Both the position numbers and the translations under genes were made by a program. A model generated the notes under the pieces. The model searched no databases. It worked only from the letters and a program-made list of their open reading frames with translations, and was not told where the DNA came from. From Ilex aquifolium (lineage: Eukaryota > Streptophyta > Magnoliopsida > Aquifoliales > Aquifoliaceae), in the NCBI GenBank assembly GCA_951799425.1, contig OX637393.1, positions 25,376,744-25,440,743 on the forward strand: a stretch of DNA of 64,000 nt, written 5' to 3'. Below, in pieces: positions 1-64,000 of the stretch. Position 1 is the stretch's first letter. Every line of letters starts with the position of its first letter.

Positions 1-404
1 AAGGGGGGAAGAATGTAAAACCCGAGAAAATTTAAACCTTTGTGAAAAAGGGGCAAAACGGTAAATTGCCACTACGGTACATGTTGTAAACCTGAATTTT
101 TCTAGAACTCGGATGACGAAACGGACCTCACCGTTGGATTCGTCTCGCGAAATCTAGTTACCACGTCAAATTTCGTTGAATTCCGAGATAGTCGGATTTT
201 TCGCGTTTTACGAGACGAACGGGCCCCGGGTGACCCTGTACACGAATTTTTTATAAAATTTCCAAGTTTGGGGAAATATTAGAGACAAGTTAAAAATAAA
301 AATAATTCGAACTTGAACCGGAGCGAAATTTAGTCGTTTCGGGATTAAAACGGACCCGAAATTAAATAGGACATGTGGCGAATTGTGGGCCAAGTATTCT
401 AAAA

Positions 405-412
405 TATAAATA
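405..412 (+). promoter_or_regulatory. LTR TATA box
   Basis: TATAAATA lies about 390 bp into the LTR, just upstream of a pyrimidine-rich stretch with CTTCTCCTTC. The same box at the matching place occurs on the minus strand in the other LTRs (44675-44682, 46744-46751, 53347-53354, 58208-58215), which supports it as the element promoter. Confidence 0.6.
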
Positions 413-2017
413 GGGGCCTAATGTCTGAAAAATCAGACTTCTCCTTCACCATTTCAGCCGGTTTCATCCGAGAGAAAAGAAGAGAGGGAAAGTGAGAGAA
501 AACTCAACTTCTCTCTACGATCTACTCCATTTTAGAGCTCGAATCCACTTGGGCCAAGAACAAAAATTGTTCTACTCGACGAGGGCTAATCGTGGGTACC
601 AAAAACGACGGCTTTCACCGAACATTGGGAGGCCGAAAATTTGGAAGTGGAGGATTCAAGCTTGCTTTGAGTTCTAGGAGCTTCCCACGGCGATTCTACA
701 CGCTACAAGAGGTAGGGTTTCTTCCTACTAAGGTTTATTCCAAGCCTATAATGCTTTTATGGAATGGGTAGGATGATAGCCTATGTATCTCTTGCCTATT
801 GTCGTGAAATTGGGTGAATTGGGTATTGAAATGGGTAAAGGAAAATCCTAGCTTGGATAGGTATTTAGAAGTTACTAAATGTGATTTCTATGATTGGATA
901 TGTGAAATGAACCCAATGTGAATTCATGTGTTATGTGAAAAGGTGGGCATGTTATGTGTTTATATATGTATATGCCTTGAAATTCTAGTATGTTGATAAC
1001 ATGCTTGAAATTTGTATTATGGGAATTATATGCTAATGATATGATTTCGCCATGAAATATGAGAAGTGTGATGAGAATGTTCATATGTCACTCATACCAT
1101 ATCGAACATTAAATTATTGTTGCAATGGAGCATCACATTGCATATGCACGGGAACATCGCATTTAGTGGGTGAGTGTGCATGATTGTTGTCCTCACCACG
1201 TGTGGTGGATGGCGAGTGGGCTCGGGTAATATGGGTCGGTGACCTAGTCGAGTCGCACGGTTTGCATGGTTAATAGGGTTGGGGTAGCAAGAAGGGCTAG
1301 ACTATCCCTCGGGTGAGAGACCCGGTGATGGGATACGCACTCCCTTGGCTCGGTCCATGAAGTGTGTGGGTGTACGCGGAACCTTCGGTGGAAGTCCGTC
1401 AATTCCGTGTGGGTTGGGTGACCCTTGGTGTGAGTCCATGAACATCCACCCCTACAAAGACCCTAGAATGAAATGTCATTTGATGTGAAACATAAATGAC
1501 GGATTGGTACACATTGGCACTTGCATGTGTAGAGGAGCCGGGAAGGGCTCGGTTGATGTGCATGAGTGAGTCTCACCTCATTTCATAGCATGGCATTACA
1601 TGTTTCAACATGGAATATATTCTTGTTGTGGATTGTTGATTGATAGCATGTGAACATTTCATATGCATTTAGGTTAGGGAGTAGCCTCTTTAGGAGATAC
1701 CCTATTGAGCGTGGCTCACCCTTTATGGGAAAAACATTTCAGGTGTGGGTTTTGCACCGGCGGATGGCTCACTTGGAGAGCATCAAGCATGAAGAGGGCC
1801 GGCTTGTGGCCTTAGTTTGAGTTTTGTAAAACCTTTAACAAAATTCCATTTTGATGTATATATATTATGGAATGAATTGTGATAGAGCTTGTATGAGTTG
1901 TGTATTATATGAAAAATCTCATTAAACATGTGTTGGATGAGTTTGGAGTGTATGGGGTAGCTTTAAGGATGGTTTGGAGGGGAAAGAAATCCATTTTTTT
2001 GCTCACAATCTGAAAAC

Positions 2018-2408
2018 CTACCGGAAGGTGTATGTCGGCCTTCCGGAAGGTTTTGCTAAAAACCCTGGATGCCTTGTTCACAGCTAATACCTTCCGGAAG
2101 GTTTTGCCCACTGGAATGAACCTTCCGGAAGATTTTAGCTACTGGAGTAAAACCTGCCGGAAGGACTTGTCTACTGGAATGGACCTTCCGGAAGGTTTTG
2201 CCTTGGGTTTCTTTTTGACTGCCAAAATCTTCCGGAAGGTTTTGTTTTCTGGAATGAACCTTCCGGAAGGTTTTGGCTACTGGAATGAACCTTCCGGAAG
2301 GTTTTTGCTACTGATGTCGACCTTCCGGAAGTTCTTGCATTTGATTCTTTTCATTTAACTGTTCTTTCAGCGACCTTCCGGTAGGTGTATGTCGACCTTC
2401 CGGAAGGT
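2018..2408 (+). repeat. Minisatellite with palindromic core CCTTCCGGAAGG
   Basis: About a dozen copies of a self-complementary core (CCTTCCGGAAGG and one- or two-base variants) are separated by spacers such as GGTTTTGGCTACTGGAATGA. The array lies about 235-625 bp before the 3' end of the LTR. The related LTRs at 56001-56170 and 62818-63015 carry an array at the matching place but with a different palindrome. Confidence 0.85.
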
Positions 2409-2642
2409 TTTCCAAAAATTTGAAATTTTCAGAATGCTTAGCCATGCTTTTGGGCTTTGTTTTCTTTGGTTCCTATGACATAAATGGACATAAATTGAGG
2501 TATAATTGACCTTGTGGATGGTAAATCTGGTTAAAAACATGTGAATGACGTGGTGTCGGGTTATACGACTATCACGAGTATTTCCGCGGGTTGACGGATG
2601 GTCAACGGTTAATAAAGGACCCCCGGGTTTTGGGGCGTCACA

Positions 2643-3060
2643 ATCATGGGCTTTGGTTTGAATTGAATTAGGATTCTTACATTGTTTTGGTATGATATTG
2701 AATTGGGTTTTCTGAATTGGATTTTTTGAATTGAGTTTGCTTTGGTTTGAATTGAGTTTGCTGGGTTTTCGGAATCTTGAGTTTGCTGTATGATCATTGA
2801 GTTTGGTGGATGGTATTTGCTGGATGATTATTGGGTTTTCTGATTTGGATTTTTTGCTGGATGAAATTTGATATTGAATTGTTCCTTTTGTTCCTTTTGG
2901 TTTGCTGGTATGATTTGTTGTTCTATGATCATTGGTTTGTTGTACTACCAGAAGCTACCACCATATCCTCACATCTCCACTTATTGCTATCAAACTCCAC
3001 TGTCCCAAACATCAAATGCATACTTACTGTAATGCACTTCAAGTGTAATTTTACTCATTA
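2643..3060. other. T-rich non-genic DNA next to the LTR
   Basis: The sequence is low in complexity and rich in TTGAATTG, GAGTTTGCTG and similar loose repeats. I see no credible open frame, RNA gene or element end. Confidence 0.5.
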
Positions 3061-3167
3061 ATTCATTCACTCTCACCCAGCAACAGTGCACCGTAGAACT
3101 CATTAATCAATTCAATCACAGACAACATTTCATAAATTCATTCACTCTCACCCAGCAACAGTGCACC
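3061..3167 (+). repeat. 31-bp direct repeat, two copies 75 bp apart
   Basis: A stretch beginning ATTCATTCACTCTCACCCAG occurs at 3061-3091 and again at 3136-3166 with no difference. It looks like a recent local duplication. Confidence 0.8.
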
Positions 3168-3199
3168 ACAGCAACAATGCAGAGCGGCTTCAACATCCA

Positions 3200-3400
3200 A
3201 CGGTCTCAAATCCGTTGATCAATCCAACGGCTATTAATACTCTTTCATTTTCCCCCCCAAATTCATCTCTTTTTACTGATTATTTTTCAAAATCGGCCAT
3301 CACTTCATCTGTCAGAGATGCAGCCTACCCCTACACCTCTTTTTTATTTTTTTTTCAGACCTCTCTCAAGCCATGCCTCTGCCTCTGCTTCCTCCGTCAA

Positions 3401-3451
<51 letters not shown>

Positions 3452-3578
3452 ACACCTCAGCGACACCACCAGCGACACCACCACCACCAACGTCTCTCTT
3501 CTTCGTCTCTCTATCTATCTCCTCCTTTGCGAGCTCTCTATTCCCTCTCACCCTTCACCGGCCACCAAACCAACCCAG
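3200..3578 (+). other. 5'-UTR-like leader with CT microsatellite and a splice-donor-like end
   Basis: This pyrimidine-rich block with a (CT)n run at 3408-3448 resembles a plant 5' UTR. It ends in ...AACCCAG followed by GTAAGC at 3579, a good donor. Open frames through it are low-complexity Ser/Leu/Pro and unconvincing. It may be a transcript leader or a captured piece of one. A second block of the same character lies at 6060-6290. Confidence 0.35.
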
Positions 3579-5466
3579 GTAAGCTCTTCTCCCTCTCCCT
3601 CTTTCTCCCTCTCTCTCTCTCTCTCCCTCTCTCTCTCACCTCCCTCTCTACGCACGCACACACAGTCACACAGTCGAACAAACACAAACACACCCCCACC
3701 TAGCCAGAGCACGCAATCACAGTCACATACACACACATCATGGCACACCCAATATGTTAATCTAGGGTTTTGAATTGGGTGTTAATTTAGGGTTTTGAAA
3801 TTGGGTGTTAATTCCTCTACAAGCTATTAAGGAGCATTTCGTATAGAAATTGGGTGTTTTGAATTTGTGATTGTAAATTGTGAAGATAGCTTTTTGATCT
3901 ATAACTTTCTATACGACCTTTTCCATATAGAAATAGCTGGTAAGTAGATCATTGAGTGAAGCTCTTTTTTTTTAGTAGCTGAACCTCATGGTTCTGTTTT
4001 TTGGAGTATAGTTGAACATGTTGGTTGTTCACCTTGGTGTCTCTTTTGGTGGATGATGATATTAAACACACGTGATAGTGTTTGTTTTTATTTCTTACTT
4101 TTACCAGTGTTTTATTTCTCTCTTTTAGGGTGTGGTTATGAAACCAAAAAAATTTATATACAGGTTTAAATGTTTATGAGACTGTTATTAGAGGGAATTT
4201 TGCCAAAATTTTTAAATTTTTTTGACTTCATAGCCTTGACGTGGGATGAATGAAGTAAGAGTGACGTAGACAACAAACAAGTTTTATTACAAACTTACAT
4301 AGTTATCCTCATCAATGTTCCAGATTTTCTTTTGCGCCTTTAAGGCCTCTGCCATGGTCTTTGATTTCATTAAATGTAGCATACATACAGAGAAACATAT
4401 TTTAGGGGTAAAAGCATTTGGGTGGCAAGTAGAATTTTTTTGGTACTTCTGTTTGATGATTTATGTCTCTATTTCTTTTTGGGTTTGGATTTTGTTGCAC
4501 CTTAAGCTACTTCAAGGTGGTGGTTATGCTCATTGCCATTAACCTGTTGTTCATTAGGATTTGTTCAATTGTGATAAAAGGTTTGGCTTAAACTTTTTGT
4601 GCTTCTGGACCTTTGAAGGTACTTTTAGCTCTATCTGCTTGTTTTGGGTAATCCCAGATCCTAATGGTTTTTGCTTAGTATGTCTAAACCTGAAACATAA
4701 TTTTACCTCTTTGTTCTGCTACAATGCAATCCTATTTCCTGCTTTCCCTTGGTTTTTTGTTCAATTCTGTAAAGGTACTTTCTTTGACAGTTATTAGAGA
4801 GTTTCACCAACACCTTGCTACATTATGTAAGCCTGGACAGATCTACTCATTCTTGAGTGGCTTGTGTGAAGATAATGCCTTTTTTCACGGTCTACTGTTA
4901 GCTATTTTCTCTATAACTTCAAGATTTGGTACCTTGCCTGTTAGAAATTGTTTGGGAGAAATAAGTCTGGGGGTGAAATATTAATATTTAGTTAAGAGAC
5001 ATTATCTCCCTGTTTGTCGGTTTATAGTACACTGGATTCAAATATATTTTTACTCTCATATTGTCTTTTATTTTTTGAATATAATTTCATTTTACCAACC
5101 ATCTACTTGGAGTTGCCTACTTAAGTCCAACCCCCTAGCCACCCACCAAATAACATCCCAATTCCAAATTAATTTTTTTTCTCTCGGTTCATGGGCTCAA
5201 ACACCGAATCTAAACTCCTAATTGATAATTATATTCTTTAATCTTTGTTTTTTGTTTTGGGCTTAAAGAATATTCTTTATTCTTTGTTTTTAGTCCGAAT
5301 CTAAAGTCTTTCTCTTTCTCTTCCTCTTTTTTTTTTTTTTTTTCCAGCTCTCTGATGTTGAATATTGATTTTTTTTTTTTTTTTTTGGTTTGGCTTAAAT
5401 GTGTTTTCAAGTGATAATCTTTTTTGTTTTGGTCTTACCTATAATTTTCATCATTGTGTTTTCCAG
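3579..5466. other. AT-rich, intron-like DNA
   Basis: T-rich sequence with poly-T runs near 5325-5345 and 5371-5387, and a CT-rich start (3590-3650). I see no reliable coding frame. It could be an intron between the leader ending at 3578 and the exon-like piece at 5467. Confidence 0.4.
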
Positions 5467-5553
5467 TTCACTAGGTACCCATGTTGCTTGATGGAGTCAA
5501 GTTTACTTCAACGAGGAACAGAGATAAACCTTGCACTTTCAAGCTTTGCCATG
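5467..5553 (+). pseudogene. FKBP-type peptidyl-prolyl isomerase exon fragment
   Basis: After a TTCCAG acceptor (to 5466) one frame reads LLDGVKFTSTRNRDKPCTFK, ending at a GT donor at 5554. This resembles the core of plant FKBP domains, which have LLDG-x-KFDSSRDR...F-F-LGQG. FKBPs isomerise X-Pro peptide bonds. The start of the exon does not keep the family's VHYTGT-LLDG frame (an in-frame stop and a slip occur there), and the conserved GQG becomes CHG. I see no neighbouring FKBP exon, so this is a decayed or captured exon, not a working gene. The call rests on one motif. Confidence 0.45.
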
Positions 5554-5881
5554 GTCAGTGAATTCTTGAACTCTGAGCAAATTTTTTGCTTATAAAATTG
5601 TGTAAATACCCACTTTTGTTACTTGACAATTTATGGTGTTGTGGTCATTCATTCATTGTTTGTGCAATTTGGAATGGTGTTTTCTAGCATGGAATGCTAC
5701 ATCTTTGGTTATGCACATGGTTAGTTTGATGAAATTTCTCATGGAAACATGGTTATTTGGATTGAATGAACAATAGGCACACTTTTGATTCTTGATTTTC
5801 ATAGTTTAATTTCTTTGGTGTTAAGCTTTAAGGGTTTACAATACTACTTGATTAAGAGGAGGATATGTGTGTGTTTTGAAG

Positions 5882-5936
5882 GTTGAGAAGCGCTTTGGTA
5901 ATGCTTCACTCATGGAATCAGTGATGAAGCGCTCTG
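5882..5936 (+). pseudogene. Exon-like segment, unidentified (phase-matched to 7130)
   Basis: Flanked by AG (to 5881) and GTAAG (from 5937), the frame reads VEKRFGNASLMESVMKRSG and ends in phase 1. Joining it to the segment at 7130-7215 keeps the frame open to a stop. I do not recognise the protein. It could be the last part of a small gene or a piece captured by the Helitron whose 3' end lies at 10131. Confidence 0.35.
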
Positions 5937-7129
5937 GTAAGAATTCTTCCTATTACACATTTCCATTTTTTGAATTGAAATTTGGTATTTGTTTGTTACA
6001 AATGAGATACAAAATTTTCTGAACTGGAATCTTATAGGATTGATAGTTCTTTTTGCCAATCCTCCCTCTCTATCCCTAGCCACCATCACCGCCTCACCTA
6101 TCTCTCTTACCCTCTGTCCTAACCCCTGCAACTGTTCACACACACACACAAAAATTTACACACGCTGCTTCACACACACGCAGACAGAATCAACACAAAA
6201 CTCTGCTTCCTCTCTCTATCTCTCATCTCTCCAAACATTTCCAGCCCTTGCACCTCCACCTCCAGCCACCACCACCACCCTGATTATTGAATTAAAATTA
6301 TTGTTAGTTTAATAAAGTGTATATAATGCATTTGAAAAAAGGATTATATGGTACTTGAACCACCCACTGTTAATTTGATAAAATAAATATAATGTGTATT
6401 TGTAAGTAATTATGTTTTCCCTACTCTATGGGTATTTGTAATTGGTATGTTGGATTTTTGTGATAGATAGAACATGTAAATTGAATATCAAGCATACCTT
6501 TTTTTTATAATTAATTTTTGTTGGGTCTGTGATGGGTTAATAAGTAGTTGTTTCAGTTATTAAGCATACTTATTTTTTTTTTAAAGAAAAGTTAGAGTGA
6601 GCATGCCGGAGAGAGTCTCCACCTTTTATGATTACCTCTTTAATTATTGACACTTATTGGTTGTGGTATGACTTTTCTAGATTTTCTTTTTAACCTTCCA
6701 TGTCTTTTTTTATACTGAATGGGAAACTTAATTTGATCGATAGTTTTTATGGCTTTCAATGCTATGGACTTCTTAGGGTGTGTTTTTTGCTTCAATTTGC
6801 TATGGGTGGTTTTATCGTTGTGTTGCAAATTCCCTAAGCTTTTCTTCTTTTCCTTCGTTTTGCCAGCTGAAAATTTGTTTAGGCTTTACTTAAACGGAAT
6901 TTAGTAAACACAAGATGTTGAAGATGATACGTTGTCGTATGTTCAATATGCTGCATTGTTGTGCCTGATATGAAATTTGTGTGTCGGGGTTCAGAAGATT
7001 CACGATATAAGGTCACATATAGAAAATATGCTACATTGAGATTCACGATTCAGATGTTACTTTCCAAAAAAAAAGAATAGTAAGATGTTACCTGCTATGG
7101 ATGGTGACCTTGATCTGTTATGTGAGCAG
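5937..7129. other. Intron-like DNA with a CA-rich leader-like block and first copy of a direct repeat
   Basis: It includes a pyrimidine/CA-rich block (about 6060-6290) and a direct-repeat copy at 6501-6597. No supported coding sequence. Confidence 0.4.
6501..6597 (+). repeat. Direct repeat, copy 1
   Basis: About 97 bp starting TTTTTTATAATTAATTTTTG recur at 8057-8195. The second copy holds about 43 extra bases in the middle; outside these the two are nearly identical. Confidence 0.75.
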
Positions 7130-7215
7130 TAGCAGTACAAGTAATCCAAATGAGGGATGATTTCGTCAGTGATCCAACCATGCTCCAGTATAGGTGGAAT
7201 CAGCCAGCCCAATGA
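7130..7215 (+). pseudogene. Exon-like segment ending in a stop, unidentified
   Basis: After GAGCAG (acceptor, to 7129) the frame, completed by the phase-1 base of the exon ending at 5936, reads VAVQVIQMRDDFVSDPTMLQ and then YRWNQPAQ and a TGA at 7213-7215. Acidic and hydrophobic spacing looks protein-like. I do not recognise the family. Together the two segments give a 46-residue C-terminus. Confidence 0.35.
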
Positions 7216-10104
7216 TTTATGTAATGTATTTTTACCATGTTTTTGCTTCAGAGGAAGTCAGTAGGAATGTCAAAAGATCTTTTCTTTCGGTGTGTCACAT
7301 TGTGATCATAATTTTCCTTTTCCATGCTGGGATGAGATTGTGTATTATATCTTTGTACAGATTCTTTTTCATGACATCGGTGTCTTATTCCTGCATGTTG
7401 TTTGTCGTTGAAATAAATAATTCTATTCAACTTGGTTGTTACAAACCGCAGACTGGTAAAAGTAATGATGCTTTTGGTGGCAGAGCAAGGAGTGCTTGGA
7501 CAAAGTTGCTCAAACAATTTCTTTTCTTGGGCTGCCAGGAGAATTATACTTGCTTCTACTCACAGGTATGTGTTTTACCACTTACCAAATCATAATAGCC
7601 TATGCTATGGTAACATATTGATACTTTGGTAAGTAGCACAGAAATAAGGAAGAATATTTAGTGGTCTCAACAATGATCTGGTGTGCTGATTACATACTTA
7701 CCCCCTTTTTCCCCAAATGATGGGGCTAAGAGTTTATACTATGATTATGCACAGGGGAGGTACAAAAGGGCAGGGCTGCAGAGCTCCTGTAAAATATTTT
7801 TGTTACACCTAGAAAAATGGATTCTAAGTTTCTAACTTTTCATGGAGTATGCACTCCTCAATATTGAAATAGCATTTGGGATTGTGCAATTCTGGCACGC
7901 ACTAGGAACAACTTATGAGGTTCTCAACTTGTACTCAAAGGCGGAGCTACTTGAGGACCAGGGGGGCCACATGCCCACCCCCATTTTTTTTTTTTAAATA
8001 TTACTTATGTATATTTCAAATAATTTGAAGTATATTTAAGTGTGCCCACTCTATCATTTTTTATAATTAATTTTTGTTGAGTCTGTGATGGGTTAATAAG
8101 TAGTTGGGATATGCCAAGACATTGACATAAAGATTTTGATAATCATCTTTTCAGTTATTAAGCATACTTATTTTTTTGTTTAAAGAAAAGTTAAGAGTAA
8201 ACCTTTGTTTATATGGAATATACAACAAAGGATCTTTGCATGGTAAATACAGCTGCCCCAAGCTTTCTATATTAAACTTACTTATTACTTTTGTATGAGG
8301 CAAAGTTATATATCAAGCTCACAATTCTTTTGCAACAAAAGAAAACTATTTTTCTTATTTTACTGTACATATATGTTGACACGTTGGATAGCTGAAAAAC
8401 CCTTATTCCCTCCTAATGCATAGTCCTAATGCATTGACAACATATGTATGTAGTTGTTTAGCATGAATGAGTTTCATTTTTTATTTACCTATTTTTTTTT
8501 TTTTGGAAATTTTTGCGTACAATGTATCAATTAGGTTGATTTTTTTTTGCATAAATTAAATGTTAATGACGTTCGGCAATTGTGATTGATCCATGCTAAA
8601 CATTGCAATGATCAAATTAGTTTGCATTTCATATATCGGTAATATGAATTGTTTGGGTTTAAATTCAACTATTGATTGTTTTGGTTATTTGATTCAAAAA
8701 TAGTGCATATAGGCAATTAATATTCAGCTGGGACAAAGTGAATTGGCTTGCTTTGGAGTCATGAAATTTGATTAGTTTTTATATGGTTTAGATTATGTTC
8801 TATGCATTGAATGGGCATATAATTTATATTGCAATCGTTTCTAGCTAGCCTTCTTTATGGATTGAATTCATTGTGCTACCACTTTTAGGAATTGCAACTT
8901 TGCTTACACTATTGTGGGTTTCTCCTTATATCCCTCTAGATATATATGTGGATGATGAATGAATGTGTTTATTTTTGTGGATTTTAATAACAAGTAGTTT
9001 ACTATTTCTCAATAGGAAAAAAATGAGGTAAGAGTTGTTGGATATTACTGATCAATGGAAATTTATGATGTGTTGATATGTTGGTCAATTTTTAGAAGGT
9101 TGTTGAATGTGAGGGGAGACAAGAGTTGGATGAAACAACCGAGGCAGCAAAGAGGATAGCCATAGAGGGCAGTCCATGGTTGCAATGCTTGAGTAGTACG
9201 TTAGGTGCATGAATCCACTTCTAAGTTCTACAGGAAGAATGAGAGGGTGGTAGTATAGTTTGATTACTTTCTTTTGATGCTCTGTTGTGGTAAACAATTA
9301 TGATCGTGTCTTTTTTCTTTATTTCCCAGTTTTAAGTACATAAATCTTGCATGGATTCAGCTATACTTTTTGGATAATGAATTGTTGTTATAGTGATATA
9401 TTGCTTCACTTTTGAGTGTGATATGAAGTTGTATTTTTTTAAACATTGGAATATATTATGAATCGGTGGTGACATTGGGGTTTTATGTGTTCATAGTTTG
9501 GAATTATTTTGTTATTGTAGAGTTGTTACTTCCATTCGATGAGGTTTTCTACAGAAGTTGTACCGAAATGTATTACTTCAGTCTGTCATGGTATAATGCT
9601 AGAACTAATAGGGATGATCTTTGTGTTAAAAGATACTAAGAATGATTTTTACATCTATGTGATATTATAGTTTTGATTTCTTCATTGTAGTTTTGGCGGC
9701 AAAGACTGCGTTGATTGGATCTATACAAACGTGGGCTTGATTTTCTCTTCAAAGCCAATGGAAGCACATTTCGTGAAAGAGAGACTACAATCCAGTAGTT
9801 TTTATTGGATTCAAATTATGTAAAATTGTTATTTATTTTTATTCTAATTTCATGTGGTGCTTTTCCATTAGTTAAATATCATAATTGGGAATGTATGATG
9901 GTGAATTTTGTGGCTTTAAAAAGTTTATGATTATTGCGGTTGGTTTATTATATGTTTTTTGATTTAATTATGCACTAAGTAAGAAAATTCGGTGTCATTG
10001 CTTTGAGGAATAGTTAACGACTGGGTCATCTAAAATTTAAGGAAGCAACAAATATTAGGTTGGCAAGGATGGACATTTATTTGCGGTTTCTTATTTGTTA
10101 CATA
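7216..10104. other. Non-genic DNA up to the Helitron terminus
   Basis: It holds direct-repeat copy 2 (8057-8195) and a phrase near 7938-7985 (GGCGGAGCTA...GGGGGGCC) that resembles element termini common in plant genomes, whose partner I could not find. A short exon-like stretch ends at a donor near 7566. The remainder is AT-rich with no credible frame. Confidence 0.4.
8057..8195 (+). repeat. Direct repeat, copy 2
   Basis: Second copy of the segment at 6501-6597, with an internal stretch (GGATATGCCAAGACATTG...) that copy 1 lacks. Confidence 0.75.
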
Positions 10105-10131
10105 GTGCCTTTAGGCACGGGCAATTACTAG
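10105..10131 (+). mobile_element. Helitron-type 3' terminus
   Basis: A perfect hairpin, GTGCC (10105-10109), loop TTTA, GGCAC (10114-10118), is followed after 9 bases by CTAG (10128-10131) and then T. Hairpin + CTRR + T is the standard 3' end of rolling-circle Helitrons, which often carry captured exons. The exon-like pieces between 3.2 and 7.6 kb fit that. I could not find the matching 5' TC end, so the element length is open. Confidence 0.6.
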
Positions 10132-11358
10132 TATATAAAATTTGATAACAATAAGTATAAAAGGAGATGTCCTAGATAATATGCCCTTCGACCTTATGTT
10201 ACTCGGTTATGAACTACTCGCTTCCCCAGCAATGCTCCATACGATCAAATAATACACGGTAATAGGTAACTTGTCAAATTATCAAACATTAAGTCATCAC
10301 TTTGTAACAGCCAAAAGTCACAACTCACAAGGGCACAACTATTGATAACACATAATGACCTCCAAGATTTCACACTGTACGAAAGTAAGGATCGTTCACT
10401 CACCTCCATGATTAGTCGCTAAGTACATTAAGCATGAAATACAAGCAACGGTGGAATTCTATCTCTTCTTGTTATAATAATATGAATCCAAATCTAGTTG
10501 CTACAAAAGTGTCTTACCCATGTCCTTTATTAGTTCACTATTTCAAGCGCCTAATTAAGGTTTTACATATGTAAACAAGCACGATTGATAGTAGGTAGAC
10601 GCATCATCGGTCTTCGATTGTGAGTCACTATCCTGGCTCCAACCAAGTCGGCTTAGACGTACATATTTTGTGCCGATGTTATAGCCTTATTGTCTGAAAA
10701 ACGAATGAAAAGAAAAAGGATTTAAGTAAGTGTAAGTTTAAAAAAAACTATCATGGATTAGCATCTTTTTTAGTAACAAACTCATTCTATTCCTTGAAAA
10801 GTAAAGATTGTGCCTCGTGTATTGTATTGGTGAAGGACCCCATCAAACGGATACAATCAGCCTCACTTAATTCATAGAAGGTGATCTAGAGTTGAGTGAA
10901 TTGAAGAAGTCTAATATTCAAGAGCATCTGCATCTAATCTAATTAATGATAAAATCACCTTTAGGCTATTTTTCAAAGAACCCCAAATTGGGTAAAGCCA
11001 AATAAAAATCCCTGGAAAAAGGGTGGCTTTCCAGCGGTGTGGGATTACCATTGGAAAGAAGAGAGTCAAAGACAGTTTGGATGCCCATATTCATTGACCA
11101 GGACAAGCTTATTAGAGAGAGAGAGAGAGAGAGAGAAGTGTCCAAAATGGAAAATATCTTAGAGCCTCTCAAAGGTTAAGAGAGAGAAAGAGAGTTTCAA
11201 AATGGTCGCAGGTTGGTTTTGTGACAAAATATTGCAGAGGAAGAGAGAAAAAGAGTAGAGAGAAGGGAAGGGGTAAACCAGGGACCTCCTCGAGGCCCCA
11301 AAGCCTTGAGAAAGCAGGGGGAGGGCTCAACTGTAATTCTCATAAGAGTTTGTTGAAT
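10132..11358. other. Upstream region of the kinase gene
   Basis: AT-rich DNA with no recognised gene. A (GA)n run lies at 11114-11136, a usual feature of plant 5' UTRs and promoters, and the sequence becomes purine-rich up to the start codon. I could not fix a TATA box or transcription start. The frame is open upstream to an ATG at 11221, but the segment 11221-11358 is low-complexity and unlike family N-termini. Confidence 0.45.
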
Positions 11359-11533
11359 ATGAATAACCAGAGAATGAATGGAGAGAGAAGGGAAGATATG
11401 GTAACAGTGGCAATAGACAAGGACAAAGGGAGCCAGTATGCTTTGAAATGGGCTGTTGATCATCTTCTTGGCAAGGGCAAAAGCGTCACCCTACTCCATG
11501 TCAAACAAAGACCTTCTTCCATTCCCACATCAA
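11359..11533 (+). CDS. Kinase gene exon 1
   Basis: It encodes the start of the USP-like domain, with VAIDKDKGSQYALKWAVDHL and a second strand VTLLHVKQRPSSIPTS. It ends in phase 1 before GTAGTT at 11534. The frame stays open into a CT/CA microsatellite, but the downstream sequence is low-complexity and exon 2 continues the family sequence. Confidence 0.8.
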
Positions 11534-11540
11534 GTAGTTC

Positions 11541-11579
<39 letters not shown>

Positions 11580-14500
11580 CCATATATACATACATACATA
11601 TATACAAACATACATACGTACGTACGTACATGTAATCTATATATATATGTATGTATGTATACTTGATCTCAAGGATAACAATGGAGGTACCATATTAAAA
11701 TTTATAAATTTTTTGAGTGAAAATAATATAAAAAAGAGTTAGGGATCGATCTTCAAATGTTAGAACTGATTTCAAATAGAGAAATGTTATTTGAACCTTA
11801 TTTAGGGATCTAATGATGTACAACCATTGAATTGGTTGTGAGTTTTATCTAACATTGGAACTCACTAACTAATTCAATTATTACATTAAAGCTACATCAT
11901 TAGGTCCTCAAATAAGGTCCCTATAGCATTGCTCTTTCAAATGACCCAAGTTTGTTGTAATTTTATCTGATTGAGCTGAACATTACTTTTATCTTACAAT
12001 AACACCAACACAATAGCGATAAATAGTTTTTGATACCATAATCTTATACGAGATCTCATGCTATTTGAGTATCGGTGATACAAAAGGTGGCCTGCAAACC
12101 CCTGAGGACCACTGCATGGTAGCATGGCAGTGAATTATAAAAAGACCAAAACTACTTAAGGTAACGATTTTGGGCATGACAACTCCCATAGTGTGAGGGG
12201 CGGTGTGTACAAGGCCGGGGAACGAATTCAACCGCTCTATGGCTGACAGGCAATTACTAACGATTTTGGCTCCAATGAGAGTGGTGTAGAAATGCCATTG
12301 ATGCACAACAGTGTCTATGCATTCATGATTTCCACATGAGGCCGAAGAAACATGATACTTATTCTCTACATTAGATTGTGGTCTCTCAAGAAAATTGTAT
12401 AAACATGATACCTTCTTCTAATCGGAAAGGGAAAAAAAAATGCTCTACGTTAAATGAAACAAAAATAGATACAAATTTTCGAAAAGAAAAGAAATAAAAA
12501 CAGATACAGTGGAAGAGCACAAGAAAACAGTATTAATATGGTTCGGCTAGACCTTGTTTTTCTATGTTTGAAAATGGCCGGCCATGTAGAATTATGTTGG
12601 AATCATTAATTTTTACTTAGTTCAATATAGAACACTTGCTTGTTTTGCATAACGCTTATTGCTTCAAGATGTCATGCTTTTCATGTTCATAAGGATGGTT
12701 GCAGCCGAGGAGACTCAATTGTTTCAGTTTCCACTGAAACCAAAACAAATCAGTGGTGAAAAATTAATTTTTTCATATGTTATGGAATGTTTCGAGATTT
12801 CTTATCGAATGTTCTGGAATATTTCGAAATCAAAATTCTTATTTTTGTTTCTGTTTTAGAAAATGTTTTCGACCTAAACAAAGTTCGGTAAATTTTATAG
12901 TTAGCTTAGGCATTAGCTTCTCAAGTAGTGCGTCAACATTGCAACCATTGTTTGAACACAAGTCTTGTGTAACATTATTTTTCTTTTTCCTCTGTGGGTG
13001 CAGTGGGAAACCATGTTGCTCTCTCTGATGTTAGTGACGAAGTGGCAAAAGCATATAAAGATCAAGTTGATAATCAAGCCAAAGAGTTATTCCTTCCCTT
13101 TCGCTGCTTTTGCACTCGTAAGGATGTGAGTTTCCTCTCCTTTTTTTTTTTTTCCAATAAAAAGCATTTTTTATGTTTTCACTTTTCAGCCCATTTTCTC
13201 TTTCTAGAACAAATTAATTAATTCTATAAAAAATTGATTACAAGAAAAAAACAATTAATTCTCCATTTGGTGACCTTTGTTATGAAAAGAAATTGGTTAA
13301 CAATATAAAAGTATGTTTGGTTATTAATTTAATAATCTAAATGCATCATAATATATGCGTTTGATAAACTTATATACATGAACATATATATTCCTGTATG
13401 CACAATTAAGGTTAGAGCAAAAGAACAGGCCTGAACAAACAAGAAATGCAACTTAAAAAGGTACCTTAAGAATGGTACCTATTTTTTGAAAAGTTAGAGA
13501 AAATTAAGTTTTAAAAGGGAGTACGGGACATTTTGACTCATTATCGTTGCAATTTTTAACTTTAGACGTGTGATTATTATGCTCCGTTTAGTAGGAATGA
13601 TGGAAGTAGGAGAGATGGAAAGTATGAAAGATACATTTTCTATCTTTCAAGGAAGGAAAGTATGAATGATACACTTTCATTCATTTGTGTTTGGTTGGAT
13701 AGATGGAAAATAAAAATAATTAATTTTTATTTTTTTTATGCTGGCTAAGATTAGGGGTGACAATCAAGTCATATCGTGTCAGATTTGTGCTGCATCATTA
13801 CGGGTTCGTGTCGAGTTATAATCAAGTTCGTGTCGAGTTCGAGTCGTGTCATCGTGTTGAGTCGAAAATTTTCACCCCTAACTAAGATGGAAATTTTTTT
13901 TTTTTTTAATTTAAATTTTTTATTTTTAAATTTTTTAAAAGATATATATAAATACATATTTTAAAGTATAAATAATATATGTATATATCAAAAGATATAT
14001 AGACAAATAAGATACATCTCAACACAAATAATTAAATTTTCATCCACTTTCCTTCCGATTTTGGAGGGATTGATTTTGGTGAGTTTGAAGAAAAGTTAAT
14101 CTATCCACTTTTTCATCCTTCCTATTTTCCTTCCTTAGCAAACATGATGTTTTATTTATCCATCCAACTTTTCATCCTTCCATTTTTTCATCATACCAAA
14201 CGAGCATTAGTTGTAGTCAAAAAACAAAAAAAAAAAATTGCACTTTAGTCCATAGTACAAAAGGAGTTGTTCAAATAATTTTTTGAGCACAGATGATTAA
14301 ATGCAACTTCACCAGACCACAAAAGACTAAAATGCAATTTACCATTTAAATATTTGTCAAATGTTTCCCTTCCCGTATCAAGATAACTTATCCACCATCC
14401 TTCAAAAAAGTAAGTAAATGAGGTAAAAGAGAGAAAGAAACATAAGAAAAAATAAGCTCCAAAAATTTCGAGGTAAAATGCAACCCAATTTAACTTCATA

Positions 14501-17500
14501 CGCTATTGAAACCATTCTACACGAGTATGATCAAAAGAAGCTAATCCGATTCCATGACACTCATTGTTGGTTTTCTTCTACTGTGCATGGTTGGATTTTG
14601 AAACAGATACAAGTTAACGAAGTCCTGCTTGAAGACATGGATGTAGCGAAGGCCATATGTGAATATGTAAAAGTCTCTTTGATTGAGAATTTGGTAGTTG
14701 GTGCCACCTCAAGGAATGGCTTTGTCAGGTATAATACTTGCATGTTTTCTAGTTTACCTGCACTTCCACCATCAAAATGAACAACCAGTTCTTGCTTGTA
14801 ACCAGATAAAAACACAGCTCTATACCTACACGTGGTTTCATTCACAAATACACAAATCTCTTTATACTTTGAAAAGCTGCATAATCCCCTATAGTTTTGA
14901 ACTAAACTGGCACCCTAAAGAATTTTGTTAAAAATTAACAATTAAAGGTCTATATATATATATATATTTGGTCATGAAAGGTCAATATTCAATAGTTAGA
15001 AAACTCACATATACTTCCCTGTATAAAATAAACCAATCTCTTTTTCTCTCTTCCTTTTCTGTGCATTAAGTACATTTTCCAATTTGTATAACATTTTCAG
15101 AAAGAAAAACGAGCGGGAAAAAAAAAAAAGATGAACAATACTTGTACATGGAAAAATCCTCATACCTTAAATTGATGATTATGGATTCTAGATATCCTTG
15201 AGAAAGCTAACAAAAAGGCTCTTCTCCTACAAAATGAATAAGCTGTCAGGGATCGGAGGATAGACCGATCGGAGGCACTACAATGCCTAAGTCAATAAGG
15301 GCTCTCAAAACAAATAAACAGATTTTGCACGAAAAAGAGTGCATACATTATACAATGTGGCACACCTGTTTTTTAGCCAAATCTTCTCTAATTAGTGCAA
15401 GAATCTTTTCTGTTTTCCTTTCTTATTCATTAATTCTTTAGGTCACATGTTTCTAATGTGTATTTACCATTTAGGCAATTTTTTTATTGACTGTCTAACA
15501 TATTTTTCGAGATAGACTAGCCATATATCCATTTAGTTTTACAATTCAACTGTATAGGCTTCGTCTCATCAATGAAAATACGCAAGAAATGTGTAGAACT
15601 TTTGAACTTTTTTTCCCAAATTCCAAGCCTTTTACAATCCTAGACCCTAATTAATTTCTAAATATCTTGACAGTGATTCTTTATTTTGAGGCTACTGCTA
15701 AGAACTTGAATGCAGCCTTGATTCCAGGTCTTGACTGAAATGGATGCAAAACTAAAACTCGTCATGAACAGACATAAAAGATACCCATACCCATGCCAAA
15801 CAGATAAACCTCCAAATAACTAAATAAGTAAAATTCATGATCCCATAGGTCACTAGCACTGTGCTTAGCACCTGAGTTTGGAGGTATGACAGCTCTTAAC
15901 AAATTGCACTCTGCCATGCCACCTTTTCCATTAAATACCTATCATGGATCAATGGGACTGGGGACATGCTATATACATAATATTTAGACACGAACACACG
16001 CACATGCACGAAGTAAGTAAGTCACAATTAACGTTTATCTCTTACTTATGAACTATTTGACTCAGAACATTCAAGACTGTAGATGTTCCCAGCAGTATTT
16101 CAAAAGGGGCACCAGAGTTCTGCACCGTCCATGTCATCTCCAAAGGAAAAATAGCATCAGTACGGTCTGCCTCCATTCCAGTTCCAAACCATCCTACCGT
16201 TGGCCTATTGCAGAAGCAACTCAACAACATTCCCAGTCAAACTGATGCGGGTCTCATGCAAGGCAACACCGCAAGAGGTCTGCTTCTCTTATCCTTTCAG
16301 CATACTCGTTTCCACCTTTGGATTTGTATCATTGCTAACAAAAACTTCTCTGATCACATTTCAGCAGCTGGAGCACCTGAGAGAGCACCTGAGAGGGCAC
16401 CCGAGAGGGCACCATTGACTTATCGTAACCTAAACGATGACATGGAGATCAAGTAAGTGATATATTCAAGCAACCCACAAAAGGAAATATATATATATAT
16501 ATATACAGAGTACATATACCACACATTTTTAACTCCCAAGTTGGGACACTGCAACTTATTTATTCTGGTTATATTCCTCACATATTTAATATACCCTAGA
16601 GTTCATCATTCATAAGATTTTTAGTGAGAGAATTTTGGCTTTTACTGTGTATAATATATTATAAGATTTTAAAATAATTATTTACCTTAAGATGCTTTGT
16701 CATTATACTCAGAGAGGCATTGCCTAAGCCATAGACCAACACTAAACAAAATACCAACAATGGTAGTCTGTATTTTACTATACACGATATGATAAATACA
16801 ATATTTTTTGATGTAGGAACAAAACCATATATTTTGTGTAAGTGTATCGCTACATAAGGTATCATATTATACACAATATGTGTTGTATGATACTATTCGA
16901 TATATGATACATTACAATACGCGCATAAATGTTCCAAAAGGAGAAAATAACAAAAAGAAAAAGAAAGATAAATGTCCAAGGAAATTCGTACATATATATT
17001 TTAATTTTGTTGACTCATTCAATCATTTTTAGTCTTTCAGAAATATTTGTCAAATAAGAGAACTAAGGGTTCGTTTGGTTAGAAAAGAAGAAAAAAAAAA
17101 AAGATAGAAAGTGAAAATGATAAAAAATAAAGTAAAAGAAAAGAAATTAAAAGTGAATTTCAAGATGAAAATGTGATTCATAGGACTATAAAAATGGATT
17201 GTCTTGAATTTTGCTACTCTACGAATTCTTATATAAATGAATTATACTGTCAACTTGAATTATAAAGTTTTGTTTTGGAACTTGGAGCCTTTTTTAATCT
17301 TGTATGGAGTTTAGGTTGAAGTATTATTAATGTCATTTTGAAACAATATATATATGAGATTAAATTATTTACGGTCAGCCTTGAAACCAATTGTTTATCA
17401 ACAGCCAATCAAAATTTGACAGCTATACAAACTTATTGAGAATACTCAACATTGGTTTGTGTATTGGTATAGTTGTCAAATTTTGATTGATTGTCTATAA

Positions 17501-17551
17501 ACAACTGGTTTACAGGCTGACAGTAAAGAATTTAATCTCTCTCTCCCTCTG

Positions 17552-17583
<32 letters not shown>

Positions 17584-20500
17584 TACATGATATGTTGCGG
17601 TACACTATTTTAAGATAAATAATACACACTTCGATAACAACCCCAGTGCTAATTGAAAGAATTAATCTAACTATATGATTTGCAGAAGCATGGAAAGAAA
17701 ATTACTTACCACAAAAAAACCATGGAAGGCAAGATAATTACAACAGGACTGATCTGATAAGTGATAACCATTGCCACAGGTCACCATTTACAAGAATTAA
17801 AGCTTCAAACAGATCATACGGAGAGCTCTCAATGCCTGATACAGACATATCATTCGTGTCATCCAGCAGGCCAGGCACTGATCGTGTGTTCCCCTTTTTC
17901 TCTGGAGCTCAAGAAATGGCTATCGCCCCTCGGCTTTCAAGCGGCTCAGATGCCAGTACTAGAGTAAGCTTCGGGTCACCATTCTCAGCAACCAGATCAT
18001 CTGATGGAAATAACATGTATGGCAGCTTCTCAACGAGTTCACAAGAAAGCACGAGTATGCCGTGGTCATCATCACAGAACCTGGTATGCACATGAAATTC
18101 CACAACATATAATTGTCAACGGTTCAGAACCAATTATTTTACACATTGTAAGAATGGGCATGAAATATAATGTCCTGGCAAAATCGAAGTAAAGTAGGAA
18201 AACAACTATAAATACAATGCTACCAAATTCTGGAACTATCCAAGTGTATGCAACCCCTCTGCCCTTTTTTTTTTCCTCTCCTTTTCTCTGTCCAATACTA
18301 TTTGACGTAATGACATTGAGTTGACTCCCCAAAGAACCTCAGTTGAGAAGTATTTGTAACATATGGAAGTTTTTATATATACTAAATATTAAAAAACAAA
18401 AAACAAAAGTTCAGAATTCCTAACCTAGTGTCAAATCAATCCATTACAGATAGTGGGATAGACAAACAAAAAAGAGAAAGGAAGTACTGATTTCATATAT
18501 ATTTTTTGTGATGCCTAGTATTAATACACAATTATCTTCTCTAAGATACATTCTGCAACCTCAATGAAAAGTTGCCTACAATATTTCAATTTCTCCTTAA
18601 CTGCATTACGAATTTATGATGTTAAGACCATTGTTGCATCACTAACCAGCAGCCTAATTTTGGCATCACATTTGGCTTACAATGTTGCACCTGGTGTAGG
18701 ATTTTAACAGTACATAGTAAAATACACACTGCAGTTTTAGTTGATTATCCCATTCTTCAGGAACTGTAAATTTCCCTCAAAGCTGCCTAACACTAAAAAG
18801 TGTAGCTTCAAAACTCATGCATGATCATAAGAATTCCCACAGCGGGATGTGTTGAAACTCAACAGCAGGGATTGAGTGCAGAACCATTGCACTAAATGCT
18901 TTCTCAAACGTATAGGATGATGTGGAATCTGAGATGAGGAGGCTTAAGCAAGAGCTCAAGCAGACCATGGACCTGTACAGCACAGCCTGCAAAGAAGCAT
19001 TCTCAGCAAAACAGAAGGTACTGGGTTAAGGTTCAAAGTCTTGATTTGCAACTATTTGGTCTTCCATCACAATATATGGATAAGAAGATAAAGACATATA
19101 CATACATTTAAGCCAAGAAATTTACAAGAAAAAATGTAATATCACATATTAACCATCAATTTTAAGCATCCAAAGCAAAAATCAGTTTAAGTTATAAATT
19201 TGTGTACAGGCATTGGAACTTCATCGTTGGAAAATGGAAGAACAACAGAGATTAGAAGAGGCACGGCTAGCTGAGGAAGCAGCATTGGCGATTGCAGAGA
19301 AAGAGAAAGCAAAGTGTAGAGCAGCCATTGAGGCAGCTGAAGCAGCTCAGAGGATTGCCGAACTCGAAGCACAAAAAAGAATCAATGCAGAAATGAAAGC
19401 ACTCAAAGAAGCAGAAGAGAAAAAGAAGGTACTGGATGTGCTAGCAAAAAATGATGTTAGATATCGCAAATATTCAATTGAGGAGATTGAAAGAGCAACA
19501 GAATACTTTGTGGAGTCCCGCAAAATCGGGGAAGGAGGCTATGGGCCAGTATACAAGTGTTGTTTGGATCATACATCAGTTGCAATAAAAGTTCTTCGTC
19601 CAGATGCAGCTCAAGGAAGGTCACAGTTTCAGCAAGAGGTGTGTACTTACTGTGCTCCAACTAAATTACAGAACTCAATCCTTATATATCACTTCCATAA
19701 CTGGCAATGTAATATATAAGATAATAAGATCACTAATACAACTTGGTAGGCTCATAAAGTAAAGGATCCAAAATCAATTATTAAATTAAATAGACAATAC
19801 TTAGACCTTCTATTCTAGAAGATCCTTATATATGAGACCGAGATTTGAGCTTCACCTTAATATTCCACGTAATCAAGATTAGAAATTACTTCAAATGCAA
19901 CAACCAGTCCAGTGCCTATGTGGAGCCCTAATGGTAAGACAACTCAACAAGACACTTTTCTCCAACTATTTGTGGTTGGCCACAGGAACCCTCTTTCTCC
20001 ATTGTGCTTCCCAATGGTAAGACTCAGGCAGCAAATAATATCTCGGATCCAACCATTGTTATGGTCTAAATAATATAGGATATTCTACATTAACTACACC
20101 CAAAAAGCACAATTTTTTACTTACAATCTTTTCGACCGTTCTGAATTCTGATGCAGGTTGAAGTTCTAAGCTGCATACGACATCCCAACATGGTTCTCCT
20201 CCTGGGAGCCTGCCCAGAGTACGGGTGCCTAGTCTATGAATACATGGCCAATGGGAGCTTAGAAGATCGTCTCTTCCGACGAGGAAACTCTCCGGTGCTT
20301 CCTTGGCAACTAAGATTCCGTATAGCTGCAGAGATTGGCACTGGCCTCCTTTTCCTCCACCAGACCAAGCCAGAGCCCCTAGTGCATCGTGACCTGAAAC
20401 CAGGCAACATTTTGCTTGACCGTAACTATGTCAGCAAGATTAGCGATGTTGGCTTAGCCAGGCTCGTCCCTCCATCTGTAGCCGACACTGTAACCCAATA

Positions 20501-21351
20501 TCGCATGACATCAACAGCTGGAACTTTCTGCTACATAGATCCAGAGTATCAGCAGACAGGTATGCTTGGAATAAAGTCTGATGTTTACTCACTTGGGATC
20601 ATGCTTCTCCAAATAGTTACAGCCAAACCCCCCATGGGTTTGACTCATCATGTTGAGCGAGCAATTGAGAAGGGAACTTTTGCTGAAATGCTCGATCCGG
20701 CAGTTACTGATTGGCCAGTCGAAGAAGCAACCAAGTTTGCCACCCTAGCTCTTAAATGTGCAGAGCTGAGGCGCAAAGACAGACCAGATCTTGGGGCTGT
20801 TGTGTTACCTGAGCTTAACAGGTTGAGAGAACTGGCTGAAGAAACTATGCCGAGGATCACAATGGGTGCCAGTCCAGGAACCTCCCCAAGTCAGAGCCAA
20901 GTTTCCACCTCTCATGTGAGTTGATAATATGCACAGACTAGGCTGACATTGGCTTTTAATTTTTCACAACAGCTGTCCACGTTTTTCTTTTTTGATAAGG
21001 TTTGAAGTTCAGGCAAACATATACTAAAAATGCTTGTAGGGAAGGTAAAAAATATAACCATGGCAAAAAACAATCTCTAAGATTTAATCATCACTTGCAC
21101 CAAAAGATTTTTAAATAAGAGTCTTTTCTGGCCCTGCTAATACATACATCAAGTAAATTTTTGGGGTATTTTTGCAGGTAATTTTTTTAAGATTCATCAT
21201 CACTTGCACCAAAAAGATTTAAATAAGAATCTTTTCTGGCCCCGATAATACATAAATCAAGCAAATTTTTGGTGTATTTTTGCAGGTATACACTGGATAT
21301 GAAAGTTCACGGAGCCGCCCCAGTGCATTATATATGTCAGAAAGAAGATGA
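11359..21351 (+). CDS. Receptor-like cytoplasmic kinase with USP-like N-terminus, lacking a U-box (RLCK-IX type)
   Basis: Nine-exon model: 11359-11533, 13004-13125, 14607-14728, 16066-16452, 17780-18083, 18916-19017, 19210-19638, 20157-20915, 21286-21351; all introns are GT-AG and all phases match, giving 821 residues. Order: USP-like adenine-nucleotide-binding fold (about 15-165, starting VTVAIDKDKGSQYALKWAVD), Ser-rich linker, charged coiled coil (about 371-480, rich in Glu/Ala/Lys), kinase domain (about 505-770), short tail. Kinase signs: GEGGYGPVYK loop, VAIK lysine (~531), HRDLKPGN (~624-631), GTFCYIDPEYQQTG activation segment. The magnesium motif is DVG instead of DFG, which I recall as usual in this subfamily. 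Relatives with a C-terminal U-box are E3 ligases; this protein ends without one, like Arabidopsis At1g78940 and At1g16760. Likely a cytosolic Ser/Thr kinase; substrate unknown. The start at 11359 fits family length; 11374 is also possible. Confidence 0.88.
11540..11660 (+). repeat. Compound microsatellite in intron 1
   Basis: (CT)n, (CA)n, then TA/CATA and TATG/TACG runs just downstream of the exon 1 donor. Likely length-variable between individuals. Confidence 0.9.
11779..11934. mobile_element. hAT-type MITE in intron 1
   Basis: About 44-bp imperfect terminal inverted repeats (left GAGAAATGTTAT..., right, reversed, GAGCAATGCTAT...) enclose 156 bp. TTTCAAAT at 11770-11777 and at 11935-11942 forms an 8-bp TSD, the hAT hallmark, with one unpaired base at the left edge. 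It is too short to encode a transposase. Confidence 0.75.
12155..12273 (-). pseudogene. Plastid 16S rRNA fragment (NUPT) in intron 1
   Basis: Read on the minus strand this is the 3' minor domain of chloroplast-type 16S rRNA. Plus-strand landmarks are CTTAAGGTAACG, GGGCGGTGTGTACAAGGCC, GGGGAACGAATTCA and CTATGGCTGACAGGCAATTA. It differs from the conserved rRNA at many sites, often in the C-to-T/G-to-A direction, as expected for decayed methylated nuclear DNA, so it is a transferred plastid fragment and not a working rRNA. The ends are approximate. Confidence 0.85.
13004..13125 (+). CDS. Kinase gene exon 2
   Basis: Entered after GGGTGCAG; its first two bases complete an ATG codon with exon 1. 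It encodes GNHVALSDVSDEVAKAYKDQ and LFLPFRCFCTRKD, the middle of the USP-like domain, and ends in phase 0 at a GTGAGT donor. Confidence 0.85.
13580..14206. mobile_element. PIF/Harbinger-like MITE in intron 2
   Basis: Inverted ends TGCTCCGTTTAGTAGGAATG (left) and, reversed, TGCTCCGTTTGGTATGATGA (right) are flanked by TTA on both sides (13577-13579, 14207-14209). A 3-bp TTA duplication fits PIF/Harbinger. The body is 627 bp including a nested MITE at 13752-13881; there is no transposase. Confidence 0.75.
13752..13881. mobile_element. MITE nested inside the intron 2 MITE
   Basis: 130 bp with ends TAGGGGTGAC and TTCACCCCTAA, flanked by CTAAGAT at 13745-13751 and 13882-13888 (7-bp TSD). It inserted after the outer element. 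A worn relative of the same family is visible at about 30244-30450. Confidence 0.8.
14607..14728 (+). CDS. Kinase gene exon 3
   Basis: It starts after GAAACAG and encodes IQVNEVLLEDMDVAKAICEY and LIENLVVGATSRNGFVR. The VVGA/SS motif is the C-terminal strand and nucleotide-loop region of plant USP-like domains. It ends in phase 2. Confidence 0.88.
14729..16065. other. Intron 3
   Basis: AT-rich, with a (TA)n run near 14952-14967. I see no nested gene or element with clear ends. Confidence 0.6.
16066..16452 (+). CDS. Kinase gene exon 4, with an optional in-frame segment
   Basis: It completes the USP-like domain (TFKTVDVPSSISKGAPEFCT, VHVISKGKIASVRSAS) and runs into the linker. The segment 16278-16364 (87 bp, 29 codons) begins GT, ends TTTCAG and reads as hydrophobic sequence unlike its surroundings. 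It may be a small intron whose removal keeps the frame, or exonic. Three tandem APER units follow (about 16375-16410). The exon ends before GTAAGT. Confidence 0.75.
17356..17539. mobile_element. MITE-like inverted repeat in intron 4
   Basis: Arms of at least 65 bp start GAGATTAAATTATTTACGGT on the left and, reversed, GAGATTAAATTCTTTACTGT on the right, around a short loop. I found no clear TSD, so the superfamily stays open. Confidence 0.65.
17780..18083 (+). CDS. Kinase gene exon 5
   Basis: It encodes the Ser-rich linker between the USP-like and kinase parts: KSPFTRI..., then MPDTDISFVSSSRPGTDRVF, then many Ser/Thr. The motif DISFVSS-RPS/GTD is, from memory, typical of this kinase group. It may hold regulatory phosphosites, which is inference. 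Confidence 0.85.
18916..19017 (+). CDS. Kinase gene exon 6
   Basis: 34 codons, DDVESEMRRLKQELKQTMDL and YSTACKEAFSAKQK, starting the coiled coil. Both splice phases are 0. Confidence 0.88.
19210..19638 (+). CDS. Kinase gene exon 7
   Basis: It carries most of the Glu/Ala/Lys coiled coil (LEEARLAEEAALAIAEKEKA) and the start of the kinase domain: YSIEEIERATEYF, the glycine loop and the VAIKVL lysine, to SQFQQE. It ends in phase 0 before GTGTGT. Confidence 0.92.
20157..20915 (+). CDS. Kinase gene exon 8
   Basis: It encodes the remaining kinase domain from VEVLSCIRHPNMVLLLGACP through HRDLKPGN, SDVGLAR, the GTFCYIDPEY activation segment, SDVYSLGIMLLQ and the C-lobe to about 20830. If intron 8 is retained, translation stops at once at 20922-20924 (HVS then stop). 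Confidence 0.95.
21079..21288 (+). repeat. Tandem duplication of the intron 8 acceptor region
   Basis: Copies at 21079-21180 and 21189-21288 are about 90% alike by eye and each ends in TTTTTGCAG|GTA. The intron therefore holds two acceptors 108 bp apart (exon start at 21178 or 21286). The downstream one leads to the family-like tail; the upstream one gives a different short tail. Confidence 0.85.
21286..21351 (+). CDS. Kinase gene exon 9 (C-terminal tail)
   Basis: It encodes VYTGYESSRSRPSALYMSER R and a TGA stop. The fit of frame and the family-like tail make this the favoured terminal exon. No U-box follows. Confidence 0.7.
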   Translation, partial: VYTGYESSRSRPSALYMSERR

Positions 21352-22067
21352 ATTATTGACTGAGAAGCATATAGGATTTTGAAAACAAAGGACGAGAATA
21401 GGATTCAAGGAATCAGGTTAAGAACTAAAGATTAATGGAAGTTCGTTTCATTTCTTTGATTCTTACAGCAAGTATACTAAAGTTAGTCCATGAGCATAAA
21501 TGCAGACTGATTCGCTGGCCTCGTCAAGCACACTGCTATTTTCTATTTGTTCAGATGAAAATAAGATTCATGTAGTAAAATTTTACTCATGAATTTTCTG
21601 GAAACATAGTTCATTGTCTTGATGAGCTTGAACTCTCAAGTGTTAGTAACAATCCTTGCTGACTAAAAAATAATGTAAGACATTCATGCTTTGCGGACCT
21701 GGCAAAGGATTGTGTCACTAGAAGGCAAGAATGAAATGAGGAACTAGACACTTCATCCTTCTCTCAGTTATTCAATTGAAGAAAATGGGGTATGAAAAGA
21801 ACAGTCAAGAAGAATTCAGAGCAAAACAAAAAAAAAAGAATTCAGAGCAATATCTCAAATTATATGAGAACTGCAAAAAAATGAAAAAAGTTGGTATAGA
21901 GAGGAAGAAATTAGCAGGCTAGGTTACACTTTTTTTTTGGTTAAACGAATAATAAAATGCAAAAAAAATGTGCAATTGCAGGACAGCACATTCTTAAAAG
22001 AAGAAAAAAGAAAACGAGACAAAAAAAAAACAAATAAAAAGAAACTAAAAATGGGTATAACCTATGA
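21352..22067. other. 3' flank of the kinase gene
   Basis: It presumably includes the 3' UTR. A-rich from 21820, with no recognised gene, terminator or element. Confidence 0.5.
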
Positions 22068-22103
22068 TTAATATATTTTTGGGTATACCCAAAAATATAT
22101 TAA
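22068..22103. repeat. Perfect 36-bp palindrome
   Basis: Each half is 18 bases (TTAATATATTTTTGGGTA and its exact complement), with no loop. It could be a tiny element remnant or an accidental palindrome. Confidence 0.85.
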
Positions 22104-24175
22104 AAATGGGACAAGTTACCCCTCTGAAAATTCCAATGAACGTAGTCCATTGGCAGTGAGCAAACTATAGCTCCCTCCCCAGCCCTCCTAGAATTCCCAC
22201 CCTCGTAGTTAATTCGAGATTGCAAATCTTCAATTCTCTTGTCCCCTTTTTCTTCACCACAATAGCACACAATAGCCCTAGTGGTCACAACATTTGCGTT
22301 TGCAGAAGCAAGATTGACAGTGAAATACTCAATTTTTGGTCAAAGAGGTCTACTTGCAGAACAACTAATGCAGCTAAAATTGGAGCAACCATGATTTCCA
22401 TGGAGCCATTTCGGTCAGAGCTAACCAACTCCTTCCCACCAAACTCGAGTTCACCAGAGAAACTAGACCCAAACCCAACCTTTTATTAGATACACCATTA
22501 CCCTTTCCAGGATTGGACCCCAATAGAAGAAAGATATTCAGAGGAAAACAAAGATTGAAGCTTACAGTGTCCTTCCAAAGTGCAAGAAATAGCATGGGAA
22601 ATCAGCTCACAAGCATGAGTAACATCTTTTTGTGCCTCAAAAAGGGTCCTAGAAATATCCTTAATATCAGACAATCTTCCGGCATCGCCATGAACCTCAT
22701 CTAACTTGAAATTAGATTCATCACCTATTTCGCTCCAGAATAGCAAATCCTTGGAGCTACTATCGACATCGTTGCTATCTTCCAATTCCATGACAGCATT
22801 ATGAGCACCGCAGTCTCCATCACCTTCCAGTCCTAAAAGCCCTCTTTTTCAACACGCTCATTTAGCTGATTTTCCTCATCCTCCAAAACTCCTATGCCAC
22901 AATTCTTATCAGGGAGAATTACATTCAGACTCCCTGAGGTTTGTCACTTAATCACTCAGACTCCCTGATATTTAAAATATTACATACAGACCCCCTAAGG
23001 TTTGTACATGCGTAACATTTAGACATCTGCTGTAAATATATCCGTTAATAAATTACACCTAGACCCCCCTTGAAGTTTGTACGCATATAATACTTAGACT
23101 TCTTAAATTTAAAATGTTATATTTAGACAAAAAATATTCCATCAAAGATAGAATATCAAATATTTTAAATTTTACAACCAAAATTCATATTCTATTGTAT
23201 CATTTATTGAAATAAAAACAAAAATAAAAATTCAAAATTTTCTTAAAAAATTGATATTAATTAACAATTATACTATCTATTGGAATAAAACTAAAAAATC
23301 AAACAAGGGATCTAAGTCATTCTTAATAGAACATGAATTTTACAACCAAAATTCATATTCTATTATGTCATTTATTTAAATAAAATCAAAAATAAAAATC
23401 TATTTTTTTTTTAAAAAGCATAGTTAGTATACAATTATAATATCCATTAGAATAAAACTAAAAAATTAAACAATTGGTCAAATTGTAATGAACACAATAT
23501 CTTTTAGCTTCAATTGGGATAGTTTGGTATTTTAATTTGGTCGTTTAAGCGACCAAATTAAATTTCAATAGACAATATAATTATATACTAATTACAATTT
23601 TTTAAGAAAAATTTGAATTTGAATTTTTTATTTTATTTCAATAAATGATACAGTAGAACATGAATTTTAATTGTAAAATTTAAAATATTTGATATTCTAT
23701 ATTTGATTGAAGTATTTTTTGTCTAAGTATAACATTTTATACTTAAGGGGCCTATATAATATATGTTTACAAATTTCAGGGAGTCTAAATATAATTTATT
23801 AATGGATATATTTACAGCAGGGGTCTAAGTGTTACGCGCGTATAAATTTCAGTGGGTCTGAGTGTAATATTTTAAATATCAGGGGATCTGAGTGATTAAG
23901 TGACAAACCTCAAGAGGTGTGAGTGTAATTCTCCCTTCTTGTTAAGAGTAACAATTTCCAAACCAATCCCTTCATTGCTTATCAGATTAAAGTGCACCAC
24001 AAAAGAATTAGAATCACAAGATTTCAAGTATAGCATTCTCAACCCCTTCCAATCTTGTTTTCAAATGAAAGAAACCAAAATCATCTTCCATAAGTTCTCT
24101 TTTCTCGTCTCTGAATGCATACGACACCGCTTGCCAATTACAATCCAAGCTTACTTCCCTTCATAAGATTTGCCC
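22104..24175 (-). pseudogene. Decayed unidentified coding sequence, split by a Mutator-like element
   Basis: On the minus strand two coding-like blocks flank the element at 22912-23935. The upstream block (about 24175-23945) includes NWQAVSYAFRDEKRELMEDD and FGFFHLKTRLEGVENAILEI, then stops. The downstream block (about 22900-22490) includes KNCGIGVLEDEENQLNERVE, then the open stretch MELEDSNDVDSSSKDLLFWS and on to HAISCTLEGHCKLQSLFSSE. The amino-acid character is real-protein-like and acidic, but stops and shifts interrupt it and no intron signals are needed. I do not recognise the protein. It may be an old retrocopy or dead gene. Downstream to about 22104 the frames are weaker. Confidence 0.4.
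22912..23935. mobile_element. Long-TIR Mutator-like non-autonomous element
   Basis: It starts GGGAGAATTACATTCAGACT and ends in the near-complement ...GTGTAATTCTCCC. The two halves stay complementary for several hundred bases, so nearly all of the 1,024 bp is one inverted repeat. Flanks TTCTTATCA (22903-22911) and TTCTTGTTA (23936-23944) match at 7 of 9 positions, fitting a worn 9-bp Mutator TSD. No transposase frame. Confidence 0.8.
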
Positions 24176-24179
24176 ATTA

Positions 24180-24531
24180 CGGATTTCACTGTAGTAGCAA
24201 AAAAATAAATTCGGTATCGTACCTCTGACTTTTATCATTTTAATAAGTGTTTTAATAATTTTTATGGGTCATTTGTAATTAAAAAATTTATCATTTTTGT
24301 GAGTAATTTATAATTTTTGTGGGTATTTTTACAATTGTTGTAGGTGTTTTTATCACATTTGTAATAACTATTTTTACCACTTTTTTTTGGTACAAAAAAA
24401 TTTATCACATTTGTGAGTGTTTTTATTACATTTGTATGTGTTTTTATCACATTTATGAATATTTTTATCATTATTGTGGTAATTATTTTTATCATTATGG
24501 GTACCACAATAGTGATAAAATGACCCACAAA
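24180..24531. repeat. Low-complexity TTTTTATCAC/TTTGTGAG repeats
   Basis: Loose repeats of TTTTTATCACATTTGTGAGT are bounded by TGGGTCATTTGT (about 24265) and its complement ATGACCCACAAA (about 24520). It could be a small inverted-repeat element, with unclear ends. Confidence 0.5.
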
Positions 24532-24560
24532 TCTACACTACTATAAAATGGCACAGGTTG
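24532..24560 (+). mobile_element. Helitron-type 5' terminus
   Basis: A|TCTACACTACTATAAAATGG fits the TC...CTACTATAAA start common in plant Helitrons, with the required A before it (24531). No credible hairpin + CTRR end was found downstream, so the element may be 3'-truncated or end beyond what I could recognise. Confidence 0.45.
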
Positions 24561-24615
24561 GCATCCTTAAAATTGCATTCTTGACTCTCTTTGTGGTGGC
24601 ATATCTAACTTCTGG

Positions 24616-25165
24616 GGTTCAAGATTTATACGATTTAGTTATTTTTGCGAAACTTAAAAGTATTGCAATACCGTGTGGCAATTATGGGTTTTTGGATATA
24701 AATTCCTAATTTCTGTACATCCACAATCAGAATTTCAAATAAATGTGATTTACACTAAACCAAAACCAAAAAACCAACTACAATTACCAATACACACTAC
24801 GGTTCAAGATTTATATGATTTGGTTGAAACTTAAAAGTGTGGCAATACAGTGTGGTAATCAAGGGTTCTTTTTAATGTAAATGCATAATTTTTGTACATC
24901 CATAAATCAGAATTTTCAAATAAATGTGATTTCCCCAAAACCAAAACAAAAAAATCAACCACAATCACAAATACAAACTAGGGTTCAAGATTTATACGAT
25001 TTGATTCTTTTTACGAAACTTAAAAGTGTAGAAATATAGTCTGACAATCAAGGGTTTTTTAATGCAAATGTTTAATTTATGTACATCCACAATCAGAATT
25101 TCAAATAAATGTGATTTACCCAAAACCAAAAAAAAAAAAACCACAATCACAAATACAAAATATGG
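24616..25165 (+). repeat. Tandem repeat of about 182 bp, three copies
   Basis: GGTTCAAGATTTATA starts at 24616, 24801 and 24982, with a fourth partial start at 25164 (periods 185, 181, 182). Each unit holds GTACATCCACAATCAGAATT and AAATAAATGTGATTT. It lies just inside the Helitron-type 5' end. Confidence 0.85.
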
Positions 25166-26487
25166 TTCAAGAATTTGGGAACCAACAATGCATCCAGAAA
25201 ATTAAAAATTATTTTTTGCAGCCTGAAAATCCAGACTTAGTGGATTTTCGGTCGAATCTCTATGATCAGTGTACCAGCACCCCAAATCAGAAGCACAAAA
25301 ACTTGTTCCCTCTTCTAACTAATATCTATGCTCAACAGTAAATTAGATAACCCACGAATCCAGTTTAGACGTTAGATGTGAGGGAGTGTTGTTCGAATTT
25401 CAAATCACAGCTTTCAGGGGAAGATGCCGGTTGATTTCTGAGTGAATTCCGAAGTTGAAGCGTTGTGAGAGAGAGAGACCGACTTATATGAAGAAGATTT
25501 ATTATGGGTTTTGATTTTTTAAAACCGTTTTAGGCAACTGTTATATAATAAAAAGATATTCAAGTCTTTCTATAGCATCATAGGACTTTTTCCTAAAATA
25601 TTTTCCACTATAAACTTATCCACTAATAAATCTAATTTGAAAAACCGACTTCCCAATGACACTATATAAAACACAAGGGCCTAGAGACCATGTTAGTTGT
25701 CAACTGTTAAGACCAGGGTAGGCCAACCCATGGGTCTTGGTCAAGATGTTGGCATGCGTAAGCTCTTTTCAATGACAGTAAGTGTACACGGTGGTTTGCA
25801 CGTTCGTGTGTCGCACGTGAAGTGGTAAAAATTCGATTAAGGGAGATGATAACTGTTAAAATCCACTTGAAAATATCAATTACAGTACATGTTTACTTAA
25901 AGGGGTGATTTGAAAAGTCTTTACATTAATTGATTGAATCAGTCAAAAGTTTTTAACATTTATATGTTGGACTAAAGCAGATTTTGGTAATTAAAATTTT
26001 ATTTTTGGTAAATTTTAAGTCTAAATTAAAGTGAGACATGCTCATCATTTCGAATAAATTTTGTGGGTTCGTGTTCTACTATATCAGGAGAATATTGTAG
26101 TATATTTACTTGTTCAAATTGAGTAAAAAATAAATGCAAAAATAGGCTCCAAAATAACTCGCTTAAAATGTCAAAATAAAAGTTGTGTAATGTGAGATTT
26201 GACACCAATCTCACATTGGTTGAGGAAGAAATTTTACTAGTGCACATATATGTCAAGTTTGCTCTATGAGTTAGGCCCTAAAGGGTACCACACTTTTATG
26301 AGCACAAGGAGCACTTACATGTCATCGATTTGACCACACACGCACGTTGCCGCCACGACCTAGTTGGGTGTGGGTGTGACTCATTCTTATTTTTTTTGAG
26401 AAAATTCATTTAACGAATTAAGCGTGAATTTCTGAACCCGGAATTTAATTTCGATACCTGTTGGATTTGAATTCGCACTGGTTCATA
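25166..26487. other. Non-genic DNA
   Basis: Includes a (GA)n run near 25468-25478. At about 26190-26390 is an LTR-fragment-like stretch (TTTGACACCAATCTCACATT..., GTTAGGCCCTAAAGGGTACC). No credible gene. Confidence 0.4.
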
Positions 26488-27482
26488 TTTTTTCTTGCTT
26501 CTAGTCTAAAATTTTGAGTAATGTATGTTCAAAGATGAATAGTTAATCAATGGTATTTCATGGCTGCATGTGTCTTCTGAGTTGCATCCGTTCATATAGT
26601 GACTGTCCGAATTAGTCACCATTCTCTCTATAAATAACCTAGATTCACTTTATTCTGCATCAATAATTTTCGTAGTCATTAAGACAGTCTCATTACATCA
26701 TATTTGATGATGCACAAATTGGCTTTGTACACCACCTGTCAAATGATAATAATAAATAATGTAATTAAGAAGTAAGAGATGGAGACAAGAGCAACACAAG
26801 GATTATAGTGGTTCAGTCAACGTGACCCTACGTCCACTTTGAATGGCTAAGGTCGCCGGGTACTTTATTACTTCAAGTGAGTAGGGAGAGCAGAGAGTTA
26901 CAAGTTATGAGAGGGAGAGGAGAAATGTGCTCCGTTGAATGTGATATGTCCCTCAAGTGTTGGTGGAGTTTACAATTTATAGTCGTCCCCTAATAGATTG
27001 AGGCGACTTAATAGTAACTAAATAGCTATTCTGGTGGAGCTGACGACCTCTTCTCAACGGGCGAGGCAATTGCAGTGCTCTCCATGAGATTTGGTCAAAG
27101 GATGAGGTGAGGGTTGACTCTTTCCAAGGCGATGAGGATGAGACTCTTGGATGACCTTGCATGCTCCCCTGTTGACGTAGCTCCTCAAACTTGATGATTT
27201 TGACCGGGCGTGGACCACTTTGGGCTTGACTTACTGGATCTCTTGAAATTAGGTTATTAATCTAGACTGGGCTTACTACGTGGGTTGGGCCCTTGGGCTT
27301 GACCCATCAATATTTTCGGCATTAAGATAATCTGTATTAAGAGAGTATACCACATAGTATCTGGTTCGCTGGGCAATTGAATTGGAGTGCTACTTTCAGT
27401 TGTGTGAAGATTATTGTATAGTAGGAGGTAGACGCTTTGATTTCATAAGTACCAGGTGTGGGGGTAAAATATGTCTTAAAGA
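26488..27482 (+). repeat. ~385-bp tandem unit, copy 1 (interrupted)
   Basis: It matches copy 2 (27483-27866) once the solo LTR at 26705-27309 and its 5-bp TSD are removed. It holds a TATA-like CTATAAATAACC and GGTGTGGGGGTAAAAT, which resemble Ty1/copia LTR sequence. Identity as LTR-derived is a guess. Confidence 0.65.
26705..27309. mobile_element. Solo LTR, 605 bp
   Basis: It has ends TGATG...CATCA and is flanked by ATATT at 26700-26704 and 27310-27314, a perfect 5-bp TSD. Copy 2 of the host repeat shows the empty site. Family unknown; there is no coding part, as expected for a recombined fossil LTR. Confidence 0.8.
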
Positions 27483-27866
27483 TTTTTTCTTGCTTCCAGT
27501 CTAAATTTTTGAGTAATGTCTGTTCAAAGATGAATAGTTAATCAATGGTATCTCCTGGCTGCATGTGTCTTCTGGGTTGCATCCGTTCACATAGTGACTG
27601 TCCGAATTAGTCATCATTCTTTCTATAAATAACCTAAATTCACTTCATTCTGCATCAATAATTTTTGCAGTCATTAAGGTAGTCTCAATACATCATATTT
27701 TCAACATTAAGATAATCTGTATTCAGAGAGTATACCACATAATCTCTAGTTCGTTTGGTAATTGAATTGGAGTGCTACTTTCAGTTGTGTAAGATCATTG
27801 TATTCTAGGAGTCAGACGCTTTGATTTCCATAAGTACCAAGTGTGGGAGTGAAATTTGTCTTAAGG
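27483..27866 (+). repeat. ~385-bp tandem unit, copy 2
   Basis: Directly adjacent to copy 1 and uninterrupted. It continues into CTGCAGAAAGTTCAATAACA, a stretch resembling sequence just inside some copia elements. Confidence 0.65.
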
Positions 27867-29742
27867 ACATAGTGTCAAATATTAATTTTGATCTGCAGAA
27901 AGTTCAATAACAATTCCGAATTTTCAAACGGGTAAATTTGTATATTGATTTAATTACAAGATTTATGTATAACTGTTTCGTTCTTACTTGTAGCTGTTTC
28001 ATTTTTTATTGTTACTAATTTATTCTAATTTATATGATACCAATCAGAGATTTCAATAAGTGATTTTGCTACATTTGAGAAACCATAAACAAAGTATATT
28101 CATTTAGAAAAAGTTGGAAGACAACATAAAATCAAAAGCTTATGACATTTCGAAATTGAAGGACACTATAGGAGGTCAAAAGTTTTTATCATTTCTATTG
28201 ACACTCGCTTGATAGATATAGATAGGTAGCCACATGACATGCTTCATTGGTTTTTCTTTTCATAACCTCAAAATGACTAACTATATTAAAAATGCAAGAA
28301 GAAAAAGATATGTTCCCAATGAGAGTAATTATGTTCCCCAAACGAAATTTTGATAGTTGTACGACTATATCTCATTAGGAAGAATAAAATGCAACTTATT
28401 GATCTAACCATTCATATTAATTTCATATAAAATTTTAGAAGTGTAGCAAAAGTCAATGTGTGAAATAATTAATATGATGATATTCTACGTTTATATTCAC
28501 CCAAGACATAAGCAACTACATAGGAGAATCATGTACAATAGCAAACCAACAAAGAGGGTTGCTTGGTCAACATGTTATCACCCTAGCATAGGTCACTTGG
28601 AGTATATTAAGTTCAATTATGTACCTAATTGGAAGTGTCGATCACATAGGAACTAGAAATGGAACGAACCAGAAGTAGAACGAATGGTACTATCCATGCA
28701 TATTGATATGTATCAATTTTTTATTCTTTATTAACTATTACTAATTCATCGGGTCTTATATATAACGGGGTCGATAAGATCCACAAATTTCTGTAGCCAT
28801 GTTTATGACATATCTCCTTCAGAGGTTCAACTACCTCAAATTTCTCTTCTTTGGATTGGACGAATGATATTAAATCGATTCGGATTCTATTCTATCTATT
28901 GTTGTGGTTCAAATTCTGGCTTGGTTCTGTGGATGCACATAATCATCTGTTACCTCTTCACAGGGAGCTTGGAAATTAAGGCCCAAAGCTATGCTATGGG
29001 CCAAAAATGTGGGTCTTGGCTATGGCATTAATATCAGAAAGCGAAAAGAGAATTAGAAAGTCATAAATTGTGTGACCAAACCGAGGTAGCATGTTCCCTT
29101 GGTGATGGGTGAAGTGACTGTTCTTGGCTACATTTCCATGGTCATTGAGGATCACTAGTGAAGCAGTCCCATTTGAACTCTAGATGCCAACACTTGGACT
29201 GTCATTATGTGGCTTGGTCTTTCATGGGTACTCGTTGGTCACTTAGTGGCAAATAAATTCAATATAGGACAGTTTGTTTTTAATACCGCATTCAAATTTA
29301 TTTCAAAATAAGACTGATGTTATGATTTAATTTGATAAATATAACAAGAAGGTCATTTGAGATCGATTATCAAATATTGGGATCGTTCCCAATTTCTTTA
29401 GCTGTAACATAATCTTTTGGGGGCTATAATTTAGTCCAAATTTAGTTGTAACTAATCCCTTATTTTTTTGTAACTTTCACTATGTGACCGAGCTTGGTAT
29501 TGCAGTCATTCCTTAGTTAGTGAGATCATGCGAGAGAGAGAGAGAGAGAGAGAGAGATAAGGTTTTGTCTATGGAAACTTTAGGCCGTATCAAAGTGTTG
29601 GGCATTTTATGGAACAGCCTTATTCTATTGCCTTCACTTTATAAAGGTGTATGAGTTATATGCTTGTGACTCTTCCATTACAAAAAGTATGCTTCAACTA
29701 ACATGTGGAATTAAAGAACGCAAAGATCAATCAGAATCTCCT
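27867..29742. other. Non-genic AT-rich DNA
   Basis: No coding frame, RNA gene or element ends that I can support. A (GA)n run lies at about 29531-29556. Confidence 0.5.
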
Positions 29743-31293
29743 CACTACAAGAAAAAGGGGTTTTTGTGACAAATTTTTTACGACGGATGTGTTCGCCGTC
29801 ACAAAAGACGTATTTGAGACAATTTTTTTGTGGCGGCTGTGTTTGCCGTCACAAAAAGCGTGTTTGTGTTAATATTTGTGGCAGTTATTTTTTCTGCCGT
29901 AAATAGTGTCATAAACTCAAAAAAAAAAATTTGTATTTGAGACAGTTGTTTTTCCTGCCTCAAATAATATTTATAAATTCAAAAGAATTTTTTATATTTA
30001 TGGCAACCATTTTTCCTGTCGAATATAATATTTCATAAAATATTAAAATGTTGTTTTAGATTAAAAAACAGTTTATAGTTTAAAAAAGAAAAACTCTAAA
30101 AAAAATTTGTATTGGCAACAACTATTTTTCATGTTACAAGTAATATTTTATAAAATTACGTAGTTTAACATCAAAAGACAATTTCTAGTTCAAAGAAAAA
30201 AAAATTAAACTCTACAAAGTCAAGTTTTTATATCAAAATTAAGAGTGTCAAAATATGACACGACCCGTTAACACGACATAAAATTAGTGGGTTTGAGTCT
30301 TCCTTGAACCACCTGTTTAGTAAACGAGTGGACTCGTCATAATACGATTATAAACGAATTAGGTATTGGTGAAACCAATTATAAGAAATGTATACGATAT
30401 GACTCGTTTATATGTCATTTACATAATTTGACAAGCCGTTCATAAAAATATTACGTGGTCCTCTGTTGATGTATATTCTAACTTGTTTTAGTTCTTTATT
30501 GTATATATGTATATAAATATTATTTCAGTATAGTAACAATAATTTTATATTTTTTTCAGATGTCACTGAGAGAGTAGATGGTTCGGGAAAAATGTTCAAC
30601 TTTTTGCATTAATTTCTTGTACTCATAGATCATTATGTTTTATAAAAGTGCATATTTTACATTTTGTTTAACTCGTGTGATTGTTTTTTTTTTTGATATG
30701 AAAATATTTCTATGTTTTTGAAAATGTTGATTATATTTATTTTTGTGTTTATCTATATATTAAATTGGGTAGTTGTATGGATACCAATGGGTTTTTGGTC
30801 TAATGGTATTCCTTACATTGTGAAAACTTTGCCTTCTTGAGGTCAAGGGTTCAAACCCCCTTCCTCCCTCCTTCCCCCACAAAAAAAAAAAAAAGTTGTA
30901 TGAAGTGTATATATGCACAGGGTATATAACATTCGTTATTAACAGTCTATAATAATTAAATTTTTTTTTTTTTTTTTGTGGCGGCATCGTTGCTGTCATA
31001 AATATATCTTCTATTTTTTACAATAGCCAAATATGGTATTTGAGGCAACACTTTTGCCGCCTTTAATAAAAACAAAAGTGCCGGATTTTTTGTGACAACT
31101 TATTTACGACAGGGTCTTGCTGCCGTAAATACTATTTGAGACAGACTGTTGCTGCCGTAAAAACCTTTTGAGACCACACTTATTATGGCGAGGCAATGCT
31201 GCCACAATGTCGTCACAAAAAAGTATTTGTGACAGCAAATTGACCTTTTATGACAGCACCTTACCGCCGTAAAAACCCCTTTTTCTTGTAGTG
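29743..31293. mobile_element. Non-autonomous CACTA (En/Spm) element
   Basis: It starts CACTACAAGAAAAAGGGG and ends in the exact complement ...CCCCTTTTTCTTGTAGTG, with CCT on both sides (29740-29742, 31294-31296), the 3-bp TSD of the family. Subterminal regions repeat GCCGTCACAAAA and TGCCGTAAA many times in both orientations, as transposase-binding arrays do. The 1,551-bp body has no transposase frame. It holds a SINE (30780-30893) and a worn MITE (about 30244-30450). Confidence 0.93.
30780..30893 (+). mobile_element. tRNA-derived SINE inside the CACTA element
   Basis: It has an A-box-like TTGGTCTAATGGT (30795-30807) and a B box GGTTCAAACCC (30848-30858), a pyrimidine-rich 3' part and an A tail. 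The site is duplicated as AGTTGTATG at 30771-30779 and 30894-30902. RNA polymerase III boxes, A tail and a 9-bp TSD define a SINE. Confidence 0.85.
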
Positions 31294-31678
31294 CCTGAGA
31301 CTTACCAAACACTTGTGTTTAAAGAAATGAAATTATAAGTTTCTGTAAAAAATTATGTAAAGTATGATTATACATACTTATAAATGGATATGATATGAGT
31401 CCAATATATATTTTAATCTCTAGTGGGCTGCTTGAGAAACTGAAGAACTAATAAGTTAGATGAGAGTTTGACTACGTGATTTTTGTATTGACTTGCATTT
31501 GATATTTTCACTTCTTTTATATCCTATATATTTACTTCAACGAAATAAAAGATGAAAGAATAGCACAAAATCTGGGAACTGAAGTTGATAGAGGTATATC
31601 ATATGATCCAACTCACAATGCTCCGCCCCAGCTGGAAGGTAAATTTTTTTCACTAACTGCTGGGATTGAAAAAAAAAA
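31294..31678. other. Non-genic AT-rich DNA
   Basis: Nothing recognised between the CACTA element and the next MITE. Confidence 0.5.
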
Positions 31679-32213
31679 GGGTTAATAATAGTCTTAGAGG
31701 TCATTAAAATATGAGATTTGTCGCATTTTGGTTTTTAATATTTTAATTGTATCATTTGATCCTTGAAGAATTAAATATGTTCCTATGTGGTCCCTTAAGT
31801 AGACAATGTCCAAATTAGTAACTGTTTTTAATCATAAACTTATCACGTGATACTAAATATAGGTAAACAAATTATTTGGGTACCTCTTGACCAAAATTTG
31901 GTAGCTTGACAAAAAATGTGTAATTTGGGTAGCTCTTAACTAAAATTTCGGTTGCTCATGACTAAAAATATGTAATTTGGGTAGCTCTTTGACCAAAATT
32001 TGGTTAAGAGCTACCCAAATTATTTTTTTCATATATTTAGGTATTACGTGATAAGATTATGATAAAAAAAATCGTTAGTAATTTGGACGTTATCAGCTTA
32101 AAGGATTACATAGAAATATATTCAATATTTCAAGGACTAAAATATTACAATTGAAATATTGGATATCAAAATAAGACAAACTCCATACTTTGGGAACTCT
32201 GGTGCAATTAACC
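31679..32213. mobile_element. Long-TIR MITE (Mutator-like by structure)
   Basis: Left GGTTAATAATAG...AAAATATGAG pairs with the right end (reversed, GGTTAATTGCACC...AAAGTATGGAG), and pairing continues imperfectly for about 190 bp per arm. The centre repeats GTAGCTCTTGACCAAAATTT. The flanks are A-rich and no TSD can be judged. Confidence 0.65.
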
Positions 32214-32400
32214 AAAAAATAAAACAAAAAACACATATCAATGAGCCTTTTCCAACTTCAAAAAACCAATTAGCTTAGCTCAAATCTTAATTGTTTTCCA
32301 GAGAAATGAAATTAGAGGAATACCCAAGTGGTCCTTTTCCATAAGAATGTCACATCATAGTTCTCTTCTACAAAACTAAGGTGTGATTTAGTCTCTCCAA

Positions 32401-32427
32401 ACTCTCTCTCTCTCTCTCTCTCTCTCA
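32401..32427 (+). repeat. (CT)n microsatellite
   Basis: Dinucleotide run just upstream of the possible first exon at 32490, as often seen in plant 5' UTRs. Confidence 0.95.
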
Positions 32428-32489
32428 TCCACCAATTTTTCGTTTCCTCTGTGCTAGAGTTGTCTTCAACTAATCACTATCCAACACGC

Positions 32490-32542
32490 ATGAGCATTGA
32501 TGCCATCAACAAAGAGGTTAAAGAACTCCATTCTTACTTGAG
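32490..32542 (+). CDS. Possible first coding exon of an unknown gene
   Basis: ATG opens MSIDAINKEVKELHSYL and the exon ends in phase 2 at a GTAAAT donor (32543). A CT-rich leader precedes it. The peptide is helix-like, but I do not recognise it and found no continuation downstream, so it may be a truncated gene or chance. Confidence 0.25.
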
Positions 32543-32819
32543 GTAAATATCGATTTTTTTTGTCTCCCTTTTTTGTCTCCCTTTTTTAACTTCTATTGTA
32601 TCGTATGGGTTCTTTTCAACTCTATCTCTGGAGTGCTTCCTTCTATGATATATATTTTTATTTTTTTGGTTAGTTCTATGATATAGATGAACTAGTTATT
32701 TCCTGTACCTGAAGGCACAGTGTAATAAAAAATGGTAAACAATTAACATATTTGTATTCATATCCAAAATCAAATCACAAACATAGATGAGAGATAAATG
32801 AATTTAAGCATCGGTTGTA

Positions 32820-33100
32820 GTGGGGGGTGAGAGGTGGTAGTGGTAGGAGACGGTGATGGTTGTGGGTGGCAATGACCGTGGTGGCGGTGGGGGCGACGGT
32901 GGCGGTGGGGGCTACGACGGCGACGGTAGTGGCGACGGTGGTGATGACGGTGGTGGTGGTGGCAGCGATGACGATGGCGGTGGTGGTGGTGACGACGGTA
33001 ATGGTGGTGGCGGTGGCAACGACGGTAATGGTGGTGGCGGTGGCAACGATGGTGGTGGTGGCGGCGACGGTGGTGGTGGTAGAGGTATTGGTGGGGCGGT
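32820..33100 (+). repeat. GGN/GAC trinucleotide-type repeat
   Basis: An imperfect array of GGTGGTGGC and GACGGT triplets. All frames are open but give Gly/Asp, Val/Ala/Thr or His/Arg monotony, so I treat it as a repeat, not a gene. Confidence 0.8.
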
Positions 33101-34221
33101 TTCAATTACTATTTTTTTTTAAAAGTATTTATGAGAAATAATTTCTAGAAGTACTTTTAAAAAGTCACTTCAAACACACTTTTAGGGGCCTATTTTTCCT
33201 ATTAAATTTAGGGTGTTAATATTAGCTGTTAGATTAACTTTAAAGTAAAATTTAAAACGATCTAAACCGCGAAAAGCAAAAGTCATTTTGTTTATCTTTT
33301 GAAATTTGAATTATAAGCTATTTTATTATATAGATTATTTGAAATGTATAATAATTGAGTATTCAATACAATATAGATCTACCAATGTATATTGAAGTAA
33401 TAATTAGATGATGTGCTATTCTGGCTCCATTTTTATCTATGCATTTATTGTGGACCAACTCACTGCACATAAGCCCTCCAAATGTCTACTTTGGCATACT
33501 GTGGCAAACCCTATGGACCTAGCAGACAACGCACACTAAGAAACAGCCAAAGCACGTACAATTAATTGTCAACAAAGTTTCCATAACAGCAAGGAATATA
33601 TCATGCTTCAAGTATGAGCCATAACTTTAATAAAAGAAGTGTCACAAAATAATAAAGCAAATGAGCATCAAAACATGCATTATTATAGTAGAGTAGGGTA
33701 TAAAATTATGTTATTCTATACTATCGATCACAACAAGTGCAGGCTTGGGACCCCTATTTAATGGTTCTCCCCATCTATTCTATATTTTGGAGGTCCACAG
33801 CCAAATTTTCTTTAGAGAAACATCAACTTTTTTGAATGGTCAAAAAAGATGAGTTATTCATTCACTAAATTATAGTTGGTGACTATTCTATTCCCTCAAA
33901 CTATAGATATTGATTTCATGATAGTAGTCCACCAGCCAGTGCACGCGAAAAACTTAAGAACTTACTTATTCTAAAATCTATAAAGATAACATAGGATATA
34001 TGTGTATGCTCGAGATTAGGCGCAATTACAAGGTTCTTTCCTTCTTTTTCTATAACTACGTTTACCTCCCATGTCAGAAACATCAGGTTAATAGCTTCTA
34101 TTGAGCTTAGCCTTAAATGAGCAACTATTTTAAATAAGAGATTTTTTTTTTAAGTTACACTAGTGTGTTTTTATTTTCAGTCACAGAAATTATCTTTTAT
34201 CCATCACTATAACAAAGACAT

Positions 34222-34265
<44 letters not shown>

Positions 34266-34496
34266 ACTTATAGTAAATAAATACAAAATTGCTACACAAA
34301 AATTACCAAATAAGAATATAGATAGCGATAGACGAATATTTACATTAACAATACATGAATGATGAATGGGAGAGTGAGATGGAAGATCACAACAGGAAAA
34401 AGTGGTGGAAAGTAAACTTAGTGTGTGCTAGTGTATCGCCCACCCCGTGGACTGTTAAACTACAAGTTCTACGATATAGGAGTGGGATTCTCTAAA
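33101..34496. other. Non-genic AT-rich DNA with a CT microsatellite
   Basis: (CT)n at 34225-34262; otherwise no frame or element end that I can support. Confidence 0.5.
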
Positions 34497-34724
34497 GGGA
34501 AATTTGGAGGCCGGTCCCCCTATATGGACTTATTTGGACTTAAGTCTGCCAAGAAAACTTATTTGTTATGAAGTTCATTTTTTGTCAATTTTACCAGACT
34601 ATCTTTTTCCTTTAAAAGTGAAGTAAAACTAAAAATTAAAAACTCTTAAATCTTAGGAGTTTGACAAACATTAAAAATGTTTCTCTCTCATATCTATCTA
34701 TATCCATATATAAATTAGGAATAT

Positions 34725-35185
34725 ATATATAGTAACATTAAAATAAAAAATAGTAACATTCAAATACAAAAAAAAAATTATCATTTAGACACAAAAAATA
34801 ATACCATTTAAACACAAAAAAAAAAAAAGAAGTAACATTTAAACATTAAAAAATAGTAACGTTCAACATTAATATTTTTAAAAAATAACAACAGTAACAT
34901 GCTTAACAAAAACAATAACATGCTTAACAATAATTATCTTTCTCAAATTCAAACACAAAAATAGTAATATTAAAAAAAAAAAAATAGTAACATTGAATAT
35001 TAATATTTAGGAAAATAATAATAGTAACATGCTCAACAAAAACAGTAACTTGCTCAAAATAATAGTAACATGAACAGTAACATACTCAACAAAAACAGTA
35101 ACATGAACAGTAACATAGAAAACAAAATAGTAACATGTAACATTCAATTTAACAAATCAATACTAATTCCAATAAAGTCCGAACA
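34725..35185 (+). repeat. AGTAACAT-type degenerate repeat in the Pack-MULE
   Basis: A-rich DNA repeats AACAGTAACATGCTCAACAA and ATAGTAACATT loosely, many times, on the left of the S18 fragment. Confidence 0.75.
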
Positions 35186-35301
35186 GTAATATGAAAAATA
35201 CACTTAGAACCTAATTTCAAATACAAAATAAATAAAAAAACGCCGGTAATGAACATTGTGATACGAATACCAGTAAGTAACATTGAATTTCAGTAAAAAT
35301 T

Positions 35302-35432
35302 ATTAGTGTGCTGCCCACGCACTCGAAGACCCCAATAGTGACAAAGACCACGGTGGTTCCTAATCTTCTTCAATTGCTCAAGATCATCCCTCAGCTTCAT
35401 GTCCAGTGCATTGGATGTCACCTGAGAATACT
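35302..35432 (-). pseudogene. RPS18: Ribosomal protein S18 (uS13) fragment, C-terminal part
   Basis: The minus strand encodes [41 protein letters not shown] and then departs from the family. Compared with my memory of plant S18 (152 aa) this covers about residues 99-137; the basic tail (KTTGRRGKTVGVSKKR) is absent. The frame is open. It continues the part at 37374-37575: removing the insertion and one copy of its 6-bp TSD restores K-D-G-K-Y-S-Q-V exactly. Functional S18 is a 40S-head protein contacting tRNA; this captured piece is not a working gene. Confidence 0.9.
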
Positions 35433-37373
35433 GACTTGATCCGAAATGTGTACACCCAAGTGCAGGCGGTCAAGTTGTAGTAATAATCTGGTTTGAGTCC
35501 GGAGTCGAATCCACATGGAACTCTTCTTGGTGTTTTGAGATAAGCAGTGGTGGAGACCTATTGATTGTAACCCTTGCGATTTGAAGTTGTGTGAGGTGTG
35601 AGATTTCCTGGACAGAATATAAGATTCTTTCCAAGAGAATTTTCTAAACAAAATATGAGATAAGCTTTAATGTAAAAAAGTCACTCTTTAGTTCAAGGAT
35701 CTGGACATGTAGTTAATTATCCGATTTATTACACTTGTGCTTGATAACTCAATTAACCCCTGTGTCAACAGCAGGTTAATCGGAAGATAAAGGTGGATTA
35801 AGAGAATTAAGAACATGATTCCGATGTCTTTCTAGAAGTTTACAAGAATTGTCTGTGCCGAGACTTAACCCGTCTACAAACAAGCAAGTGTTTCTATAAG
35901 ACATTCAATCATGACATCAATGTTCCATTTCCATTCTTTAATTGAAGCACAATAATGGTGAAGATTGAAGGGTAGTTATGAAGATCTAGCCGGGGTACTT
36001 GCCTTGAACCAATGAGTCTTTCTATACAAGAGTTATCTATGTTATAGAAAGAACTCCTGGTTATACAAAGTACCTTAGCTTTGCTAGATGCAATCAATCA
36101 TTCAATAAGCATGGGGAATATAAAACATTAAGCATAATCGAAATTGCACAAATATAACGTCCGGATAATTTATACATGCCCTTCTCCTCTTACTAAAGAG
36201 TGAATGAGAAACTACTCACTCTTAATGGCTTTGGTAAAGCTAGAAAAATGAGTGATGCTCATTCCTCAAAGTAGAGGGATCACAAAGCAAAGCACACTAA
36301 ACAGGGAGCCGATCTTCGACAAAGAATGAGTGAATCACGTTCTACCCTTCACGGCTTTGGCGAAGTTCTAGAAAAGTAGAAGAGTTTCACTCCTCTAAGG
36401 GAAGAAAGAAGCTCAAGCAATAGAAGTGAATGAAGCACAAATTAAAAGTAGAAGAAAGGTAGTCACTTTTGGACGCTGATCCACAACCAAAGGTGATCTA
36501 TCTCCCTCTATGCATGTAGAGGAAAGCATAAGCATAAAACTAATTTCATAACAAGCTAAGAGATGTTGGACTAAAGTCAAACTAATCTCTAGAACAACTA
36601 CTTCATACAAGGAAATGTAACCTAATTCTACAATATAAGTGGGAGTCTAAGCCTCCATCAACCTCTCTAACTCAGTCCCCTGAGCTCTCCAACAATGAGA
36701 GTATTTATAGGCAAGAGGAGAAGACAAGAGGGGGTGAAGGAATAGTGTATGCCGCCCAAGTTCAAGTGAAAAATCAACTACTCTGTAGTCAATCTGTGAA
36801 GAATGTTCGAACGTGAGTTGGCGTTCGAACGTTGTATCTGTTTTTGCTTCATGGGCGTTCGAACGTTGTCTGGCGTTCGAACGTTTCTTCTGTCTTTGCT
36901 GTATGGGCGTTTGAACGCCAGATGTGGTCTGACCTTCTCACTCAAGTGGCCTGTGGTCTTCTGTGGAAACCTATTTCCACACTCCATGCACATCTTGGCG
37001 TTTTGCATTCATCATTCTGGTCCTCAATCAATTCAAGTGGACGTTCGAACGTGAGTTGGCGTTCGAACGTGATACTCAAGTGCCTCAGAACCTTAGAGTC
37101 TTCCTTCTTAGCTGCAACACGCCTTCTCTCAGCAGTCAGGTCTGCTCACAGTTCAAGTGGACGTTCGAACGTGAGTTGGCGTTCGAATGTTCTTGGTGTG
37201 CTCCAAGCTTCTCCAATTTTGTTCCCTAATGTGCAGGTGTTACACTCAAATGTGATATTTGTTGTTCTTGAGTCCTTGTTCACTTTAAGACCTGAAATTT
37301 CATCACTTAAACTCCATCAAAGTACAATTAGTCCCAAAAAGGCATAGTAAAATGTTAATTTAAGTACTAATAA
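35433..37373. mobile_element. Unclassified 1.94-kb insertion with a 6-bp TSD
   Basis: AATACT occurs at 35427-35432 and 37374-37379, and joining the flanks rebuilds the S18 reading frame, so the borders are exact to within a base or so. The element starts GACTTGATCCGAAATGTGTA, then CCCAAGTGCAGGCGGTCAAG, GAGTCCGGAGTCGAATCC; it ends AAGTACTAATAA. There are no inverted ends, no TG...CA pair, no poly-A tail and no recognised protein. GGAGTCGAATCC faintly resembles a tRNA T-arm. A 5-bp TSD (AATAC, element starting TGACTT) is also possible. It contains a GTTCGAAC minisatellite at 36803-37191. Confidence 0.7.
36803..37191 (+). repeat. Minisatellite with palindromic core CGTTCGAACG
   Basis: Nine copies of a self-complementary core (ACGTTCGAACGT or GGCGTTCGAACG; two are worn), mostly in pairs 18 bp apart joined by GTGAGTTGG, with variable DNA between pairs. 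It lies inside the unclassified insertion. Confidence 0.85.
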
Positions 37374-37575
37374 AATACTTTCCATCCTTATAATCCTTTT
37401 TCTTGTTCAGGAACCAGTCAGGGATTTTGAACTGGCGAGAATTTGTGACAATCACCATCAGGTTATCAATCTCAGTAGCAGAAAGTTCGCCAGCCCTCTT
37501 GTTCATGTCGACATCGGCTTTCTTGCAGACAATGTTGGCGAAACGACGACTGATACCTTTGATGGAGGTCAATGC
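37374..37575 (-). pseudogene. RPS18: Ribosomal protein S18 (uS13) fragment, N-terminal part
   Basis: The minus strand reads [40 protein letters not shown], then [25 protein letters not shown], about residues 29-98 of plant S18. The first 28 residues are missing, so the capture began inside the gene. No stop interrupts it. The lack of intron signals suggests either capture of an exon or of cDNA-like sequence. Confidence 0.92.
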
Positions 37576-38008
37576 TGCTTGAAATCACCTTCGAAACTCC
37601 CTTCAAAACACAAAAGCCTATTATTGGATAGTATAAGCATCAACGAATTTTCATTGATTCAGATTTTGAATTTGAATTTGAATTGTTAATGGAATCTTTT
37701 GATCTGATATTGAATTAATAGACCAATGATTTTGTCGTAATTCAAGCATCAGATTATGATATATTCGGTTTTCATAAAAAACTGAACATCTGTTACCATA
37801 TATATTTCAAGCATCTAACATATGACTTTCTATAATTGACCAAATTTAACACTGTTAGGGGTATTTTTGAGATAAAAAAAAAAAGTAGACTTAAGTCATT
37901 ACACATAATTTTAAACATGGACTTAACCCCTTATAAGTTTCTTTGCCGGACTTATCTCCAAACAAGTACATCTAGGGGGACTCACCTGCAATTTTCACTT
38001 CTCTAAAA

Positions 38009-38662
38009 TGCCAAGGTCGTGGGTGGCCAAGAGAGCCCACTTGGAGACTTGGAATCTTAGCAGGAAATGTGAAGGTGGTTGGCCGATAAATAAAATATAA
38101 TCAACTAATTTAGTTCTAATCTGAGTAGGTTCATGATAGGGAATATCCTTCTCTGTGGAAACATGGACAATATTATGTTAATTACATAACAACCAAAGAC
38201 TAAAAAAATAGTATTTAAATGATAATTTTTCACAAAGTACAACAAAATAGAAGATTTGTATAAATGGTGTTGTAGCATGTATGCATGCATGAAATTAGGC
38301 CCAAAAGAACAAAAATGCCAATGAGATGAGAGAGAGAGGTTCTATTTAGGAAAGAGGATGAGTCATGGTAAGTTACACACACACAATCAGCAAATTCTAA
38401 TGAGCATTTCCTAAGCAGCAAGAATTGATGATGTATTCATAATCCAATCAAAGGCTACTTTAAACAGTATAGACGTGACCAAATCTAGAACTAATAGAGA
38501 TCTTCTGGATGTTAATTTGGTATAAGAATGTAACACTTTATCATAATCTTAATGACAAAAGAAGCGCTAAAGCACAGTTTGCCAATAAAAAAGCAAACGA
38601 ACCAGATTGTCCTTGAAAGAGAAAAACAAAGCCAAGAGCCAAAAGCAAGAGCTTGAAAATCA
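38009..38662. other. Non-genic AT-rich DNA
   Basis: No frame, RNA gene or element end recognised. Confidence 0.5.
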
Positions 38663-40150
38663 TGTAAGAATTTTAACGATTCATATAGGAAATTTAAACC
38701 ACCTAAATTATAAGGTTTAGAACATACTTGTGTGAGTCAATCCTTTCTGAGTTTCTTTCGCAGAAAGGGTAAGGTCTTCCTCTCATTCTTCAAAGCAATA
38801 GACGTCTCTCAATGGGACAAGATAAATTAGGTTATGAAGTGAAGATGAGACATAACTTGCTATTTATAAAGAATATAATGGGCTCTCCCATTACGTGCCA
38901 CAATTAGATTAAAGCCTACACTTAACCGCCTCAACTACATCAATTAAAAAGATGTATATAAGCTCATCAAAATAGATCACTAAATAACATTGAGCTCATC
39001 TCATTATAAATTCAACCCATTTTTCACAAACTCAAAATTAGCTATCAATTAATGGAAGTCCAACATGGAAAAATTTCAACATTCTCCCACTTGGGCAACA
39101 TTAATCGTAGTCATTTAAAAATAAAATAAAATTATTTGTTTGAAAAATTGACTCTCAGGCTAATCGAATAAAAACTTAATGTGGCCACAAAATAAAACAA
39201 ATATGGTCCTAAGGCAACATCTCAAACACAACCTAATCCAATAAAACTACTATTTTCAAATCATGGCAGCCTTTACATCCTTTATTAACATATGACCAAT
39301 TCATGATGACAAAAAATAATAATCTTATTGACATGGATCAAGATGTGATAGTGTAGTAAGAAAATAACATCCTAATATGTGATCTGATAAATATGTTATT
39401 TTCATTGTTAGTCCTCCAAATGATTTTTCTTTAACCACATGCTTCAACAATAAGCTAGAGAAATTCATTAGTTTCAACAATAAGATAGTATGTCTCCAAA
39501 CTTAAAATCTCAAGATTTTTTCAAATGTTGTAATCAGAGACATCATTGACAAAACAGTTATACTTAAGACACACACCAAGCCTTAAGATTTTGTATAAAA
39601 TGACATGTCATAAATGTACACATATATAACATAGCAAGAATATCGTGCTAACAATAAGGATTATCATCCAAATATTTATTATTCATCAAATAGATGTATT
39701 TCAACCATAATGAGTATCAAATATCACATATGAAATTAAATCAATACGGAAGTTCTTAATACATAAATAAACTCTCACTAACCAAGTGCATCAAAAGACT
39801 CCAAAATGCCCATATTGTCAACATGTTTCTTAAAAATTATAGGTCTCAGTCTTTTGTTTAAAGGATCAGCAAGCATTGATTATGTATCAATATGTTCAAT
39901 TACAATATCACATTTCTTCACAAGATCCCTAACAAAAAGATTCTCCATATGTTTAGACTCACTGAAATTTTTTTGTTGTTCTTTAAGAAGAACACAGCTG
40001 CACAATTATCATAATAAATTGTTAGTGATCTAGAGATGGAATCAATAATCATAAATCGTGCAATAAAATTCCTTAGTCATATAGTTTGTGTTGCAACTCC
40101 ATAACAAGTTACAAATTTAGCTTGCATGGTGGAAGAAGTTGTGAAAGTTT
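38663..40150 (-). mobile_element. 3' part of a Ty1/copia element (fossil)
   Basis: Minus strand. RNase H region of copia pol at about 40150-39781 (ADPLNKRL...FKKHVDNMGIL, with ISRSLTIYYDN upstream), a spacer, a polypurine tract CAAGTGGGAGAA (39094-39083 region) and an LTR starting TGTTGAAATTTTTCC at 39081. The LTR holds TTTATAAATAG (about 38858-38870) and may end near 38663 (about 419 bp). The 5' portion is missing where it meets the Tat-lineage element. It is a broken copy. Confidence 0.75.
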
Positions 40151-42656
40151 GTAAGTGTTTGAATTTTAAGTCCACTTGGACTTTGGTACTCCCCCAATCC
40201 GAAATTATGTCAACCATATTTTGTGGCATGCCCGGTGGGACCATCAGATTCATAGCATGGCGAACACTCGAGGTAAGGTCAAGATTGGCATATCTGAAGT
40301 GCCTCCAATGCACAAAGGTTTGCAAGAAAGCAAGCATGGCATTCCCAACCTGCAGTAAAAATTGCCACCACTCGGGGGCAAGAGAACCGCGAATCCGAGT
40401 TAGAGTCAGAGGCCTCCATCAAAGCTATTTCGCAGGAAGTCTCACAACAAGTCTCCGATTTTATTCAAGGCTTAGGGACTTGATCAAAGACGAATCTGGC
40501 CACACCAGACAAGCACTAGAGTGGCTAGCATACAATTTGAGCTGTCTAGGAGGCGGGAGATAACCATTATTTCCCCCTATGCAAGCGGCTCTAGTAGAAA
40601 AACCACAAGTAGTGCTTCCTCTTTATGTGCTGCCTTAGAGGGCACAATAGGCCAAGAATTGTCACAGGCGCAATAACAATCCACTTATCTAGGAATAGAT
40701 GGCCCCCAATCCCGAGGTTGGGGGGCAAAGAAGGTAGCCGCCTATCGTTCTTCCAGCGGCACCTCAGGTGGTCATGAATAGGGACCAACTGGATGAAATT
40801 ATTCAAGAACATGTCAGCCCTGCGATGAGAAGGGTGATCAGGCCGACATACCAAAAACCTTATCTCGATTGGGTGAACAGGGAATATGAGTATCCACGAG
40901 GGGTATAAAGTTCCAGTGTTTGCTACATTTACGGGCGAAGAAGGTTAGTCGACCATGCAATATATTGGCTGCTTCACCATTTAGTGTGGTGAAGCCGGGG
41001 CTAACGAATTCCTGAAGCTGAGGCTATTTGCCAATTCCTTGACACGATCGACCTTCAGGTGGTACATTGATTTGTGGCCCAATTCTGTGTTGGGCTATCA
41101 ACAACTCAAACACAAGTTTCATGTTCAGTTTTACCGCACTAAGCCACAAGTCGCCATGGCCGAATTGGCTAGGTTATACCAGATGATTGGGAAAACAACG
41201 AAGCAGTTGCGCGGTTTAAGAAGGCTAGGAACCAGTGCAGGTTGGTGTTGATCGAGATGGAGTATGTGTGGATTGTGCAGAATGTCTTAGGGTTTGAGCT
41301 CCGGAAGAAGTATGAAGTGATAAAGATCAATGACCTTTTTGAGCTAGCTATGCGGGCTACAAGATATGAGTATATCTTGCGCGAAGAGCTGGACCAAAGA
41401 AACACGTCCACAGGAACATACTATAGATATCCAAACATTGAGATCTTTATGGTCAAGCCAGATCAGGAGCTAGAGGTGAGTTTGGATGAGGTCGTGGCAA
41501 GACAATTGCATGTGTGTAAGGCTTTAACCAAGCCTCTAGAGAATCAAGCATAGGCCGTGCCGAGTGTTGACAGAGGCACTAGTGACAGAAGAGGCCAAAA
41601 GTTCGACTGACATTTCAAAGGCCGATTAGATTTTTGACCATCTGTTTGTTGACGAAATTATCAAGCTGCCATTTGGTCACAAGATCCCATCAACCGCAGA
41701 ACTGAAGATCAAGACATACTGTAAATGACACAATTTGTGGAGCCATTCTATGGCAAACTGTGTGGTGTTTAGGAACGTCATTCAGGAGAATTTGACTAAG
41801 GGCCACATGATCTTCGAAGACAATGGAAAGCCAATGTGACATCCTAAAATCCGGGTGTCCGTAATTACCCCGTTGATCACCCATCAACCCGCGGAATACC
41901 GGTGGATACCATGTAACTCAATACCACACTGTTATGCCCCATTTATCGAGATCCATAACTTAAAAAAATTCGGGCAGAGTCTCCTTTGTACGGGGAGCTC
42001 TACCAAAAACACAACATGTGCAATCATACAACATTGACCACACCGGGTTCATTTATCCATACTCATCTAATAACATGCAATTTTACATTAAACATAGTCC
42101 ATACGAGTTCGATTTCAATCCTTTACACACATTACATGCCCAAAAACTAATTGACATCTTAGTTTTACAAAAACATAGTTTAAAAGTCACATTTCGGCTT
42201 TTCTTCACCAATGAGGGCCCGAACGAGAGCCGTCCACTGGCGTATGTCCCGCACCTGAAATATTGTCCCCATAAAGGGCGAGTCACGCTCAATAGGATAT
42301 CTCCTAAAGAGGTTACGCCACAACCTAGATGCATATGAAATGTTCACATGCAATTCACAAGCAACAATCACTATATTCAAGAATATACAATTCAACAATG
42401 GAATCCTCAATGTCATGTCATGATATGAGATGAGACTCACACATGCAACTCAACCCAAGCCCTTACTGGCTCTCATAACACATGCAATGTCATGAGTATA
42501 AAACCGGGCATTCCAAGCCCTCGCCATTGATGTTGTAAATCCAATGACCTTTTAAAATAAATCATGTGTCTTTGTTGGGTAGCAGGATTTTGGTGTCATA
42601 CCGCCGGTTCCGCACACCGATACACTTTTTTGGACTTTCACCGGCGGAAGTGTATA

Positions 42657-45071
42657 TGTGACGCCCCAATATCCGGGGGTCAGTTGATCACCCATCAACC
42701 CACGGAATACCTGTGGATATCGTGCAACTCGATATCACACCGTTGTGTCCCATTTACCGGGATCCATAATTTAACAAAATCGGACAGAGTCTCCTTTGTA
42801 CGGGGAGCTCTACCCAAAACCCAACCTGTACAATATACAATAACATGACCCATCCGAGGCCCAATATAACACAATGACTGCACCGGGTCCATTTATGAGT
42901 AAAAATTGACCACACCGAGTCCATTTATCCATACTCATATAAAAACATGCAAGGTTATATTAAAAACGGTCCATATGAGTTCAATTACAACTCTCTTACA
43001 TAAAATTACATGCCAAAACTAGTTTGCTCCAAAAGTTTTACAAAAGGAGTTATAAAAGCCACAAGTCGGCTTTCTTCACCCTTGCGGCCCCGAATGAGAG
43101 CCGTCCACCGGCGTAACCTGAAATGTTTTCCCGTATAGGGTGAGCCACGCCCAGTAGAATAATTCCTACAGAGGCTATTCCCCACCTAAGTGCACATACA
43201 ATGTTCACATTCAACAATTTATATTCACATCAACATTCCAAGTAAGAATATGCAATTCTAGGTTGGAATTCTACATGTCATACTATGAAATGAGATGAAA
43301 CTCACTCGTGCATCATAACCCGAGTCTTCACCAACTCTCACCACACAATGCAATGCCAATGTGTAATAAAATTCGTCATTGATGAATTACATCCAATGAT
43401 CACTTTGAAATAAAAGTCATGTGTTTATAAACCAAAACTTGTTGGATGTTACACCTCGAATGATAATTTCATAAACAAAACCACGTGTCTTTATGGGTAG
43501 CGGATTTTGGAATCACACCGCTGGCTCTGCAAGCCTATCTACACTTTTTGGACTTTCACCGTCGGAGTGTATGAACCAGTAACCGGATTTTTCACCCGAG
43601 GGAATGTCTAGCCCTTCTTGCTATACTCGACACAAGTTTTTCCATGTCATGGGACCGTGCGACTCTGTTGAACCTTGGTCCAACGGTACCGAGCCCACTT
43701 ATCAATCACCAAATGTGGTGTTTGCTTTCAACCATGCACTCACACCCATGGAATGCGATGTCCCCGTGCATATGCAATGTAATGTACCATTGCATGTCAA
43801 TGTCATGTCTCATATGTAGTGAATGTCACATGGACAACTTAAATCACACATTTCATCATGTATCATGGACAATCATATCTTATGCATATAACCTCCAAAA
43901 AAAACACATCCCAATGTCAATATATTAATACACATATATCAACATTTTATCTAACAACAATAACCAAGCATGTCATTACATAATCAAGCAATAACACCCT
44001 TAATCATCAAGGCCTAATGTAAACATATAATATGCCCACAAAACAGCCAACATAATAGCCCATAAACAAGTCATATAACGGCCCCGAAACAAGCCACAAA
44101 ACAGCCCCTAAACAAGCCATAAAACAGCCCACAATTTCAACCCAAAACAGTCCCTAAAAAAGTCCAAAATTTTAACCCAAAACAGTCCCTAAAGCAGTAC
44201 ACAATTTTAACCCAAAACAGCCACAATTTCAGCCCCTTAATAGCCCATAATTTCAGCCCCTTAACAGCCCATAAACAAGCCCAAAACAGTCCCTAAAACA
44301 GCCACATAACAGCCCCTTAACTCAGCCCAAAAGGTAGGAATAAAACCAAGTAGGAAGAACCCTACCTCTTGGAGCGTAGTAGAAATGGTAGGAAGCCTCA
44401 AGAACACCTCCTAAGCCCAAAACCTTTGATTTCCCCAAATCTCTTCCTTTGGATCTTCGGTGAAATTCCTCATTATTGGTACGTACGCATAGCCCTCGTC
44501 GAGAGGATCGACTTTAGTTCTTGGCTCGACGGATTCCGACCGACGGAACTCCGTGAATCGGAGGAGAAAGCCTTGAAGTCCAATTTTTCTCTTTTCTCCC
44601 TTCTCTTCTCCTTCCAACGTGTGAGTGTGCTGAATATCAGAGATATTTTGTGCAAAATATCTAATTTTAGTCTCTATTTATAATTTCCAAGACTTGGCTA
44701 ACATCGTGCCACACGCCCCCACTTGTTCGGGTCCGTTTTCGTCCCGAAACGATTAATTTCATCCCGATTAAAGTTCAAATTAATTTTATTTGAACTTTAA
44801 TTCAATTATAAGGAAATTTTATAAAATTTATTTTTGGAGACCTTTGTGAGGTCAGCCGCCACCCAATCGCCTCGAAATACGTGAAAAATCCAACTATCTC
44901 GGATTTCGATGAAATTTGACAAGGTAACTAGATTTCGCGATACGAATCTAACGGCGAAGTCCGTTGTGTCATCCGAACTCTAGAAACATGAGTATTTTAA
45001 ATACGCATTATAGTGGCAAATTACCATTTTGCCATTTTTCAGAAAAAGTTTAAATTTACCCGGGTTTTACA
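42657..45071 (-). mobile_element. Solo LTR nested in the 3' LTR
   Basis: 2,415 bp from TGTGACGCCC to GGGTTTTACA, flanked by GTATA at 42652-42656 and 45072-45076, a perfect 5-bp TSD. The unoccupied site is visible in the partner 5' LTR (GGAATTGTATAAACC near 51675). The sequence is related to the other chromovirus LTRs. A solo LTR arises by recombination between the two LTRs of a former full element. Confidence 0.92.
44040..44330. repeat. AAACAGCCCCTAA-type degenerate repeat in the solo LTR
   Basis: Repeated AACAGCCC, CCCAAAACAG and CATAAACAAGCC units in loose order. This array is not at the same place in the other LTRs. Confidence 0.7.
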
Positions 45072-45516
45072 GTATAAATCAATAATCAGGTCTTGCACCC
45101 GAAGGAGAATTTAGCCCTGCTTACTATACCCTACACAAGTTTTTCATGCAACTCGTACGACTCTGTCGAACCTTGATCCGACTAAACCGAGTCCACTTAT
45201 CAACCACCAAGAATAGTGTTTGATCCAACAACATGCACACACGACTACACTCATGTCAAATGCCCACGAATGTGATGTTACCCGTGCAATATGCAAATGT
45301 AATGAACCACTGCATTTCATATACTTATGCAACCAAGATTTCAATTGCAATTACAATACCATGTTCAATATGTCATGAGCACATTATGAACAATTCAATA
45401 TATAACTACATTTTTCATGGTAAATTACATCATAAGCATATAACCACCATCAACAACCTCAATCTCAGTATATCATATGCATATATCAACATTTCGCAAC
45501 ATCAAATTTCAAACAT

Positions 45517-46265
45517 GTTATAACATAATCAATGCAAATAACACACTTAATCCACATAGACATTTAATCAAACGCCTTCAAGACACAAAATCATGTAAAT
45601 ACATAATGTGCCCAATTTCATCACAAATCTCAAGAAATCACAAGAAGTAATTTTTACATACCCAATTCATACTAGAATTGATTTTAATCTTTCTTAATAC
45701 CCATTTTTCACATTTCAAGTACTATATGTAAGTGCTAAACATGAGATTTCATCTCGAAAATCCTACCCGTTCCATATATATTCCGAGCATGTTATTACAT
45801 AATCAATGCAAATAACACACTTAATCCAAATAGGCATTTTATCAAACACCTTCAAGGCACAAAATTATGTAATACATATTATGCCCAAATAATCACATTT
45901 CTCAAGAAATTACAACAAGTGATTTCTACATACCCAATTCATACTAGAATTGATTTTAATCATTTTAATACACATGTTCCACATTTCAAGTACCATATGT
46001 AAGTGCTAAACATGAGATTTCATCTCTAACACCCTACCCTGTCTACATATATTCCAAGCATGTTATAACATAATCAATGCAAATAACACACTTAATCCAA
46101 ATAGGCATTTATCAAATACCTCAAAGGCACAAAATTATGTAACACATATTATGCCCAAATAATCAAATTTCTCAAGAAATCACAACAAGTGATTTCTATA
46201 TACCCAATTCATGCTAGAATTGATTTTAATCATTCTTAATACCCATTTTTCACATTTCAAGTACC
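45517..46265. repeat. ~274-bp tandem array in the 3' LTR of the old chromovirus
   Basis: GTTATAACATAATCAATGCA-type starts occur at 45517, 45791 and 46062 (periods 274 and 271); the third copy is partial. The partner LTR has the same array at 52121-52866, so it predates the insertion. Confidence 0.85.
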
Positions 46266-47229
46266 TATATTTTTCATGAATTTACCGACAAGTAAATTCT
46301 ATAAACTCAATTCATGCAAGATTTGTTTAGCATATTTTTATACCCATTTACCACACTTTATTTACACTAGGAGTACATTAAATAAGAGAATTCATCTTAA
46401 GTCAAGCTATCCATATCATATGGAACCCTAGGTTGAAAATAAACCTAATTAGGAAAGAACCCTACTTCTTGAAGAGTAAAACAACGGTAGGAAGCTCCAA
46501 GAACCCGAAACAAGCTCTAATCCAAGCTTTTCCCAAAATTTCGTCCTTGTAATTTCACCCAAATCCAACCTTTTTGGTTTGATTTTGTAGCCCTCGACAA
46601 GGAGAACAACTTTCGTTCTTGGCTTGAGTCGATTCAAGCAACGTAGAGGCGTAGATCGTAGAGAGAATGTGGAGCTTCTCTATTTTCTTTTGATTTTTTT
46701 GGATAATCTGAGGGTATGGGGAGAAATCTGATTTTTTCTCCTCTATTTATACCCTTTAAATGCTTGGTTCTCATCGCACCACACGTTCTCTATTCTCGGG
46801 TCCGATTTTGTCCTGTAACGATTAAATTTCGTCCCGATTCAAGTTCAAATATTTTTATATGAACTTCCATTAAATTATTTTTTCACTTTTAAAATTTTAT
46901 TTCATATCTCGTTGTTAGGTACGCGACACTCGATTACCTCGTAAAATGCAAAAAATCCGACTGTCTCATAATTCAACAAAAATTGACTGGGTAACTAGAT
47001 TTCGCCAGACGAATCCAACGGTGAGATCCGTTTAGTCATTCGAGTTCTAGAAAAATTTGGGGTTTTTAACCTGTACCGTAGTGGCAAATTACAATTTTAT
47101 CCGTTTTCACAAAAATTTAATTTTGCCCAGGTTTTACATTCTTCCCCCCTTAAAAAGAATTTCGTTTTTGAAATTCACACACACATGTACACTTAACCGC
47201 ATGCACATGCTACAAGTAGTATAATACTC

Positions 47230-48460
47230 ATGATCACAATAATGTACCTCCATCATCGAACAAGAATGAATAACTGGTACGTATGGTGTCCTCACGCTCC
47301 CATGTCGCCTCCTCCATGCCTCGGTGCTCCCACTACACCTTTACCAGACTCACGGTCTTGCCCTGCAAAACCTGCTCTTGGTTATCCATTATACGCACCG
47401 GTCCCTCCTTGAAGGTCTCATCTGCATCAACAATCAGCTCGCCCCAATCTACCACATGTGTCGGATCTGGGGTGTACTTCTGGAGCATGGAGACATGGAA
47501 CACCGCGTGAACACCCGATAAATTTGGCGGTAACGCCAATCGGTAAGCAACTGTACCAACCCTCTCGAGTACCTCGAACGGTTCGATAAATCTCGGCGAC
47601 AGCTTTCCTCGCTTCCTGAACCTGACCACTCCCCTCTTAGGCATCACCTTCAAGAAGACGTGATCTCCCACCTCAAACTTTAGAGGTCGCCGCCGTCTAT
47701 CGATGTAGCTCTTTTGTTGGCTCTGAGTCGTGATAAGACGTTTCTGTATCAATTCCACATTCTCTGAGGTGTCTCTAAACAAATTCGGACCTGTAGAGGG
47801 TCTTTCTCCAACCTCCGTCCAACAAATCGGAGAACGGCAAGGCCTCCGATAAAGTACCTCATAGGGTGCCATCTGTATGCTCGCCTGATAATTATTGTTG
47901 TATGCAAACTTCACTAAGGGTAAATGCTCTTCCCAGCTACCCTTGAGATCTGGGACACATGTCTATAGCATTTCCTCTAAAGTATGGATGGTCCTCTCTG
48001 ACTAACCTTCTGTCTAGGGATGAAAAGTTGTAGTTATCATCAACTATGTCCCCATGGCCTACTAGAAACTCTCTCAAAAATGGGCCGTGAACTTGGGATC
48101 CCGATCCGATACTATAGATACGGGCACCCCATGTAATCGGATTATCTCCCGTGTATACAATTTGCAGAATTTCTCTAGTGTGAAGGTCATCTGCACAGCC
48201 AAAAAGTGTGCCGACTTCATAAGCCAGTTCACTATCACTCACATCGCGTCATGTCCCCGCGATATCCGTGGCAAGTGGGTCACAAAATCCATCGTGACAT
48301 GCTCCCACTTCCACTCAGCCACCTCTAAAGGCTGGAGCAACCCTACTGGTCTCTGGTGCTCAGTCTTGACCTACTGACACATGAGACATCGACTAACGAA
48401 ATCTCCAACGTGCCTCTTCATCCCACTCCGGTAATACTGGCGACAAAGATCATGGTACAT
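47230..48460 (-). CDS. Integrase region of the old chromovirus (fossil)
   Basis: Recognised parts on the minus strand are [20 protein letters not shown] (end of the catalytic core), a GPF/Y-type module ([25 protein letters not shown]) and a chromodomain-like C-terminus ([14 protein letters not shown], then EEATWERED). Integrases of chromoviruses join element DNA to the host and the chromodomain may steer it to heterochromatin. It is a broken fossil. Confidence 0.8.
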
Positions 48461-48919
48461 CTTTGTGTCACCGGAATGTACAATAAAACGGGAACAATGA
48501 CACTCCCTAAGGATCTCTTCTCTCAGATCCGTAGACTAGGGAACCACAACCCTTCCTTTGAACCGAAGACTACCATCCGCATGAATGGCCCAGTTCTCGT
48601 CACCTGTACCCGACTGTACCCAATCCCTAATGGATAATATCTTTGTGTCTTGTCCCTAGGACTCATTTACTCTACTCAGTAGGGAAGACATACCCACCAA
48701 ACTCCCCAAAGTGCCCTGAGCCTGACCCCTGTAGTGCAACCCGAACTGTCCCACAGTCTCGAGCATCTGTCATTCCCGGGAAGCCACACTGGCCAAGACT
48801 CCCCGTGACTTCCGGCTGAGTGCATCAGCCACCACGTTTGCCTTACTAGGATGGTAGTATAAAGTGAAGTTGTAGTCCTCTAAATACTTCATCCACCTGT
48901 GTTGCCTCATATTGAGGTC

Positions 48920-49984
48920 CTACTGTGTAAAGATATACTTCAGACTCTTCTGGTCTGAAAACACCTCAAACTGCTCACCATACAAATAGTGGCGCCAAGC
49001 CTTCAAGGCAAAGACAATGGCCGCTAACTCCATGTCATGTGTGGGGTAGTTCTGCTCGTGACTCTTTAACTGCCGAGAACCATAAGCTACCACCTTCCTG
49101 GACTGCATCAATACACACCCAAGTCCATCCTTTAAGGCATCATAATACTCTGTGTATTTCTGTCCCCTTTCTAGGGCTATCAAAATAGGAGCTGAAGTAC
49201 GTCTCCCCTTCAACTTTTGGAATGCCCTTTCACACGAGTCATCCCACTGAAACTTGACCTCCTTTCGGGTCAATCTCGTCATAGGTGCAACTAGTCGGGA
49301 GAAGTCCTCAATGAACCTCCTATAATACCCCACCAATCCCAAGAAACTGCGTATCTCGAAGATTGTCTTCGGCCTCTCCCAACTCATAACCGCCTCAACC
49401 TTCTCCGGGTCAACTGACACACCCGTAGCCGACACCACGTGTCCCAAAAATTTTACCTCCGTAAGCCAAAATTCACACTTGCTGAACTTGGCGTACAACT
49501 GATGGTCCCTCAAGGTTTGGAGAACAACCCTCAAGTGACCCTCAAGCTTCTCCTCAGACTTGGAGTAGATTAAAATGTCATCAATAAAAACCACGAAAAA
49601 TTGATCTAGGTGGGGTTGGAACACCCTATGCATGAGATCCATGAATGCCGCAGGGACATTCGTTAATCCGAAAGGCATCACAGTGAACTCGAAATGCCCA
49701 TACCGCGTCCTAAATGTCGTCTTAGGGATATCTGCCTCCCTAATCTTCAATTGATGGTAACCCGTGCGTAGATTTATCTTGGAGTAGACCCGCACCCCTC
49801 TCAGTTGATCAAACAAATCATCAATATGCGGCAAATGGTATCTATTCTTGATAGTAACCCTATTCAACTGCCGGTAGTCTATGCATAGCCGAAAGGTCTT
49901 GTCCTTCTTCTTGGAAAATAACACCGGAGCACCCCAAGGTGAGGCACTTGGTCTAATGAAACTCATGTCCATCAATTCTTGCAA
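48920..49984 (-). CDS. Reverse transcriptase-RNase H region of the old chromovirus (fossil)
   Basis: 354 open codons. RT motifs in order: [32 protein letters not shown], the catalytic box [22 protein letters not shown]; the RNase H part follows ([33 protein letters not shown]). The motifs match Tekay/Del chromoviruses. Part of a fossil element. Confidence 0.9.
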
Positions 49985-50222
49985 TTGGACCTTGAGTTCT
50001 TACAACTCTACAGGTGCCATTCTATGTGAAGTCATAGAAATGGGCGATGTACCGGGGTGCAACTCAATAGTGAAGCCTACATCCCTATGTGGAGGTAGTC
50101 CTGGTAATTCGTCCGAAATAATGTTCTCTTACTCACAAACCACCCGAGGTAACTCATGTCTCGCCTCGTCCTCTAGGGTAAGGCTCGCAAGTCTGCCCAT
50201 CAATTGCCTGTGCCAACGGGAA

Positions 50223-50510
50223 TCATACATTACTTGGGGGTAAAACATCATGTTTCTCCCCCTGAAATCTAAAGCAAAAACCCTCCGGTGTGTAGGCAGT
50301 GACCCTCTTTCGATCATAATCGATGATCACACAGTGTGCCGTCAACCAATCCATCCCAAGGATGACATCAAACTGTGACATGTACATAACCCTAAGGTCC
50401 ACAGTGAGTAGAATCCTCAAGATCTCTAGCTCACAAACCTGACATATCTGATCAATGCATTCCCTAACTCCTAGGGGCGAACTCACAGGCAATGACATTT
50501 CAAATAGCAA
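50223..50510 (-). CDS. Protease-region fragment of the old chromovirus (fossil)
   Basis: It contains FDVILGMDWLTAHCVIIDYD and TPEGFCFRFQGE, the C-terminal part of a chromovirus aspartic protease. Confidence 0.7.
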   Translation of the reverse strand: MLFEMSLPVSSPLGVRECIDQICQVCELEILRILLTVDLRVMYMSQFDVILGMDWLTAHCVIIDYDRKRVTAYTPEGFCFRFQGEKHDVLPPSNV

Positions 50511-50846
50511 TAGAGCACTAACTTAGTATCCCAAGGTAGGGATCAAAGTCATAACATTGAGATTTCTCTCATTGTCTCACTAGTAGTGCGTGTGCCACTT
50601 ACTAGTAGGCATCTACACCCTGAACCATCCTGTTCCTTTTCTTTTTTCGACCCCCAAAGTTATGTTCTCTAACCCTAGTGTCCCTTTTCCATATACATTT
50701 AACCATGCATATTATTCACATAACACATAACATGTAACATTTAAGGCACATAACATGTAGCATTTAAAGCGCATAATATGTAATGTTCAATGGATACAAT
50801 GGTCTAAACCCATGCCCCACAAGCCCTAGGTAAATCGAGAACCTAA

Positions 50847-50858
50847 GCTCTGATACCA
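50847..50858 (-). other. Primer-binding site of the old chromovirus
   Basis: The complement reads TGGTATCAGAGC, matching the 3' end of plant initiator tRNA-Met, three bases inside the 5' LTR edge (50862). Confidence 0.9.
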
Positions 50859-50861
50859 AGC

Positions 50862-53742
50862 TGTTACGCCCCAAAATTTGGGTGTCCGTAATTACCCCTT
50901 GATCATCCATCAACCTGCAAAATACTCGTGGATACCGTGTAACTCGATACCACGCTGTTATGCACCATTTACCGGGATCCATAACTTAACAAAATTCGGG
51001 CAAAGTCTCCTTTGTACGGGGAGCTCTAGCCAAAACACAACATGTGCAATCATACAACATTGACCATACCGGGTCCATTTATCCATACTCATATAATAAT
51101 ATATAATTTTACATTAAACATAGTCCATATGAGTTTGATTATAATCCTTTACACACATTACATGCCCAAAAACTAATTGACATCTTAGTTTTATAAAAAC
51201 ATAGTTTAAAAGCCACATTTCAGCTTTTCTTCATCAATGAGGGCTCAGATGAGAGCCATCCACAGGCTCATGTCTCGCACCTGAAATATTGTACTCATAA
51301 AGGGTGAGCCACGCTCAATAGGATATCTCCTAAATAGACTACTCCCAAACCTAGATGCATATGAAATGTTCACATATAATTCATAAGCAATAATCACTCC
51401 ATTCAAGAATATACAATTCAACAATGGAATCCTCAATACCATGTCATGATATGAGATGAGACTCACACATGCAACTCAACCCGAGCCCTTACCGGCTCCC
51501 ATAACACATGCAATGCCATGAGTATAAAACTGGACATTCCAAGATCTCGCCATTGATGTTGTAAATCCAATGACCTTTTAAAATAAACCATGTTTCTTTG
51601 TTGGGTAGCAGGATTTGGGTGTCTCACCGCCGGTTCCGCACACCGATACACTTTTTTGGACTTTCACCGACGGAATTGTATAAACCAGTAACCGGGTCTT
51701 GCACGCGAGGGAGAATCTAGCTCTACTTGCTATACCCGACACAAATTTTTCATGCAACCCATGCGAATCTATCGAACCTTGATCCAACTATACCGAGCCC
51801 ACTTATCAACCACCAAGAATGGTGTTTGATCCAACAACATGCACACACACCACAATCATGTCAATTGCCCACGAATGTGATGTTACCCGTGGAATATGCA
51901 AATGTAATGAACATTGCATTTCATATACTTATGCAACCAAGATTTCAATTGAAATTACAATACCATGTTCAATATGTTATGAGCACATTATGAACAATTT
52001 AATATCCAACAACCTTTTCCATGGTAAATTACATCATAAGCATATAACCACTATCAACAACCTCAATGTCAATATATCATATGTATATATCAACATTTTT
52101 CAACCTCAAATTTCAAGCATGTTATAACATAATCAATGCAAATAACACACTTAATCCACATACACATTTAATCAAACACCTTCAAGGCACCAAATCATGA
52201 AAATACATAATGTGCTCAATTTCAACACAAATCTCAAGAAATCACAACAAGTGATTTCTACATACCCAATTCATGCTAGAATTGATTTTAATCTTTCTTA
52301 ATACCCATTTTCCACATTTCAAGTACCATAGGTAAGTGCTAAACATGAGATTTCATCTCCAACACCCTACCCTTTCCATATATATTTCAAGCATGTTATA
52401 ACATAATCAATGCAAATAACACACTTAATCCAAATAGGCATTTTATCAAACACCTTCAAGGCACAAAATTATGTAACACATATTATGCCCAAATAATCAC
52501 ATTTCTCAAGAAATCACAACAAGTGATTTCTACACACCCAATTCATACTAGAATTGATTTTAATCATTCTTAATACCCATTTTCCACATTTCAAGTACCA
52601 TAGGTAAGTGCCAAACATGAGATTTCATCTCTAACATCCTACCCTTTCTATATATATATTCCAAGCATGTTATAATATAATTAATGCAAATAACACACTT
52701 AATCCAAATAGGCATTTTATCAAACACCTTTAAATTACAAAATTATGTAACACATATTATGCCCAAATAATCACATTTCTCAAGAAATCACAACAAGTGA
52801 TTTCTACATACCCAATTCATACTAGAATTGATTTTAATCATACCCATTTTCCACATTTCAAGTACCTATATTTTTCATAAATTTACCAAACAAGTAAATT
52901 GTACAAATCCAATTCATGCAAGATTGGTTTAGCATATTTTTATACCCATTTTCCACACTTTATTTACACTAGGAATATATTAAACAAGAGAATTCATCTC
53001 AAGTCATGGTACCCATATCATATGGAACCCTAGGTTGAAAATAAATCTAATTAGGAAAAGAACCCTACCTCTTGAACAGTAAAACAACGATAGGAAGCTC
53101 CAAGAACCCGAAACAAGCTCTAATCCAAGCTTTTCTCAAAATCTCATCCTTGTAACTTCACCCAAATCTAACCTTCTTGGTATGGTTTTGTAGCCCTCGA
53201 TGAGGAGAACATCTTTCGTTCTTGGCTTGCGTTGATTCGAACAACGTAGAGACATAGATCTTAGAGAGAAGGTGGAGCTTCCCTCTCTTCTTTTGATTTT
53301 TTTGGATAATCTGATGGGTATGGGGAGAAATCTGATTTTTCTGCTCTATTTATACCCTTTAAAAGCTTGGTCCTCATCACGTCACACATTCCTCGTTCCC
53401 AGGCCAGATTTCGTTCCGAAACGATTAAATTTCGTTCCGGTTCAAGTTCAAAATATTTTTATATGAAATTTATTTAAATTATTTTTAAAATTTTTAAATT
53501 TTATTCCATATCTCATTTTTAGGTCACGCGACACTCGATCGTCTCGTGAAACGTAAAAAATCTGACTGTCTCTGAATTTAACGAAAATTGATTGGGTAAC
53601 TAGATTGCGCGAGACGAATCCAACGGTGAAGTCCGTTTAGTCATTCGAGTTCTATAAAAATTTGAGTTTTCAACCCGTACTGTAATGATAAATTACCGTT
53701 TTACCATTTTTCACAAAAATTCAAATTTACCCAGATTTTACA
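50862..53742 (-). repeat. 5' LTR of the old chromovirus
   Basis: TGTTACGCCCC... to ...CAGATTTTACA, 2,881 bp, with a TATA box (complement TATTTATA, 53347-53354) and a ~274-bp tandem array at 52121-52866 (starts at 52121, 52395, 52669). Confidence 0.88.
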
Positions 53743-55713
53743 ACCAAAGATGGGGGTTGGGAAGGACCCTTTTTAAAAGAAAACCTCCATTAACATGCTA
53801 GAAGTAGGACAATAAAAAACCCCCAGGAAAAAGGTTGACTTAGGTGAGGATAGGTCAATGGATGATGAAAAATCAAGGTGGAAGGAGGACGATTCGCCCT
53901 TGGATGATTCATCAGAGGAGGACTCTATGGCTGAGCTGCATATATTGTCGGGACTCCAGGAGTAGCTCAACGTGGTCAAGAACGGTCTATGTCCCTGGTG
54001 AAAATCTTTTTACGGGATCATTTCAGAACATGAAGTTATCAAGGAGGAACGAGTTGAGTAGTCCAATAGGCCACGGAAGAAATGGCACTTCAAGGGAGCC
54101 CACTAGGAAAGGCTAGATGAGTGGCCGCTGCCTAATCAAGGTTAGGTGGATCGTCCAATCAAGTTTACGAGGCTGAGCTACAGAGGGTATGGTAAAGACA
54201 TACCAAAGCCTTCAAAGGTTTGGCTAGGACCTAAGTATGAGGAATATGCCACTAGGTTAGTGCCCGATCAGCCTATTGGAGCTAAGGTTATCAAGGCCGA
54301 CCAAGGGTGGTGAAACTAGTCGAACCACTCGAGTGCCATTGTTTCGTAGCCCAACACCCAAAATTCTCACAGTACCATCAACCTCGGTCATTGTCGAGGT
54401 CACAGATGTATACGGAGCAGCGTATACAGATAGTGTTATACATGTGAGAAAAAAGAAGAAAAACTTCAAGCTCGGCAGGCCTGAGAGACATTCTAGTGAC
54501 ATGAGCCCGAGATTGGAGTGATGAGATCCCAATTTGGGGTATCTTTGCCTTCGCAACATCCAATGGCCTCAAAGAAGGCCATGACTAAGGAGAAAATGAA
54601 GAAGAAGATAGAGCCTAAGCCCTTACCCGAGGAGAGTCTCGAGCAGCCAAAGGTAAAAAGGGTGGTGGAACGAATGAGATTGTGTTCAATATCCCTCTGG
54701 AGACTTGTAAGAGAGGAAATAAAAAGAATACTATAGACCCCATTGATGGAGATGATAGTGACGTAGATGACTCCATCCAATTTGGCACTTTAGGGGCAGC
54801 GGTATCTATCAATGCTCTTGGGTTGTTGTCAACGTCATTCAAGATTCAAGGACCCCAAGCCAAATATCTGGAAGTAAATTTCGAAGACACGGGGACCCTA
54901 AGGTCAATTTTCTTGGACAAAGATGAAACATCTAGGTGCCAAAAAAAGAGTTCTCTCGAGAAAAATCCGATCCACGAAGAAAGGGCAAACAAAGTTGCAT
55001 TTTCCAGCAGCATGAAGGGTTAGCCATTTAGTAGACCTACAAGGTCCATGATGCAACATTTGAAGCCACTGCACATCCGGGCACACCTAGAAGGAAAACC
55101 TTTTAATAGAGTCTTGGTGGATAATGGCGCAATCGTCAACATTCTTCCTATAACAACTATGACGAAGCTTGGGAGAAAAGAAAAAGATCTAGTCCACACA
55201 GATTTAATTATGAATGGGTTCACATGAGGAGTCAACAAGACTGTGGGAGTCCTACCCGTTGAATTGATTGTCAGCAGCAAGACTAACATTACACCATTCT
55301 TTGTGATTGATACAATGACGTCCTACAATGCTCTATTGGGACGGGACTAGATCCATTTGAGTGAGTGTATTCCATCAACTCTCCATCAGTATATGGTGTT
55401 GTGGAGTCTAGGAGATTTTGAGGTGGTGGAAGCAGATCAAACGCCCTTTGTGGTGGATGTTCACATGGCCAATGCTTGGCTCTACAAAGAAGGGATAGGG
55501 CTGATAAACTTTCCATGATAGGATAAGTATGGAAAGCCAAAGGAAGTTATGTATTAGACCGACTTAAGGTCCAACAAGATCCTTCAGATGGAGGAGGAGG
55601 TCGTTCGACCCAATAATGTGCAAAGACCAAACGACATAGAAGAACCTGAAAGCCAGGTTGATGATGTAGCTCGACAACATTAAGTAAAGGAGGTAGGTCG
55701 TAAGAGCCTATCT
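53743..55713 (+). other. Second visible piece of the Tat-lineage element
   Basis: It continues gag in sense across the inserted chromovirus, then a long poorly conserved spacer, then the protease (LHIRAHLEGKPFNRVLVDNG at about 55065-55127). It ends at TATCT before the next LTR at 55714. Confidence 0.75.
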
Positions 55714-58610
55714 TGTGACGCCCCAATCTCCGGGGGTCCTATATTAACCGTTGACCACCCGTCAACCCGCGGAAATACCCATGGATGTCACTCAACCTAA
55801 CACCACGGTAGTAGCATCCCCTTAACCGGGATCTTAATTCACAATTGTTAACCGGATTCGATTATTCATTTGGGTTCAACCAATATTCAATATACCATGA
55901 TTTATACTCCCTTATAGTCCATTTACATCATTGGAGGGAAAGGAAACGTAGATTGAAAATAGGGCGAAGCAGTGTGAAAATCTAAAAATTTTGAAGAGAG
56001 TACCGGTACCCAGTACCGGTACCATTCAGTACCGGTACCCGGTACCGGTACTGTCAACCCACTGGAAAGGGGGTACCGGTACCCGGTACCGGTACTGTCA
56101 ACCCACTGGAAAGAGGCTACCGGTATCCAGTACCGGTACCATTCAGTACCGGTACCCAGTACCGGTACTCTCTGCCCAGTTTTGCCATTTTCAACCATTT
56201 TTCATTTTCAATCCATTCAAAACCCTTCCCAATTCATCAAATACATGTTTGACAAGGATTTCCATATAATACATAACTTATACAAGTTCCATTACAGTTC
56301 ATTCCATAATTTACACATCAAAATGGAATTTTAAGAAAAGTTTTACAACACTCAAACCAAGGCCACAAGCCGGCCCCCTTCATGCTTGATGCTCTCCAAG
56401 TGAGCCATCCGCCGGTGCAAAACCCACACCTGAAATGTTTTTCCCATAAAGGGTGAGCCACGCTCAATAAGAAATCCTCCTACAGAGGCTACTCCCCAAC
56501 CTAAGTGCATATGAATTGTGCACATGCAACAATCAACAAACATCAACCAATCCAACAAGAGTATACACTACTATGTTAGAGTGCACCATGCTATGCCATG
56601 CCAAGATATGAGATGGAACTCACTCATGAACCTTAAACCGAGCGTTTACCGGCTCCCACCACACAATGCAAAAGCCAATGTGTATGAACCCGTCTATTGA
56701 CGGAAAAACCCTCCCAATGATCGTTTGAATTAAAAGTTAGGTCTTTTTAAAAACCCAATCATTGTTTGAGGCTACCCATTGAATGGGTGTTTTTATACAA
56801 CAAAATCTTGTGTCTTCCTGGGCAACGGATTTTGGAATCGCACCGCCGGCTCCGTGGGCCTATCTACACTTTTTGGACTTGCACCATAGGAGTGTATGAA
56901 CCAGTGGTTCCGGGTTTTTCACCCGAGGGAGTGTCTAGCCCTACTTGCTTTACCCGACACAAGTTTTCCTTATGCAATGCAACCGTGCAACTCAGTCGGA
57001 TCTTCGATCCCGACTTTCCCGAGTTCACATACAAACCACCAAGATTTGGTGTTTGATCCACAACCCATGCACACACCCACACTCATGCCTACGACCCATG
57101 AATGCGATGTCAACTCACCCACACACACTCATGTCTTATAACCATGAATGTGATGTACCCATGAGAATGCAATGTAGTGTACCCTTGCATCTTCTCCACA
57201 TGTTCAATATGTATGAATGCCATATGAACAACTCAACAATAAATCTACATATCCATGGTACTTCATATCATAAGCATATGCATATAAATACCATAATTCA
57301 ACACTTTGTCAACACCTCGTAAGCATGTGTATATCAACATTTTCCTTAATCACAATATCTAAGCATGTTATACATAGTTCATGCAAAACATACTTAACAT
57401 TTTCGTCAAAGCATTTACTCAACACCTTCAAGGCATCCAAGATCATGTAATCACATAATATACTCAAAATTCATCATAAAACTCAAGAAATCATATTAAT
57501 TGATTTCTACACAATTATACCAAGATAGAATTCGTTCTACCCATAACATAACCTCATATGTCATAATTTCTCAAGAAATTATCAACAACCATTCCTAAAT
57601 GTCCATTTCATTTAGGAATTCACTTTACCCAATTTCCCATGTCAATTTTCCTTTAACTTTTTATTAAATTTACCCATCAAGTAAATTTATATACCCATTT
57701 CATACCAACCTTGCTTAGCACATTTGGTACTCATTTCCCACACATGAAATGCATTAGTGGTACATTAAACTAGAGAATGTGATTTAAATCATGCTACCCA
57801 TTCTCAATACCCATTTCACCCAAATAACCACAATAGGCAAGTGATACATATATATATACACCTACCCATTCCATATAACCCTCCTAGGTTGGAAATAAAC
57901 CTAAGTAGGAAGAAAACCCTACCTCTTGTAGCGTGTAGAATCGCCGTGGGAAGCTCCTAGAACTCAAAGCAAGCTTGAATCCTCCACTTCTAAATTTTCG
58001 GCCTCCCAACGTTCGGTGAAAGCCGTTGTTTTTGATGTCCACGCGTAGCCCTCGTCGAGTAGAACAATCTTTGTTCTTGGCCCAAGTGGATTCGAGCTCT
58101 ATAATGGAGTAGATCGTAGAGAGAAGTTTTGGAGAACCCTCACTCTCTCTCTCCTTTCTATCGGCTGAGCAATGAGCAATTATGTGGGAAAAATTAGATT
58201 TTCCCCCTATTTATATTTTTAGAATACTTGGCCCACAATTGGCCACACGCCCCTTTTAATTCCGGGTTCGTTTTAATCCCGAAACGATTAAATTTCGCTC
58301 CGGTTCGAGTTCAAAATATTTTTATTTTAACTTGTCTCTAATATTTCCCCAAACTTGGAAATTTTATAAAAATTTCGTGTACAGGGTCACCCGGGGTCCG
58401 CTCGTCTCGTAAAACGCAAAAAATCCGACTATCTCGGAATTCAACGAAATTTGACGTGGTAACTAGATTTCACGAGACGAATCCAACGGTGAAATCCGTT
58501 TCGTCATCCGAGATCTAGAAAAATTCAGTTTTTTTTTTTCTACTAGTACCGAAGTGGCAATTCACCTATTGCCCTTGTTCGTCAAAGTTTAAATTTTCCG
58601 GAGTTTCACA
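55714..58610 (-). repeat. 3' LTR of the young chromovirus
   Basis: TGTGACGCCCC...GGAGTTTCACA. TATA box complement at 58208-58215. The matching region of the 274-bp array in the older element is single-copy here. Confidence 0.9.
56001..56170. repeat. Minisatellite with palindromic core GTACCGGTAC (3' LTR copy)
   Basis: Alternating TACCGGTACC cores and short spacers (CATTCA; TGTCAACCCACTGGAAAG). It is 29 bp shorter than the partner array at 62818-63015. Confidence 0.9.
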
Positions 58611-58739
58611 TTCTTCCCCCCTTAAAAGAATTTCGTCCCCGAAATTCACGAACACCTACACACTTAACCGCATGCATATGTAACAAGTAATAGTATACTT
58701 GAAGTTGGTAAAAAAAAATTGTATTTCCATCCTAGAATA

Positions 58740-59815
58740 ATAACGAATAGCTAGTACTTGCGATGTTCTCACGCTTCCATGTCGGAATGACGTTCTTCCA
58801 AAACCATTACCCTCCACCTCGATGCTGCCACCGCACCTTCACCAGCCTCACGGTCTTGCCCCGCAAAACCCGTTCCCGGCTATCCATGATACATACCGGA
58901 CCCTCCTCAAAGGTCCCATCCGTATCAACAATCAATCCTCCCCAATTCATCACATGTGTCGGATCTGGAGTATGCTTCTAGAGGATCAAGACATGGAATA
59001 CTGCGTGCACACCTGATAAATTTGGCTGTAACGCCCACCTGTAAGCCACTGTACCCACCCTCTCGATTACTTTGAAGGGCCCGACATACCTCGGCGTTAG
59101 CTTTCCCCCGCTTACCAACTGGATCATTCCTCTTTTAGGCATCACCTTCAAGAAAACGTGATCACCGACCTCAAACTCCAGAGGTTGTCGCCGTCTATTG
59201 ACATAACTCTTCTGTAGGCTCGGTGCCATGAGAAGACGCTTCCGTAACAAGTCCACTTTCTCCGAGGTGTCTCTAATCAAACCCGAACCCGTAAAGGGTC
59301 TCTCTCGCACCTCCGTACAACAAACCGGAGAACGACAAGGCCTCCCATAAAGGGCCTCGTAAGGTGTCATCTGTATGCTCGCCTGATAACTATTGTTATA
59401 AGCGAAATCCGCTAAGGGTAGATACTCCTCCCAAATACCCTTGAGGTCTAGGACGCATGCCCACTGCATGTCCTCTAAAATCTGGATGGTCCTCTCCGAC
59501 TGATCGTCCGTTTAGAGATGAACGGCAGTGCCCATCATCAGCCGTGCCCCCATAGCTCGCTGGAAAATCTCCCAAAAGTGAGCCGTAAACCTGGGATCTC
59601 GATCCAACGGCACCCCATGTAACCAGATTAATCTTCCGTGTATACAACCTGCAGAATTCCTCCAGTGTGAAGGTCATCCGCACTGTCAAAAGGCGTGCCG
59701 ACTTAGTAAGCCGGTCCACTCTCACCCGCACCGCATCATGTCCCCGCGATGTCCGTGGCAAGTGGGTCACAAAACCCATTGTGACATGCTCCCACTTCCA
59801 CTCAGCCACCTCCAA
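58740..59815 (-). CDS. Integrase region of the young chromovirus (fossil)
   Basis: Parts recognised are MGFVTHLPRTSRGHDAVRVR (start of the core), FAYNNSYQASIQMTPYEALY GRPCRSP, the GPY/F module [20 protein letters not shown], and a chromodomain-like start (RGKTVRLVKV) below 58900. A fossil copy, broken. Confidence 0.8.
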
Positions 59816-59839
59816 GAGCTAGAGCAGCTCTGTTAGTAT

Positions 59840-60355
59840 CTAGTGCCCAGCCTTCACCTGTCGACATGTGAGACATCTACTGACAAAGTTTTCAACGTGT
59901 CTCTTTATTCTACTCCAATAACACTGGTGATGAAGATTATGGTACATCCTCGTGCCACCTAGACGTACCCGGTCCCTGATAGATAACAAATCTGGGTCCT
60001 GTTCGTGGGAATCGATCACTCTGCTCAGTAGGGAAGGCATAGTCACCAAGCTCCCTAAAATACCCTGAGTCTGACCCCGATAATACAGCCCGTACTGTCC
60101 CACACTCTCAAGCATCTGCCACTCTCGGTGAGCCACACTAGCCACAAGTTTCTGTAACTTCCGGCTAAGTGCATTAGTTACCACATTTGCCTTACCAGGA
60201 TGATAACGCAAAGTGAAGTCGTAACCCTCCAAATATTTCATCCACCTGCGTTGCCTCATGTTGAGGTCCCGTTGTGTAAAGATATATCTCAGACTTTTGT
60301 GGTCTGATAACGCCTCAAACTTCTCACCATATATGTAGTGGCGCCAAGCTTTCAA
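59840..60355 (-). CDS. RNase H end and integrase zinc-binding region of the young chromovirus (fossil)
   Basis: KAWRHYIYGEKFEALSDHKS and LRYIFTQRDLNMRQRRWMKY mark the RNase H end; HNLHHQCYWSRIKRHVENFV SRCLTCRQVK is the HHCC zinc-binding module at the start of integrase. Confidence 0.85.
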   Translation of the reverse strand: MKAWRHYIYGEKFEALSDHKSLRYIFTQRDLNMRQRRWMKYLEGYDFTLRYHPGKANVVTNALSRKLQKLVASVAHREWQMLESVGQYGLYYRGQTQGILGSLVTMPSLLSRVIDSHEQDPDLLSIRDRVRLGGTRMYHNLHHQCYWSRIKRHVENFVSRCLTCRQVKAGH

Positions 60356-61297
60356 GGCAAGATAATGGCCGCCAACTCCATGTCACGTATAAGATAATTT
60401 TGCTTGTGGTTCTTTAGTTGTCCAGAACCATAAGCCACCGTTCTCGCGGACTACATTAATACCCATCCATGTCCGTCCTTAGAAGCATCACAGTTCACTG
60501 CGTACTTCTGTTCCCTCTCCGGAACTACTAGAATAAGAGGTGAAGTAAGCTTCCTCCATAAATTTGGTCATTAGTACCAAAGCGCCCCAAGGTGAAGTAT
60601 TTGGTCTAACGAAGTCCTTGTTCAACAATTCTTGTATTCGGACCTAGAGTTTTCACAACTCTACTGGTTCCATTCTATGCAGAGTCATAGAAATGGGCGA
60701 TGTACCGGGATGCAACTCAATGGTAAATTCTACATTCCTATGTGTAGGTAATCCCGGTAGTTCATCCGAAAAATATCCCATACTCACAGACAACCCGAGG
60801 TAGACCCAACTCTTGTCTCACCTCGTCCTCCAAGATAAGGCTCACAAGCCAACCCATCTACCATTCGTGCCAACGGAAACCATACACGATTTGGGATAAA
60901 GAGTCGTGCTTTTCCCCCTGGAATTTGAAACAAACACCATTCGGTGTGTAAGCAGTGATCCTCTTACGATCACAATCAACGACGACGCGGTGTGCCGTCA
61001 ATCAACCCATTCTCAGGATGACATCAAACCCGACATGTCCACGACCCTAAGGTCCATAGTGAGTAGAGTCCCCGAGATCTCTAACTCACAACCGTCATAT
61101 CTGATCAATGCAGGCCCTAGTCCCTAAGGTGGAATTCACCCCTGAGGACTCTTCTAGGGTTATAATATTTAAAACTGTACCATGCACAAAACATGAAAAA
61201 TAACGGTATTTGACACGCCCAAGTCAAATAACACGTGTACCCATAAATAAGGAATAAGTGATATACCGTGGGTCGCTGCCTGATCCCCCGACTCACT

Positions 61298-62068
61298 CTA
61301 TGGTGCAACGTCAAAGACCGTTTCCTGGGTCTCCAATGTTGTCGCTTCAGAGTCTTGTTCCTGGCCTTGGCCCATGCCTTGGCTCATCCGGTCTGATTGC
61401 GGAGTCTCCGCACGTGGCGTACTAGGGACTTGTACAACGCCCTGTAGTTGGGACTGATTTCTCTGGTCCTTAGTGGAATAGGGAAGAACAACACGTGCCT
61501 GTGTGAGTCCCACCGACGACTGGGATTGAGAAGTCTCGGAACTCTGTGAGGTTTGCCTCAAGGGGCAATCCTTCCTCCTATGGCCCGGTTGTCGACAATA
61601 GAAACATGTCTTCTGGCCTCCTTGAAACATTCCCTTGAATTTCTTCCCTCCTTGGGACAAAAGATTTTGGGCTTGAACCCCCTCCTGTGATCCCTGCCTC
61701 TGAGGACAATCCCTCCTCTTATGCCCCACTTGGCGACAATGATAACATGGCCCCTGCCCCGCTTGGCTGGGAACCCTGAAGTGCCCACTACTTTGGGAGG
61801 TTTGCCCTTGGCCTTGGCCTTGATAGCCGCGGCCCTGCCCCGATGATTCTTGTGGGCTCGATGTCTTTTGCTTTTTCCATGGCCGTTGATGGCCCATGGA
61901 ACTTAAACTCCTTTGGATGGCTTGAGCCCCTTGGCTCAAATTGGCGCTTGCCTGTGCTAGGTTAGCAGCCATCGTACTCATAGCCTCCATATAGGCTTGT
62001 TGGTCCAAAGTCGGTAGTGGTTGGTTGTTCCGTCCACCGCCTAGACGTCCCTTTCCTCTATATGACAT
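61298..62068 (-). CDS. Gag-derived frame with two zinc knuckles (fossil)
   Basis: 256 codons from MSYRGKGRLGGG. Two CCHC knuckles, CYHCRQVGHKRRDCP and CFYCRQPGHRRKDCP, lie about 45 residues apart in a Gln/Ser/Gly-rich context. The N-terminal part is Gln/Ala-rich. A capsid-like core was not recognised. Most chromovirus gags have one knuckle. Part of a fossil element. Confidence 0.82.
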   Translation of the reverse strand: MSYRGKGRLGGGRNNQPLPTLDQQAYMEAMSTMAANLAQASANLSQGAQAIQRSLSSMGHQRPWKKQKTSSPQESSGQGRGYQGQGQGQTSQSSGHFRVPSQAGQGPCYHCRQVGHKRRDCPQRQGSQEGVQAQNLLSQGGKKFKGMFQGGQKTCFYCRQPGHRRKDCPLRQTSQSSETSQSQSSVGLTQARVVLPYSTKDQRNQSQLQGVVQVPSTPRAETPQSDRMSQGMGQGQEQDSEATTLETQETVFDVAP

Positions 62069-62515
62069 CTACACACATGTCAAATAGCAATGGTACAACG
62101 GCTTAGTATCCCTAGATAGGGACCAAAGTTAAAACGTTCAAATCTTTCTCACTGTCTCACTAGTAGGGGTATGCCTCCAATAGTGGACCCTTACGCTTTG
62201 AACTTTCCCGTTCATTTGTTTTCCCACTCCCAAGGTTAAGTTCTCTAAACACTAGGGTTAGAATACTTTTCACTATGCACATTCATCATGCATACAAGTC
62301 ACACAACAAGTAACACATAACATGTACCAAGTAGGGCACATAACATGTAGCAAATATAGCACATAACGTGAGATGCACATGAAATGCAATGGTCTAAAAC
62401 CCATGCCCATCAAGCCTTAGGTAAATCGTAAACCTAAGCTCTAAACCTCTTTCATTCTTGCAATGGAAGATGATAGACTCATTTCCCACAAGACCACATA
62501 AGATCTATAACCTAG

Positions 62516-62527
62516 GCTCTGATACCA
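62516..62527 (-). other. Primer-binding site of the young chromovirus
   Basis: The complement reads TGGTATCAGAGC (initiator tRNA-Met), three bases from the 5' LTR edge at 62531. Confidence 0.92.
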
Positions 62528-62530
62528 AGC

Positions 62531-64000
62531 TGTGACGCCCCAATCTCCGGGGGTCCTATATTAACCGTTGACCACCCGTCAACCCGCGGAAATACCCATG
62601 GATGTCACTCAACCTAACACCACGGTAGTAGCATCCCCTTAACCGGGATCTTAATTCACAATTGTTAACCGGATTCGATTATTCATTTGGGTTCAACCAA
62701 TATTCAATATACCATGATTTATACTCCATTATAGTCCATTTACATCATTAGAGGGAAAGGAAACGTAGATTGAAAATAGGGCGAAGCAGTGTGAAAATCT
62801 GAAAATTTTGAAGAGAGTACCGGTACCCAGTACCGGTACCATTCAGTACCGGTACCCGGTACCGGTACTGTCAACCCACTGGAAAGGGGGTACCGGTATC
62901 CAGTACCGGTACCATTCAGTACCGGTACCCGGTACCGGTACTGTCAACCCACTGGAAAGAGGGTACCGGTATCCAGTACCGGTACCATTCAGTACCGGTA
63001 CCCAGTACCGGTACTCTCTGCCCAGTTTTGCCATTTTCAACCATTTTTCATTTCCAATCCATTCAAAACCCTTCCCAATTCATCAAATACATGTTTGACA
63101 AGGATTTCCATATAATACATAACTTATACAAGTTCCATTACAGTTCATTCCATAATTTACACATCAAAATGGAATTTTAAGAAAAGTTTTACAACACTCA
63201 AACCAAGGCCACAAGCCGGCCCCCTTCATGCTTGATGCTCTCCAAGTGAGCCATCCGCCGGTGCAAAACCCACACCTGAAATGTTTTTCCCATAAAGGGT
63301 GAGCCACGCTCAATAGGAAATCCTCCTACAGAGGCTACTCCCCAACCTAAGTGCATATGAATTGTGCACATGCAACAATCAACAAACATCAACCAATCCA
63401 ACAAGAGTATACACTACTATGTTAGAGTGCACCATGCTATGCCATGCCAAGATATGAGATGGAACTCACTCATGAACCTTAAACCGAGCCTTTACCGGCT
63501 CCCACCACACAATGCAAAAGCCAATGTGTATGAACCCGTCTATTGACGGAAAAACCCTCCCAATGATCGTTTGAATTAAAAGTTAGGTCTTTTTAAAAAC
63601 CCAATCATTGTTTGAGGCTACCCATTGAATGGGTGTTTTTATACAACAAAATCTTGTGTCTTCCTGGGCAACGGATTTTGGAATCGCACCGCCGGCTCCG
63701 TGGGCCTATCTACACTTTTTGGACTTGCACCGTAGGAGTGTATGAACCAGTGGTTCCGGGTTTTTCACCCGAGGGAGTGTCTAGCCCTACTTGCTTTACC
63801 CGACACAAGTTTTCCTTATGCAATGCAACCGTGCAACTCAGTCGGATCTTCGATCCCGACTTTCCCGAGTTCACATACAAACCACCAAGATTTGGTGTTT
63901 GATCCACAACCCATGCACACACCCACACTCATGCCTACGACCCATGAATGCGATGTCAACTCACCCACACACACTCATGTCTTATAACCATGAATGTGAT
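62531..64000 (-). repeat. 5' LTR of the young chromovirus (partial)
   Basis: It starts TGTGACGCCCC and is nearly identical to 55714 onward (offset 6,817, then 6,846 after the minisatellite). It runs off the window. Confidence 0.93.
62818..63015. repeat. Minisatellite with palindromic core GTACCGGTAC (5' LTR copy)
   Basis: Same array as 56001-56170 with about one more core-spacer unit. Confidence 0.9.

Follow-up and report, generated by a model that had tools for sequence, protein, structure and literature searches.

Palindromic repeat arrays in LTR retrotransposons of Ilex aquifolium draw on a discrete set of cores common to Gypsy and Copia elements

Introduction

Why should mobile elements carry short arrays of self-complementary words whose sequence differs from one element to the next, and is it the symmetry of these words or their identity that is retained? 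The question arises from a 64,000-nucleotide stretch of DNA from Ilex aquifolium, here called the window, for which a preliminary description reported three minisatellites with different palindromic cores and suggested that the palindrome had been replaced while the layout was kept, as if two-fold symmetry itself were selected, for the binding of a dimeric protein or for folding as RNA hairpins. We examined the arrays in the window, the elements that carry them, and the distribution of their cores in the genome.

Results

The claimed arrays exist, and all were found within a few bases of the positions first assigned to them. The features of the window are as follows.

1..13: purine tract preceding LTR L1
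14..2642, plus strand: T-type LTR L1, 2,629 bp, recognized by TGTAAAA...GTCACA ends and similarity to other T LTRs
405..412, plus strand: TATAAATA of LTR L1, about 1.6 kb upstream of the L1 array and shared by L1, A, B and C, the four T LTRs examined
2017..2407, plus strand: CCTTCCGGAAGG array in LTR L1, with nine exact CTTCCGGAAG and also the hybrids CTACCGGAAG and CTTCCGGTAG
36702..36709, minus strand: TATAAATA of W; read along the minus strand, it follows the W array by about 95 bp
36804..37189, minus strand: CGTTCGAACG array, group W, with six exact cores and variants
41835..47138, minus strand: 3' LTR of element B, split by LTR C, without a palindromic array
42657..45071, minus strand: LTR C, probably solo, inside the 3' LTR of B, without a palindromic array
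50862..53742, minus strand: 5' LTR of element B, related to A and L1, without a palindromic array
55714..58610, minus strand: 3' LTR of element A, T type
56000..56168, minus strand: array with nine exact GTACCGGTAC cores, carried by the 3' LTR of element A
58981..62068, minus strand: gag-pol pieces of element A, with zinc knuckle, RNase H, integrase zinc-binding and Tf2-1-like SH3 matches (Pfam, stop-to-stop pieces)
62531..64000, minus strand: 5' LTR of element A, truncated at the edge of the window, 97.5% identical to 55714-57154
62817..63014, minus strand: array with ten exact GTACCGGTAC cores, carried by the 5' LTR of element A

The L1 and A arrays sit at one and the same position within related LTRs, as had been proposed, but the arrays at 56000 and 62817 are not independent, being carried by the LTR pair of one element; in the related LTR families B and C of the window, the array is absent from the corresponding place. 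Five open frames of at least 110 amino acids lie between the LTRs of A, all on the minus strand, and gag-pol Pfam matches were obtained in three of the four that were scanned and none in the other. A coding origin of the arrays was considered and rejected: the main period of the L1 array is 31, which is not divisible by three, and two frames over or beside the W array have no Pfam match.

Palindromic clustering exceeds random expectation. In a 264-kb sample comprising the window and 20 systematic 10-kb pieces, a palindromic decamer occurred at least three times within 400 bp in 10 locus/core combinations (two of them from one satellite, L018), compared with none in five first-order Markov shuffles. 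An initial scan found palindromic repeat clusters in 7 of 17 cases, or 6 of 16 with the omission of L001, which had itself been chosen via a core, and the remaining clusters were non-palindromic. An anchored decamer was repeated in 40 of 56 pieces, and the commonest was a palindrome in all 40, in two by a tie. Across the 800-Mb genome, five palindromes, GTACCGGTAC, CGTTCGAACG, CTACCGGTAG, CCTTCCGGAAGG and CGTCCGGACG, account for approximately 133,000 copies, each being 67 to 1,418 times more frequent than expected from composition and 57 to 116 times more frequent than its own reversed control. Each core is a half-site (GGAAG, GGTAG, GGTAC, GGACG or GAACG) present twice in inverted orientation. 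Other palindromes were also seen, namely CGCCTAGGCG (two copies in L012) and TGATCGATCA/TGGATATCCA in the L018 satellite.

Short arrays of the five cores are present in at least five element groups, designated T, U, V, W and X. Gypsy-kind RVT_1, RNase H and integrase zinc-binding matches characterize T elements and the element adjoining a U LTR, and the X LTR belongs to a Copia element (RVT_2 match), placed to the Copia level only. The T, U and X arrays lie inside LTRs. Their position relative to the TATA box varies: T arrays lie about 1.6 kb downstream of it, and a TATA-like box follows those of U, W and X. In U, the core closest to the TATA motif ends 51 to 202 bp upstream (exact core in 19 of 20 pieces), and in X the cores fall at 48-160 of a 445-bp LTR with TATAAAA at 193. 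We also considered whether a further TATA-like box follows the T array and discarded the idea, as this box is missing from several array-bearing T LTRs.

These positions bear on the proposal that base pairing of the cores, inside one genomic RNA or between two, yields hairpins or dimerization signals of the kind known from retroviruses and Ty1, in which case only self-complementarity would matter. T arrays, being downstream of the TATA box, could sit in leader RNA; six arrays have much more stable folds than dinucleotide shuffles (z from -4.9 to -10.3, compared with +1.6 for a non-palindromic control), and dimerization of Ty1 RNA is reported to be begun by kissing loops (PMC5454406). Good folding, however, is to be expected of any palindrome array, and the arrays of U, W and X would be outside the leader. 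Single core changes that keep G-U pairs in the sense RNA are not preferred (34 versus 38), although most such changes probably represent post-insertion decay, and the excess of symmetry is limited to about 10 to 14 bp. Given the TATA-like box downstream of the U, W and X arrays, the confinement of excess symmetry to about 10 to 14 bp and the lack of a preference for G-U pairs, a dimeric protein fits better than RNA hairpins among the two functions originally offered, and we regard RNA pairing as quite unlikely.

The replacement of the palindrome with retention of the layout and part of the spacer was borne out by comparison of homologous places. Among 20 copies of the T-LTR place, 13 have palindromic arrays, with four core types between them, 5 have none and 2 could not be judged; similar switches, each between two core types, occur at homologous places in U and in V. 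The tree of T LTRs implies at least four core-state changes among array-bearing copies, with at least two changes each for CTTCC and CTACC, and the array-less copies form a whole clade (8 of 26 tree rows). A strict claim of two-fold symmetry at the T place is opposed by L051, a T LTR without an array, which has near that place a non-palindromic unit of 32 bp in 2.8 copies, as detected by TRF. In 7 of the 13 array-bearing pieces TRF returned a palindrome-containing unit; it found none in L048, L053, L055, L062 and L045, and in L056 a 31-bp unit without an exact palindrome, because copies are few or decayed. Core spacing varies among arrays. L058, a T LTR, contains CGTTCGAACG cores with intervening sequence resembling that of U.

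The common spacer word that had been noted is enriched in arrays, where ACTGGAA/TTCCAGT occurs 17 times in 4,705 bases (arrays with 40 bases on either side), compared with 22 times in 259,295 bases elsewhere, a 43-fold difference in density, but it does not extend to all arrays: it is absent from that at 36.8 kb, and this box was found in 5 of 10 array groups and not in the other 5. Within a group, spacer sharing was 0.301 for pairs with the same core (n=264) and 0.107 for pairs with different cores (n=127); across groups the values were 0.070 (n=94) and 0.052 (n=596). As 0.070 is only slightly greater than 0.052, cassette exchange as a general route is weakly supported. Repeats of ACTGGAAT around other cores occurred at 25 places compared with 11 for the control, a difference that carries no weight because the gap limit was too short to span the V units.

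If symmetry were retained for its own sake, words intermediate between the cores should be informative. The asymmetric intermediate CTACCGGTAC occurs at 938 places (control 1,250), which is background, and CTACCGGAAG at 4,189 (control 1,546), which is above background but far below both parent cores. GTTCCGGAAC, which is itself palindromic and a single step away from each of two real cores, has only 129 copies (control 584). The suggestion that symmetry itself is selected is therefore insufficient as worded; the rarity of GTTCCGGAAC and the position of the intermediates below their parent cores indicate the retention of particular symmetric words, which form a discrete set. Self-complementarity alone, as invoked for RNA pairing, likewise leaves the unamplified GTTCCGGAAC unexplained.

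The same counts are relevant to a neutral, mutational origin, whereby palindromes promote slippage and fold-back copying, quasi-palindrome correction keeps them symmetric, and arrays expand and spread by hitchhiking on successful LTRs and by chance recombination between elements. Such an origin would accommodate the range of exact cores per array at one place, from 1-2 up to 16 or more, a 26-bp palindrome present in L015, and the connection of the five half-sites in a one-step chain, as if mutually derived, a property tested only after the cores had been chosen and one that would be lost were CGCCTAGGCG and TGATCGATCA/TGGATATCCA added. In the accessible text of a study of beet, palindromes next to minisatellites are proposed to cause slippage (PMC2820488). 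Set against this, the set of words is discrete and excludes GTTCCGGAAC from amplification, the symmetry excess ends near the core, and unrelated groups share the cores, which in U, W and X precede a TATA-like box. We consider a purely neutral origin unlikely.

Base changes within the cores raise a further alternative, that the arrays are chiefly silencing targets that fold, yield small RNAs and become methylated, with host attack changing the cores. C>T and G>A substitutions make up 45 of the 51 single changes of CGTTCGAACG and all fall at its CpG sites, as expected if these are methylated, and Bousios 2016, as cited in PMC10760457, is reported to have found maize Sirevirus small RNAs in excess at LTR regions with palindromic clusters. 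No clear excess indicative of CpG islands was seen at the arrays, the observed/expected ratio being 0.75 in the L1 array and 0.86 in the A array, compared with 0.85 and 0.77 in the remaining LTR, and 1.13 in W. Silencing gives no reason for elements to keep any symmetric core, and as an explanation of the arrays we judge it very unlikely.

Discussion

We suggest, with about an even chance of being correct, that each array is a cluster of sites bound by dimeric proteins, and that the arrays form exchangeable cis-regulatory modules of LTRs. Dimeric proteins would bind the palindromic cores sequence specifically, and, as each core comprises two inverted half-sites, both halves must change together. 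Binding may drive LTR expression or escape from silencing, and related elements may switch core, at least in part, when recombination brings in a complete array from another family, template switching during reverse transcription being one possible route. The observations that we count in favor of protein sites are the occurrence of arrays in at least five groups spanning Gypsy and Copia, the genomic abundance of the five cores, the palindromic nature of the commonest repeated decamer, the core switches, the accessory box, the rarity of intermediates, the unamplified GTTCCGGAAC, the U-like intervening sequence of L058 and the location of the U, W and X arrays upstream of TATA. Points against protein sites are the location of the T array downstream of the TATA box, the array-less T clade, the absence of the box from half of the groups and the inconstant spacing.

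A more tentative extension, which we regard as possible but somewhat doubtful, is that the cores constitute a small alphabet of palindromic "address words" common to unrelated Gypsy and Copia elements, that addresses are changed by array swaps, and that each word is read by one dimeric protein of a diversified family, whether a family of host regulators or of anti-silencing factors carried by the elements; LTR families would then compete for the binding proteins of the host and partition them. If a protein family does read the words, this would show how retrotransposons come under different regulatory input and what lies behind the fast turnover of LTR control regions. The five words, the rare intermediates and the natural swaps in otherwise homologous LTRs provide handles for testing.

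The repeated boxes of Copia elements such as Tnt1 number two or three, and their sequences are other than the five cores. They resemble the arrays in being repeated, sometimes dyad-symmetric LTR boxes upstream of the promoter, and the available part of the source describes no set common to several superfamilies (PMC2829016). According to the sections available, the VANC targets of VANDAL transposons are also arrays of short motifs in non-coding transposon DNA, tandem-formed and different between related elements, but the motifs (YAGTATTAY and AGTTGTCC) are not palindromic, reside in DNA transposons and are bound by an element-encoded protein (PMC5735166), of which no counterpart was identified among the scanned frames of A. 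Tat/Ogre/Retand Gypsy elements likewise have short, family-variable tandem arrays in their non-coding part; these are situated between pol and the 3' LTR, whereas the T, U and X arrays lie within LTRs, and the descriptions, as far as they were available, mention no palindromic core (PMC7004042, PMC11963269).

Among the matches listed, none reports such arrays outside Sireviruses, the subscription literature being mostly uncovered. The closest precedent is provided by the palindromic repeated motifs (RM boxes) of Sirevirus LTRs, which Bousios 2010 called Sirevirus specific and which, in the accessible text, are documented for 13 Sireviruses (Copia) and reported to be absent from classic retrotransposons (PMC2829016). 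Both systems have a short dyad-symmetric motif repeated many times within the LTR and differing by element, and RM boxes lie upstream of the TATA box, as do the arrays of U, W and X and unlike those of T. The hosts there are Copia elements, whereas T and U are Gypsy; the RM signature is CGG-CCG (Table 3, PMC2829016), and the five cores have a CCGG or TCGA center. The RM criterion is at least eight copies per element; the present counts, which refer to arrays and not to whole elements, are 9 exact cores in L1, 9 to 10 in A, 16 in L054 and 1 to 2 in L048, L053, L055 and L056. A CpG island at the cluster is another RM feature, to be set beside the observed/expected ratios of 0.75, 0.86 and 1.13 in the L1, A and W arrays. 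Palindromic LTR motifs have so far been described as a Sirevirus specialty; by comparison with that system, as described in the available text (PMC2829016), one set of cores is here spread over several element groups within a single genome, with one core replacing another at homologous places, and a discrete set that is common to Gypsy and Copia elements and is switched in this way is open to direct testing.

Arrays in the LTRs of the window and in related elements

The window (GC, 37.7%) was placed on contig 3 of the searched genome, G000 (103 contigs; 800,232,872 bases), which judging by its elements is probably that of a plant. Its arrays, in which short palindromic cores alternate with spacers, were examined by direct reading and with TRF. 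Self-comparison of the window yielded four related LTR families, group T:

LTR L1: window 14-2642
LTRs of element A: window 55714-58610 and 62531-64000 (cut)
LTRs of element B: window 50862-53742 and 41835-47138 (interrupted)
LTR C: window 42657-45071, inserted into the 3' LTR of B; looks like a solo LTR

In elements A and B, stop-to-stop frames matched Gypsy-type Pfam domains, and both elements are accordingly taken to be Gypsy. The L1 array lies 0.24-0.63 kb before the LTR end and the A array at the same place, as the preliminary description had proposed; self-comparison revealed no array there in the LTRs of B and C. Each B LTR contains 2.8 tandem copies of a unit of about 271-274 bp (window 45506-46270 and 52110-52866). 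The best conserved T-LTR block (window 1730-1745 and homologous places) has TTTCAGGT at its end; this is similar to a 3' splice site, and the LTR leader may therefore be spliced. Frames with protein kinase matches at window 19198-20921 are probably a host kinase gene.

Four further groups bear palindromic arrays. U is an LTR family with its array upstream of CTATAAATACTTAAGG, and Gypsy-type domains adjoin one U LTR (fetched piece L010). In 20 pieces chosen by hand from the 108 exact genome places of the U TATA motif, at least one exact CGTTCGAACG was present in 18, the others being L035, with CGTCCGGACG, and L032, with variants only; L030 and L037 are interrupted by other sequence. V comprises L008 and L015, which are 65-77% alike next to their arrays but differ in core, one having GTACCGGTAC and the other CCTTCCGGAAGG. 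The V arrays of L008 lie in a 5,257-bp tandem unit (1-4743 and 5258-10000; 99.8% identity), and at L015 4657-4704 CAAAACC and GGTTTTG flank CCTTCCGGAAGG cores, giving palindromes longer than 20 bp. W joins the 36.8-kb window array to L015 (91% alike next to the array), and X is a Copia element in L011 whose 445-bp LTRs carry cores at 48-160 and TATAAAA at 193.

Abundance and symmetry of the cores

A 264-kb sample, made up of the window and twenty 10-kb pieces from fixed positions, was compared with random expectation: a palindromic decamer occurred at least three times within 400 bp in 10 locus/core combinations, of which a single satellite (L018) contributed two, against none in five shuffles; at two or more copies, the shuffles gave 0, 0, 0, 1 and 1 combinations. 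Five of the 20 pieces (L008, L010, L011, L015 and L017) had a main core two or more times within 400 bp. All five main cores were abundant genome-wide.

Genome copies of the five cores; controls are the reversed cores, themselves palindromes of the same composition
Core; copies; reversed control; multiple of composition expectation
GTACCGGTAC; 51,910; 907; 153
CGTTCGAACG; 32,359; 278; 96
CTACCGGTAG; 22,728; 353; 67
CCTTCCGGAAGG; 17,078; 175; 1,418
CGTCCGGACG; 8,992; 134; 72

Near the start of contig 1 (G000:C1:60000-192000), CCTTCCGGAAGG is dense and often paired 7.6-7.8 kb apart, as LTR pairs would be. Outside the five cores, L018 8145-9900 is a long-unit tandem repeat with palindromes ATGATCGATCAT and TTCGATCGATC.

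Symmetry was considered together with DISCRETENESS. Around CCGG or TCGA anchors, groups pooled, complementarity at offsets 1 to 6 was 0.72, 0.71, 0.67, 0.44, 0.27 and 0.36, against 0.38, 0.35, 0.31, 0.29, 0.26 and 0.27 with permuted right flanks; W and X alone showed no excess, since each has one core. Past the exact cores, excess symmetry extended two more positions in T and one in V, and none was clear in U, W or X. A repeated anchored decamer was found in 40 of 56 pieces, and the commonest was a palindrome in all 40 (with ties in L055 and L031). Among asymmetric hybrids between cores, CTACCGGTAC occurred at 938 genome places against 1,250 for its control; CTACCGGAAG, at 4,189 against 1,546, is above background, lies, among the matches listed, often at fixed offsets of L1-like arrays, and is present twice in the L1 array itself. 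The palindrome GTTCCGGAAC, one step from two cores, had 129 copies against 584 for its control. The cores are therefore a discrete set of symmetric words. The earlier suggestion that two-fold symmetry itself is selected is not supported as worded, given the scarcity of the equally symmetric GTTCCGGAAC. One-step changes link all five half-sites into a chain, which happens in random sets of five at frequencies of 5e-6 to 1.8e-3, varying with what is kept constant, in a test made after the cores were chosen.

Replacement of cores at homologous places

Twenty T copies, a non-random sample all from contig 1, were picked by hand to vary the block from 100 listed of 1,968 T-block places. Palindromic arrays occupied the T place in 13: GTACCGGTAC in nine (L046, L047, L048, L052, L053, L054, L055, L063 and L064), CGTACCGGTACG in L045, split by an insertion, and CTTCCGGAAG, CTACCGGTAG and CGTTCGAACG in L056, L062 and L058, respectively; L053 and L056 have just one exact core each. 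Five copies (L049, L050, L051, L057 and L061) had no palindromic array, and L059 and L060 were not judgeable. Near the array place, the array-less L051 carries a non-palindromic 32-bp repeat (64-151, element sense; 2.8 copies).

A tree built from T flanks with the arrays removed (26 rows; L045, L059 and L060 excluded) requires at least five changes for the five states, or four if array-bearing rows alone are counted; CTTCC and CTACC, states named by half-site, each require at least two on well-supported branches, and all eight array-less rows form one side of a branch. Homologous U LTRs likewise have CGTTCGAACG or CGTCCGGACG, two such LTRs lying inside L010. The palindrome has thus been replaced while its place was kept, as previously proposed.

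The shared spacer claimed for differing cores held in part. Half of the 10 array groups contain ACTGGAA/TTCCAGT, namely L1, A, L008, L011 and U in L017; L1 and A were the original cases, so new support comes from three of the eight others. It also stands next to three different T cores (L046, L056, L062 and L063), and is absent from W, the CTACCGGTAG array of L017, both V arrays of L015 and the second U array of L010. When six array regions were aligned (mean column identity, 39%), L056 and L062 had similar spacers with differing cores.

Two routes of switching may be envisaged. CTTCC and CTACC in T have common flanks, as if switched by point mutation. In the T-type LTR L058 (G000:C1:30617963-30618683), the CGTTCGAACG array and its intervening sequence (AGTACT ... 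AAAGTATTGGGAGTAAC) resemble U, and 7-mer sharing with U pieces reaches 0.17; judged by sequence, a whole U-like cassette has possibly moved between unrelated LTRs.

Possible function and relation to known systems

Both functions offered in the preliminary description, dimer binding and RNA hairpins, can be weighed. We suggest, on sequence grounds, that the cores may be sites of dimeric proteins clustered in LTRs; such sites would account for the dyad clusters that precede a TATA-like box in U, W and X, for symmetry confined to the core, for the discreteness of the set and for the two halves changing together. The T array lies downstream of the TATA box and would, on this reading, act as an enhancer or in another role. 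Pairing of the arrays as RNA is possible and would suit their strong folding, but such folding is common to every palindromic array, and single changes showed no sense bias (34 against 38).

The nearest known system is the palindromic repeated motifs (RMs) of Sirevirus LTRs, boxes that are dyad symmetric, element specific in motif, upstream of the TATA box and stated to be Sirevirus specific (PMC2829016). Unlike those boxes, the arrays here lack the host-element and CGG-CCG features, and for this reason we would class them as working like RMs rather than as RMs. Palindromic motifs are thought, according to another account, to define the Sirevirus cis-region and to draw small RNAs (PMC10760457). 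VANC targets (PMC5735166) offer a parallel as motif arrays that change together with their protein.
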